A DNA stretch of 37,372 nt from a virus. A program made the translations under genes and the position numbers. The notes beneath the pieces were generated by a model. The model did no database searches. It worked only from the letters and a program-made list of their open reading frames with translations, and was not told where the DNA came from. The stretch lies in the IMG/VR virus record IMGVR_UViG_3300033153_003398, positions 1-37,372 of that record; one strand, given 5' to 3'. Positions within the stretch are counted from its first letter, which is position 1; the number at the start of each line of letters is the position of its first letter. Shown here one piece after another: positions 1-37,372 of this stretch.

Positions 1-114
1 CAGATTGATGATGGTACACCAGTAATGGCAGTCGGAACTCTTGGAGCGTCAGGACGGATTAAAGTATCACCAATGGTGGGGTCTGATATCGCTAACGCTA
101 AATTATTCTTAGGT
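1..114. repeat. Terminal direct repeat, copy 1 (circular overlap)
   Basis: These 114 bases are identical to 37259-37372. The tail-fibre reading frame runs uninterrupted through the join, so this is a circular-assembly overlap or terminal redundancy of a circularly permuted genome. A packaging repeat at a fixed site in the middle of a tail gene would be unusual. Confidence 0.95.
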
Positions 115-2118
115 ATTGCCACTGAGGATATTGCTGATGGTACAGATGGTAAAATAACTTACTTTGGTAAGGTACGTGGTATTCAGACAGATGGTGCTAA
201 CTACAGCGAGACGTGGACAGATGGTGAAGTCCTTTGGATTGATGGTACAGACACAGGAGAACTAACAAATGTGACACCAACGATAGGTATCCGTCTACCT
301 ATAGCTTTTGTTATTTTTGCTCACGCTTCTAACGGAATAATTGCAGTCAGGTCTACGTCAGGACACTCTATGGATGAGATGCATGACATGGATATGACAG
401 GTGTAGCAGTTAATGACACTATTATCTATGATGGAACTAACTGGATAAATGATGGTGGAGGTATTAGAAACTTCTTTAATGGAACATTTCAAGAACATTT
501 CGATGCTAAGGTAACTTCAGATGGTGCTACTATCACTATGAGTCTCGAACAGAGTGGAACAGGTGACTTGTCTATGCAGTTTAGTTCTGGTAACTCTCAG
601 TTAGATTGTACACCAGCAAAAACAATCGCTCTTACCGCTGGTACAGATTCTTCACCTCAGTCGAACTATATTTATATCCTAGAAAGTACTGGGACTTTGA
701 CTAAAAGCACCTCAGCTTGGCCAGGAGCAGAACACATTAAGATTGCTTACTTCTACGTACAATCAGCTGGAACCGTACAGACTTATGGAGCTTTGGTAAA
801 TCAAAACTGGAATGATGGTTCTAGTAACGGAAACGATACCGGACACATTGCTCACATCGGACAATGGATCCGTTCACAAGGAGCTACCTACTTCTCCGGC
901 TGTGACGGTGGAGGTACTTCAGGCTACATAACACCTTACTCTGGTGGAGGTACATTCCAGATAAACGCTGGTGTTATCGCTCAGATGCACTCACACAGTT
1001 ACGCATCTAAGGACACAAGTGGTTCTGATGTTGGTATTTGTGCTAATTACCCTAGTGATGCATACAAGGAGGTGACTGACTTGAATGACATGTTAGTTGA
1101 TAGTACTGGTAGTAGTCTAACTGGTAAGTACTTCAACATTATTATCGGTGGTGTAGCTAACAAGGGGGGTGAGTATTCACCACTTATGATTAAGCTACCA
1201 GCTGGTAGTTACAACAGCTCATCCAACGCTATTGACGATGTAGACAGCTACGATGACTACGCAATGCCACGAGAGTTCAACAAGGAGAGTTCTACTGGCT
1301 TCTTGATAGCTCGTATAACCATCCGTAACCAGAGTGACACCACCTTCACAGTGATGAACACTCAGGACTTGAGAGGACAGGATGCAGCCGTATCAGGTGG
1401 TTCAATCGGAGGAGGCACAACAACAGACTTCGCAGATAACCAGTTCACTATCTACAACAACACAGACGCGACTAAGGTGGTAGACTTGGACGCTAGTGCT
1501 ATCACTACAGGTAACACTAGAACGATCACGATGGCAGACGCTGATGTTGATTTGGCTGAAGTAGCTGTAAACACAGCTAAGACTGGTGTGACTAATGAGA
1601 TTAGTAACGTAGTAGAGGACACTGCTCCAGAACTAGGAGGGGACTTAGATACTGATGGTAAGGACATCATCTTAGGTGATGCTGTTACTCATACATCTAG
1701 TATCCTACTTAATAACTCAGCTCTAAACGATGAGACATGGTCTGGTATCACCATCATCGGTACAGCCGGAGCTACTCTAGCGGTCGGTGATGTATGTTAC
1801 TTAGCTAGTTCTGGCAAGTGGTTACTTAATGACGGTATCTTGGATGGTACTGACACAGGCTTCGATAAGAAGTTAGGTATTTGTGTTGACGCTAGTACTG
1901 ACACTAACCCTACAGAGATTCTATTGAACGGTGTGATAGCTTCAGCAGTCTTTCCAACTTTAACAGTAGGCTCACCAGCTTACCTATCAGACACAGCCGG
2001 AGACATTATTGTAGCTCAACCTAGTACGACAAATTTCGCCATTAGGAAGCTAGGAGACGCTGTGAGTGCGACAGTGTTCCACTTCAACCCAAGTAATGAT
2101 GTAATTGTACACGTATAG
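1..2118 (+). CDS. Tail fibre protein, 3' part (5' part at 36587-37258)
   Basis: This is the C-terminal 705 codons of a 929-residue protein whose start lies at 36587; the join is in frame (224 codons before it). The ATG at 25 is internal. The protein is rich in Gly, Ser, Thr, Asp and Asn with many short beta-strand-like stretches and no transmembrane segment, as in phage tail fibres. The N-terminal portion carries the fibre-type phrase GTVPMTGDIDTDGNGINNVD just before the join. Around residues 700-720 a second similar phrase (ELGGDLDTDGKDI) recurs. Probable role: host-surface recognition at the tail tip. It ends in TAG, four bases before the next gene, and is the start of a run of virion genes leading to lysis. 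The receptor-binding end cannot be assigned. Confidence 0.85.
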   Translation, partial: QIDDGTPVMAVGTLGASGRIKVSPMVGSDIANAKLFLGIATEDIADGTDGKITYFGKVRGIQTDGANYSETWTDGEVLWIDGTDTGELTNVTPTIGIRLPIAFVIFAHASNGIIAVRSTSGHSMDEMHDMDMTGVAVNDTIIYDGTNWINDGGGIRNFFNGTFQEHFDAKVTSDGATITMSLEQSGTGDLSMQFSSGNSQLDCTPAKTIALTAGTDSSPQSNYIYILESTGTLTKSTSAWPGAEHIKIAYFYVQSAGTVQTYGALVNQNWNDGSSNGNDTGHIAHIGQWIRSQGATYFSGCDGGGTSGYITPYSGGGTFQINAGVIAQMHSHSYASKDTSGSDVGICANYPSDAYKEVTDLNDMLVDSTGSSLTGKYFNIIIGGVANKGGEYSPLMIKLPAGSYNSSSNAIDDVDSYDDYAMPREFNKESSTGFLIARITIRNQSDTTFTVMNTQDLRGQDAAVSGGSIGGGTTTDFADNQFTIYNNTDATKVVDLDASAITTGNTRTITMADADVDLAEVAVNTAKTGVTNEISNVVEDTAPELGGDLDTDGKDIILGDAVTHTSSILLNNSALNDETWSGITIIGTAGATLAVGDVCYLASSGKWLLNDGILDGTDTGFDKKLGICVDASTDTNPTEILLNGVIASAVFPTLTVGSPAYLSDTAGDIIVAQPSTTNFAIRKLGDAVSATVFHFNPSNDVIVHV

Positions 2119-2121
2119 ACT

Positions 2122-2649
2122 ATGCCTACTTCAACAACAACAGACAGTGGCGCACCAGAGATACCAGAGATTCCTTTAGTAATACCAGATAATAATATAG
2201 ATATGAACAAAGTAGAACTAATAACTAAAATAGAAGCAAAGGTTGGATTCGTTTCAATCATTAAAGACGAATTAGCACCAGACCATGTAGTAAATGACCC
2301 TATTGAAAAGCGGTTTCTTTATGTGAATCACGTAAACGCTGACGGGACAATGGGTAAGAAGTTTGTTTATTACTTACTGAACACAGAAACTGATGAAGCT
2401 GGTTTCTATAATGTAGAAGAAGAACTAGACTCAAAGGAATTACCAGCCAATGTAAAAGCACTTAAAGCTCTTGAAGCTTATCTAGCTGGAAAGTATGAAG
2501 CATACTTTGTACTACGATACGACCTAGAACAGAAAGTAGCAGAAGCAGATGTTTTTGAATTAAATGCTGACAAATCAGCTTTAGCTTCAAAGAAAATTCT
2601 TGCTTACCAAAAAGGAACTGACCCAATTAAAGATATTGATATAGTTTAG
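2122..2649 (+). CDS. Hypothetical virion-locus protein, 175 aa
   Basis: A 175-residue acidic protein of no recognised family. The first 25 residues are Pro/Thr/Ser rich and low in complexity, which suggests a flexible tether. The rest mixes strands and helices, including a Lys/Glu/Ala-rich helix around residues 105-140. It follows the tail fibre by three bases and precedes another beta-rich protein by one base, so it is co-transcribed with them. A fibre-associated protein or fibre chaperone is possible from position alone. There is no Shine-Dalgarno sequence before the ATG. Confidence 0.7.
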   Translation: MPTSTTTDSGAPEIPEIPLVIPDNNIDMNKVELITKIEAKVGFVSIIKDELAPDHVVNDPIEKRFLYVNHVNADGTMGKKFVYYLLNTETDEAGFYNVEEELDSKELPANVKALKALEAYLAGKYEAYFVLRYDLEQKVAEADVFELNADKSALASKKILAYQKGTDPIKDIDIV

Positions 2650-2650
2650 T

Positions 2651-3388
2651 ATGGCAATAGCTCAAGATACATTAACTGGTATTTTTAGAGACCTCTCTGC
2701 TGACAGTAGTGAGACACTTGCTCATGACGGTGGTTCTGGTTCTGACAGGGTTACTATTACCTTCATCTACACAGTAGATTCAAATATAACCACCACAATG
2801 ACCTACAACGGTGTATCTATGGTTCAACAGGCTCAGGTTGAACGTGGTACTGGTGCTAATAGATTTATGACCTTGTTCTCTAAGTTTGGAACATCAACAG
2901 GGACAAATAATATCGTTGCTAGTTTCAGTCCTAATTCAAGGTCTTCTCTAGGAGCTGTTACAATCTCTGGTGCTAATCAAACTGATACGATAGACGGAGC
3001 AGCTACTGCCCACCAAGCTTCTGGCACATCTATTACAGCCAACACCTCTCCGACTGTAGATGGTTGTGTTGTCTATGGTATCGTTGAGACATCTAGTGAC
3101 AACTCTCACACTGCTGGGACAAACACAACAATTATTGATAAGATTGCTGACTTATCAATGATAAGAAGTACTGATATTCCTATTGCTTCATCAGGATCAC
3201 TACCACTCAACATAAATTATTCTGCAGGCGCAGCTGGTATGGCGGCGATAGTTATTGCTCCAGTAGCAGCTGGGCCATCCACCTCAATAAAAAGTCTTAA
3301 TGGGTTAGCTATGGCTGATGTTAAAAGCTATAACGGTTTAGCTATGGCTGATATAAAGTCTATTAACGGTTTATCCAATGTTTCCTAA
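2651..3388 (+). CDS. Beta-rich virion protein with C-terminal NGLAMAD repeats
   Basis: A 245-residue Ser/Thr/Gly-rich protein with an all-beta look over residues 1-205. Its opening resembles that of the protein at 29788. The last 35 residues hold three imperfect copies of a short unit, KS-x-x-NGL-(AMAD), after a Pro/Ser linker. Such KS-x-NG tails occur at the ends of phage structural proteins, but their function is not established. Position between tail fibre and lysis genes supports a virion role. Transcription is shared with the neighbours (one base upstream, five downstream) and no ribosome-binding site is visible. Confidence 0.7.
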   Translation: MAIAQDTLTGIFRDLSADSSETLAHDGGSGSDRVTITFIYTVDSNITTTMTYNGVSMVQQAQVERGTGANRFMTLFSKFGTSTGTNNIVASFSPNSRSSLGAVTISGANQTDTIDGAATAHQASGTSITANTSPTVDGCVVYGIVETSSDNSHTAGTNTTIIDKIADLSMIRSTDIPIASSGSLPLNINYSAGAAGMAAIVIAPVAAGPSTSIKSLNGLAMADVKSYNGLAMADIKSINGLSNVS

Positions 3389-3393
3389 TTGTT

Positions 3394-3732
3394 ATGACTC
3401 ATATGTGTACAAAAGAAGAGCTACATGACGAATTAAAGGAGACGGTTCCTAAGTTGGTTGAGAATGCTTTGGCTAAAAAGACTGCTAAGTTTGTCTGGGG
3501 GTATTGGTTGGCTATGATTGGAGTGGCTATAACAGCTTCAGCAGCTTGGTTTACTTTAGCTGGTGAGGTTAATAACAACACCCAAGCTCGAACTGTTGGA
3601 GACAGATTCACCGCTCAAGATGGAGAGAACCTCCAGCTCCAAATTGATAGCATAGAGTCTCGTCAAGACAGGTTCGAGGAGTGGCTTATTAGATTTGAAA
3701 CTAAATTAGACATAGTAATAGATAGAATATGA
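3394..3732 (+). CDS. Small membrane protein with C-terminal coiled coil (holin or lysis accessory)
   Basis: 112 residues. A charged N-terminal helix (1-30) is followed by one hydrophobic segment at about 34-56 (WGYWLAMIGVAITASAAWF) and a polar helical tail (65-112) rich in Gln, Glu and Arg that could form a coiled coil. This layout resembles haemolysin XhlA-like phage proteins, which have a cytoplasmic coil and a C-terminal membrane segment, but the order is inverted. It overlaps the holin-like gene by the ATGA motif and lies just before the endolysin, so a role in lysis is the best inference. A spanin is less likely: no lipobox is seen. Confidence 0.65.
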   Translation: MTHMCTKEELHDELKETVPKLVENALAKKTAKFVWGYWLAMIGVAITASAAWFTLAGEVNNNTQARTVGDRFTAQDGENLQLQIDSIESRQDRFEEWLIRFETKLDIVIDRI

Positions 3733-3956
3733 TTGAATTAACTGCGGTTGTAGGTGCAATAGTCGGGATTATTGAAGCGATTAAACGTACTAGCTTTTTA
3801 AATACTAAGTACGCTCCATTTTTAGCTCTCGCTATGGGTGTAACTTGGTTCACCTTAACGGGTGAATTAACCATAGCTGAGAATGTGTTTAGTGGAATAG
3901 TAGCAGGATTAACAGCTGCTGGACTTTATTCAGGTGGAAAAGTAATAACAAAATAA
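3729..3956 (+). CDS. Holin-like membrane protein, 75 aa
   Basis: 75 residues with two or three hydrophobic segments (about 3-18, 30-45 and 52-70) separated by short basic or polar turns, and a Lys-containing C-terminus. Size, topology and place directly before the endolysin fit a small holin that would permeabilise the inner membrane to release the M23 enzyme. It starts inside the stop codon of the previous gene (ATGA), which indicates translational coupling and shows that UGA is read as a stop here. No family-specific holin motif was recognised. Confidence 0.65.
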   Translation: MIELTAVVGAIVGIIEAIKRTSFLNTKYAPFLALAMGVTWFTLTGELTIAENVFSGIVAGLTAAGLYSGGKVITK

Positions 3957-3958
3957 TT

Positions 3959-4108
3959 ATGCCAACAAGAAAAAGAAATCTATCAAAGCGACGAGGTGAA
4001 GCTAATAAAAAGATGGTGAAGAAAGTAGTGAGTAAAGTAAAAGGACTACTAGCAAAAAGAAGTAAAACAAGGACACGATCACGACGACCACGACCAACTA
4101 AAAAATAA
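3959..4108 (+). CDS. Protamine-like basic peptide, 49 aa
   Basis: A 49-residue ORF beginning MPTRKRNLSKRRGEANKK and ending in an Arg/Ser/Pro/Lys-rich tail; about half of all residues are Lys or Arg. It starts two bases after the holin-like gene and ends three bases before the endolysin, so it is a genuine member of the lysis/late operon rather than a chance frame. Such extreme basicity suggests binding to DNA, RNA or an acidic surface: a packaged DNA-condensing peptide is one possibility, a membrane-active lysis helper another. A second very basic protein lies at 35813. Confidence 0.7.
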   Translation: MPTRKRNLSKRRGEANKKMVKKVVSKVKGLLAKRSKTRTRSRRPRPTKK

Positions 4109-4111
4109 TAA

Positions 4112-4729
4112 ATGAAGCCACCAATAAAATATCTTGATACAAGGATGTACCCTGAAGGAGACTGTACTCAGAGGTTTGGGGAGAACCCTGCACTGTACGC
4201 TCAGTTTGATATGGTTGGACATAATGGAATTGATTTGGTACGCCCTTGGGGTGAACCTATCTACTCAGTGGAGGCTGGTGAAGTGACTGGAGTTAAGGAG
4301 AATCCTCTTGGCTATGGTCGGAATGTAAGGATTGTGTCAGAGAGTCATGAATGGGTGTATGGCCACAACTCCGTGAACTTAGTTAAGGTAGGAGATAAAG
4401 TATTCGCTGGACAGATGATAGCTTTGATGGGGAACACCGGCTTCACTATTAGTGGCAGTACTCCCTACTGGAACGCTAACCCCTACGCTGGTACACACTT
4501 ACATATCGGTGTTAGAGAGATAGTGCACAGTGCTGGAGGCTGGAGTCGAGAAGGTAGTTTTGTAAAGATTAAGGTGAAGAACTACCACAACGGATACAAA
4601 GGTAGTATTGACCCATTACCACTACTTAAAACTACGGAAGCACCACTGGTTAATCGTAATATGTGGAAGCAACTACTTACTATTCAATCAATGGTCAATA
4701 GCTTAAAGGTTAAGTTTGGTGTAAAATAG
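4112..4729 (+). CDS. M23-family peptidoglycan endopeptidase (endolysin)
   Basis: 205 residues with a LytM/M23 zinc-peptidase core. The motif GHNGID (H37, D41) supplies two zinc ligands, YGHN gives the catalytic His (H85), and THLHIGV (H129, H131) gives the third ligand and partner His. No signal peptide is seen, so it should need the holin to reach the wall. It would cut cross-links in host peptidoglycan at the end of infection. The last 60 residues after the fold are not recognised and may be a small wall-binding tail. It is the final gene of the late operon and is followed by a strong terminator. Confidence 0.88.
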   Translation: MKPPIKYLDTRMYPEGDCTQRFGENPALYAQFDMVGHNGIDLVRPWGEPIYSVEAGEVTGVKENPLGYGRNVRIVSESHEWVYGHNSVNLVKVGDKVFAGQMIALMGNTGFTISGSTPYWNANPYAGTHLHIGVREIVHSAGGWSREGSFVKIKVKNYHNGYKGSIDPLPLLKTTEAPLVNRNMWKQLLTIQSMVNSLKVKFGVK

Positions 4730-4780
4730 AAGAGCCTGAGTGGAGAACAGGTAGTAATTCATCTAATTCACACAAGAAGA

Positions 4781-4805
4781 AACCGTCTACTAGTGGCGGT
4801 TTTTT
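4781..4805 (+). terminator. Rho-independent terminator of the late operon
   Basis: Stem AACCGTC/GGCGGTT (7 bp with one wobble), a 7-nt loop, then six Ts. It lies 51 bases after the endolysin stop. Confidence 0.88.
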
Positions 4806-4809
4806 CCTG

Positions 4810-4815
4810 TATACT
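4810..4815 (+). promoter_or_regulatory. -10 box TATACT, leaderless spacing
   Basis: TATACT sits 8 nt before the ATG at 4824 and directly after the late terminator. The same spacing is seen at several other promoters in this genome, so the short gene downstream is probably transcribed on its own with almost no leader. Confidence 0.55.
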
Positions 4816-4823
4816 TATAGTCG

Positions 4824-4970
4824 ATGGAACTTACATCAGACAAAGATTTAGAAGGGGTAAATAAATTACCGGTTACCAGTAAGGACTGTGCCAACAGTAG
4901 CCTTGAGGACTGGGAGGAAGAAAAAGGAATAGCTGACTTCGACTCACCAAAAGACCCATACCCACGTTAA
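4824..4970 (+). CDS. Small acidic protein, 48 aa
   Basis: An acidic 48-residue ORF (MELTSDKDLEGVNKL... to DPYPR). It is framed by an upstream terminator and its own -10 box and by a downstream terminator, so it forms a one-gene transcription unit between the late operon and the end of the leftward operon. No family, membrane segment or metal motif is seen. The many Asp/Glu residues and small size would suit a DNA-mimic or inhibitor, but nothing in the sequence proves this. Confidence 0.55.
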   Translation: MELTSDKDLEGVNKLPVTSKDCANSSLEDWEEEKGIADFDSPKDPYPR

Positions 4971-4973
4971 CAA

Positions 4974-5002
4974 AGCCCCACACTGTTGTGTAGGGCTGTT
5001 TT
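4974..5002. terminator. Bidirectional terminator between convergent genes
   Basis: Stem AGCCC-x-ACAC/GTGT-x-GGGCT with loop TGTT and a TTTT run on the plus side. The leftward transglycosylase gene ends at 5004, so the hairpin separates convergent units; the leftward T tract (TTTGTT) is weaker. Confidence 0.8.
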
Positions 5003-5003
5003 A

Positions 5004-5282
5004 TTAACGCATGGCCATCTGAGTATAGCAGGACCACATGCTGGCTTTGCCTTTTGCTATGTTCTTAGCTAGGAAGTCTATAGCGAACTCAGGGTCTATA
5101 GCTTCAGCTATCGTTACATCATGGACTGGTACATGAATCTGCACCAAACCATAACTCTCTTCTCTATCTCCCACCTTATATCCAGCTGGTACATTGGTGG
5201 AGGTATACCGGTATCTGGATTGTATCTTGTAATCGTAGCCACTCTCACAGGATATTATATCGTGCATTAGTGATGCACTCAC
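5004..5282 (-). CDS. Lytic transglycosylase (SLT) domain, possibly fused to the upstream gene by UGA readthrough
   Basis: From a GTG start the ORF has 92 residues with an SLT lysozyme-like core: catalytic Glu in CESGYD (E13), then ESYGLVQIH and the helix IDPEFAIDFLAKN, ending in WSCYTQ. It would cleave peptidoglycan glycan strands. The frame stays open upstream to a single TGA at 5334-5336. The codons between (RGDTIRRAINQTAAAYG) look like the normal first helix of the domain, so the GTG start would truncate the fold. The TGA is also the stop of the membrane coiled-coil gene, in the same frame. Expression may therefore use readthrough, or reinitiation on a non-ATG codon behind AAGGGGTG. Last gene of the leftward operon. 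Confidence 0.75.
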   Translation of the reverse strand: MSASLMHDIISCESGYDYKIQSRYRYTSTNVPAGYKVGDREESYGLVQIHVPVHDVTIAEAIDPEFAIDFLAKNIAKGKASMWSCYTQMAMR

Positions 5283-5333
5283 ACCATAAGCTGCCGCTGT
5301 TTGATTAATGGCTCGTCTTATAGTGTCACCCCT

Positions 5334-5618
5334 TCAATATAAGTCCAATTCCTTTTCAATATCATCTCGTCTAGTACTCAGCTCGTTAATGTCTGACTGT
5401 ACTTTCTCTAGTTCTGCTTCTAGTTCCTTCTTACGGATTACGTCTTGTGCTGCTTTGATGGCGTCTTCATCAGTTTGCCATTCAGGAATCTCTACCTCAA
5501 TCACTTCCTCAACTTCTTGTATTACCTGTACATCGGTGTTAAAGAATCCTTCTCTAACTCCAATCAAAACGATCATAACTAGGACAATCCCACTTGCCCC
5601 TAGAATGATTTTAAACAT
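5334..5618 (-). CDS. Membrane-anchored coiled-coil protein (N-terminal half of the transglycosylase unit)
   Basis: 94 residues: an N-terminal membrane segment or uncleaved signal anchor (about 2-22, IILGASGIVLVMIVLIGV), an acidic Val/Glu stretch (30-48), then a long charged helix (50-92) with heptad-like Leu/Ile positions that should form a coiled coil. It ends ...DLY then TGA, and the SLT lytic transglycosylase continues in the same frame beyond that codon. Together they would form an anchor, stalk and wall-cleaving domain, a sensible architecture for a virion- or envelope-associated lysin. The start ATG follows a 70-nt leader containing a hairpin, driven by the promoter at 5686-5694. Confidence 0.75.
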   Translation of the reverse strand: MFKIILGASGIVLVMIVLIGVREGFFNTDVQVIQEVEEVIEVEIPEWQTDEDAIKAAQDVIRKKELEAELEKVQSDINELSTRRDDIEKELDLY

Positions 5619-5653
5619 GTTATTTTTGATACGAATGTATCTTAATGATTATG

Positions 5654-5702
5654 GTAAGGCGTGTATTTCTACCGGCCTTACTAGTATTATATCAGTAATA
5701 CT
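5654..5702 (-). promoter_or_regulatory. Promoter, operator dyad and leader hairpin for the membrane coiled-coil gene
   Basis: On the minus strand TGATATAAT (5686-5694) is an extended -10. It is covered by a dyad, AGTATTA-6 nt-TAATACT (5683-5702), which looks like an operator. Downstream the leader holds a 7-bp hairpin (GTAAGGC 5654-5660 with GCCTTAC 5675-5681). The ATG is at 5618. Confidence 0.6.
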
Positions 5703-5704
5703 GA

Positions 5705-5974
5705 TTAGTTCTGAGAGTTATCCACAGGTCGGGTGAAAAACTCTAGTAACCCCTCTAGGTGGTCTATATATAGTTCTTGGTTTACGCTTTTAGTCCTGAA
5801 CTCGTCTACTGCTACCAGTAGCCTGTCGATAGCTTCTTCATTATGTCTTAACTTATCATTAAATAAATCTTTAGCATCTATGTATGCTCCCCTGTTCTTT
5901 ACTCTTAAAAGTTGATTACTCTTGATTAATCCATTCATAGTCCTAGTTAAGTTTTTTTCTTTAGTACTTATCAT
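5705..5974 (-). CDS. Hypothetical helical protein, 89 aa
   Basis: 89 mostly helical, charged residues, with a probable coiled coil over residues 40-82. No family recognised. The internal Met at residue 13 is an alternative start. TACACT lies 7 nt before the ATG, a weak match to the leaderless promoter pattern. The last codons (VDNSQN) overlap a perfect TTATCCACA DnaA-type box at 5718-5726. It follows a terminator and precedes an operator-like dyad, so it is probably transcribed alone. Confidence 0.6.
   Translation of the reverse strand: MISTKEKNLTRTMNGLIKSNQLLRVKNRGAYIDAKDLFNDKLRHNEEAIDRLLVAVDEFRTKSVNQELYIDHLEGLLEFFTRPVDNSQN
5718..5726 (+). other. DnaA-box-like site TTATCCACA
   Basis: Exact match to the bacterial DnaA-box consensus, inside the end of the helical-protein gene. 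Related sites occur at 6020, 11251, 14669, 14684 and 15702. Confidence 0.45.
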
Positions 5975-6019
5975 TACTTACAGTGTACAACCAGTTTACT
6001 TAAATAAGAAGAGAACACC

Positions 6020-6028
6020 TGTGGATAA
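6020..6028 (-). other. DnaA-box-like site TTATCCACA (minus strand)
   Basis: TGTGGATAA on the plus strand, in the gap downstream of the terminator at 6034-6053. Confidence 0.45.
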
Positions 6029-6033
6029 GAAAA

Positions 6034-6053
6034 GCCCCCTCAACTGAGGGAGC
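6034..6053 (-). terminator. Rho-independent terminator, leftward
   Basis: On the minus strand GCTCCCTC-AGTT-GAGGGGGC (8 bp) is followed by TTTTCTT. It includes the TGA stop of the zinc-finger gene, so the gene end and transcript end coincide; this also argues that UGA is a genuine stop. Confidence 0.85.
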
Positions 6054-6228
6054 GTTTGTCTATTTCTTTCATATGATCAATGTAATCTTGATTGTGAGTA
6101 GCTCTCATACCAATAAGATAATGGCTATAGCAACAGTACTTACGGACTATTCCATACTTCACTGATTGATAGATAGTTTTGGTTGGTAGTAGATCAGTAC
6201 CACATTTACGACAATATTCCTGTTCCAT
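6040..6228 (-). CDS. Zinc-finger microprotein, 62 aa
   Basis: I place the start at 6228 (MEQEYCRKCGTDL...) because AAGGAGGTG lies 5 nt before it, one of the few strong Shine-Dalgarno sites in the genome. The longer frame upstream passes through another gene and a hairpin. The 62 residues hold CRKC near the N-terminus and a later CC plus His pair, the pattern of a small treble-clef or zinc-ribbon fold. Function unknown; such proteins often bind nucleic acid or host proteins. It is the last gene of a short operon with the 24-residue membrane peptide upstream. Confidence 0.7.
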   Translation of the reverse strand: MEQEYCRKCGTDLLPTKTIYQSVKYGIVRKYCCYSHYLIGMRATHNQDYIDHMKEIDKRSLS

Positions 6229-6248
6229 GATACACCTCCTTTTTGGGA

Positions 6249-6269
6249 CTGTCCGAAAAGTTCGGACAG
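6249..6269 (-). other. Perfect 9-bp hairpin between two small genes
   Basis: CTGTCCGAA/TTCGGACAG with a 3-nt loop lies between the stop of the 24-aa peptide and the Shine-Dalgarno site of the zinc-finger gene. There is no T run on the leftward side, so it is more likely an RNA-processing, stability or protein-binding element than a terminator. Confidence 0.6.
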
Positions 6270-6344
6270 TTAACAGATACTTAACATATAAACATAGGCT
6301 AGTATTAAACCTACAATGATGATAGCTTTGTAACGAACATCCAT
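6270..6344 (-). CDS. 24-aa single-pass membrane peptide
   Basis: MDVRYKAIIIVGLILAYVYM then LSIC and stop. A short basic N-terminus is followed by one hydrophobic helix. AAAGGAG is placed 6 nt before the ATG and a consensus TGGTATAAT lies about 30 nt upstream, so a real micro-gene is well supported despite its length. The fold suggests insertion into the host inner membrane; superinfection exclusion or inhibition of a membrane enzyme are possibilities only. Confidence 0.6.
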   Translation of the reverse strand: MDVRYKAIIIVGLILAYVYMLSIC

Positions 6345-6362
6345 AACTTTCTCCTTTAATGG

Positions 6363-6382
6363 TTTCCACCTGTATTATACCA
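6363..6382 (-). promoter_or_regulatory. Leftward promoter, 20-bp element copy 1
   Basis: Plus-strand TTTCCACCTGTATTATACCA; on the minus strand this reads TGGTATAAT followed by ACAGGTGGAAA. The same 20 bases recur at 6797-6816. The conserved bases after the -10 lie around the expected start site, so they may be an operator or initial-transcribed element. Confidence 0.75.
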
Positions 6383-6414
6383 TTAATGAAAATACCAATA
6401 AAAGGGTGTCCTAT

Positions 6415-6441
6415 AAAAAACAGCCCTACTTAGTAGAGCTG
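6415..6441 (-). terminator. Rho-independent terminator, leftward
   Basis: Minus strand CAGCTCTAC-TAA-GTAGGGCTG (9 bp, one wobble) followed by TTTTTT. It ends the unit of the 64-aa zinc-finger gene. Confidence 0.88.
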
Positions 6442-6457
6442 CGGTACCGGTGAGGGA

Positions 6458-6652
6458 TTAGCACACCATTAAGATTAAATCACCTCCTTCAGTTATACCG
6501 TTACATTCAGATTCGTCTAATTCTTCTTGTTTCTTAGACCATGCGTTATGGCAGTCGATGTCGCAGAAGTACAAGATAGTACAAGAACTTTCATTGTACT
6601 GAACTTCTAGTGTATCGCCACAGTGCAGACAGTGACTATATGAAATCTTCAT
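6458..6652 (-). CDS. Zinc-finger microprotein, 64 aa
   Basis: MKISYSHCLHCGDTLEV... contains CxxC at residues 8-11 and a second metal-binding group, FCDIDCHNAW, at about 29-38, as in small zinc-ribbon or FCS/TRASH-type fingers. The tail is acidic. AAAGGAG stands 7 nt before the ATG. It is the only gene after a 150-nt structured leader, and it is closed by its own terminator, so it is a single-gene unit that the leader could regulate. Confidence 0.7.
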   Translation of the reverse strand: MKISYSHCLHCGDTLEVQYNESSCTILYFCDIDCHNAWSKKQEELDESECNGITEGGDLILMVC

Positions 6653-6801
6653 TTATCTCTCCTTTAATGAACTTGATGATTGACTCTCGCCTGAGTCCTA
6701 GTAATAGTCCTGTAGAACCTTCCTAAGTAAAGCCTCCACGGGGCACTACAGGGTAAGCTTAGCCGCTTCCAAGGCTCCTCAGAAGAGGGTCAACCATTTC
6801 C
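6653..6801 (-). ncRNA. Structured 5' leader or small RNA, about 150 nt
   Basis: A promoter at 6797-6816 would start a transcript near 6801 and leave about 150 nt before the ATG at 6652. The minus-strand RNA can form successive helices: CCTC/GAGG (tetraloop), AGCC/GGCT, a long-range 7-bp helix CCTGTAG/CTACAGG (6746-6752 with 6709-6715) enclosing smaller stems, and GACTC/GAGTC (6682-6697) just before the Shine-Dalgarno. It shares two 10-base words with the structured RNA at 14.2-14.6 kb. A riboswitch-like leader or a processed RNA are both possible; no known riboswitch was recognised. Confidence 0.5.
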
Positions 6802-6816
6802 ACCTGTATTATACCA
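6797..6816 (-). promoter_or_regulatory. Leftward promoter, 20-bp element copy 2
   Basis: Identical in all 20 bases to 6363-6382 (minus strand TGGTATAAT plus ACAGGTGGAAA). It overlaps the last codons of the methyltransferase gene and drives the structured leader. Confidence 0.75.
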
Positions 6817-7567
6817 CCTCCGACTCACCACATTTCACACACCACTGTCTGCCAGCGTTTAGCGAGTAGTAGTAGTCACCTAACTTCAGCTCCTTACCAC
6901 ACTCTGTACACTCCATCGGAGCAAACATTCTACTCTTACGTTTTCTCTTTGAGATGTGTTGTTTGTTGGCTGGTATCATATTGTTATTACTCCACTGGTT
7001 AGCTATAGCTTCTGCAATGCCCCTAAACGTCTTACTTCTCAACCTAGCTCTGTCAGGTGATGGTGGTAAGTAGTGAAGTCGCTGCTGTTGGTTCTTAGGT
7101 AGTAACAACATTTGTTCTTTTACATTACTTGTCTCTACTAACTTAGGTAGGTTCTTTAACCAGAGACAAGTAGCCTTTGTTTCAGTATGACCAAACATCC
7201 AAGGCTGTATTATCTGGTCTGGTTTTCTATACTTTGTAGACATGATACAAACAGGGTTCTCTACTGCTATCTTAGGAATAGGAGCGTTTATCATCTTTAT
7301 AAAGAAATCAATACCTTCCTGTTGCCTACCATCAGCTATCTTCTCCTTAAACCAAGCCGCACCACTAACAGCTAGGTGAGTACAGGGTGGGTGAGCTATC
7401 ATCATATCCCAACCATCCTCTAGGATTTTCAATACATCACCTTGTATATGCCATTCAGGATGTCCACCAGAACAGTTTAGGATGTCAGCACTATAAGCTT
7501 CATGTCCTAATTTACGTAACTCAATGGTTACAGCTTGAGATTCTTCACAAGCTACTAGTATTTTCAT
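6809..7567 (-). CDS. DNA cytosine methyltransferase-like protein with C-terminal zinc ribbon
   Basis: 252 residues. The N-terminus (KILVACEESQAVTIELRKLG) is a SAM-binding motif I, followed by D28 as in C5 methyltransferases. HPPC (59-62) matches catalytic motif IV, and VENP (102-105) resembles motif VI (ENV in classical enzymes). It is shorter than most C5 enzymes and lacks an obvious target-recognition domain. From about residue 218 a CTECG...CVKCG zinc ribbon is appended. The likely role is modification of phage DNA or another base-modifying step; exact chemistry is uncertain. It overlaps the upstream gene by ATGA. Confidence 0.7.
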   Translation of the reverse strand: MKILVACEESQAVTIELRKLGHEAYSADILNCSGGHPEWHIQGDVLKILEDGWDMMIAHPPCTHLAVSGAAWFKEKIADGRQQEGIDFFIKMINAPIPKIAVENPVCIMSTKYRKPDQIIQPWMFGHTETKATCLWLKNLPKLVETSNVKEQMLLLPKNQQQRLHYLPPSPDRARLRSKTFRGIAEAIANQWSNNNMIPANKQHISKRKRKSRMFAPMECTECGKELKLGDYYYSLNAGRQWCVKCGESEVV

Positions 7568-7788
7568 ATTTCTTTACTAGAATAAGACCCTTGATTTTGA
7601 GATTTCTTAATAAGAAACAATACTGCTTCGTGTCTTGTTAGAGTTGTGTATTTGTTCTCAACAGCGTGTAGTAACTCATTATATTTATCTTCTACTGTTT
7701 CTAATTCATATCGTACTTTATCTCCATCTACAAATTCTATACTCTCAATAAACTCTCCAGTTTTTGTATTATATTTATTTATTTTCAT
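7564..7788 (-). CDS. Hypothetical protein, 74 aa
   Basis: 74 residues (MKINKYNTKTGEFIE...), a charged mix of short strands followed by a helix. No family recognised. It begins in the stop of the 41-aa gene and ends in the start of the methyltransferase gene (both ATGA overlaps), so it is translationally coupled within the leftward operon. Confidence 0.7.
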   Translation of the reverse strand: MKINKYNTKTGEFIESIEFVDGDKVRYELETVEDKYNELLHAVENKYTTLTRHEAVLFLIKKSQNQGSYSSKEI

Positions 7789-7910
7789 ATAGTTATCTTA
7801 CCATCCTTATACGTCACACCCTTCGAGCGAAAGTAGTTAATAAGTATCTGCTCCAGATGTTCAGGTGAACTAGGAGAGTGTTTGGTTGTGAACTCGATTG
7901 TAATTTGCAT
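7785..7910 (-). CDS. Hypothetical small protein, 41 aa
   Basis: MQITIEFTTKHSPSSPEHLE... 41 residues: a beta strand, then a helix (EHLEQILINYF), then a basic beta end. It fills the gap between two accepted genes exactly, with an ATGA overlap downstream and one base upstream, which is the best evidence that it is real. No function assigned. Confidence 0.6.
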   Translation of the reverse strand: MQITIEFTTKHSPSSPEHLEQILINYFRSKGVTYKDGKITI

Positions 7911-7911
7911 A

Positions 7912-8100
7912 TTATTGTTTGTCTCTATAATTTATCATCATCCCACACTGAACGTCAAAGAGATACTGAGCTTGCATCTCGTCCTGTATAATTAATCCAT
8001 TCTTAGCTACATCTTCACAAGAGTTACAAGTACAAGTGGTGTAGTCTCGATAAATTCTAGTTTTAATACGGTCTTTGAACCATTGTAAGTCGTGTTTCAT
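7912..8100 (-). CDS. Cys-containing small protein, 62 aa
   Basis: 62 residues with TCTCNSC at about 22-28, a possible half-site for metal binding, and a later lone Cys. The N-terminus is basic and helical. It overlaps the upstream gene by ATGA. No recognised family. Confidence 0.65.
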   Translation of the reverse strand: MKHDLQWFKDRIKTRIYRDYTTCTCNSCEDVAKNGLIIQDEMQAQYLFDVQCGMMINYRDKQ

Positions 8101-8432
8101 ACCCCTAAATCCTTAACAAAATTCTCATAATCACTCTCGTTCATGTAGTCCTCGGCTACCTTTAGGATTCGGTCTTGTTGGGATTGGAGGGTGGTGCGTA
8201 GCCAGTATAGTTGTGTACATTCAGTTTCTCCACATAGCTCATGGTCTGCACACCAAGATATTTTCTGAAACTCCTCCACTACCTCCTCAATCCTGTCACC
8301 AGCTACCGCATTCTGGTTGGCTTCTTCTTTTGAAGAGATACTATCGCCTGAGTTAGTATCTATCGCCTCATCAAAGGTACGCTTCAATGAGCTGTTGTCT
8401 CCTTCAAATGCGTCGTGTATTGGGTTGTTCAT
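8097..8432 (-). CDS. Hypothetical acidic protein, 111 aa
   Basis: 111 residues: a disordered Ser/Asp/Asn-rich N-terminal third, then helical segments with ICVEEF-like spacing, a Cys/His group (CADHELCGETEC at about 66-77) that could bind zinc, and a final helix. ATGA overlaps at both ends. No family recognised. Confidence 0.65.
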   Translation of the reverse strand: MNNPIHDAFEGDNSSLKRTFDEAIDTNSGDSISSKEEANQNAVAGDRIEEVVEEFQKISWCADHELCGETECTQLYWLRTTLQSQQDRILKVAEDYMNESDYENFVKDLGV

Positions 8433-8746
8433 ATCTCATTCTCAATTAAATAAATCTTCATCTTCGCCATACAGTCTTCTGGGCTGGGGTCTGTTCTTAG
8501 TTCTTCTCCTTCAAGCTCTGCAAAGTAACCATTTGGTGCTTTCTCTAGGATTACACCATCTGGCATCTGGTCGAATAGTTCGGATAGGGTGTATGCCGAG
8601 GGAAACTCTTTTTGGTAATCCTCTCTGAGTTCGTGAGTAGGTATAACTTCTGCACCATCGCTACGCCATTTGAAATAACTCTCAGGCTTCTTGTCTCCCA
8701 AGAGCTTGTCTAGTTCTTTGGATAGTTCTAAATTGACGGTTTTCAT
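8429..8746 (-). CDS. Phage hypothetical protein, 105 aa
   Basis: 105 acidic residues ending in a pattern often seen in small phage accessory proteins: MPDGVILEKAPNGYFAELE followed by a helix with DCMAKMKIYL. No function known. It begins within the stop of the 14-aa micro-ORF and its start lies in the 30-bp junction repeat shared with 9109-9138. Confidence 0.7.
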   Translation of the reverse strand: MKTVNLELSKELDKLLGDKKPESYFKWRSDGAEVIPTHELREDYQKEFPSAYTLSELFDQMPDGVILEKAPNGYFAELEGEELRTDPSPEDCMAKMKIYLIENEI

Positions 8747-8769
8747 ACTCTATCTAAATAATCTAATAA
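8740..8769. repeat. 30-bp direct repeat at a gene junction, copy 1
   Basis: Identical to 9109-9138. On the minus strand it encodes LLDYLDRV, stop TGA, and the overlapping ATGAAAA start of the next gene. Confidence 0.85.
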
Positions 8770-8787
8770 GTTTGTTGTTTGGGTCAT
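8743..8787 (-). CDS. 14-aa micro-ORF, duplicated C-terminus
   Basis: MTQTTNLLDYLDRV then TGA, overlapping the next ATG as ATGA. Its last eight residues are identical to the C-terminus of the 110-aa protein at 9112, encoded by the same 30-bp repeat. It is either a translational-coupling leader or the remnant of a duplicated gene whose body was deleted. Confidence 0.4.
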   Translation of the reverse strand: MTQTTNLLDYLDRV

Positions 8788-8788
8788 G

Positions 8789-9115
8789 TTAGTTGATAGC
8801 CAATAGTCTTGTAACAACATCTTGAGATGAATGTCCGTCCCACTCTTTTGCTAAATATCTTATTTCACAATTGAATAAATCCCAGTCGTCCATTTCATAA
8901 TGATTACTGATGTCACCAGTGGGGAGTGTGGCAACAACAATGAACCAGCCACCACCAAAACACAATTCTCCGTCACTATGTTTTATACTTTTATGAACAT
9001 TAAATTTCCCTTGCTTGTACCATTCGTTAAACAATACAACATTGTAAACTTTCCTAAACTCGTACAGCTCTTTGAACGTGTGATAACCGTCACTAGTGTT
9101 TTTATCTATTTTCAT
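8789..9115 (-). CDS. Conserved phage protein with HTFKELYE...WDGH signature, 108 aa
   Basis: 108 residues with SDGYHTFKELYEFR at the start, a central block KHSDGELCFGGGWFIVVA, and WDGHSSQDVVTRL near the end. This arrangement (dGyHTF-ELY, DGe, WDGH) is common in a widespread phage protein family of unknown function. Its start overlaps the upstream gene by ATGA and lies in the 30-bp junction repeat copy 2. Confidence 0.75.
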   Translation of the reverse strand: MKIDKNTSDGYHTFKELYEFRKVYNVVLFNEWYKQGKFNVHKSIKHSDGELCFGGGWFIVVATLPTGDISNHYEMDDWDLFNCEIRYLAKEWDGHSSQDVVTRLLAIN

Positions 9116-9138
9116 ACTCTATCTAAATAATCTAATAA
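9109..9138. repeat. 30-bp direct repeat at a gene junction, copy 2
   Basis: Same 30 bases as 8740-8769; here they encode the true C-terminus of the 110-aa gene and the start of the next gene. Confidence 0.85.
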
Positions 9139-9444
9139 TTCATCGTAGCTTTTGATTTGGTCGGTAATAGAATCGTTATAACCTCTTAATGCTGCCATAG
9201 CTTCTGGATTTCCTAATGCCATTTCTACAACCATTTTCCTCCCCTCTGCCTCAGCTTTCAATGAGCGGATTAGGGTGGCGGTATGGGTTTTTATGTATTG
9301 AGGGATGGTTTCTCCAGCATACTCACCAAATCCATGAACCATCGCTATGCTCTGAGCAGAATCTATATATTTCATCCATTCCTGATTGCCTAACTCCTCC
9401 TCTCCGTCTTTTATAACTTCTATTGGTGTTTTCATATTAGTCAT
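9112..9444 (-). CDS. Hypothetical helical protein, 110 aa
   Basis: 110 residues, nearly all helical, with Glu/Lys/Arg-rich segments and the C-terminal peptide LLDYLDRV that is repeated in the 14-aa micro-ORF downstream. Met4 is an alternative start. No family recognised. It follows the 89-aa gene by two bases. Confidence 0.65.
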   Translation of the reverse strand: MTNMKTPIEVIKDGEEELGNQEWMKYIDSAQSIAMVHGFGEYAGETIPQYIKTHTATLIRSLKAEAEGRKMVVEMALGNPEAMAALRGYNDSITDQIKSYDELLDYLDRV

Positions 9445-9446
9445 GA

Positions 9447-9716
9447 CTATTTAATAATGTCGTTCAGAATGGTCTTGACTTGGGTTAGGCAGGAGTTGTG
9501 GCCTTTAATACCATCCAATATTAATTTACCTGCATATATTTCAGGGTATTCCTTATCCTCCGGCAATCTCTCAAGCGCTTTATCTATGGTGGCGGTGATG
9601 GTGTTGGTTATAAGGGTGTCTAAGTCAGTTGGAATGAGACATGCTAAAACATGATTTTTCTTTTTGAGCCACTCCTCCCTAGCTTCCTCCTGTTGTTCCT
9701 CTATAAATTTACTCAT
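9447..9716 (-). CDS. Hypothetical helical protein, 89 aa
   Basis: 89 residues: a charged amphipathic N-terminal helix (SKFIEEQQEEAREEWLKKK) followed by a helical core containing DTLITNTITATIDKALERL. It overlaps the end of the 36-aa gene. Proteins of this type are common among phage early genes and have no known function. Confidence 0.65.
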   Translation of the reverse strand: MSKFIEEQQEEAREEWLKKKNHVLACLIPTDLDTLITNTITATIDKALERLPEDKEYPEIYAGKLILDGIKGHNSCLTQVKTILNDIIK

Positions 9717-9819
9717 ACATACAAAATTCTATCGGTGCTGTTAATAATTCCTCTGGTATGCAACCGCTGACCATATAATTATGGATGGTACATAGGACGA
9801 TTGCTGAAATGGTGGTCAT
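9709..9819 (-). CDS. Hypothetical peptide, 36 aa
   Basis: MTTISAIVLCTIHNYMVSGC... 36 residues, moderately hydrophobic at the N-terminus with three Cys. It fills the space between two accepted genes, starting three bases after one and overlapping the next by eight. No ribosome-binding site or domain is visible, so confidence rests on packing alone. Confidence 0.45.
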   Translation of the reverse strand: MTTISAIVLCTIHNYMVSGCIPEELLTAPIEFCMYE

Positions 9820-9822
9820 AAT

Positions 9823-9954
9823 TTATTTCTTAATTGCTAATTCCATCTGGTCAGGTGGGTAGGTTTCCTCGATAAATATTGAGCCGTGCATATCACTGAT
9901 AACCATTCCGGCTATGAAGCCAACGATAAACAGGATGAAGTGGTGGAAGGGCAT
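9823..9954 (-). CDS. Small membrane protein, 43 aa
   Basis: MPFHHFILFIVGFIAGMVIS then an acidic external-type tail (DMHGSIFIEETYPPDQ...). One hydrophobic helix at residues 5-20. It begins one base after the zinc-ribbon/TM gene, which also carries a membrane segment, so the two may work together at the inner membrane. Confidence 0.55.
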   Translation of the reverse strand: MPFHHFILFIVGFIAGMVISDMHGSIFIEETYPPDQMELAIKK

Positions 9955-9955
9955 G

Positions 9956-10165
9956 TTAGCTGAATAATATCCATCCGATTAGTAATACTGCTGGTGCTAT
10001 CCATAAGGCTTGTACTAGCCAATTTTCTTTATTGTGCATAGGCTCAGGCTCTTTCTTTAGAAAGACCTTTAAGATACAAGCTCCACATAATCCCGTTACG
10101 AAGTCTGTTCCAGTATCTCTACCACATTTATCACACCAATCTGTTGGGAAGTTTCTATTGTTCAT
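9956..10165 (-). CDS. Zinc ribbon plus C-terminal membrane anchor, 69 aa
   Basis: CDKCGRDTG (C11, C14) and LCGAC (about 27-30) form a four-Cys zinc ribbon, followed by a charged linker and one hydrophobic helix at about 49-68 (WLVQALWIAPAVLLIGWILF). This is a tail-anchored protein with a cytoplasmic metal-binding head. Function unknown. It overlaps the ribbon-helix-helix gene by 11 bases. Confidence 0.7.
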   Translation of the reverse strand: MNNRNFPTDWCDKCGRDTGTDFVTGLCGACILKVFLKKEPEPMHNKENWLVQALWIAPAVLLIGWILFS

Positions 10166-10316
10166 TGTAATGTAAGTCTATTAAGTTTCTTATCACTTCA
10201 CTTTGGGATTGTTTCCATCTATTAGCTAGCTTCTGCAGTCGTACCGCTTGTCGTCTGGTTAGCTTGAAGGAGGTTTTGCGATCGTAGATCATGGTGTGAT
10301 AGGGTGCTTTAGTCAT
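10155..10316 (-). CDS. Ribbon-helix-helix (CopG/Arc-like) regulator, 53 aa
   Basis: The core KTSFKLTRRQAVRLQKLANR followed by a helix with SQSEVIRNLID is the classic RHH pattern: a beta strand (TSFKLT), helix 1 (RRQAVRLQKLANRW), a turn, and helix 2 (SEVIRNLID). Such proteins dimerise and bind operator DNA through the strand pair. It sits inside the leftward operon and overlaps YopX by eight bases and the zinc-ribbon gene by 11. It is a candidate repressor for the inverted repeats at 11206-11234, 5683-5702 or 15702-15732. Confidence 0.7.
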   Translation of the reverse strand: MTKAPYHTMIYDRKTSFKLTRRQAVRLQKLANRWKQSQSEVIRNLIDLHYNEQ

Positions 10317-10662
10317 TAAGTAGTTCTTTATTCTCGTAAATGTTTCCGATTACTTCTGTATCATCATCAATCCATTCACCTAAGGTCTCTCCTCTTGATT
10401 TAGTTTCCCCAACTTTCCAAAAGTCGATAATGTACTGTGCTGTCTCTGAACAGTACTCAACGTAACCTATTTCACTTTCATCATCTAAAATATCCCCCTC
10501 AAAAATCTCCTTACCATTCTTATCGTCTAATGCTGTGTATTGCATTGGTACAAACCGCTCATTACTGAAGAAGTCGTGTCCGGCTATGTTCTGCTCTTCG
10601 GTAAGTTCAAACATATACTTCTCTTCATTATCCCACGCTCTAAATTTTATTTCTCGTTGCAT
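10309..10662 (-). CDS. yopX: YopX family phage protein
   Basis: I choose the Met at 10662 (MQREIKFRAWDNEEKYM), which is where this family begins; the longer frame adds 11 unrelated residues overlapping the previous gene. The 117 residues show the YopX signatures IKFRAWD, MQYTALDDKNGKEIFEGDI and VIGNIYENKEL in order. YopX proteins are common in phages, form large oligomers, and have no settled function. TGGAGA is 6 nt before the ATG and may serve as a weak ribosome-binding site. Confidence 0.85.
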   Translation of the reverse strand: MQREIKFRAWDNEEKYMFELTEEQNIAGHDFFSNERFVPMQYTALDDKNGKEIFEGDILDDESEIGYVEYCSETAQYIIDFWKVGETKSRGETLGEWIDDDTEVIGNIYENKELLND

Positions 10663-10802
10663 AGTTGATTCTCCATTACGTTTACTGCGTTCCATTGTGC
10701 AGTAGTGCCAATAAATTCTAGCTTCTCTTCCCAGTACTCAGCTCCATTATCAACCGTTAGGGTGAGTAGGCTGAGGCGAGGTAGTAGTTCGTAGTTATAC
10801 AT
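10647..10802 (-). CDS. Hypothetical small protein, 51 aa
   Basis: MYNYELLPRLSLLTLTVDNG... 51 residues, mixed hydrophobic and acidic, overlapping the YopX start by 16 bases. It fills the gap between the YopX and 57-aa genes exactly. No domain is recognised. Confidence 0.5.
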   Translation of the reverse strand: MYNYELLPRLSLLTLTVDNGAEYWEEKLEFIGTTAQWNAVNVMENQLCNEK

Positions 10803-10804
10803 GA

Positions 10805-10978
10805 TTATATATGTAGATTATCTAAGGCTTCTAATGTTCCTTTGAATAAGGGTATCTCTTCAACATCTTCTTTTATACCAGTCAATTCTATAAACTCTTC
10901 TCTGGTAATTTCTCCTTTCATTTGCTTAAGAAAGAGACTGCTCACATCTTCTCCTGTTTCTTTAATGATAACTTTCAT
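10805..10978 (-). CDS. Hypothetical acidic protein, 57 aa
   Basis: The start at 10978 (MKVIIKETGEDVSS...) is preferred because the longer frame runs into the previous gene. 57 residues with a strand, then two helices containing KGEITREEFIELTGI, an EF-hand-like or short-chain helical repeat only in appearance. No family assigned. Confidence 0.6.
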   Translation of the reverse strand: MKVIIKETGEDVSSLFLKQMKGEITREEFIELTGIKEDVEEIPLFKGTLEALDNLHI

Positions 10979-10979
10979 A

Positions 10980-11189
10980 CTATAAATTGTTATCTCGCTC
11001 GCAGTCAAATGCCCATTGGTTCTTCGCTGCGGTACGGGCTAGTTTTAGTAATGCTTCGGCTTGTTCGTCTTCTCCGGCTTCCTTGGCTCTACTGGCGTAG
11101 TGGTACAAGGTGACATCATCGTCTTCCTTGATAGCCAAGACGACATCATCATGGTTCTGGTACTCCGCTGCTTTGATTGAAAATGACAT
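10980..11189 (-). CDS. Hypothetical helical protein, 69 aa
   Basis: 69 acidic residues with a TPR-like helix pair (TLYHYASRAKEAGEDEQAEALLKLAR) too short to be called a repeat protein. It is the first gene after the operator-like region at 11206-11234 and so may head a transcription unit. Function unknown. Confidence 0.6.
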   Translation of the reverse strand: MSFSIKAAEYQNHDDVVLAIKEDDDVTLYHYASRAKEAGEDEQAEALLKLARTAAKNQWAFDCERDNNL

Positions 11190-11205
11190 ATATAATACTT
11201 AATGT

Positions 11206-11234
11206 GTAATACCTTATATATTAGCAGGTATTAC
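11206..11234 (-). promoter_or_regulatory. Operator-like inverted repeat flanking a -10 box
   Basis: GTAATACC-13 nt-GGTATTAC is a perfect 8-bp inverted repeat. Between the arms the minus strand reads TGCTAATAT, an extended -10, so a bound repressor would cover the promoter. The transcript would start about 20 nt before the ATG at 11189. The half-site resembles the dyad at 5683-5702. Confidence 0.55.
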
Positions 11235-11250
11235 CGATTGGTCAAGAGAG

Positions 11251-11259
11251 TTATCCACA
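11251..11259 (+). other. DnaA-box-like site TTATCCACA
   Basis: Exact consensus match in the gap between the VRR-NUC gene and the operator-like repeat. Confidence 0.45.
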
Positions 11260-11261
11260 GC

Positions 11262-11573
11262 TTACAGTCCAATAGCATCCAGGTCATCTACTGACCTTAT
11301 TAAGTAGTAATCACCTCCGTTACGCTTACACCTGTTCTCAAATAGTTTCTGATCTGCTGACTGTCTGCCCTTCGGAGTCTTTATCTCAAAGCCGGTGAAC
11401 TTGCCGTTTATTATCGCTAGGATGTCTGGTACTCCTTTTAGTCCGTTGTGCGCTCGGTAGCCGTTCATCTTAGGGTCAAAGATTGCTAGATTATTCTGTC
11501 TCCAACAGAAGATACCAGCTTTCTTTAATCGTCTTAACACTGCACTCTGTACTTTGTTCTCAGCTTTAGCCAT
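11262..11573 (-). CDS. VRR-NUC domain nuclease
   Basis: 103 residues. The family signature is complete: Glu5 near the N-terminus, GVPDI (D50), FEIKTPKGRQS (E63, K65, Q71), then a helix and YYLIRSVDDL at the end. VRR-NUC proteins are PD-(D/E)XK-type, structure-specific or Holliday-junction-cleaving nucleases in phages and in FAN1. It could resolve recombination or replication intermediates before packaging. The start ATG is 6 nt from a TATAAT box, so it is likely to be expressed from its own leaderless promoter. Confidence 0.88.
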   Translation of the reverse strand: MAKAENKVQSAVLRRLKKAGIFCWRQNNLAIFDPKMNGYRAHNGLKGVPDILAIINGKFTGFEIKTPKGRQSADQKLFENRCKRNGGDYYLIRSVDDLDAIGL

Positions 11574-11579
11574 ACCTTA

Positions 11580-11585
11580 ATTATA
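11580..11585 (-). promoter_or_regulatory. TATAAT box, leaderless spacing (VRR-NUC gene)
   Basis: Minus-strand GGTATAAT ends 6 nt before the ATG at 11573. The preceding base pattern is AGG, not TGN, so the extended -10 is incomplete. Confidence 0.5.
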
Positions 11586-11587
11586 CC

Positions 11588-11971
11588 TTACGCCCACTTG
11601 TACCCTTTGGGTTTATACCCACCCTTCTGGTCAATCTTAAATTGCTTCATTTCAGCCGGACTAATAAAAAGATAAGAGTAGTCAGCTTCGATACCATGAC
11701 CATCGTTAGTCTCATCCATGACAGGGTAGTTCGCTCTGAGGTGTGTGAGGTGACTGAAGAAGGACTTGATTGGTTGTGGCTTAGGGGGACTCCAACGGTA
11801 GATGATTTCATCTCCCTTCACTGTGCTACGCACGTTCTTATCCTTCATCACCTTAGTCAGCCACTCATCTAACTGGTCTAAGGAGACACCTCTACCCTCT
11901 GCTCTCTTAGCAAGTTCAGAGTAGGTAATCGTACCAGATTGCTTAATGGCTAATATGATTTTAGATACCAT
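11588..11971 (-). CDS. Hypothetical protein with winged-helix-like N-terminus, 127 aa
   Basis: Residues 1-62 (KIILAIKQSGTITYSELAKRA... to IYRWS) have the layout of a winged helix: three helices and a short beta hairpin. Residues 70-127 are unassigned and end basic. A DNA-binding role is plausible but not shown. It overlaps the previous gene by 11 bases. Confidence 0.65.
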   Translation of the reverse strand: MVSKIILAIKQSGTITYSELAKRAEGRGVSLDQLDEWLTKVMKDKNVRSTVKGDEIIYRWSPPKPQPIKSFFSHLTHLRANYPVMDETNDGHGIEADYSYLFISPAEMKQFKIDQKGGYKPKGYKWA

Positions 11972-12347
11972 TATTTGATAGCCACAGTTTAGCTACTGCT
12001 GTCTCAGGGTCTTTAGCGGTGTAGATACGTCTTGGGTGTTTAGCTCCAGCTCCTGATTTAGCCATTACTCTACCGTCTGAGTGCCAGCTGATAGAACGTA
12101 GGTCAAAACTACAGGCTTCTATAAGCTCTGAGAGGTTTGGGATACGAGTTTCAGTAGGTAATAATGCCGAAACCTCATTTTCCTTTATTTCACCATCAAT
12201 CTCCTTGTTATATATTTTCATACAACAGTCACACTGGTCTATACCCTCGTCACTGTATTGGTCTTTCTTACACCTATCACAAAAAAACGGTAAACCGCCC
12301 TGCGGAAACCCAGCGTCCTTTAATTGTTTACATAATTCATAGTCCAT
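11961..12347 (-). CDS. Conserved phage protein with zinc-binding N-terminus, 128 aa
   Basis: I place the start at 12347 (MDYELCKQLKDAGFPQ) because that is the usual opening of this phage family; the frame could extend to a GTG at 12362. It has CDRCKKD and CDCC (zinc-ribbon-like), then the block LSELIEAC and the C-terminal ETAVAKLWLSN. The family is widespread in phages with no known function. A 7-bp hairpin (CTACCCA/TGGGTAG) lies just before the start. Confidence 0.7.
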   Translation of the reverse strand: MDYELCKQLKDAGFPQGGLPFFCDRCKKDQYSDEGIDQCDCCMKIYNKEIDGEIKENEVSALLPTETRIPNLSELIEACSFDLRSISWHSDGRVMAKSGAGAKHPRRIYTAKDPETAVAKLWLSNNGI

Positions 12348-12383
12348 AGTCCTACCCACCACTAGTTGATGGGTAGAGTATAG

Positions 12384-13085
12384 TTAGAAGCTGAGAGCTT
12401 GCACAAACTCCCTTGCCTTCGCTACCTTCTTTTTTATCATCTCAATCTTCTCTTCGTCGTACTCCACTTGAAATTCCTTGATACGTAGGTGCTTGGGTAG
12501 GTGTTCGTACTGGTAGTCCTTGGCGAAGTCATCAGTCATGTCTAAAGGATAGCCTTTTTCATCTATGACAAGCATCCCTCTATTCTGTTTCTTAAACTCA
12601 TACCTTACAAGCTCATCAGGCGTATCCATCAGAGTGTAGATGACTCTACCCTTAGTCCTACCTACCATCCACATGTATCCTAGTAGTTGCCACTCGTAGT
12701 CCTTCTTAGGGCAGGTCTTACTAAACAAAGGGAAGGTAGTGAAGTCCCAGCTGTTCTTTATGTCTATAATCTCATCGTCAGTGATAACATCCGGTTCCCC
12801 TGTCATCCAGTCATTACTGAACTGCTCCTTGTTGTTAGTCCAGGTGTTGTCTAACATAGCGATGGAAGCGTCTTCGCAAGAATTTCCCTTGGTCATGTAC
12901 TTAGAGTCTATCGGCTTACGTCTATCGTAGAGAGTCTCCTTGTACCAGAGAGTGATGAAGGACTTAGCAGTAGCAGATAGCTCACCAGCTTCCTTGTCAG
13001 CCTTAGTACGAGGCTCAGTCATTAGTTTTCCTAATGAACTGGCCCTGATTCTGAAGGTTGGGGTGGTTTGGTTATGGATTTTCAT
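12384..13085 (-). CDS. YqaJ-like PD-(D/E)XK exonuclease
   Basis: 233 residues with the lambda-exonuclease/YqaJ pattern: RIRASSLGKLMTEP at the start, GNSCEDASIAML (E71), then GEPDVI (D99) and IIDIKNS (D108, K110), which form the PD-(D/E)XK metal site, and a later YEWQLLGYMWM helix. It would degrade one strand of double-stranded ends to feed annealing-type recombination. The neighbouring 188-aa protein is a candidate ssDNA-binding partner, and VRR-NUC could act on the joint molecules. It begins two bases after the 70-aa gene. Confidence 0.8.
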   Translation of the reverse strand: MKIHNQTTPTFRIRASSLGKLMTEPRTKADKEAGELSATAKSFITLWYKETLYDRRKPIDSKYMTKGNSCEDASIAMLDNTWTNNKEQFSNDWMTGEPDVITDDEIIDIKNSWDFTTFPLFSKTCPKKDYEWQLLGYMWMVGRTKGRVIYTLMDTPDELVRYEFKKQNRGMLVIDEKGYPLDMTDDFAKDYQYEHLPKHLRIKEFQVEYDEEKIEMIKKKVAKAREFVQALSF

Positions 13086-13087
13086 GG

Positions 13088-13300
13088 TTATTCTATTTTT
13101 ATGTCTACTCCACCATCCTTATTAGGAGTTCGAGTTGTTGTTTGAGGTTTACCATTAAGACCCAAACTTGATGTGACTATTGGTCTATCATCAGGAGTAG
13201 CAAAGATAGTTTGTTCACCTTCTTTAAGGATAACCTTCTCAAAAAACTTACCATCTATTTCTACTATAACTGTCTTGTCTCTTATCTCTAATATTTCCAT
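13088..13300 (-). CDS. Hypothetical protein, 70 aa
   Basis: 70 residues: a beta-rich first half (EILEIRDKTVIVEIDGKFFEKVIL) and a polar, probably disordered Pro/Thr/Lys tail. No family recognised. It stands between the exonuclease and a 93-aa protein, with two or three bases on each side. Confidence 0.65.
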   Translation of the reverse strand: MEILEIRDKTVIVEIDGKFFEKVILKEGEQTIFATPDDRPIVTSSLGLNGKPQTTTRTPNKDGGVDIKIE

Positions 13301-13303
13301 AAG

Positions 13304-13585
13304 CTAGAAATCCATTGGTTTTGCTACTTTAATAATCGCCTGCCGGTATGGTTCATCCATATCTTTTACTTCTTTAGTTAGTTCATTAAACCACTTTAAC
13401 GACCTATGCTCTTTGTCTATTTTGTTCTGCCACATAGACCACGCATTATGCACATCATTGTTGGTACATCTAACTCCAACAGTTAGTACTAATAAAGTGT
13501 AAACTCCTAATAGTTCCTCATATGGAGTTCCCTTCATATGGAGTTCCTTATCAAGGTTGTTCTCAATCATTTGTATGTAGTTCAT
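13304..13585 (-). CDS. Hypothetical helical protein, 93 aa
   Basis: 93 residues, mainly helical, with the phrase VRCTNNDVHNAWSMWQNKID near the middle, a layout seen in small phage proteins of unknown role. Its end and start junctions share the 13-base minus-strand word TTTCTAGCTTATG with the neighbouring junction, suggesting junction duplication. Confidence 0.65.
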   Translation of the reverse strand: MNYIQMIENNLDKELHMKGTPYEELLGVYTLLVLTVGVRCTNNDVHNAWSMWQNKIDKEHRSLKWFNELTKEVKDMDEPYRQAIIKVAKPMDF

Positions 13586-13588
13586 AAG

Positions 13589-14155
13589 CTAGAAAGGTGT
13601 TACCTCTCCTTCTGCCTTAACGAAAGCCTCTCCACCTTCTGCGTGAGCCTTCAGGTCACAGTTGAACTCCTTGAGAGCCTTCTTCTGGTCGGCGGTTAGG
13701 TCTGTCTTATCCAATCGGGTTACTTGGTATTTGTCTGCAGGCTTCTTACTATCATCAAAAGTAATCTTAAAGTCGTAGTCAGTTACGTCTGCTAGGTCTG
13801 AGTCATTATTAATAGTTAGAATAGGGTTAATAAGAGTTTGCTTATCTAAGGTAAGAATACATGGTGCTTCTGCATCATAGTTCCAAGCTACGATATAGAA
13901 ACATTCACTAGGGGTTTGTTCAGCTCCTTGGAAACCTTCAGACTGGTTTTCCATAGTAGGAAACTTTACTGATCGTATAACTGCAACCTCTGGCTTTCCA
14001 TTGTCTTTTGTTTTTCCAGTAAGTTGGAAGTATGAGTAACCCATTTCAGCATCTCCGTACAGTCGTACTTTGATACCGTTAGCTTTAATTTCTCGTGAGT
14101 CTAGGTAGAGGGTGTTTCCTCCGCTAGTAGTATCTATTTGATTGTTGATTTTCAT
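13589..14155 (-). CDS. Putative single-stranded DNA-binding protein, 188 aa
   Basis: 188 residues, mostly beta in the first 150 and with an acidic C-terminal part. The pattern WNYDAEAPCILTLDKQTLINPI, DYDFKITFDD and DKYQVTRLDK resembles OB-fold phage ssDNA-binding proteins, in which an aromatic-rich core is followed by a YDI-type strand. Its place beside an exonuclease and downstream of primase-related genes supports this. I cannot exclude another role. It is the first gene after the large structured RNA. Confidence 0.45.
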   Translation of the reverse strand: MKINNQIDTTSGGNTLYLDSREIKANGIKVRLYGDAEMGYSYFQLTGKTKDNGKPEVAVIRSVKFPTMENQSEGFQGAEQTPSECFYIVAWNYDAEAPCILTLDKQTLINPILTINNDSDLADVTDYDFKITFDDSKKPADKYQVTRLDKTDLTADQKKALKEFNCDLKAHAEGGEAFVKAEGEVTPF

Positions 14156-14191
14156 AACTTTTATATATGTTTTTAAATACTTATTAATCTG

Positions 14192-14639
14192 TCAGAGACA
14201 GAGTGTAGGAGGCAAGGATTTGCCGAGACTGGGTCGGGTCAAACATACGAATGTGCCCAGCTACCTAATTACTCGTATAGTCACCTTGCATAGCACGACC
14301 TCGGTGTCCATTGGCTTAACCGTAGTGCCCCAATAGTCCTGTGTGCGTCTACCTATTCCGCCACTCCTACACTCTACTTCCGACTGATGGTGGGCTAGAG
14401 TCGAGTTTGGCATCTAGAATACCTAATGAAGTACCCGACAACTCCGACTATAACCAACCATCCGACTATAACCAACCATCGTTCTGGGGTTACACCCCTT
14501 CCAACCATCCTGGCCAGACTAGTACCCACGAGAGTCGCGGCTCATGGGGACTGTCTAGCTTGGAGCTGTCTCTAAACTAAATAGTAGGGGGGTTGATTTC
14601 CTACTACAGGTCACGCATTGTTACCTGCTTACTTATACT
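14192..14639 (-). ncRNA. Large structured RNA candidate, about 385-450 nt
   Basis: This 485-base gap holds no credible gene and, read on the minus strand, has dense complementary helices. A closing helix AGAGACAG/CTGTCTCT joins 14566-14573 to 14194-14201. Stacked on it is an 11-bp helix GAGTGTAGGAG/CTCCTACACTC (14364-14374 with 14201-14211). Others are GCTAGAC/GTCTGGC (14553-14559 with 14513-14519), CCCATGAG/CTCGTGGG (14541-14548 with 14525-14532), GGGGT/ACCCC (14494-14498 with 14486-14490), CTAGA/TCTAG, and an H-type pseudoknot: ATACGA/TCGTAT (14273-14278 with 14245-14250) interleaved with CTGGG/CCCAG (14256-14260 with 14229-14233). A 19-nt stretch (TGGCGGAATAGGTAGACGC, 14345-14363) is almost identical to a tRNA-Leu D-arm. 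Known phage giants such as GOLLD or ROOL are possible relatives, not established. Confidence 0.65.
14444..14479. repeat. 18-bp tandem repeat, two copies
   Basis: CCGACTATAACCAACCAT repeated exactly twice in tandem within the structured RNA region. On the minus strand each copy gives GATGGTTGG, which can pair with CCCACCATC at 14386-14394, so the copies offer alternative helices. Confidence 0.8.
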
Positions 14640-14640
14640 A

Positions 14641-14862
14641 CTACCGATTTACTTCCTTGGGTAGCGAGTTGTCCACAGATCTGTTATCCACACGCCAGTA
14701 ACCACTCACGTTCTTATAGCCAGCCTTAGCTAGGTAGTCCTCGTAGGTCTTACCCTGCGGTACTCTGGTCTTGAGGACACACTGCTTACAGACAATCCGC
14801 TTCTTATCAAAGAGACTACTAGCCTTATGCTCCTTACACCTCCGGCAAAATTTTTCTATCAT
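14641..14862 (-). CDS. Zinc-ribbon protein, 73 aa
   Basis: FCRRCKEHK (C6, C9) and VCKQC (about 25-28) form a four-Cys zinc ribbon of the HNH-associated or phage recombination-associated type, then a basic segment and a tail with RVDNRSVDNS. The tail is encoded by two DnaA-box-like sites. Function unknown; nucleic-acid binding is likely by analogy. It follows the 45-aa gene by one base. Confidence 0.7.
   Translation of the reverse strand: MIEKFCRRCKEHKASSLFDKKRIVCKQCVLKTRVPQGKTYEDYLAKAGYKNVSGYWRVDNRSVDNSLPKEVNR
14669..14692 (+). other. Pair of DnaA-box-like sites
   Basis: TTGTCCACA (14669-14677) and TTATCCACA (14684-14692), same orientation, 15 bp apart, inside the 3' end of the zinc-ribbon gene, where they encode its VDN motifs. 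Confidence 0.45.
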
Positions 14863-14863
14863 A

Positions 14864-15001
14864 TTAAGTGATTGGGTCTTCTATTAGAGTCCATTCACCA
14901 TTGTTTCTCTTTTGGTAGATATAGCCTTCATCATCTAGGGCTGTTAAAAAATGATCATCTTTAATATCTATTGTGTGTGTTATTTGTATTACTTTTGCCA
15001 T
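14864..15001 (-). CDS. Hypothetical small protein, 45 aa
   Basis: MAKVIQITHTIDIKDDHFLT... 45 residues with a beta strand, then an acidic turn and a second strand pair (YIYQKRNNGEWTLIE). It fits exactly between the zinc-ribbon and CHC2 genes (one base each side). A TGATATAAT box abuts its ATG directly (15002-15010), which is too close to start a full-length message, so that box may be fortuitous. Confidence 0.6.
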   Translation of the reverse strand: MAKVIQITHTIDIKDDHFLTALDDEGYIYQKRNNGEWTLIEDPIT

Positions 15002-15002
15002 A

Positions 15003-15503
15003 TTATATCAATGCCTTAACTGCTTGAATAAAGTTCACATCGTTTAGCTTCATATATAGTGCGATGGTGTCTCCACGTTCATCACATGAGAAACATCTGA
15101 AGCGATTGTACTTACGGAGTGACATGCTGGCTGTGTTGTCGGTATGAAACGGACATCGACACATGCCATGATGGATGTGAGTACCAACCTGTTCAGTGAA
15201 TAGTTCCTTAATGTCGTAATCTCTAGCGTTCTGAATGTCGTTGTCGGTAATTGCTCCTGGTCTTGGTGGGGCTAAACGACTCTTAATCCGTTTGATTATC
15301 CTTAGTGGTTGCTTAGTCACTTCCTTTACTCTTAACTGATATATGTCATGCCAAAGCATGTCCTTAATCTCATTATTAGTAATAGGATGCTTGTTTATCT
15401 TTTTTAAACCATCTAACATATTAGACTGTACAGCCTCGTTTATCTCGTTGAGATTATCGGAAAATATGTCCAGTGCTTGAGTTAAGGTTATTTTTTGCTC
15501 CAT
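15003..15503 (-). CDS. Stand-alone CHC2 zinc-finger primase protein
   Basis: 166 residues. The C-terminal 55 hold the CHC2 finger of DnaG-type primases: RCPFH (C117, H120), DNTASMSLRKYNRFRCFSC (C137, C140), then RGDTIALYMKLNDVNFIQAVKAL. The first 100 residues are helical and basic with no TOPRIM domain. The finger would recognise template DNA for priming; the catalytic partner may be the helicase/primase encoded divergently at 15755, giving a split primase-helicase. It overlaps the HTH gene by 16 bases. Confidence 0.88.
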   Translation of the reverse strand: MEQKITLTQALDIFSDNLNEINEAVQSNMLDGLKKINKHPITNNEIKDMLWHDIYQLRVKEVTKQPLRIIKRIKSRLAPPRPGAITDNDIQNARDYDIKELFTEQVGTHIHHGMCRCPFHTDNTASMSLRKYNRFRCFSCDERGDTIALYMKLNDVNFIQAVKALI

Positions 15504-15670
15504 GGTGATTTATAATTTTTAGGTACATCTTGCATTATATTATGAGCTTGAGAACGACTTATCCCGAAGAAATAGGCAATCTGCCTTGAGTTATAGCCCT
15601 GTGAGGCTACTCCCCACATTAACTCATTCTTCTTCTCTTCTATATAAGGTTCTATTTCTTTCTTATTCAT
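15488..15670 (-). CDS. Small helix-turn-helix DNA-binding protein, 60 aa
   Basis: I choose the ATG at 15670 (MNKKEIEPYIEEKKNE...) because TGCTACAAT lies 6 nt before it; the ATG at 15709 is upstream of that promoter. Residues 28-46 (NSRQIAYFFGISRSQAHNI) form a clear helix-turn-helix. It is the first gene of the leftward operon and faces the helicase gene across an inverted repeat, the position of a phage switch regulator. It probably binds that repeat and represses one or both divergent promoters. Confidence 0.75.
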   Translation of the reverse strand: MNKKEIEPYIEEKKNELMWGVASQGYNSRQIAYFFGISRSQAHNIMQDVPKNYKSPWSKK

Positions 15671-15754
15671 AGCTTCATTGTAGCATACTCTTGTGTAAAA
15701 GTTGTCCACAAGATGTAAATTTACGTGGACAAGCGGTATGTTACAATACTGACT
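15671..15754. promoter_or_regulatory. Divergent promoter switch with operator
   Basis: Leftward TGC-TACAAT (15677-15685) is 6 nt from the HTH ATG; rightward TGT-TACAAT (15739-15747) is 7 nt from the helicase ATG. Between them TTGTCCAC (15702-15709) and GTGGACAA (15725-15732) form a perfect inverted repeat around the palindrome GTAAATTTAC (15715-15724). TTGTCCACA also resembles a DnaA box. A protein bound here could control both directions. Confidence 0.75.
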
Positions 15755-17272
15755 ATGGAAAACACCTCACACCAAATTAACGAAATATTATTAGATGCAG
15801 GATTAGAAACTATAGAAGAATGTGATCCTTGCCCAGAGCGTACAGCTTACTTAGCACACTTAGAAGACTCTTGGGAAGACGCTGAGAAGTGGGAGAAAAA
15901 ACGAAAGATTCTTGAGACTGAATATATCGCTAACTTCTATAAGTATTTCGCTAGTAATAATCCTCACTTACTATTTGAAACTGGAGAAGATAAATCATAC
16001 TGGAATTACAATGAGAGTGAGGGTGTTTATGAGGGTGTGAATTTCTCAGTAGTTAGAGGTAAGGTGATTATGTTGTTGATGGATGAAGGGTTTACTACTA
16101 GAGCAACTGAAACTACTGCCAAGACTATCTTGAATCGGTATCGGGCAGCTATAGCTGAACGTGGAGTGTCTTTAGATTCATTTGTTAATCTGACAAACAT
16201 CTTACAATTTAAGAATGGTTGGCTAGACTTAAAAACTCTTGAACTAACCCCACATACTCCGGAACGACTGTCTCTATTTAAGATGGCTGTTGATTACGAT
16301 GCTGACATTACTTGTTCTTTATATGATAAAGCTCTTGATTTCGATTATGAAATGCCAGCAGACCAAGTGAGAGTGATAGACCAGTATAGTGGTTACATGC
16401 TAACCAACAGCATTAAGGAGCAGCAGATGTTGATATTTGAAGGTACTACTGGTTGCGGTAAATCTACTATTCCTAGAATCTGGTTAAGGATTTTAGGTAA
16501 GAAAGGAGTGACAGCTAATCTCGAAAGTCTAGGGGGAGCCGAGGTTCGTTTCTTAGGAGAGAAGTTTGCCCACAAAAACTTTTGTTTCTTTGATGAGGCT
16601 AACCCTCAGACTAAGAGTATGAACAACTACTTTACATCAATGGTTGATAAAGATGTTATTGACGTTGAACGTAAAAGTGTTCAACTAAGAGTGGAAGTTA
16701 AAAATACTTTGAAGATTGTATTGGCTCTTAATAAGATGCCCTACCACCAACCAGATGCTCTTGATCGTAGATATCGTCATATTCAATTCACTAAGTCATT
16801 TAGTGATGATGGTGATGCTGATAAAGACCTACTTAATAATATTGTAGAAAATGAGTTGTCTGGAGTTTTAAATAGGATGATTCGTGGTTTACATGATTAC
16901 TGGAAGATGGGTGGTATGACAATGATAGCTGGTGAAGCTGATAGGAAGAGGGAACAGACACTAGCAGCCGATGACATAAGTGCTTTTGTTGAGGAACACT
17001 TCTTACCAGTCCATGACAGCATAGTTAGATACGATTATTCTAATATGAAGACAGCGTTTAGTAATGAGTTTTCTAATAGTTTCAATCGAGGTCTATCTGT
17101 CCGAGCCTTTAATAAGGAGTTGAAGGGTATTAGACTGCCTGAGTTCAAACATATTAGTACTGGTCAATCTAATGGAATTAGGGGTTATACAGGACTTGAA
17201 TTGAAGTCAGGACACACCCTTGATTCTTATGGAATTGCAGTAAATGGAGTGAAGATTGAGGATGATTTCTAA
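15755..17272 (+). CDS. D5-like primase/SF3 helicase
   Basis: 505 residues from the ATG at 15755; a GTG at 15725 lies upstream of the promoter and is rejected. It has a D5-type N-terminal region (about 55-200), then an SF3 ATPase: Walker A GTTGCGKST (230-238), Walker B NFCFFDEANP (275-284), motif C KIVLALNKMP (320-329) and the arginine-finger region DALDRRYRHI. The C-terminal 130 residues are probably a DNA-binding winged helix. It should unwind and perhaps prime phage DNA at the iteron region just downstream. No archaeo-eukaryotic primase catalytic motif is visible, so priming may need the CHC2 protein or host DnaG. Confidence 0.88.
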   Translation: MENTSHQINEILLDAGLETIEECDPCPERTAYLAHLEDSWEDAEKWEKKRKILETEYIANFYKYFASNNPHLLFETGEDKSYWNYNESEGVYEGVNFSVVRGKVIMLLMDEGFTTRATETTAKTILNRYRAAIAERGVSLDSFVNLTNILQFKNGWLDLKTLELTPHTPERLSLFKMAVDYDADITCSLYDKALDFDYEMPADQVRVIDQYSGYMLTNSIKEQQMLIFEGTTGCGKSTIPRIWLRILGKKGVTANLESLGGAEVRFLGEKFAHKNFCFFDEANPQTKSMNNYFTSMVDKDVIDVERKSVQLRVEVKNTLKIVLALNKMPYHQPDALDRRYRHIQFTKSFSDDGDADKDLLNNIVENELSGVLNRMIRGLHDYWKMGGMTMIAGEADRKREQTLAADDISAFVEEHFLPVHDSIVRYDYSNMKTAFSNEFSNSFNRGLSVRAFNKELKGIRLPEFKHISTGQSNGIRGYTGLELKSGHTLDSYGIAVNGVKIEDDF

Positions 17273-17297
17273 AAAAGCTCCAACGGAACAATAAGGG

Positions 17298-17555
17298 TAT
17301 TCTCAGTAACACTTCTTTTTTAAAGTTCTGTTACTGGCTATATACTTATTGTTTTTTTGTGTCTTAATAGGTTTCACGTGGCACACTAAGTAACAGACTT
17401 TGGCGTTTCAGTACCTAAAGAGTAACAGACTTTGAGCAGAAGTGTTACTGAGAATAGTGTTATTTAGCACCGTAGAATCTCTCTCAGTAACACAAGTAAC
17501 AGACTTTATAACTTATTAATAATAATTAATATAATATATATATATATATATCTGG
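17298..17555. other. Putative replication origin: iterons plus AT-rich tract
   Basis: A gene-free stretch after the helicase. AGTAACAGACTTT occurs at 17389-17401, 17421-17433 and 17495-17507, plus an inverted copy with one extra base at 17322-17336. A second word TCTCAGTAACAC occurs at 17301-17312 and 17482-17493, and inverted at 17445-17456. The 18-base TATTCTCAGTAACACTTC (17298-17315) has a perfect inverted copy at 17439-17456. All share AGTAACA. The repeats end at an AT-only stretch (17508-17555, alternating TA), a typical unwinding element. Confidence 0.75.
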
Positions 17556-17643
17556 TACGAATTAAAACCTTCAGGTATGACAAATGTTATAAAGTATTGT
17601 GTAATGTATTCTCTTTCTTTTCTTGTTGGCTAAGTATCTGTGT

Positions 17644-17649
17644 TAAAAT
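17644..17649 (+). promoter_or_regulatory. -10 box TAAAAT
   Basis: TGT-TAAAAT ends 10 nt before the ATG at 17660, matching the extended -10 and short-leader pattern. Confidence 0.45.
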
Positions 17650-17659
17650 CACCACCAAG

Positions 17660-17815
17660 ATGCTCCGAAATATCCTCGAAATGTTGTTCCTGGTTTTACC
17701 TCTAATCTTGTTCTTAATTGTGACTGATAACTTCGAGTGGAAGGATGGTTGGATAAGATATGTGCCAGGAGGGAAAGAGCGGAGAGATGCTTTAAAGAAA
17801 TATGGTACTATTTAG
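17660..17815 (+). CDS. Small membrane protein, 51 aa
   Basis: I place the start at 17660 (MLRNILEMLFLVLPLILFLI) because a TTG at 17597 and the frame before it precede the -10 box. One hydrophobic helix covers residues 5-21, followed by an aromatic/basic cytoplasmic or periplasmic tail (NFEWKDGWIRYVPGGKERR). Function unknown. It is followed after two bases by a zinc-ribbon microprotein. Confidence 0.6.
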   Translation: MLRNILEMLFLVLPLILFLIVTDNFEWKDGWIRYVPGGKERRDALKKYGTI

Positions 17816-17817
17816 TA

Positions 17818-17937
17818 ATGAGAAAATGCTACAACTGTAGAGAACCGGTGAAAGGTAAGAAGCTGCTTTGTAAGAAGTGCGAGGGTAAAAAAATAAAGAA
17901 CACAACTGGAACGTTAATCATTTACCACACAGTTTAA
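17818..17937 (+). CDS. Zinc-ribbon microprotein, 39 aa
   Basis: MRKCYNCREPVKGKKLLCKK... has CYNC (4-7) and LCKKC (18-21), a minimal four-Cys ribbon that is strongly basic, then a Thr-rich tail. The longer frame from 17737 overlaps the membrane protein and is rejected. TGG-TACTAT lies 6 nt before the ATG. It resembles the microproteins at 23196 and 14641 in type, not in sequence. Confidence 0.65.
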   Translation: MRKCYNCREPVKGKKLLCKKCEGKKIKNTTGTLIIYHTV

Positions 17938-17946
17938 TGGTATAAT
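17938..17946 (+). promoter_or_regulatory. Extended -10 TGGTATAAT, leaderless (terminase operon)
   Basis: Consensus extended -10, ending 8 nt before the small-terminase ATG at 17955. No -35 is evident. It should start the packaging operon with a zero to two base leader. Confidence 0.8.
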
Positions 17947-17954
17947 ATATCTAT

Positions 17955-18338
17955 ATGGCACATCCAGGTGGAAGACCAACTAAATACACTAAAGAACTTT
18001 CTGAAACTATTTGCGAAAAATTAGCGAATGGTAACTCTTTAGCTAGTATCTGTCGTTTAGATGAAATGCCAGAAAGAGCAACAGTTCACCGATGGTTAGT
18101 AACTGATAAAGAGTTTTGTGACAGATACAAGGTGGCTAGAGAAATACAAGCAGAGGTTTATGCTGATGAAATGGAGAACATTGCGATTGAAGAAGAAGAT
18201 GTGCAAAGAGCTAGACTTAGGATAGATACAAGGAAATGGATAGCCTCTAAGTTAAAACCAAAGAAGTATGGTGATAAGATTGATGTAACAACTGATGGTA
18301 AAGCATTACCAGCTCCAATTATTCCTTTAGATGTTTAG
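17955..18338 (+). CDS. terS: Terminase small subunit
   Basis: 127 residues beginning MAHPGGRPTKYTKELSETIC, the usual opening of Sf6-type small terminases. A helix-turn-helix covers about 22-50 (ANGNSLASICRLDEMP and ATVHRWL), followed by long charged helices (60-110) for ring assembly and a short tail. It should recognise the packaging site and feed DNA to the large subunit, whose gene overlaps by eight bases. It is first in a leaderless-promoter operon. Confidence 0.85.
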   Translation: MAHPGGRPTKYTKELSETICEKLANGNSLASICRLDEMPERATVHRWLVTDKEFCDRYKVAREIQAEVYADEMENIAIEEEDVQRARLRIDTRKWIASKLKPKKYGDKIDVTTDGKALPAPIIPLDV

Positions 18339-19491
18339 TGAGACTTCAGCTACAAAAAAAATAGTAGCAATGAGTAAAAAGATTAGAGCTATCCAAGGAG
18401 GAACATCAGCCTCTAAGACTGTTTCTATACTTCTGTATCTAATAGCAAGATGTCAGTCTGATAAGGAATCAACATTAACTTCAGTGGTAGCTGAGTCATT
18501 GCCTCATCTAAAACGTGGAGCGTTACGTGATTTCAAGACAATAATGCAGACTCATAATTACTGGAATGAAGACAACTGGAGTGCTACAGATTTTATCTAT
18601 ACCTTCGAGACTGGTAGTCAGATGGAGTTCTTTGGTGTAGATAGCCCTGACAAGCTCCGTGGTGGACGTAGAGACCGTTTATTCATCAATGAGGCTAACA
18701 ATGTACCTTTAGCAGCATTTGACCAGTTAGAGGTAAGAACTAAAGAATTTGTTTTTCTTGACTGGAATCCATCACATGAGTTTTGGTTTTACACAGATGT
18801 ATTAAATCATCGGACTGATTTACAACATATCACTCTTACTTACTTAGATAATGAAGCTCTTAGTAAAGAAATCATCAGCTCTATAGAAGCTAGAAAGAGT
18901 AACAAGATGTGGTGGAAAGTATATGGTGAAGGTAAGTTAGGTGAGATTGAGTCACGTATCTTTACACGGTGGAATATTATTGACTCTATACCAGAAGAAG
19001 CTAGGTTAGAAGTAAGAGGAATGGACTTTGGTTATAGTAATGACCCTTCAACCATTATTGATGTCTATAAGTATAATGGTGGTTTTGTTTTAGATGAACA
19101 GCTATATCGTAAAGGTTTACACAATAAACAACTGGCTGATATTTTAAATAACTTGGAACAATGTACTACTACAGTAGTAGCTGATTCAGCCGAACCTAAG
19201 TCTATTGATGAGATTAGGAGTTATGGGGTACCAATATTCCCAGCTAAGAAAGGACAAGACAGTATTAATCAAGGTATTCAGCTAATGCAAGGTTTAACCA
19301 TCTCAGTTACTAAACGCTCTAAGAATCTTTTGAAGGAATATCGTGGTTATTTATGGATGGAAGATAAAGACGGAAAGATTATAAATAAGCCAACTGGAGC
19401 AGATCATCAACTTGATGCAGCAAGGTATGCTTTCTCTTTACTATTCCCCCATGAAGAGGCAACCGAAGAAAGTAGTCTATCTATCTATTAG
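18331..19491 (+). CDS. terL: Terminase large subunit
   Basis: 386 residues, a complete but compact two-domain motor. ATPase: Walker A GGTSASKT (23-30), Walker B RLFINEAN (116-123, catalytic E121), coupling motif around 142-148 (FLDWNPS). RNase H-like nuclease: D232 (GMDFGYSNDPS), D285 (VADSAEP) and D362 with the C-terminal ADHQLDAARYA. It belongs to the Terminase_3-like group (PBSX type). It drives DNA into the prohead and cuts genome ends; with the circularly permuted map, headful packaging is likely. Confidence 0.93.
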   Translation: MFSETSATKKIVAMSKKIRAIQGGTSASKTVSILLYLIARCQSDKESTLTSVVAESLPHLKRGALRDFKTIMQTHNYWNEDNWSATDFIYTFETGSQMEFFGVDSPDKLRGGRRDRLFINEANNVPLAAFDQLEVRTKEFVFLDWNPSHEFWFYTDVLNHRTDLQHITLTYLDNEALSKEIISSIEARKSNKMWWKVYGEGKLGEIESRIFTRWNIIDSIPEEARLEVRGMDFGYSNDPSTIIDVYKYNGGFVLDEQLYRKGLHNKQLADILNNLEQCTTTVVADSAEPKSIDEIRSYGVPIFPAKKGQDSINQGIQLMQGLTISVTKRSKNLLKEYRGYLWMEDKDGKIINKPTGADHQLDAARYAFSLLFPHEEATEESSLSIY

Positions 19492-19494
19492 TCG

Positions 19495-19503
19495 TGGTAT
19501 AAT
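19495..19503 (+). promoter_or_regulatory. Extended -10 TGGTATAAT, leaderless (portal)
   Basis: Four bases after the terminase stop; the box ends 9 nt before the portal ATG at 19513. Confidence 0.78.
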
Positions 19504-19512
19504 TATCGCAAT

Positions 19513-21333
19513 ATGGCACAACATTTATCCCAAGAGGAAGCACAACGGCAATTATTAGGATTAGTAACTGATGAAGTAAATCGCTACGACAAAGCTCAGT
19601 ATTGGATTACAGACAAGATTGCTCTCAACATGAGAGAGATGATTAAAGAGAACCGTAAGAACTACTGGGGTATTTATGATGACCCTGTAGATGGTACGAC
19701 TGGTAAAGAAAAACTATGGGTACCATTAACTAGACTCCTAGTTGATGCAGTCCGTAAGAATGTAAACCTTGACCCTAAAGATGTCCGCTTTCGTTCTACA
19801 GATCCTGATAGTTCACACTTCACTCACTTAGTTAGAGGCTACATAAAGAAATGGTTATCTAAAACATATTTTAACCATACTCTTAATCAAGCTGGCTTCA
19901 CTACTTCCGTAGATGGAACTGTAGTATGGAAAACTTACTTGTTAGATAAGAAGATTGTCCGGAAAGATGTTGACCTACTAAACGTATATATCGACCCCAG
20001 TGCTGATAGCATTCAGGATACTTACCGCTTCACTGAGCGAGTACTAATGACTAAGACTGAAGTAGAAAAGATGGACTGGTTAAATAAAGATAGGTTTGTT
20101 GCTGAAGAAGATGTTGAAAAGGTAGACGGTGAAGGAGCAACTAAGTCTGGAGAGTTCGGCGATGTGTATGAATCATGGGGATACTTCCCTAAGCATTTAG
20201 TGTTAGCAGCAATGGGTGAAAACTACCAAGAAGAAGATGTAGACAAGGAAATGGAATCACAGGTAGTTATCTCCGGACTAAATACTGGAGCAATCACTTT
20301 CCACTTTGCTGAAGAGAATAAAGAAAAGGACAACCAAGGGAACATCATTAAACCTTACGAAGAAGGTTGGTACTTAAAAGTTCCTAATCGTTGGTATGGA
20401 GTTGGTATCGCTGAAACAGTTATGCCTCTACAGTACTGGATTAACACAGTGGTTAATCTACGTATCAAGAAGAACACAATGGCTCAACTGGGATTACTAA
20501 AGATCCGTCGTGGTTCTAAGGTGACACAACAGATGCTTCAGAACCTAGTTGGTAAAGGAGTGATTGAATTAGCTGACCCAGAGAATGACTTACAACAGTT
20601 ACGAATTGATGAATCAGGACAGTCTAGTTATGAAGACGAGAAAGTAGCAAGAGGATGGGCGCAAGATATAACTTCAGTGTTTGACGCTTCACTTGGAGAC
20701 TTACCAGCTTCAACTTCTGCTACTGGTGCAGTTATTCAGGACCGACAACAACGCTCAGCCTTCCAGTTAGTTACTGAATCAATGGAGCATTTAGTCCAAC
20801 GTTGGATGGATAGACACGTTTTACCTAATACACCAGTAATGATTAAGGATGAGAAGTATATTACTTTCTTTAAAGACTTTGATGATATTAAGAAAATACG
20901 TGAAGCTATCGTAGCTAACCTGGCAATGGAATCTCTAGCTAATCTTTCTGGTGGAGTACCAACTGAACTTGAAGTAGAGGAAGCAATGAGAAAGGCTGAA
21001 CGTAAGTTGGAATCTAAGGGAGACTTCTTTATTGAGCAGGTAGATAAGTTGTTAGTAGACATGATGGAGACAGAAGTGTTCATGACTAACACTGAGGTAG
21101 ATGTAGCGGTAACAGTCAGAAACTTACTAGAGCTAAGGAATGGCCTATCACCAGAAGCAGCTAACGAGATGACAGCTGAAGCTCTAGACTTGCTCGGGTT
21201 ACAAGTACCTAACTCACTCAAAGAACCAGTACAAGAAGAACAACTAGAGGCTGGAGCAGCACCAAGCCTTCCAGCTTTTAATGAGCAAGCTATCTCTACT
21301 GAAGCTTTAGCTCTAGGTAGTGAACAAAGATAA
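19513..21333 (+). CDS. Portal protein
   Basis: 606 residues following the large terminase, the standard place for the portal. The N-terminal half is mixed and the region 270-345 (NRWYGVGIAETVMPLQYWIN, then LRIKKNTMAQLGLLKIRRGS) is typical of the portal stem and wing. Then a helical crown region (380-560) and an acidic Gln/Glu/Ala-rich tail. Its size lies between SPP1-like and P22-like portals. It forms the ring through which DNA enters and leaves. The stop overlaps the next start by one base. Confidence 0.85.
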   Translation: MAQHLSQEEAQRQLLGLVTDEVNRYDKAQYWITDKIALNMREMIKENRKNYWGIYDDPVDGTTGKEKLWVPLTRLLVDAVRKNVNLDPKDVRFRSTDPDSSHFTHLVRGYIKKWLSKTYFNHTLNQAGFTTSVDGTVVWKTYLLDKKIVRKDVDLLNVYIDPSADSIQDTYRFTERVLMTKTEVEKMDWLNKDRFVAEEDVEKVDGEGATKSGEFGDVYESWGYFPKHLVLAAMGENYQEEDVDKEMESQVVISGLNTGAITFHFAEENKEKDNQGNIIKPYEEGWYLKVPNRWYGVGIAETVMPLQYWINTVVNLRIKKNTMAQLGLLKIRRGSKVTQQMLQNLVGKGVIELADPENDLQQLRIDESGQSSYEDEKVARGWAQDITSVFDASLGDLPASTSATGAVIQDRQQRSAFQLVTESMEHLVQRWMDRHVLPNTPVMIKDEKYITFFKDFDDIKKIREAIVANLAMESLANLSGGVPTELEVEEAMRKAERKLESKGDFFIEQVDKLLVDMMETEVFMTNTEVDVAVTVRNLLELRNGLSPEAANEMTAEALDLLGLQVPNSLKEPVQEEQLEAGAAPSLPAFNEQAISTEALALGSEQR

Positions 21334-21632
21334 TGAAAAAAGAATTTGACGAAGACACCACTAAGCAACTAGGTCGAGCAGCTGAGATTGAAGCTATGCT
21401 CGGCTCAGCTGGTTGGTCTTATGCTGAAGCTGATTTAAAGGACTACATAGCCAAACTAAAGGACATTAGTACTATAGATTTAGCCAGTGATACTGTTATT
21501 CAACAGCTAAGGGACCAAGTAAACACTGCTGCTGTCCTTGAAGATTGGCTGGAGTCCTTAAAGAGTCAGGTAAATAATGCTATAATTATCACAGAACATA
21601 AAGGAACAGTTAAAACAGTAGAAAGACGATAG
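21333..21632 (+). CDS. Hypothetical helical protein between portal and scaffold, 99 aa
   Basis: 99 mostly helical, acidic residues (TTKQLGRAAEIEAMLGSAGW... ) containing an Ile/Leu-rich helical pair. Its place after the portal suggests a head accessory or early scaffold factor, but no motif supports a name. Coupled to the portal by a one-base overlap (TAATG). Confidence 0.65.
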   Translation: MKKEFDEDTTKQLGRAAEIEAMLGSAGWSYAEADLKDYIAKLKDISTIDLASDTVIQQLRDQVNTAAVLEDWLESLKSQVNNAIIITEHKGTVKTVERR

Positions 21633-21666
21633 CCCTGCAACACCTTAGCAGGGAGCTTGTCTCCCT
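21633..21666 (+). other. Two mutually exclusive hairpins before the scaffold gene
   Basis: CCCTGC (21633-21638) pairs with GCAGGG (21648-21653), and AGGGAG (21650-21655) pairs with CTCCCT (21661-21666). They share AGGG, so only one can form. No T run follows. They may tune readthrough, RNA stability or translation at the head-gene boundary. Confidence 0.6.
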
Positions 21667-21687
21667 ATTATTAACTATCCAAACACT

Positions 21688-22242
21688 ATGGAAACAGAAA
21701 ACCAAACCGAAGAAACCCAAGTTGATGATTCTCAATTGAAATCAGCAGCCGGTAATGAGGCGGAATCTGTTGCAACTGATAGCTTGACCTTGAGTGAGAT
21801 AAACGACCTCACAGGGAAAACCTATAAAGACAAAGAATCTGCCCTTAAGAGTATTAAGGACATGAGTTCACAGGCTGGAAAAGCCGCTGACTTAGAAGGC
21901 AAGCTTAAGAAGGTTGAGACACCTAATAAGCAACTCACTGCCGTACAAGAACAGCTAAGCCAATTACAGAATGATGCCTTTTTCAAAGACAATGAAGATT
22001 TCAATACTAATCGTGAGCTAATCGAAAAGATTGCTAAAGCAGATGGTATCTCTAATCAAGAAGTTGTCGAAACTGAACTGTATAAATCAGTCTCAGGAAC
22101 AGTAGCAAGTCAGAGTACAAGGACTGTAGCAAGTACTAATGGAAGGGTGGCACAATCCGCAGCGTCAAAGGAGTTTGACCCTAAAGGAAAGTCACCTGAT
22201 GAGTTAGCAGCTTTTGTTACAGGAACTTATTTTAAAACATAA
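21688..22242 (+). CDS. Capsid scaffolding protein
   Basis: 184 residues, acidic Glu/Thr/Gln-rich N-terminus (1-45), a coiled-coil-like central helix (60-110), then a Ser/Thr-rich linker and a basic C-terminal helix (KGKSPDELAAFVTGTYF). This composition and the place directly before the capsid gene (three bases) are typical of scaffolds, which guide shell assembly and then leave. No cleavage motif is seen. Confidence 0.75.
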   Translation: METENQTEETQVDDSQLKSAAGNEAESVATDSLTLSEINDLTGKTYKDKESALKSIKDMSSQAGKAADLEGKLKKVETPNKQLTAVQEQLSQLQNDAFFKDNEDFNTNRELIEKIAKADGISNQEVVETELYKSVSGTVASQSTRTVASTNGRVAQSAASKEFDPKGKSPDELAAFVTGTYFKT

Positions 22243-22245
22243 AAT

Positions 22246-23130
22246 ATGTCAACTCTCGTAACCTATAACGATACTTCACGTCCAGAGGACTTGGTATCAG
22301 TTGTAACCAACGTGTCACCAACACAGACTCCTCTTTTGAGTCGTCTATCACGTGGCGCACAAGCAAAAGGAACTCTACATGAGTACCTTTTAGACACCTT
22401 CGCTAGTTCAGCAGACAACGCTGCAATTGAAGGCGCAGCATTTAGTTCTGACGTTCTAGTTGCTCCAACACGTGGAAGCAACATCACTCAAATCTTTCGA
22501 AACGATATTGAAGTATCTGGTACACAGCAAATGGTATCTGAACCAGAAGCACTGAACTATCAAACTCGAAAGACTTTGAAGGAACATGCAAAGGATATTG
22601 AGAAAGCTATGATGGCTGGATCACAGGCTTCAGGTGAAACTGATGGCGCACGTCGAATGACTGGTGTAATCAACGCTCTTACTACAAACGCAACTACTCA
22701 GGCTTCAGCTTCAACGCTGACAGAAGCTGGTTACAACGACCTTTTGGAACTTGTACACGGTTCAACTGATGAGTTCCCAAACATGGTATTCGTTGGTTCT
22801 AAACTAAAGCGAACTATCTCAGGATTCACTGGTGGAAACACTAAGAACCTTGACGGTACTACAGGTAAAGTCAGCAATTTCGTTGCTATCTACGAAGGTG
22901 ACTTCGGAGTACAGGAGATTATGATTCACCGAGATGTACCGAACGCAGCAGCTGGACGGTCAATCGTTGGTATCAACTCTGACTACCACCGTATCTCATA
23001 CATGCGACCTACAAACATTGTAGAAATCGCAAAGGTAGGAGACTCTGATCGAAAGATGTTGCTTACAGAGGTAACTCTAGAGCACACAGGTGAGAAAACA
23101 GGTTTCGTCGCTAACCGATATGCTAGCTAG
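22246..23130 (+). CDS. Major capsid protein, SU10-like fold family
   Basis: 294 residues, HK97-like. The N-terminal block TSRPEDLVSVVTNVSPTQTPLLSRL and the later YQTRKTLKEHAKDIEKAMM, GARRMTGVINAL and DYHRISYMRPTNIVEIAKVGDS match the SU10/DUF5309 capsid family pattern. There is no N-terminal delta domain, so the separate scaffold does that job. Codon choice here (many CGA, AAC, TTC) looks more biased than in flanking genes, as for a highly expressed protein. It is followed by a strong terminator. Confidence 0.88.
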   Translation: MSTLVTYNDTSRPEDLVSVVTNVSPTQTPLLSRLSRGAQAKGTLHEYLLDTFASSADNAAIEGAAFSSDVLVAPTRGSNITQIFRNDIEVSGTQQMVSEPEALNYQTRKTLKEHAKDIEKAMMAGSQASGETDGARRMTGVINALTTNATTQASASTLTEAGYNDLLELVHGSTDEFPNMVFVGSKLKRTISGFTGGNTKNLDGTTGKVSNFVAIYEGDFGVQEIMIHRDVPNAAAGRSIVGINSDYHRISYMRPTNIVEIAKVGDSDRKMLLTEVTLEHTGEKTGFVANRYAS

Positions 23131-23156
23131 TTAATAGTTACATATTAAGCACTAAG

Positions 23157-23176
23157 CACCCGAAAGGGTGTTTTTT
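23157..23176 (+). terminator. Rho-independent terminator after the capsid gene
   Basis: CACCC-GAAA-GGGTG followed by TTTTTT: a short stem with a stable GNRA loop. It closes the head operon. Confidence 0.92.
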
Positions 23177-23180
23177 GTTG

Positions 23181-23189
23181 TGGTACAAT
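23181..23189 (+). promoter_or_regulatory. Extended -10 TGGTACAAT, leaderless
   Basis: Only four bases after the terminator T run; the box ends 6 nt before the ATG at 23196. It restarts transcription directly behind the terminator. Confidence 0.75.
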
Positions 23190-23195
23190 AAAACC

Positions 23196-23321
23196 ATGTT
23201 AAACATTTTCAAAAAGCTGAGGAAGAAGAAGTGTGACAGATGTAAGAAAGCTCCAGTAAACGAAAAGCTATACCCCACGTCTAAGAATGAGTGGATTTGT
23301 GACGACTGTAAAAACAACTAG
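23196..23321 (+). CDS. Zinc-ribbon microprotein, 41 aa
   Basis: MLNIFKKLRKKKCDRCKKAP... with C13, C16, C35 and C38 as CDRC and ICDDC, a textbook minimal zinc ribbon, behind a basic amphipathic N-terminal helix. It is the first gene after the capsid terminator and has its own promoter, so it is probably made in quantity late in infection. Possible roles: virion component, nucleic-acid binding, or host-directed adaptor. No name is justified. Confidence 0.7.
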   Translation: MLNIFKKLRKKKCDRCKKAPVNEKLYPTSKNEWICDDCKNN

Positions 23322-23323
23322 TT

Positions 23324-23695
23324 ATGTCTACTGAATCACACGTTTACCATAAGGATGGTGAGTTAGCGGGGCTTTACACTATTGATGGAGTTGAAGCTCG
23401 CAGAGTATTTGGTAATAAGAAGTTTTGGGAAGGTGTCGATGAGTTGATTAAGCTCTACACACAACTTCATCCAATGGAGATGAAGACAGCTTCTATAGAG
23501 AACGCCCAGATTAAATTTGATAATAAGAATAAACACGGCTCAAATGAATCTAAGTCCATGCGTCAGGCATTAAACATTCCTTATGGTTTGTACCTAGTTT
23601 TGATAGATTATGAACCAACTTTATTACGTAATAAAAAGACTCGGACAGCTTTTATGAAGAGGTATCCGCATTTACGAGCATGTGAAACTGTATGA
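23324..23695 (+). CDS. Hypothetical protein, 123 aa
   Basis: 123 residues, mixed alpha/beta, basic C-terminus. No family recognised. It opens MSTESHVYHKDGELAGLYTI and holds a short helical block (FWEGVDELIKLYTQLHP). It overlaps the next gene by ATGA and follows the zinc-ribbon gene by two bases, so the three small proteins form one unit. Confidence 0.65.
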   Translation: MSTESHVYHKDGELAGLYTIDGVEARRVFGNKKFWEGVDELIKLYTQLHPMEMKTASIENAQIKFDNKNKHGSNESKSMRQALNIPYGLYLVLIDYEPTLLRNKKTRTAFMKRYPHLRACETV

Positions 23696-23814
23696 CAACA
23701 GAAAAACTTAAACGTAGATTTATAACTGCTGACTATAAAGGGAAGGAAGACCAAGAGAAATCTTTTAAAGAGTTTATGAGGAGAGAATGGTGGAAGTTTT
23801 GGAAATGGATTTAA
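23692..23814 (+). CDS. Trp-rich cationic microprotein, 40 aa
   Basis: MTTEKLKRRFITADYKGKED, then a helix ending FMRREWWKFWKWI at the stop. The last ten residues hold four Trp among Lys/Arg, the composition of membrane-interfacial and Trp-rich cationic antimicrobial peptides. It starts inside the TGA of the preceding gene (ATGA). It may attach its complex to membranes or disturb the host envelope. An alternative is a packing anchor on the virion. Confidence 0.6.
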   Translation: MTTEKLKRRFITADYKGKEDQEKSFKEFMRREWWKFWKWI

Positions 23815-23823
23815 TATTTATAT

Positions 23824-26088
23824 ATGAAAATATCTCTAGCAATTATTGTTAAAGCAGATGATGGAGAGGCACAAGGACTAGACAATTTACTATCTTCAGT
23901 AACAGGAATATTTGATGAAATATGTATCACGATCACCGGTGAGAATGCACTGGTTGAAAAGGCGGCTAAGAAACATGATGCTAAGATTAGCTATTTCGAG
24001 TGGATTGATGACTTCGCTAAGGCAAGGAATTATAACTTTTCGCAGGCTACGGGTGATTGGATTGTCTGGTTTGATGCAGATGATATTGTCAGGAATGCAG
24101 AGAACATACGAAAGAATATTGAGTTGGCTGACAAGAACCAAGTAACCGGCTTATCGACTCTTTATCATTATTCTCACGATGCAGAGGGTCAGGTAGCAGA
24201 CTCACATTGGAAGAAACAGTTTGTGAAAGCTGGGTACTATGAATGGAGAGGAATGATACATGAAGATTTACTACCGATTAAAGAAGGAAGAGACGCTAAC
24301 ATTAGCGATGTTATTCGAGTACACACTGCCACTAAAGCAGATAGTGAAGCTAGTCTATTACGTAACTTAAAGATATTAAAGAAGGCTATAAAACAGGAAC
24401 CGAATGAACCTCGACATTATTTCTATTCAGCTCGTTGTTACCTCGGTACTGGAGAATGGAAAGAGGTTGTCTACGCTGTTGAGAAGTATTTAACACTGTC
24501 TGATTGGAAAGAAGAGCGGTACGACGCTACTAATATGGCCGGTGAAGCATGGATGCGTTTAGGTAATTCTGGTAAGGCTATTGAAACTCACCAAAAAGCT
24601 ATCCTAGAATTAGAGGATGCTCCTGATGCTTACATCTATAAAGCTCGTAACTACATTCATAATGAAGAATGGCATAACGCTATTACTAACCTAGAGATAG
24701 CAGATCAGCGAGATAAAGATGCAGTAAACTTAAAGAAGTCAGCTCTATATGACCATGACTTATTTGTATTGTCGGCAATCTGTTTGATGAATTTGGGAAT
24801 GTACCAACAGTCAGTTAATGCGGCTAAGAAGGCATTTAAGAATCGGCATACTGAGCAGTCACAAGAGATATTAGAGTTAGCAGAACAGATGTTAGTTGAT
24901 GAGAACTTAACTAACACCTACCGTAGATTAGGAGAGTCTATGTTAGAAGATAAGGAGCGACTAAGTAAGCTACTTGAAACAGTACCAGCTACAATAAAAG
25001 ATGACCCTAGGCTTCTAACTTTATTTTTTGCTGCTAACCCTCCTAAGAAGTGGGCTGACAATTCTATTGTCTGGTACTGCGGTAACTCTCTAGAAGACTG
25101 GGACGGTAACAGCATTAAGAATGGTGGTATTGGTGGCTCAGAGACAGCAGTGATTGAGTTATCAAAGCGACAAGCTAAAGCTGGTAAGGAAGTGACTGTC
25201 TATAATCGATGTGGTGCGCCAGCCGAAGGTGAGATGATAGATGGTGTTCTATATAAGAACTTCTGGCAGTATAATCAAGAAGATGAGTTGGACACTATAA
25301 TTCTATGGCGTTCACCAAGATTAGTTGACCATGTAAAACATGCTAAGAAGATTATTGTTGATATGCACGATGTTTCTAATGATGGGCTGTTCACTAAAGA
25401 GAGATTAGATAAAATAGACAAGGTTCATGTAAAGACTAACTACCATAAAGGACTATATCCATCTATTCCAGAGGAGAAGTTTGTAGTAGTTGGTAATGGA
25501 ATTAATCTAGAACGTTTCCCTAAAGAGAAGTCAGAAAAGACTCTAACTAGATTTATTTACACATCATCTGCTAATCGAGGATTGGAGAACATACTAGATA
25601 TGTGGCCAGAGATACGAGAGAAAGTAGCCGAAGCTGAACTACACATCTTTTATGGCTGGAATACTTTTGCAGAAGCTCACAAGAACGATCCAGTAAAAAT
25701 GGAGTGGGTTAAATCAATGAATGAAAAGATGAGTCAAGAAGGAGTAATCAATCATGGAAGAGTAGACCAACAGACTCTAGCTGATGAAATGAGTAAGTCT
25801 CACTTATGGTTATATCCAACAGAATTTGCAGAGATACACTGTATTACAGCTCTTGAAATGCAAGCAGCCTATGTTTATCCTATTACTACTGGTTACGCAG
25901 CTTTGAAAGAAACTCAACTAGGAGGAGTGCAACTATACGGAGACCCTAAAACTAAAGAATGGCGCAAAACCTTTTTAGGTGAGATACAGAATGCAGTGAA
26001 TCATTCAGACCAATTGAATCTAAATAGAGGTAGAGAATTAGCAGAGAAATGTAGTTGGGATAATGTATCAAAGTCATGGATAATTTAG
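23824..26088 (+). CDS. Bifunctional glycosyltransferase: GT2 domain, TPR array, GT1/GT4-like domain
   Basis: 754 residues in three parts. Residues 1-170 form a GT-A/family 2 transferase: SLAIIVKADDG, DDFAKARNYNFSQATGDWIV and the DxD-bearing WFDADD (about 76-81). Residues 175-370 are helical repeats of TPR type (RHYFYSARCYLGTGEWKEVV, AGEAWMRLGNSGKAIETHQK, KARNYIHNEEWHNAITNLE). Residues 400-754 are a GT-B fold: GGIGGSETAVIELSKRQAKA, VVVGNGINLERFP and the C-terminal nucleotide-sugar site PTEFAEIHCITALEMQAA. It probably builds a glycan of two or more sugars on a phage protein or on host surface material. It sits in the virion block, 13 bases overlapping a methyltransferase. Confidence 0.87.
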   Translation: MKISLAIIVKADDGEAQGLDNLLSSVTGIFDEICITITGENALVEKAAKKHDAKISYFEWIDDFAKARNYNFSQATGDWIVWFDADDIVRNAENIRKNIELADKNQVTGLSTLYHYSHDAEGQVADSHWKKQFVKAGYYEWRGMIHEDLLPIKEGRDANISDVIRVHTATKADSEASLLRNLKILKKAIKQEPNEPRHYFYSARCYLGTGEWKEVVYAVEKYLTLSDWKEERYDATNMAGEAWMRLGNSGKAIETHQKAILELEDAPDAYIYKARNYIHNEEWHNAITNLEIADQRDKDAVNLKKSALYDHDLFVLSAICLMNLGMYQQSVNAAKKAFKNRHTEQSQEILELAEQMLVDENLTNTYRRLGESMLEDKERLSKLLETVPATIKDDPRLLTLFFAANPPKKWADNSIVWYCGNSLEDWDGNSIKNGGIGGSETAVIELSKRQAKAGKEVTVYNRCGAPAEGEMIDGVLYKNFWQYNQEDELDTIILWRSPRLVDHVKHAKKIIVDMHDVSNDGLFTKERLDKIDKVHVKTNYHKGLYPSIPEEKFVVVGNGINLERFPKEKSEKTLTRFIYTSSANRGLENILDMWPEIREKVAEAELHIFYGWNTFAEAHKNDPVKMEWVKSMNEKMSQEGVINHGRVDQQTLADEMSKSHLWLYPTEFAEIHCITALEMQAAYVYPITTGYAALKETQLGGVQLYGDPKTKEWRKTFLGEIQNAVNHSDQLNLNRGRELAEKCSWDNVSKSWII

Positions 26089-26756
26089 AGACAATCAGTC
26101 CTGAAGAAGCGGTAGGTTATATGGGGCCACACTTAGACGCACTTAGAAAACAAGTAGCTATAAAAAGCATCTTAGACATAGGGGCTGCAGCTGGCCACTT
26201 CTCTAAGTTTGCTCTTAGGTATTGGCCTGAAGCTAAAGTGACAGCTATTGAGTGTAATGAGATAAATAAATTCTTTTTAGACCCTACTAATTGGAACGTA
26301 CAGTACGCTTGTCTAGGTGATAAAGCTTGTACTAAAACCTTTTATATTAACCCAATGGAAAAGCATGGTGGAGGCTCTAGCTTCTACATAGAGAATACCA
26401 AACACTTCGACAACTCTAGTGAGTATGAAAAGGAGATTATAACGTTAGACTCGATGGAGTTACTACCACATGACTTAATAAAGATTGATACTCAAGGTAG
26501 TGAATTAGATATTATTAAGGGTGGTGAGGAAACTATTAAACAAGCTAAGTATCTACTATTAGAGCTATCTTTTGTAGAGTTTAACAAAGATGGTTGTATG
26601 ATTGATGATGTTTTAGCCTACACTAGAAAGCTAGGTTTTAGGATTATTGACACGTTTGGTCCTCAGTTTGGTGGTCACTGGTGGGAAGGTAGAAAGATAC
26701 AAGTTGATGTTTTGTTAGCAAAAGAAACAGAACCAGTCTTTGAATTTAGAGGTTAG
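26076..26756 (+). CDS. FkbM-family methyltransferase
   Basis: 226 residues with a class I SAM fold: motif I SILDIGAAAGHFSKFALRYW, acidic motif II (AIECNE), and the FkbM signature LIKIDTQGSELDIIKGGEETI followed by YLLLELSF. FkbM enzymes O-methylate sugars and similar hydroxyls. The overlap with the glycosyltransferase suggests that it caps the glycan made by that enzyme, modifying virion surface sugars. Ends in TAG one base before a new promoter. Confidence 0.9.
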   Translation: MDNLETISPEEAVGYMGPHLDALRKQVAIKSILDIGAAAGHFSKFALRYWPEAKVTAIECNEINKFFLDPTNWNVQYACLGDKACTKTFYINPMEKHGGGSSFYIENTKHFDNSSEYEKEIITLDSMELLPHDLIKIDTQGSELDIIKGGEETIKQAKYLLLELSFVEFNKDGCMIDDVLAYTRKLGFRIIDTFGPQFGGHWWEGRKIQVDVLLAKETEPVFEFRG

Positions 26757-26765
26757 TGGTATAAT
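26757..26765 (+). promoter_or_regulatory. Extended -10 TGGTATAAT, leaderless
   Basis: Begins at the base after the methyltransferase stop and ends 8 nt before the ATG at 26774. Confidence 0.8.
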
Positions 26766-26773
26766 TACAGCTT

Positions 26774-27118
26774 ATGGATAAGATTGAACCTGTAGCACAG
26801 CCTGAACCGATGGCTGATATACCACAGTCAGCAGAACAAACTGGTATTGGTATGGATATTCACGCTATGAAGCTGGAAGGTTTTTTCGGTATTCAAAATC
26901 CTAGTAGTGAAGAACAAAAATCATTAAGTGAAATGACTAGATTACTTAATGGTAATAATATGGATGTAGTAGATTTTCTTTGGGAAGTTAAGAATGTAGA
27001 GAACAGGATTGGTACGCCACCATTAGGAATGTCACGACTCCAGCATACTTATAATTTTATTAAGATTAACTCTCAGATATTAGATCTAGAGAAAGAAAGA
27101 AACTTATATGTCCAATAA
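26774..27118 (+). CDS. Hypothetical virion-locus protein, 114 aa
   Basis: 114 residues: a Pro/Gln/Glu-rich disordered N-terminus (1-28) and a helical remainder with LSEMTRLLNGNNMDVVDFLW and RLQHTYNFIKINSQILDLEKE. It heads a leaderless-promoter operon and overlaps the next gene by 11 bases. A head- or neck-associated role is inferred from position only. Confidence 0.65.
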   Translation: MDKIEPVAQPEPMADIPQSAEQTGIGMDIHAMKLEGFFGIQNPSSEEQKSLSEMTRLLNGNNMDVVDFLWEVKNVENRIGTPPLGMSRLQHTYNFIKINSQILDLEKERNLYVQ

Positions 27119-28496
27119 CCAAGGAGACAACCAGAACTATATTACTAAGATGGAACATGATGAGGAGTTTCGTGTAAAAAAAGTGTCTAACTTTATTTCT
27201 GATAATGAGGGTAATTTAGTGAGAGAAGGAGATGCACAGTATCCAGTATCAGTAGATGGTGATTCTGTTTATGCTAAAGACATTAGTAATGACATTCATA
27301 CTGATATAGGCACCTTTACTGGTGACATCTTCTCGTTGGTAAATGATTATGATGTAGAAATTACAGATGTTACAGCCACTAACCCCAAGACTTTTACCAT
27401 CCAGTTTAACCGTCCTATTTCTTCTGATCGTATTGGAATGGGAAGTGGTACCGGTGATTTTAGTAATGTAAAAATCTTGATGAAAGATTTAAGTGGTACT
27501 GTCCGGGTAACTGTAGATGACTCTGCAAATAATACCAAGTATACAAGTAACGTTTATGTCTTTCCACCAAACGTATTCATCGAGATGGTGGTGGAGTTTC
27601 ACACTACTGACCCAGTGAAGCTTAATGGTCTTTTTATGCCAAAGACTACTCAGACAATTTCACAAATTCAAGGACTAAAGCCAACTGGTACTTTGGGTAA
27701 TGTTGGTGTCACAGAAGACGGAAACCTTAAAACAACTGATGCTGAAAATGGACTAGCTATTGCTAAAGGTAACGTAACCGGCACATCTTTTATTCATAAG
27801 TTTGGAAATGCACCAAGCATTGATACTGTTGATGGTTTTGTAGACATTTGGGACGGAGTCGATTCAACACTTGATACTGGTAAAATTGCTAGTTACACTT
27901 TTTCTACTACTGATGATATAGACACAGTAAGTAGCAGTGACAATGGTGATACACAAGATATTGAAATACAGGGTTTGGATGTTAACTGGGATATTGTGAC
28001 TCAAGTAAAAACTCTAACCGGACAGACAAAAGTTTCTTTAGATACACCACTCATAAGAGTCTTTCGTATGCAAAATATCGATTCTACAGATATAGCTGGA
28101 GCAGTATATTGTTATGTTGATGGTGATATTTCTGCTGGTGTACCTGACACAGCTACGGATGTTAGAGCTATCATAAACAATGGTAACAACCAGACTTTAA
28201 TGTCAATCTACTCTATTCCTAGGGGTAAGACGGGATACGCTCGTTCATTTTATGCAGCGATGGCTACAAAGAAAACGTCATCATCAATTATTAATTTGAA
28301 AAGTAGAGTATTTGGCAGTGTGTTTAGGCTTAAAAATGTCTCTTCACTTAATACAGCTGGTACTAGTCGTTTCCAACATACGTTTGTAGAACCTTCAGTC
28401 TTAACAGCTAAAACAGACATTATTATGTCCGCAGACACTGATACTAATGATGTCGCTGTTGGGTCTGGTTTTGACATAGTTCTAGTAGACGATTAA
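27108..28496 (+). CDS. Virion structural protein, beta-rich, 462 aa
   Basis: 462 residues, rich in Thr, Asp, Val and Ser with repeated strand patterns and no membrane segment. The central block DGFVDIWDGVDSTLDTGKIA and later DGDISAGVPDTATDVRAII are of a kind found in environmental-phage capsid-associated proteins. It is likely to be a head decoration or spike-like protein; a role as glycan carrier for the preceding enzymes is possible. It is the last gene before a structured intergenic region. Confidence 0.72.
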   Translation: MSNNQGDNQNYITKMEHDEEFRVKKVSNFISDNEGNLVREGDAQYPVSVDGDSVYAKDISNDIHTDIGTFTGDIFSLVNDYDVEITDVTATNPKTFTIQFNRPISSDRIGMGSGTGDFSNVKILMKDLSGTVRVTVDDSANNTKYTSNVYVFPPNVFIEMVVEFHTTDPVKLNGLFMPKTTQTISQIQGLKPTGTLGNVGVTEDGNLKTTDAENGLAIAKGNVTGTSFIHKFGNAPSIDTVDGFVDIWDGVDSTLDTGKIASYTFSTTDDIDTVSSSDNGDTQDIEIQGLDVNWDIVTQVKTLTGQTKVSLDTPLIRVFRMQNIDSTDIAGAVYCYVDGDISAGVPDTATDVRAIINNGNNQTLMSIYSIPRGKTGYARSFYAAMATKKTSSSIINLKSRVFGSVFRLKNVSSLNTAGTSRFQHTFVEPSVLTAKTDIIMSADTDTNDVAVGSGFDIVLVDD

Positions 28497-28500
28497 ATCA

Positions 28501-28619
28501 TGTTATAATAGTGGTAACGAAGGCGGTAAAAATCCCAACCTTTATCAGCGTACAGAGTTTTATTGTGCGAATGATTAAGGTGGTCATTCTCACACTATAG
28601 CTCTGTACTAATCATAGCT
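28501..28619 (+). promoter_or_regulatory. Promoter and structured 5' leader of the neck/tail operon
   Basis: TGTTATAAT (28501-28509) is an extended -10, but here the ATG is 110 nt away. The leader can form a long hairpin: GTACAGAG (28550-28557) with CTCTGTAC (28601-28608), and inside it TGTG-x-GAATGA (28564-28574) with TCATTC-x-CACA (28584-28594), loop TTAAGGTGG. It is the only late promoter found with a long, folded leader. Confidence 0.72.
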
Positions 28620-29357
28620 ATGGTATATAACTCAACTGAAAATAAAAACGGTATAATCCAAAGGATTGAACGCCACACTGAATTAGGTGATGGGGTTATT
28701 TCTGGTGATGAAACCTCTCTAAGGCAAGTAACAGCCGATGTAAACGAGACTGTCTATGACCTCACTACTGAGATCATGCTCTTGCAAGACAGTTTTGACT
28801 GGGACGATCCTTACAAAACTGATTACCCTATCGCTACTACACCACTGGTAGCAGAACAGCGTGACTATCAATTTGATAGCATCTCATTCTTAAAGCTAAA
28901 GAGAGTAGATATTACTTATGATGGAAACATCTGGTATCGAGCTGAAGCTTTTGACTCGGCTTCAATGAATGAGCCGATGGGTAACGAAACTACAGTCGAT
29001 ACATTGTTTGATACATCTGAGCCTAAGTATGACCCTAAGAGTTTTGGCTTCTGGTTATATCCTAGGGCTACGGCAGACCAAGTAACAGCAGGGGCTAAGG
29101 CTCGTATTGAGTACAGTCGAGGACATACTGAATATGTTTATGACGACACGACTAAGGAAGCACCAATTGACCGACCTTTCCATGACCTTATCGCCATTGG
29201 CGCAGCCTTAAAGAATCCAGGACTTACTACCAGTCAATACCAGAAGCTACAAGTGATGTTCCAGAACGGTAAGGAAAACATGATTCAACATTATGCCCAG
29301 CGTAATGAAGATACATTTTTAACATTTGAAGCAGATTTAAGAAATAAATACGAATAA
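28620..29357 (+). CDS. Putative head-tail (neck) adaptor protein, 245 aa
   Basis: 245 residues of mixed helix and strand. The opening helices (RQVTADVNETVYDLTTEIML), the aromatic block (DDPYKTDYPIATTPLVAEQR) and a C-terminal helix pair (PIDRPFHDLIAIGAALKNPG, QYQKLQVMFQNGKENM) recall phage neck or tail-tube adaptors that sit below the portal. First gene after the structured leader, before several beta-rich small proteins. The name is an inference from order and composition. Confidence 0.6.
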   Translation: MVYNSTENKNGIIQRIERHTELGDGVISGDETSLRQVTADVNETVYDLTTEIMLLQDSFDWDDPYKTDYPIATTPLVAEQRDYQFDSISFLKLKRVDITYDGNIWYRAEAFDSASMNEPMGNETTVDTLFDTSEPKYDPKSFGFWLYPRATADQVTAGAKARIEYSRGHTEYVYDDTTKEAPIDRPFHDLIAIGAALKNPGLTTSQYQKLQVMFQNGKENMIQHYAQRNEDTFLTFEADLRNKYE

Positions 29358-29358
29358 C

Positions 29359-29784
29359 ATGGCAACATTTTACTTAAAAGGATTACAAGATGCACTGGAA
29401 GCAGTAACAGGTGTAGCAGCTGCTCCCACCGGGACACTGAAGATGGCTTTTATGGCTACAGCTTACACTCCATCATCAACCACAGAGTCGTACTGGAGTG
29501 ATATATCATCTGATATAGCCTCTGGTACAACAGTCCAGACTCTAGCTGGTACTGCCGTTAATATTGATACTGGTAATAACCGTGTAGAGATTGATTCAGA
29601 CGACATCACTGAAACACCAGTGACAGCTTCAACTGATAAATATGTTATATGGATGGACACTGGTACCGACTCTACTTCACCACTGATAGCTTGTATGGAC
29701 ATAGCAACAGAGTTAAATCCAGTCGGAGGTGACTTAACCATAGTAGTAAACGCAGAAGGACACGCAGCAGTTAACGCATCATAA
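29359..29784 (+). CDS. Beta-rich virion protein, 141 aa
   Basis: 141 residues: MATFYLKGLQDALEAVTGV, then Thr/Ser/Asp-rich strands and a C-terminal GGDLTIVVNAEGHAAVN. This type of small all-beta protein is frequent among phage tail or head-fibre genes. It starts one base after the neck-like gene. No Shine-Dalgarno. Confidence 0.7.
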   Translation: MATFYLKGLQDALEAVTGVAAAPTGTLKMAFMATAYTPSSTTESYWSDISSDIASGTTVQTLAGTAVNIDTGNNRVEIDSDDITETPVTASTDKYVIWMDTGTDSTSPLIACMDIATELNPVGGDLTIVVNAEGHAAVNAS

Positions 29785-29787
29785 TAT

Positions 29788-30681
29788 ATGGCAATAGCAG
29801 TAGCTTCATCATCAATAATAGACGGAAATGACCAGACAACCTTAACGGTTACAGCTCCAACTGGAATTACTACTGGTGATTTGTTGGTTATTATTGCTGC
29901 GTCAGGTAATGCTGTCGGTGTAACTAGCTCTGGATTTACTGAATCATTTAGTTACGATAATGAATATCCATCTGGTCGTAGAGGTACACATACTGTTTTG
30001 TATAAATATGCTGTATCGGCTGATGAATCAGAAGCTGATTATGATGTTGTTTCTGACACAGCTTTTTACTTAGGAGCAGTAGTGATGCTTAGAGTTACTG
30101 GTGGAGTAACAGCTGGTGATCCTGTTTTTCAGCACCATGATAGTAATGGAGTAGTGTCAACTTCTGACGGATTGTCTGTAACAGAAGCTGTGTCAGTTCT
30201 CAGACCAACTTCACAGTTGAATATGCTTATAGCAACAGCTTGGTCAAGTGGTAACTTCTCTGGTGAATTAGATAATAATAACTATACAATCACATCTAGT
30301 GATGCAAATCCAACATGGACAGAGTTAGGTGATGATTCAACAGTATTCCAATATACTAATGCAATTAGTTGGTACGGTAGACTGACGGTAGCTTATGCAG
30401 CTAGTACAGACACCTCAGAAGTAACTGAGTATAGTTTTGATTATTTTGAGTCATCCTTAGACGACACTGCGGGTGCAACATGGAGTTATTTAACTCTTCA
30501 TACACCACAAAATGAGTCTGATTCTAACACCTTACTGGAGACAGACACTACTTTATTTGCAGCTACTGGTGTAACTAATACTAGTGCCTCAAATGTTTTA
30601 TTAGAAGTTGACCCTACTTTTCCAGTACAATCAGGAGAAGGGGTAGTACCTACTAGTTGGACTAATACAACTAAATCATAA
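29788..30681 (+). CDS. Beta-sandwich virion protein, 297 aa
   Basis: 297 residues with a lectin-like or jelly-roll composition (Ser/Thr/Val/Asp), beginning MAIAVASSSIIDGNDQTTLT. A Ser/Thr/Asn linker and a C-terminal TNTSASNVLLEVDP repeat-like segment follow. The opening resembles that of the protein at 2651, suggesting related folds at two places in the tail. Could bind carbohydrate; no catalytic site seen. Confidence 0.68.
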   Translation: MAIAVASSSIIDGNDQTTLTVTAPTGITTGDLLVIIAASGNAVGVTSSGFTESFSYDNEYPSGRRGTHTVLYKYAVSADESEADYDVVSDTAFYLGAVVMLRVTGGVTAGDPVFQHHDSNGVVSTSDGLSVTEAVSVLRPTSQLNMLIATAWSSGNFSGELDNNNYTITSSDANPTWTELGDDSTVFQYTNAISWYGRLTVAYAASTDTSEVTEYSFDYFESSLDDTAGATWSYLTLHTPQNESDSNTLLETDTTLFAATGVTNTSASNVLLEVDPTFPVQSGEGVVPTSWTNTTKS

Positions 30682-30682
30682 T

Positions 30683-30886
30683 ATGGAACAAGCTAAATTT
30701 TTAAGGAGGGTAAACATAGATGATTATTTTGGTACTAATCAAGTCAGTATCACTATTGGTGAAGGTGGTGGCACAGATACCTATGATGTAGAGAATATCC
30801 CGTTAGAGACAGTAGCTGGAACCGCTTATGAATTTGAGATAGAAGGAAAAAGAATAGTATTTATTGGTTACGAAACAAGAAATTAA
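30683..30886 (+). CDS. Small beta protein, 67 aa
   Basis: 67 residues with beta strands around a Gly-rich turn (SITIGEGGGTDTYDVENI) and a C-terminal strand RIVFIGYE. Position between two virion proteins suggests a small tail component. It starts one base after the previous stop. Function not known. Confidence 0.65.
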   Translation: MEQAKFLRRVNIDDYFGTNQVSITIGEGGGTDTYDVENIPLETVAGTAYEFEIEGKRIVFIGYETRN

Positions 30887-30887
30887 C

Positions 30888-32597
30888 ATGGCAATCATCC
30901 CTGAAAACAAACAATGGACACAGACTAATGATGGTGACTCATTTGGTGTTATTAACTCATCTTGGGGTATTGATTTAGAAGAAAACAACGGGAGTGTTGG
31001 TGTGTCTAACCCTCTAAAGAATGTAATTGATGAGACAGATTTCACTGATTTGAATAGACCAGTAGCTCAGTATGTTGAGTTTATGAGTAAGCTGTTTGCT
31101 GTATCTAGTGAGATATTCAAAGCTTCAACTTTATCAACTAGCGACATTACTGATACCTCAAAATGGACACAAGATGGAGCTGTTACATCACCAAGTCCAA
31201 CCGCTACTCAGACTGATGCAGTTGTTTTTGACAATCTTATACTGGTAAGTGACGGTAATGATATATGGTCTAATGATGGAGGGGTAGACTGGACTTCATG
31301 GTGGAAAGGAACACTAAGTCAAGCTAGTCTCTCTACTAGTGAGAAGATGGTATTGAAAATTGGAGCTGACGGTAATTTATATATTGTAGACGCTGGTAAT
31401 CTTGTTTATCGAGTAGATAAGGACGGTTCAACAGTAACTAAGACTGGAGAAGGAACATTAGACTTTTCTGCTACTGACTTAACCATAATAAATGGTGTAA
31501 CTACATCTACAAGATTGTTTTATGGTACAGAGGATAATGCTGGTGACAACTGCGCCATTATAGAGTGGGATATGGGTCCACAGTCTATCTCTGCCAATAA
31601 AGTACATCAAATGGGTACGAAAAGAGTCTTAGTGATAGCTGAATGGAATGATTTACCAATAGCTATACTGTCTGATGGTTCTATTAAGTACCATAACGGT
31701 TCTGCTTTTGTGGATTGGGAAGGAGCAAAGTTACCTGACACCAAACATCCTTATGCAGATGACGTTATTCATAAGAATGGCTGGGATATTATAGATGGTC
31801 TACCACACTTCTTAATAAATCCATCAGTTGACCTAGGAGCCTTAAATGAAGTGGAAGATAGTAGCAACTACTGGAACTATCCAGCTGGTGTCTACTGTTT
31901 AGACCCTAAAAAGGGCTTATATTGTCGTTATCCTTTGTCAGATGGTACAAATCAACACTTTATGGTGTCTTCTGTAGGAGCATTGAAGGCTTTAACCCAT
32001 AAAAATACTAAGTTCTTCGCTAGTTATGATGTGTGGACAGATGCAACCGATACTAATAACTATGTAATATCAGCAGCAGAAGACTCAGCTAATGAAATAG
32101 CTTCTACTGCTCATCTCTTATTACAACCAATGGAATCAGTGTCAGAAGTAATAAAGAAACTAACTCTCATCCATAAGAGATTAGGTATAGGTGACGAAAT
32201 TAACGTCTTTTATCGTAGATATGATAACGATTCAATAAAGTTATCTGGTAACTGGTTGGATTCTACGACATTTAACACAACCGACGATACAACTGGTTTA
32301 GAGAATGGTTGGTATGGCTTCAATAAATTAGGAGCGCACTTCTTATCTAAGGTAACAGCTATTTCAGGAGGTAACACTAAATCCATTACTTTTGCAGATG
32401 AAGCGACTATCACAGCTAATGATACAGCGGTAATAGAGTTCGTGAACTTTAAATCAATGGGAAGTGTTAAAGGTGGAGTGGAAATGTCAGAGTTAACTAT
32501 CCCTAACTCTGTTAAGAGTAGACAAGTGTGGATATGGATTGAATTAAAACAAGCGGCTGGTAACAACATTCAGCTTGACTATTTATTAACTGAATAA
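30888..32597 (+). CDS. Large beta-propeller-like tail protein (nozzle or hub candidate), 569 aa
   Basis: I choose the ATG at 30888 (MAIIPENKQWTQTNDGDSFG), one base after the previous gene; the TTG at 30864 overlaps that gene. Residues 90-400 show repeated strand units with blade-like phrases (DNLILVSDGNDIWSNDGGVD, GADGNLYIVDAGNLVYRVDK, LPIAILSDGSIKYHNGSAF), as in beta-propellers of podovirus nozzle proteins. The C-terminal 150 residues form another beta domain. It is probably the lower tail tube or nozzle. Confidence 0.68.
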   Translation: MAIIPENKQWTQTNDGDSFGVINSSWGIDLEENNGSVGVSNPLKNVIDETDFTDLNRPVAQYVEFMSKLFAVSSEIFKASTLSTSDITDTSKWTQDGAVTSPSPTATQTDAVVFDNLILVSDGNDIWSNDGGVDWTSWWKGTLSQASLSTSEKMVLKIGADGNLYIVDAGNLVYRVDKDGSTVTKTGEGTLDFSATDLTIINGVTTSTRLFYGTEDNAGDNCAIIEWDMGPQSISANKVHQMGTKRVLVIAEWNDLPIAILSDGSIKYHNGSAFVDWEGAKLPDTKHPYADDVIHKNGWDIIDGLPHFLINPSVDLGALNEVEDSSNYWNYPAGVYCLDPKKGLYCRYPLSDGTNQHFMVSSVGALKALTHKNTKFFASYDVWTDATDTNNYVISAAEDSANEIASTAHLLLQPMESVSEVIKKLTLIHKRLGIGDEINVFYRRYDNDSIKLSGNWLDSTTFNTTDDTTGLENGWYGFNKLGAHFLSKVTAISGGNTKSITFADEATITANDTAVIEFVNFKSMGSVKGGVEMSELTIPNSVKSRQVWIWIELKQAAGNNIQLDYLLTE

Positions 32598-32606
32598 TGT
32601 TATAAT
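32598..32606 (+). promoter_or_regulatory. Extended -10 TGTTATAAT
   Basis: Overlaps the previous stop region; the box ends 11 nt before the ATG at 32618, so the leader would be about four bases. Confidence 0.72.
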
Positions 32607-32617
32607 TAACAAATAAT

Positions 32618-34255
32618 ATGCCGCCAACAAAAATACAAACAAGCGTAGGACTAGAAACACCACAAGAGACATTAGATCGCTCTAAGACTCTTCTTGCCAC
32701 TTCACAAACACCGTTCAAGGTAGATGTACCAACAGCGATCCAATCACCAACGATTAACACAAACATCACTAAAGACGATGTTTTTGAACAGCGTAATCAG
32801 TTACAAGCTGACCAGCAATTTGATACTGATTTGACCGCTCTAGACACTAGAATTGGCTCTACAGACACACCTCTTGGTGGTTCTGATGAGTTTATCAATA
32901 CCTTACTTTTAAACCAGCCTACAGCCACTCAGACAGCCTTAGACGTACAACGTATTGGACAGACAGAACAGACTAGAGGTTTCGCTGGTGAATTAGATGT
33001 AACAGGTCAAGAAGCTAGGAGAGAATTTGCCTTACCTGAATTAGAGTCTAATTTTGCTGAAACTAATGAACGTATTGCTGCTAGGACTGTTAAATTACGT
33101 GAGGACATTCGCAACTTTGAAGTAAACGCTGAACAGCGTGGAGTATCTCGACAGTTCGTACAAGGAGCTAAACAAAAGATACAAGCTGACGCTGCCACAG
33201 AGTTAGCTGATTTATCTATCATAGCAGCTGCCCAACAAGGTAATCTACAACTAGCTCAAGACAGTGTAGACCGAGTTATAAATGAGAAATTAAGAACCTT
33301 TGAGTTTGAAAACGCTGCTATTGAACAAGAAATAGCAAGATTAGAGTCTACTAACACTAGAGAAGATAAAGTGCGTAGTGAACAACTACAGATTGCTCTT
33401 AACGAAAGACAAAGAAGAGAAGACCAAGTAATCTCCGATGAGAAGGACAAGCTAAACTTCCTAAGTGAAGCAGCAGCTAATGGCGCAGATACCGGAACAC
33501 TAGACGCTATCCGACAAGCAACTACAGTAGGTGAAGCAGCATTACTAGCTGGACCGTTTATTGGTCGGTTAGATAGAGCTAAGACTGCTGCTAGTATTAG
33601 AGCTTCTAACGCTGGAGCAGCTCTTAATGAACAGAAGTTACTTGATATACAAGCTAAACAAGCTCAATTAGACGCAGCTGTCGCTAGTGGTGAACTGATT
33701 CTGTCTGATGACCAAGCTGATAGAGCGGCTAAAATCTCTAAAGAATTTGAGGGTGAAGCAGGAGAGTTTAAGAAAGTGGTTGCATCATATAACAGAATAC
33801 TGTCAGCAGCAGAAGATGCTTCAGCAGCTGGTGATGTTGCTGTAGTCTTTAACTTTATGAAGATGCTAGATCCTGGTTCTGTAGTTCGTGAAAGTGAATT
33901 TGCTTTAGCTGCTTCAACTGGTTCTCTTAAAGAGGCAATGCAAAACAAGTTCGGTAGGGTGGTGACTGGTGAAATATTAGAGTTCACTAGAGACGACTTT
34001 GTGAACACAGCAACTAATCAATATGCAGTAGCCCTAGACCAACAGATTGAACTTGAAGAAAGGTTTAGAACACAAGCTGTTGACCTGTTTGGTCTACCAA
34101 TAGAAGCAGCTGATTTGATAGTGCAAGATATACGAGCTGTTGGTGCAGTTAGCGATGCTACCTTTGATGTTCAATTAAATAAAGCTAGTCCAGACCAGTT
34201 ACTAATTCTTCAACAACAAGGGTTATTACCAGATTCAACACCTAATCAAATATAA
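32618..34255 (+). CDS. Internal virion / DNA-ejection-like protein, 545 aa
   Basis: 545 residues, Gln/Ala/Glu-rich and helical. After a low-complexity N-terminus (1-60) come long coiled-coil segments (100-300). A conserved-looking block AAGDVAVVFNFMKMLDPGSV with VRESEFALAA near residue 400-430 is common to phage internal or ejection proteins. No transglycosylase site is seen. Such proteins are packaged and pass into the cell with or before the DNA. It is followed after one base by a second candidate of the same kind. Confidence 0.72.
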   Translation: MPPTKIQTSVGLETPQETLDRSKTLLATSQTPFKVDVPTAIQSPTINTNITKDDVFEQRNQLQADQQFDTDLTALDTRIGSTDTPLGGSDEFINTLLLNQPTATQTALDVQRIGQTEQTRGFAGELDVTGQEARREFALPELESNFAETNERIAARTVKLREDIRNFEVNAEQRGVSRQFVQGAKQKIQADAATELADLSIIAAAQQGNLQLAQDSVDRVINEKLRTFEFENAAIEQEIARLESTNTREDKVRSEQLQIALNERQRREDQVISDEKDKLNFLSEAAANGADTGTLDAIRQATTVGEAALLAGPFIGRLDRAKTAASIRASNAGAALNEQKLLDIQAKQAQLDAAVASGELILSDDQADRAAKISKEFEGEAGEFKKVVASYNRILSAAEDASAAGDVAVVFNFMKMLDPGSVVRESEFALAASTGSLKEAMQNKFGRVVTGEILEFTRDDFVNTATNQYAVALDQQIELEERFRTQAVDLFGLPIEAADLIVQDIRAVGAVSDATFDVQLNKASPDQLLILQQQGLLPDSTPNQI

Positions 34256-34256
34256 T

Positions 34257-35714
34257 ATGGCTTTAACTGACAGACAATTCAGATTACTACAAGACCAATT
34301 GCAAAGGAAAAAGGAAACTTTAGGTGAAACTGAATATAATTCTTTTCTTAATAGAGTTGCTGCTACCTCTGAAGCTACAGAAGTAGATGTTGATTCAACT
34401 GCTACTTTTCCTGCTTCACCAACTGATACTCCAATACAAGCAGGCTTAAAAGCGGCTGGTAATGTTCCATCATCAGCGTTTGGTTTAGGAAAGAGTCTTT
34501 TCCAAGCAGTGACACACCCTGTCGAAACAACAAAGGGCTTAGCCAGTGCTATTACTGGTGGAGGTAGAGCTATACAAGAACAAGTTAGAAAGACAGCTCC
34601 AGGAATCTTTGGAGAAGCTCTACCTGAAAGTGAGAGAGCTGATGCAACCTTCAAAGCATTGAAGGAGTCTTTTGTCGAAAGATATGGATCTTTAGACGCA
34701 GCACAAAAAACAGCTACCGAAGACCCTGTTGGATTCGGAGCAGATGTAGCTGCTATATTCTCTGGTGCAGGAATAACTAAGGTTGTGGAGAAAGTGTCAG
34801 AGCTAAACAAAGCAGCTAAAGCTAGTATTGCAACTAAAGTTACAGGTAAATTCGATGATGTGGCTATTGGTCAAATGCAAAAAGCTATAAATCTTAACCC
34901 CTCAGATATACGAAAGATTAAACAACCTAATATAGCAAGTAAAGACCCCGCTGAATGGTTATTAGAGCGTGGTATTAGAGGTTCTAGAGAGTCTATTGCT
35001 AGTCAGTTAGATGACATTGGTACAGCTTCTAAGGCTCAAGTTGATAATGGATTAGCTCAATTAACTACAAGAGTGAAGATAGATAATGCTTTACCAGCTC
35101 AAAAAACACTCGATGTTTTGATTAAAGACCTTGATGGTGTGATTGGTATGGAAACGACATTAGATCGACTCACTAAGATGAGAGGACAGACGAGTTTCTC
35201 TATAGCTGAATTGAATGAAATTAAGAGACTTGGTGATGACCTGTCAGCTATCTATAAAACAACTGGAATAGTAAAAGACAGTGCAAAAGCACAGGGTCTT
35301 GCTAATGTCCGGTCAGAATTAAAAACACTGATTGAAAATGAAGCATCCAAACAAGGGTTTGATGCTGTAAAAGCTCTTAATAAAGAGACACAGGTTTCAT
35401 TTGAAATCAGTAAAGCTCTAAAGAAAAGACTGGATGTTGAAAGTAAATTACCAGAACTTGGTTTACGTGACGGTGTGTTAGCGGTAGGAGGGTTTGCAAC
35501 AGGTGGACCGTTAGCTGCCGCTGGAATTGTTATATCTAAAAAGATTCTAGAGAGTGCTCAGTTTAGAACATTCTTAGCTAATAAGCTGAAAGGTTCTAAC
35601 ACTGCACAAAAAGTAGAACTACAAAAAGCCCTAGAAACTAGAAATTATACAGTTATATTTCAGTATCTTGCTCCAATTGTTAATGAGTATGAGGTTAGTC
35701 AATCCCAAGAATAA
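34257..35714 (+). CDS. Second internal virion / ejection-like protein, 485 aa
   Basis: 485 residues, Ala/Lys/Leu-rich. An N-terminal helix (MALTDRQFRLLQDQLQRKKE), then AAGNVPSSAFGLGKSLFQAV and THPVETTKGLASAITGG, a phrase common in phage virion proteins that cross membranes; a helical middle; and a hydrophobic Gly/Ala segment at about 405-425 (VLAVGGFATGGPLAAAGIVI) that may insert into membrane. A partner of the upstream protein in a DNA-ejection channel is likely. Confidence 0.7.
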   Translation: MALTDRQFRLLQDQLQRKKETLGETEYNSFLNRVAATSEATEVDVDSTATFPASPTDTPIQAGLKAAGNVPSSAFGLGKSLFQAVTHPVETTKGLASAITGGGRAIQEQVRKTAPGIFGEALPESERADATFKALKESFVERYGSLDAAQKTATEDPVGFGADVAAIFSGAGITKVVEKVSELNKAAKASIATKVTGKFDDVAIGQMQKAINLNPSDIRKIKQPNIASKDPAEWLLERGIRGSRESIASQLDDIGTASKAQVDNGLAQLTTRVKIDNALPAQKTLDVLIKDLDGVIGMETTLDRLTKMRGQTSFSIAELNEIKRLGDDLSAIYKTTGIVKDSAKAQGLANVRSELKTLIENEASKQGFDAVKALNKETQVSFEISKALKKRLDVESKLPELGLRDGVLAVGGFATGGPLAAAGIVISKKILESAQFRTFLANKLKGSNTAQKVELQKALETRNYTVIFQYLAPIVNEYEVSQSQE

Positions 35715-35763
35715 TCCTACCTAGGATAAACAAGACAACTAATCCAAAGATGAATTCATACAT
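35695..35763 (-). CDS. Possible antisense 22-aa membrane peptide
   Basis: On the minus strand, MYEFIFGLVVLFILGRIILG then ID and stop: a near-perfect single membrane helix. It lies across the end of the ejection-like gene and the 98-base gap behind it. There is no convincing promoter or ribosome-binding site, and it is the only leftward candidate in the late region, so it may be chance. The rest of the gap (35715-35812) holds only a short TCCTA/TAGGA dyad. Confidence 0.25.
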   Translation of the reverse strand: MYEFIFGLVVLFILGRIILGID

Positions 35764-35812
35764 ATAAAAACCATACGCCCAGAACACATATTAGTCAATA
35801 ACAGTTATCAAC

Positions 35813-36217
35813 ATGGCAGCAAAAAAGAAAAAGAAGCAGAGTACATTAGAGCGATTCACTGGAAGTAAGTCTCTTATTGGGAGAGGAGCTAAGAAGATAA
35901 CTAAAGCGGTGGGGGCTAAGAATTTAGCTAAGTTCGCTGGTGAGACTCTAGCTAGACGTAAGAATAAGAGTATTAAACGTACTGTTACTGGTAAACAAGC
36001 CCGTAAGTCTGGAGTGGCTTTAGCTGCTAATATAGCCTCTCTAGCTTCTGGTGGAGCCGCTGCTGGTATTATTCGGGGAATCCGAGTAGCTCGGAAAGCT
36101 AAATCAGCTAAGTCTTTAGTAAAGAAAGGTTTTAAGGTTAAAGGTCAGAAAAAGCGAGTAAAGGTCAGGCATTTTAATATAGGTAAGAAAAAAGGTGTCA
36201 CTTACGGGAACTATTAA
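35813..36217 (+). CDS. Highly basic virion-locus protein, 134 aa
   Basis: 134 residues with a poly-Lys start (MAAKKKKKQS), many Lys/Arg throughout, and one hydrophobic Ala/Gly-rich segment (SGVALAANIASLASGGAAAG, about 63-82). The ends are strongly cationic. It may bind DNA inside the head, or use the central helix to cross a membrane during ejection; its place after two ejection-like proteins suits both. Compare the protamine-like 49-aa peptide at 3959. Confidence 0.68.
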   Translation: MAAKKKKKQSTLERFTGSKSLIGRGAKKITKAVGAKNLAKFAGETLARRKNKSIKRTVTGKQARKSGVALAANIASLASGGAAAGIIRGIRVARKAKSAKSLVKKGFKVKGQKKRVKVRHFNIGKKKGVTYGNY

Positions 36218-36219
36218 CG

Positions 36220-36228
36220 TGGTATAAT
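36220..36228 (+). promoter_or_regulatory. Extended -10 TGGTATAAT, leaderless (tail-fibre operon)
   Basis: Starts two bases after the previous stop and ends 8 nt before the ATG at 36237. Confidence 0.8.
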
Positions 36229-36236
36229 TACCTGCA

Positions 36237-36584
36237 ATGGCTACCTTTACTACACTTAGTAAGAACAAGATTAGCTGGGTTGCTCCAGCTCCAGTAGCTA
36301 TTGTAGGTGAGGCTTATGAGTTGTTGATCGCTGATACTTATAAGCTAGATATTGGAGATGGTTTTTACTTAACTATCAAGCCAGCCGCTACTTCAATTCA
36401 GTATACTAATGTAGGTAAAACTAAGAACACCTGGCCAGCTCCAGCCTCAGTCAAGACTGATTACTTTATAAATATTGGTGATGACTTCAACCTTCTGATA
36501 GATAACAGCAACAAACTCATTATTAACCCTCGACAAGCAGAAGTCCCTTGGACTACGATAAGTAGAAAGAAAATTAAATATTAA
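36237..36584 (+). CDS. Small virion protein with internal duplication, 115 aa
   Basis: 115 residues made of about two and a half similar units: KNKISWVAPAPV...YELLIADTYKLDIGDG, then KTKNTWPAPASV...FNLLIDNSNKLIIN, then TTISRKKIKY. Each is beta-rich with a W-x-APA start. It precedes the tail fibre by two bases under a leaderless promoter, so it may be a fibre-attachment or baseplate part. Family unknown. Confidence 0.68.
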   Translation: MATFTTLSKNKISWVAPAPVAIVGEAYELLIADTYKLDIGDGFYLTIKPAATSIQYTNVGKTKNTWPAPASVKTDYFINIGDDFNLLIDNSNKLIINPRQAEVPWTTISRKKIKY

Positions 36585-36586
36585 AT

Positions 36587-37372
36587 ATGAGCTACACAGA
36601 TGATAAAAAACCAAGTGGATTAACAGTACTAACAGCTTTAGCTAGTGATGACACTATTATTGTGGGAGACACTTCTGATGCTAATGAGGTTGTTAAAACA
36701 ATCACTAAAGCTAACCTCGAGGGAGATATAATAGTAACTGCCTCACAAGTTTCTGATTTTGATACTGAGGTTACTAATAATAGTGCGGTAGCAGCTAACA
36801 CTGCTAAGGTTTCATATACTGACGCAGCTAAGGTTGCCGGAATCGAGGCTCTAGCAGATGTAACTGATGCTACTAATGTAGCGACAGCTGGGGCTGTGAT
36901 GAACACTGGTAATGAAACAATAGCTGGTGTTAAGACCTTCTCAGGCTCTCCAGTGGTACCAACTCCAACTACAGACCTACAAGCAGCCACTAAGAAGTAT
37001 GTGGATGATAATGCTGGTGGTGGCTCAGGTGACTTCAAGGCTGACGGAACAGTACCGATGACAGGTGATATTGATACTGATGGTAACGGTATCAACAATG
37101 TAGATGTATTAGACTTCGACCTTACAGCTGGAGCTTCTGTCGGACAAGGTCAAATGGCTTGGAACGCTGATGAGGAGACTGTAGACCTTGGACTGAATGG
37201 GGCTGTTCTACAGATGGGACAGGAAGTTCACTATCATGTTCGTAATGACACTGGTTCACAGATTGATGATGGTACACCAGTAATGGCAGTCGGAACTCTT
37301 GGAGCGTCAGGACGGATTAAAGTATCACCAATGGTGGGGTCTGATATCGCTAACGCTAAATTATTCTTAGGT
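36587..37372 (+). CDS. Tail fibre protein, 5' part (continues at position 1)
   Basis: The true start (MSYTDDKKPSGLTVLTALAS) is here. The N-terminal region (1-135) is helical and beta mixed with NNSAVAANTAKVSYTDAAKV, then a Gly-rich hinge (DDNAGGGSGDFKADG) and the fibre repeat motif GTVPMTGDIDTDGNGINNVD. The N-terminus probably attaches to the tail and the part after the join forms the distal fibre. The last 114 bases duplicate the window start, so the unique portion is 36587-37258, 224 codons. Confidence 0.88.
   Translation, partial: MSYTDDKKPSGLTVLTALASDDTIIVGDTSDANEVVKTITKANLEGDIIVTASQVSDFDTEVTNNSAVAANTAKVSYTDAAKVAGIEALADVTDATNVATAGAVMNTGNETIAGVKTFSGSPVVPTPTTDLQAATKKYVDDNAGGGSGDFKADGTVPMTGDIDTDGNGINNVDVLDFDLTAGASVGQGQMAWNADEETVDLGLNGAVLQMGQEVHYHVRNDTGSQIDDGTPVMAVGTLGASGRIKVSPMVGSDIANAKLFLG
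37259..37372. repeat. Terminal direct repeat, copy 2 (circular overlap)
   Basis: Exact copy of 1-114. Removing either copy gives a 37,258-bp circle with an intact tail-fibre gene. Confidence 0.95.

Follow-up and report, generated by a model that had tools for sequence, protein, structure and literature searches.

A structured RNA in a gene-free interval of the phage genome

The window (by which we mean the whole stretch of viral DNA analysed, 37,372 nucleotides) is a 37.4-kb IMG/VR virus record that carries a direct terminal repeat of 114 bases, at positions 1-114 and 37259-37372, and it is therefore probably a complete genome. An earlier note had drawn attention to its longest interval without a credible gene, and we likewise find none at 14156-14640 on the minus strand. 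That strand of the gap folds better than dinucleotide shuffles (z = -3.4, versus -1.0 for the plus strand), bearing out the minus-strand structure described there; the GC content of 14191-14640 is 50%, compared with 40% genome-wide.

The significant core is 14204-14370 (minus strand) rather than the whole of 14192-14639, and the conserved unit is a tRNA-like domain of ~80-210 nt instead of the single ornate RNA of ~450 nt first proposed. The supposed closing helix, ~380 nt across, comprises only 8 bp (14573-14566 with 14201-14194); chance alone would give about 1.1 helices of this kind, and it is in competition with the 3' end of a 12-bp helix. The latter, originally described as a helix 174 nt across, is perfect (14375-14364 with 14211-14200), and none like it arose in 30 mononucleotide shuffles. 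The exact 18-bp tandem repeat reported in the gap is located at 14445-14480, within an upstream hairpin-rich segment (14381-14640, minus strand; z = -3.3 versus shuffles); no relative of this segment was found in 136 loci, and for that reason we do not assign the sequence above 14380 to the tRNA-like RNA.

Anatomy of the tRNA-Leu-like domain

The whole conserved unit is 167 nt long (14204-14370, minus strand, as are all features below) and has the fold of a tRNA acceptor, D-arm and T-arm, as established by covariation among its relatives. It matches R1, the covariance model of the family (acceptor, TG, D-arm, insert, ATG/T-stem and UGCAAAU T-loop), over its full length at 71.6 bits (E = 2.4e-19), a score that is partly by construction since R1 was built from 68 sequences that include the window. 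The acceptor helix, supported by both covariation and sequence, pairs GTAGGAG (14364-14370) with CTCCTAC (14205-14211); AGAGT extends it to 14375, so that the 7-bp helix of the family becomes 12 bp in the window. An A at 14204 occupies the discriminator position (A73) and is followed by CTCT rather than CCA. T8 and G9 (14363-14362) precede the D-arm, GCG-GAATAGGTAGA-CGC (14345-14361), which is identical to that of tRNA-Leu; the D-arm match already recognised from the sequence, GTGGCGGAATAGGTAGACGC at 14364-14345, stands, being a 23-nt exact match to phage phi3T.

In place of an anticodon arm there is a 55-nt insert (14290-14344, with T48 at 14290). An H-type pseudoknot had been proposed for the RNA, and we find one in this insert, with S1 formed by 14336-14330 and 14314-14308 and S2 by 14329-14325 and 14296-14292 (anchored search, p = 0.02 versus dinucleotide shuffles). 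The 6-bp T-stem, also supported by covariation, pairs GCAAGG (14284-14289) with CCTTGC (14212-14217). The T-loop is split (14218-14283), T54 and G55 lying at 14283-14282 and C56 A A A T at 14222-14218, whereas relatives without an insert have TGCAAAT. The statement that no T-loop exists thus does not hold: GCAAGGTG (14289-14282) and CAAATCCTTGC (14222-14212) make up a T-arm with 59 nt inserted in its loop, and that split is why it was overlooked.

The 59-nt T-loop insert (14223-14281) runs from ACTATACGAGT to CTCGG, and about 24 relatives share the same insert ends; in RNA form the shared insert is GACUAUACGAG...CUCG, common to twenty-odd relatives. Its stem, CGAG (14275-14272) with CTCG (14227-14224), is present in 18/18 aligned rows and never varies, and so has no covariation support. 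Judged by these motifs, the window phage is of the T-loop-insert subtype of the family. In the T-loop UGCAAAU the U55 of tRNA is replaced by G, and the acceptor and T-stem together amount to 13 bp, compared with 12 in tRNA. The conclusion that the RNA lacks CCA and a proper anticodon arm and is not a working tRNA is upheld, and ARAGORN finds no tRNA in the window.

Discovery and distribution of the family

A blastn search of phage records with the gap returned mostly D-arm matches, which were either true tRNA-Leu genes or loci left uncalled by ARAGORN. The four non-tRNA loci (phi3T, Listeria phage LP-101, Hujiaoplasma zrk29-2 and Latilactobacillus TMW 1.1386 P1) share an acceptor helix, a tRNA-Leu D-arm and a T-arm with TGCAAAT replacing the usual TTCRANY, the TGCAAAT loop lying outside the blastn match by which they were found; at the position of the anticodon arm they carry mutually unrelated inserts. 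Scanning IMG/VR with the pattern GTGGCGGAATAGGTAGACGCAC-N-GGTGCAAATCC gave 33 loci, none of which (0/33) ARAGORN called a tRNA at that place, and a wider pattern gave 58 further viral loci, among them the interrupted-T-loop subtype, GGTG-ACTATACGAGT...CTCGG-CAAATCC. With this interrupted motif alone and the D-arm left free, 24 loci were recovered, and a tRNA-Leu-like D-arm, sometimes changed, lay upstream every time.

A scan of GTDB genomes added 13 species, from Weissella, Enterococcus, Levilactobacillus, Psychrobacillus, Fictibacillus, Lachnospiraceae, Erysipelotrichaceae, Acidobacteria, Sabulitectum and others, and an R1 search of 399 Bacilli species gave a match in 10; in Clostridia and Acidobacteriota, R1 found no non-tRNA carrier beyond the genomes on which the searches were centred. 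An exact 34-nt D-arm pattern had no match, and relatives sought in IMG/VR via the flanking protein and the helicase yielded none. After removal of near-duplicates, the family has 83 non-redundant members in unrelated phages and prophages.

A search against Rfam models and a covariation analysis of homologues had been suggested as checks for the locus. Rfam gives nothing credible in the region, either at the gathering score or at E <= 10; a group I intron in tRNA-Leu has no Rfam match even at E <= 10, tmRNA has no match by Rfam or ARAGORN, and neither GOLLD nor ROOL has a match at the gathering score in the window and some three dozen carrier loci. The structured non-coding RNA is absent from all Rfam 15 families, and Rfam 15 places no family at the positions of the family members. 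In the open-access literature, preprints and most subscription journals being outside the scope of the search, no description of the family was found.

Covariation and the covariance model

The acceptor and T-stem of the 83 non-redundant relatives covary very strongly across the 68 members that were aligned. The patterns left the acceptor and most of the T-stem unfixed, and the independent evidence for the domain is covariation across members other than the window. All seven acceptor pairs change on both sides (97% paired), as do four of the six T-stem pairs (99% paired); overall, 98.4% of acceptor and T-stem cells are paired, with 277 compensatory, both-side cells versus 80 in shuffles and a covariation score of 0.653 versus 0.161. 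Sliding the partner strand by 1 to 3 bases lowers pairing to 38-48%.

The tRNA tertiary positions U8, A14, A15, G18, G19, U48, U54, C56 and A58 are kept and show little or no variation across the alignment; in the D-arm and T-loop this conservation is partly by construction, since the pattern scans fixed both. The D-arm is invariant in most relatives, most searches having fixed its sequence; where it was not fixed, the D-stem changes from GCG/CGC to GTG/CAC (L120 and L126). Family members score 41-85 bits with R1 and the genome matches found by R1 rather than by patterns score 49-85 bits, while true tRNA-Leu genes reach 22-45 bits. Among the R1-found genome matches with the T-loop read (L151 and L153 left out), position 55 is G, with the exception of A55 in L152. 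At the acceptor end, CCA is present in 1/83 relatives, the discriminator is A in 39/82 and base 1 is G in 34/82; these last two frequencies indicate that normal acceptor-end recognition is not under selection, and such variability at the discriminator and base 1, together with the missing CCA, argues against aminoacylation.

We therefore regard it as nearly certain (a probability of about 0.95) that the window RNA is a member of a previously uncatalogued phage family of tRNA-Leu-like RNAs, with an acceptor, the elbow of D- and T-arms and the core tertiary positions, but without an anticodon arm, CCA or U55; a variable insert, in many cases pseudoknotted, takes the place of the anticodon arm, and in this subtype a second stem stands in the T-loop.

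Variable inserts

The anticodon-region inserts are 20-130 nt long and mostly unrelated in sequence between phages. An unanchored pseudoknot search gave p <= 0.05 in 10/38, and it was on this account rerun with the second helix tied to the position directly before T48. Such an anchored helix, its 3' strand ending there, has p <= 0.05 in 29/83 members, where ~4 are expected, and together with a helix upstream it often makes a pseudoknot. No recurring anticodon-stem halves were found around the insert in the family; there is no Leu anticodon stem-loop, the insert being differently structured, and ARAGORN calls no tRNA in the window or the 33 relatives.

In several members with inserts of ~90-120 nt (L063, L069, L071, L092, L096, L102 and L117), the terminal TGCAAAT T-arm is often accompanied by an internal hairpin of the canonical T-arm type (e.g. 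GTGGTTCGAATCCAC). A different T-loop insert in the same place, with the ends GGTGACGCATCCC...GGGCAAATCC, occurs in L070 (about 428-600, plus strand), a copy that adjoins tRNA genes and lies upstream of an abiF RNA (RF03085).

Genomic context

Gene calls around the relatives are crude; by these calls the nearest genes are co-directional in 63/79 on each side, the remainder being partly due to spurious short ORFs. In many cases 0-15 nt separate the start of the RNA from the stop codon upstream, and it is often packed between two genes. The neighbour-gene tally shows no fixed partner gene; the families vary by phage and include late regulators, sigma-like factors, methyltransferases and HNH nucleases, and in the absence of a constant partner, cis control of one gene is unlikely. 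The proteins of the window have only scattered relatives among other carriers, which indicates that the RNA is conserved far more widely than the phages carrying it. One of them, a YopX-domain protein (10309-10695, minus strand), has relatives in many RNA-carrying loci (L072, L120, L103, L043, L035, L017, L080 and others), a co-occurrence tempered by the fact that YopX is common in phages.

A tRNA gene is found within 1 kb of only 10/82 relatives, sometimes 2-6 nt away. Three tandem copies, 5 nt apart, stand within tRNA clusters in each of L031 (2363-2779, plus strand) and L020 (11362-11854, minus strand), and the first copy in L031 begins 2 nt after a tRNA-Met; arrays with such short spacers, one of them this close to a tRNA, imply tRNA-type processing. 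In both loci, two of the three copies have extra canonical T-arms (GGTTCGA...) inside the insert. In Firmicutes prophages, a second tRNA-like sequence of 60 nt lies ~100 nt upstream of the RNA (L024, 3817-3876, plus strand; L026, 1100-1159, minus strand; L012, about 485-550). It has an acceptor, a D-arm and a canonical T-arm without an anticodon arm; ARAGORN calls none of these sequences, and those of L024 and L026 score 45-47 bits with the Rfam tRNA model.

Of the SPbeta-like phages, phi3T, BUCT082, BUCT083 and, in degenerate form, SPbetaL1 carry the module, and SPBc2 and SPR, whose flanks align, lack it; this gain and loss as a module fits an accessory element acting in trans. The SPbetaL1 copy (L162, 486-623) has a degenerate D-loop, AAAAAAGTAACC, in which G18 is lost, and is apparently decaying, other phages of the clade having lost the module entirely. 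In Listeria phage LP-101 (L011, 412-837, plus strand), the RNA lies between the Rfam rli62 and mcrA RNAs and is flanked by a RinA-type regulator and an HNH endonuclease; since rli62 has been reported as a Listeria sRNA, expression data for this locus may already exist.

Relationship to known RNAs

The family resembles bacterial and phage tRNA-Leu in its D-arm sequence, the tertiary positions from U8 to A58, the G53-C61 pair and the 7-bp acceptor, but differs in having a 20-130 nt insert and no anticodon arm or CCA, in position 55 being G (A in one member) and in its 6-bp T-stem; ARAGORN leaves it uncalled, and true tRNA-Leu scores far lower with R1. YrlA, a bacterial Y RNA (RF02553), is likewise a non-coding RNA with a tRNA-like module, for which a role as tRNA mimic or decoy has been proposed, untested there (PMC7790460). 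RF02553 has a match in 0/9 records (the window and eight relatives), and no Ro60 gene is among the top neighbour families of the carriers. Like the tRNA-like domain of tmRNA, the family joins an acceptor and T-arm to a long insert replacing the anticodon arm, but it has no tag reading frame and no CCA, and its D-arm is of the tRNA-Leu type. The tRNA-like structures of plant viruses stand at the 3' ends of RNA genomes and many are aminoacylated, whereas the present RNAs are internal genes of DNA phages and lack CCA. What is common to the two is viral tRNA mimicry with pseudoknots (PMC4810234). By analogy, the family would work most like other tRNA-mimic noncoding RNAs.

Possible function

An RNA without an anticodon arm cannot decode codons, and it probably acts on other tRNA-handling machinery. 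RNase P, the L1 stalk, T-boxes, RNase Z and CCA enzymes all dock on the elbow of tRNA (PMC4810234); because the mimic keeps the elbow and drops the anticodon, occupation of a machine that grips the elbow is the simplest reading. We propose, with somewhat less than even confidence, that the RNA is transcribed within phage operons, would be freed as a discrete molecule by the host nucleases that mature tRNAs (RNase P, RNase Z or 3' exonucleases) and may act in trans as an elbow mimic; expression, processing, trans action and target are all inferred. Candidate machines would be RNase P or a further maturation enzyme, the ribosome, or a defence protein directed at tRNA, and the variable insert could supply host- or target-specific contacts. 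In the subtype found in the window, the T-loop insert would lie on the outer face of the elbow, where it could keep RNase P or the L1 stalk from docking; such a change to that face speaks against a pure RNase P decoy. Counting against the proposal are the variable acceptor end, the 13-bp acceptor and T-stem, and the small number of relatives near tRNA genes (10/82).

Alternatively, the fold could be cis-acting punctuation, a cleavage site for RNase P or RNase Z in a polycistronic phage mRNA that sets ends and stability, the excised RNA being functionless. In its favour is the tight packing among co-directional genes, with a stop codon 0-20 nt upstream and the next ORF often beginning 15-30 nt downstream, but a minimal acceptor/T-arm hairpin would suffice for such a role, leaving the conserved D-arm, the structured insert and the tandem copies in tRNA arrays unexplained, and the clean absence from SPBc2 and SPR also disagrees with it; we consider it unlikely. 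We give equally little credence to an anti-defence decoy, in which a tRNA mimic with no anticodon to cleave would titrate a tRNA-targeting abortive-infection nuclease or a tRNA-sensing defence. The module-like gain and loss among SPbeta-like phages would suit it, but the RNA lacks the anticodon loop that most such nucleases read, and a PADLOC scan of the neighbours found only methyltransferases among the top families, with no association with anti-defence genes.

A multimeric structural RNA of the GOLLD or ROOL kind, a kinship suggested in the earlier note, is very improbable: those RNAs are also phage-borne, structured and pseudoknotted and sometimes lie near tRNAs (PMC12286853), but they are much larger and differently folded, the conserved unit here being only ~80-210 nt, and neither family matches the window or the some three dozen carrier loci. 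Still less probable is a tRNA-Leu gene that has decayed or bears an intron, i.e. a pseudogene or one spliced to a real tRNA; the D-arm is identical to that of tRNA-Leu and removing GACTATACGAG...CTCG restores GGTGCAAATCC exactly, yet strong purifying covariation across many phages, the lack of recurring anticodon-stem halves, the replaced U55, the missing CCA and the lack of a group I intron match all oppose it. Finally, an attP core copied from a host tRNA-Leu gene, which would account for an exact short match to a host-type tRNA segment, can practically be dismissed, as the match is a D-arm within a covarying fold whose acceptor and T-stem vary freely, and no integrase was found among the window proteins examined, a subset of the ORFs.

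Returning to the elbow mimic, the RNA may represent, a suggestion we again make with rather less than even confidence, a new class of trans-acting viral effector RNA spanning several bacterial phyla, in which a stripped tRNA elbow would serve as a universal handle for docking to a conserved host machine and the anticodon region (here also the T-loop) would be swapped for interchangeable effector modules. Noncoding RNAs that mimic tRNA have precedents in tmRNA, Y RNAs and plant RNA viruses. A phage strategy both new and in broad use would be represented by a covarying DNA-phage family that retains the elbow alone and gives up decoding. It is a common phage RNA that tRNA gene finders and Rfam 15 have missed, and as its carriers include genetically tractable systems (B. 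subtilis phi3T, Listeria LP-101 and lactobacillus prophages), its function is directly testable.

Follow-up and report, generated by a model that had tools for sequence, protein, structure and literature searches.

Extended -10 boxes recur a few bases before start codons in the genome of an uncultivated phage, and they are probably promoters giving leaderless messages, in a host most likely belonging to the Patescibacteria. The DNA analysed, hereafter the window, is a virus record of 37,372 nt with a 114-nt terminal repeat (1–114 = 37259–37372). As a conclusion drawn from sequence, with predicted start sites, leaderless transcription is well supported, because the spacing is strict, TGN precedes the hexamer, the boxes are conserved at orthologous starts, a terminator abuts a promoter and the same geometry is seen in Patescibacteria chromosomes. 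The window encodes an Sf6-type small terminase (TerS), a large terminase (TerL) and an SU10-type major capsid protein (MCP). Its portal has a weak SU10-like match, and none in a collection of isolated phages. The best matches of the MCP and the primase, at about 38%, are in uncultivated Manatee Spring phages.

An extended -10 box (TGNTATAAT or TGNTACAAT) lies 6–11 nt 5′ of the ATG in 8 of the 58 genes of the window, against an expectation of 0.04. The motif TGNTAYAAT, searched 5–11 nt before starts, likewise gave 8 of 58, while shuffles of the upstream regions had a mean of 0.038 and a maximum of 2 in 3000 trials. TGNTATAAT itself is about fourfold over-represented, with 11 occurrences compared to 2.7 ± 1.7 expected. 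Chance or AT-richness as the source of the boxes is ruled out by these shuffles together with the scrambled-motif controls described below. The initial annotation had listed nine such sites and proposed a motif search with distance-to-start statistics; all nine are present with the positions and spacings it gave, and the search yielded the excess just described. TGN stands directly 5′ of the hexamer in 8 of the nine, and all nine genes begin with ATG. The absence of evident -35 boxes was also borne out, since TTGACA matched in at least 4 of 6 positions at 16–18 nt in 1 of 8 boxes, compared to 13% of random positions; hidden -35 elements were looked for in the window and not found. In a scan of the 58 genes no boxed gene had a Shine-Dalgarno site. 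Shine-Dalgarno-like sites were seen at four genes (8100, 6652, ~6344 and 6228), three of them strong and all in the early minus-strand region, in agreement with the statement that most genes lack them.

On the plus strand, TGTTACAAT with a 7-nt discriminator (15739–15754, spacing d = 7) abuts ATG 15755 of the primase/helicase gene; its best -35 match is TTTACG, 4 of 6. In this phage the DnaG-type zinc finger (CHC2) is a separate small protein (15003–15503, minus strand) and not part of the D5-type helicase at 15755. TGGTATAAT precedes the small terminase gene (17938–17954, d = 8, ATG 17955), the portal gene (19495–19512, d = 9, ATG 19513) and the genes starting at 26774 (26757–26773, d = 8) and 36237 (36220–36236, d = 8). 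After the capsid gene, a terminator-like hairpin of 8 pairs with a T-rich tail (23154–23173) lies directly 5′ of TGGTACAAT (23181–23195, d = 6), which leads to a 41-codon ORF at ATG 23196. The longest spacing, d = 11, is that of TGTTATAAT (32598–32617) before ATG 32618. On the minus strand, TGCTACAAT (15671–15685, d = 6) precedes ATG 15670 of a 60-aa HTH-like protein, and a TATAAT without TGN (11574–11585, d = 6) precedes ATG 11573 of a VRR-NUC-like gene. Between the two divergent promoters lie nested palindromes, TTGTCCAC / GTAAATTTAC / GTGGACAA (15702–15732), a candidate operator. The divergent pair (15671–15754), the palindromes and the leftward HTH-like gene may together form an early/late switch.

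At sigma-70 promoters transcription starts about 6–9 nt beyond the hexamer. Spacings of 6–9 nt therefore predict leaders of 0–3 nt, and d = 11 at 32618 predicts about 4–5 nt, so that the zero to four bases first proposed fit the shorter spacings and may be slightly exceeded at 32618. We asked whether a pyrimidine at -1 could prove that transcription begins at the A of the ATG. In the window this is uninformative, the bias being about the same in boxed and unboxed genes; it is informative in Patescibacteria and, among the matches listed, in the set of IMG/VR sequences with the box 6–9 nt before ATG. In that set the near absence of Shine-Dalgarno sites is partly forced by the geometry. The totals for all of IMG/VR, with the box 6–9 or 26–29 nt before the start, are both lower bounds and do not bear comparison with each other.

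In the mechanism we propose, the host housekeeping RNA polymerase, of the sigma-70 type, would read the boxes; no phage polymerase or sigma factor was seen among the window genes scanned. Transcription would begin on, or a few bases from, the A of the start codon, and the leaderless messages would be bound by 70S ribosomes through their 5′ AUG. Seven of about 28 plus-strand genes, about a quarter, are led by boxes, and five of the seven boxes lie in stop-to-start gaps of 17–21 nt, in which the promoter is nearly the whole intergenic region. Each could serve as a re-entry point for transcription. Gaps of -13 to +5 nt are found at about 15 plus-strand genes, where translation is presumably coupled; genes downstream of boxed ones would be translated by start/stop coupling without Shine-Dalgarno sites. 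For the capsid operon and gene 28620, a box of this kind would be combined with a hairpin leader of about 100 nt. To call leaderless transcription a general design of the late genome, as was done initially, is therefore an overstatement.

Six further occurrences of TGNTATAAT in the window are followed by a leader or stand before no obvious gene. Boxes at 6374–6382 (minus strand), 6808–6816 (minus strand), 21578 and 28501 are additions to the earlier list, and the box at 15002–15010 (minus strand) overlaps the end of a coding sequence. The operon that runs from gene 21688 to the MCP follows TGCTATAAT and a structured leader of about 95 nt (21578–21687, fold z = -5.65), and gene 28620 follows TGTTATAAT and one of about 105 nt (28501–28619, z = -5.03); neither is leaderless. 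The long hairpins of both leaders (21593–21687 and 28510–28619) end about 10–14 nt 5′ of the AUG. The box upstream of 21688 is in the same place in two related contigs, L094 and L095, each with a leader hairpin; their copy also lies within conserved coding sequence. On the minus strand, TGGTATAAT (6382–6374) and a leader (6229–6382) precede small Shine-Dalgarno-led genes (AAAGGAG, AAAGGAGG). A 20-nt promoter-leader segment, TGGTATAATACAGGTGGAAA, occurs there and again, identically, at the second box (6808–6816), which leads through a leader of about 150 nt (6653–6816) to the Shine-Dalgarno-led gene 6652. Between this second copy and gene 6652, about 120 nt of GC-rich sequence could encode an RNA. 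One promoter type thus appears to serve 5′ ends of at least three kinds: the box-led starts, the hairpin leaders of about 100 nt and the leaders of Shine-Dalgarno genes.

Conservation was studied in 90 contigs related to the window, which was itself excluded, through TerL or MCP. In these, 20 of 103 occurrences of TGNTATAAT lie 6–9 nt before an ATG-initiated ORF of at least 60 aa, and the distance distribution peaks there. Of four scrambled or reversed motifs, with 47–63 matches each, three gave one case and one gave none at 5–11 nt. The portal box is kept in L094 (60% identity, d = 9), L095 (d = 6) and L008/L009 (41%, d = 8), and in a DNA alignment of the portal starts it is the sole invariant block besides short isolated columns, the flanks having diverged. 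The box of gene 26774 is kept in L094 (15289) and L095 (8850), both at d = 6, in otherwise diverged DNA, and that of TerS in L095 (position 102, d = 8). Alignments of the portal, TerS and 26774 proteins with their orthologs begin at these ATGs or close to them. The initial annotation would have been contradicted by loss of the spacing in homologous phages; box and spacing instead recur at the orthologous starts of these three genes. More distant portal homologs (L067, L016, L031 and others) have no box, which marks it as a feature of a subgroup, and most TerL relatives have no boxes. In some relatives (L073) a full TTGACA lies exactly 17 nt upstream of the box, which argues that the boxes are promoters.

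The geometry was then counted in bacterial chromosomes, with the reversed motif as control. Among 145 genomes from the same phylum as the Saccharibacteria genome G006, here Patescibacteria, the box occurred 6–9 nt before ATG 2095 times compared to 352 in the control, about sixfold; at 20–23 nt the counts were 748 and 403. The corresponding figures for the 6–9-nt pattern were 651 and 172 in Elusimicrobiota (about 3.8-fold), 548 and 338 in Bacteroidota, and 136 and 86 in Pseudomonadota. In the Patescibacteria chromosomes sampled, the distance peaks at d = 6 and the -1 base is a pyrimidine at 80% of boxed starts, compared to 46% of unboxed starts; many boxes follow terminator-like poly-T stretches. 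One Patescibacteria genome, G122 (L141–L145), has 153 cases of TGNTATAAT-N6-9-ATG in 0.7 Mb, far above the others sampled, and about one quarter of its sampled genes are boxed. The comparison with candidate host genomes proposed at the outset did find the signature in Patescibacteria. As a strong hint to host identity, which is how it was first presented, it gains from the enrichment in Patescibacteria and loses from that in Elusimicrobiota and from the Sphingopyxis prophage described next.

A search of 379 Patescibacteria genomes with an MCP profile gave one strong match, on contig 1 of G125. This contig carries, in the order of the window, the portal (34%), the MCP (47%), a glycosyltransferase (42% over 759 aa) and a tail gene (43%), and beyond the phage genes a tyrosine recombinase followed by gltX, def, fmt, mltG and queA. 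It is a prophage in a chromosome, which was assigned to the Patescibacteria by its grouping with G006. A LAGLIDADG-type homing-endonuclease-like ORF, recognised by eye, lies between its scaffold-like gene and the MCP gene (L410:10976–11512). Boxes are absent from its late region, which, like d = 11 at 32618, counts against the leaderless reading. A second relative, in Sphingopyxis (G003 contig 18, L156–L159), has an integrase, adjoins tRNA-Thr and encodes a TerL 59% identical to that of the window. Its GC content is 52% within a flank of 64%. Boxes stand at d = 6–8 before its TerS, its protease and two further genes. Misbinning of this contig was considered and rejected, the prophage lying within the chromosome. 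The first matches among binned TerL relatives came from bins as different as DPANN, Elusimicrobia, Sphingopyxis and Patescibacteria, some probably misbinned, and were set aside as a guide to the host. Since the Sphingopyxis prophage has the same layout and the G125 prophage has no late boxes, the signature alone is not decisive for the host. The related prophage joined to chromosome genes in G125 makes a Patescibacterium the probable, and the most likely, host.

Two other readings of the boxes themselves were weighed. The AT-rich stretch before the ATG might be a signal for translation, an unstructured A/U-rich initiation region on longer messages that merely resembles a -10 box. Few Shine-Dalgarno sites and many starts in AT-rich DNA are what this would predict for the phage, yet the exact TGN-TATAAT is enriched far past composition, scrambled TGN motifs of equal composition show no spacing, and the unboxed coupled genes do without the AT-rich box; with the TTGACA at 17 nt in some relatives and the terminator preceding the box at 23181, this makes a translation signal highly improbable. 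If instead the boxes were ordinary promoters with leaders of 5–20 nt, translation would begin at a later in-frame start or by short-leader initiation. The spacing of 11 nt at 32618 and the uncertainty of certain start codons would accord with this, but it too is very improbable, given that alignments with the orthologs of the portal, TerS and gene 26774 begin at or close to these ATGs and that the distance from box to ATG varies little, in hosts as in relatives.

The signature might follow a lineage of phages, as a mobile late-gene layout carried across unrelated hosts, and say little about any one of them. The Sphingopyxis prophage is a case of this kind, its host flank and genome being nearly without boxes, and more than 120 IMG/VR stretches carry the strict motif. 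Against it stand the same geometry in chromosomes of Patescibacteria and Elusimicrobiota and the lack of the layout in most TerL relatives, so that we regard this reading as rather unlikely. That the host is an Elusimicrobiota bacterium and not a Patescibacterium is suggested by the enrichment there and by a 63% TerL relative binned in an Elusimicrobia genome. Over the stretch examined, however, TerL alone among the genes tested is shared by that binned contig. The Patescibacteria prophage has several genes in common with the window, in the same order, and its contig continues into chromosome genes; an Elusimicrobiota host is therefore improbable.

The lambda cI message is leaderless, and there, as proposed here, the host polymerase makes a phage mRNA that starts at AUG; cI is a single repressor gene, in contrast to the series of structural genes in the window. 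The boxes resemble the TGN-TATAAT of extended -10 sigma-70 promoters without a -35. In most cases a 5′ leader lies downstream of such promoters; here the boxes are placed at the start codon. Leaderless bacterial genes whose start codons are preceded by "TA-like" signals were described by Zheng et al. (2011; PMC3160421), where leaderless initiation in lambda and an extended TG in low-GC genomes such as Lactococcus are also reported. Those genes, like the present ones, have a -10 about 12 nt upstream, counted from the first T, and no Shine-Dalgarno site; the part of that paper drawn on here concerns bacterial chromosomes, in contrast to the repeated use in a phage late operon and the occurrence in Patescibacteria seen here. 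In Deinococcus-Thermus, Zhong et al. (2025; PMC12340547) described a "-10 region adjacent to ORF" that lies a few bases before the ORF, gives leaderless mRNA and was reported to work in the absence of a -35. That phylum is a different one, TGN is nearly fixed here, and "phage" and "extended" are absent from the main text of that paper. Phage transcripts have been called "often leaderless" (PMC5312081). The literature searched, which came from a limited set of journals, contained nothing relevant for Patescibacteria, CPR or Saccharibacteria as regards leaderless genes, and no description of leaderless promoters used serially in a late operon. Leaderless genes adjacent to a -10 are thus known, while serial use in a late operon and the link to Patescibacteria appear undescribed in that literature.

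We tentatively suggest that Patescibacteria widely use extended -10 elements that abut the AUG, and that their phages combine serial leaderless re-entry with hairpin leaders, the latter kept for the capsid and tail genes; such a scheme, with two classes of late mRNA, would not have been described before. If this is true, leaderless initiation would be commonplace in a bacterial group that is among the largest and the least cultured, and in the phages of that group. Gene-start calling would be affected, since the boxes would give start codons directly, and metagenomes could be searched for leaderless-using phages by a simple sequence test. It would also bear on expression design for Patescibacteria and on ideas of what their reduced ribosomes prefer.
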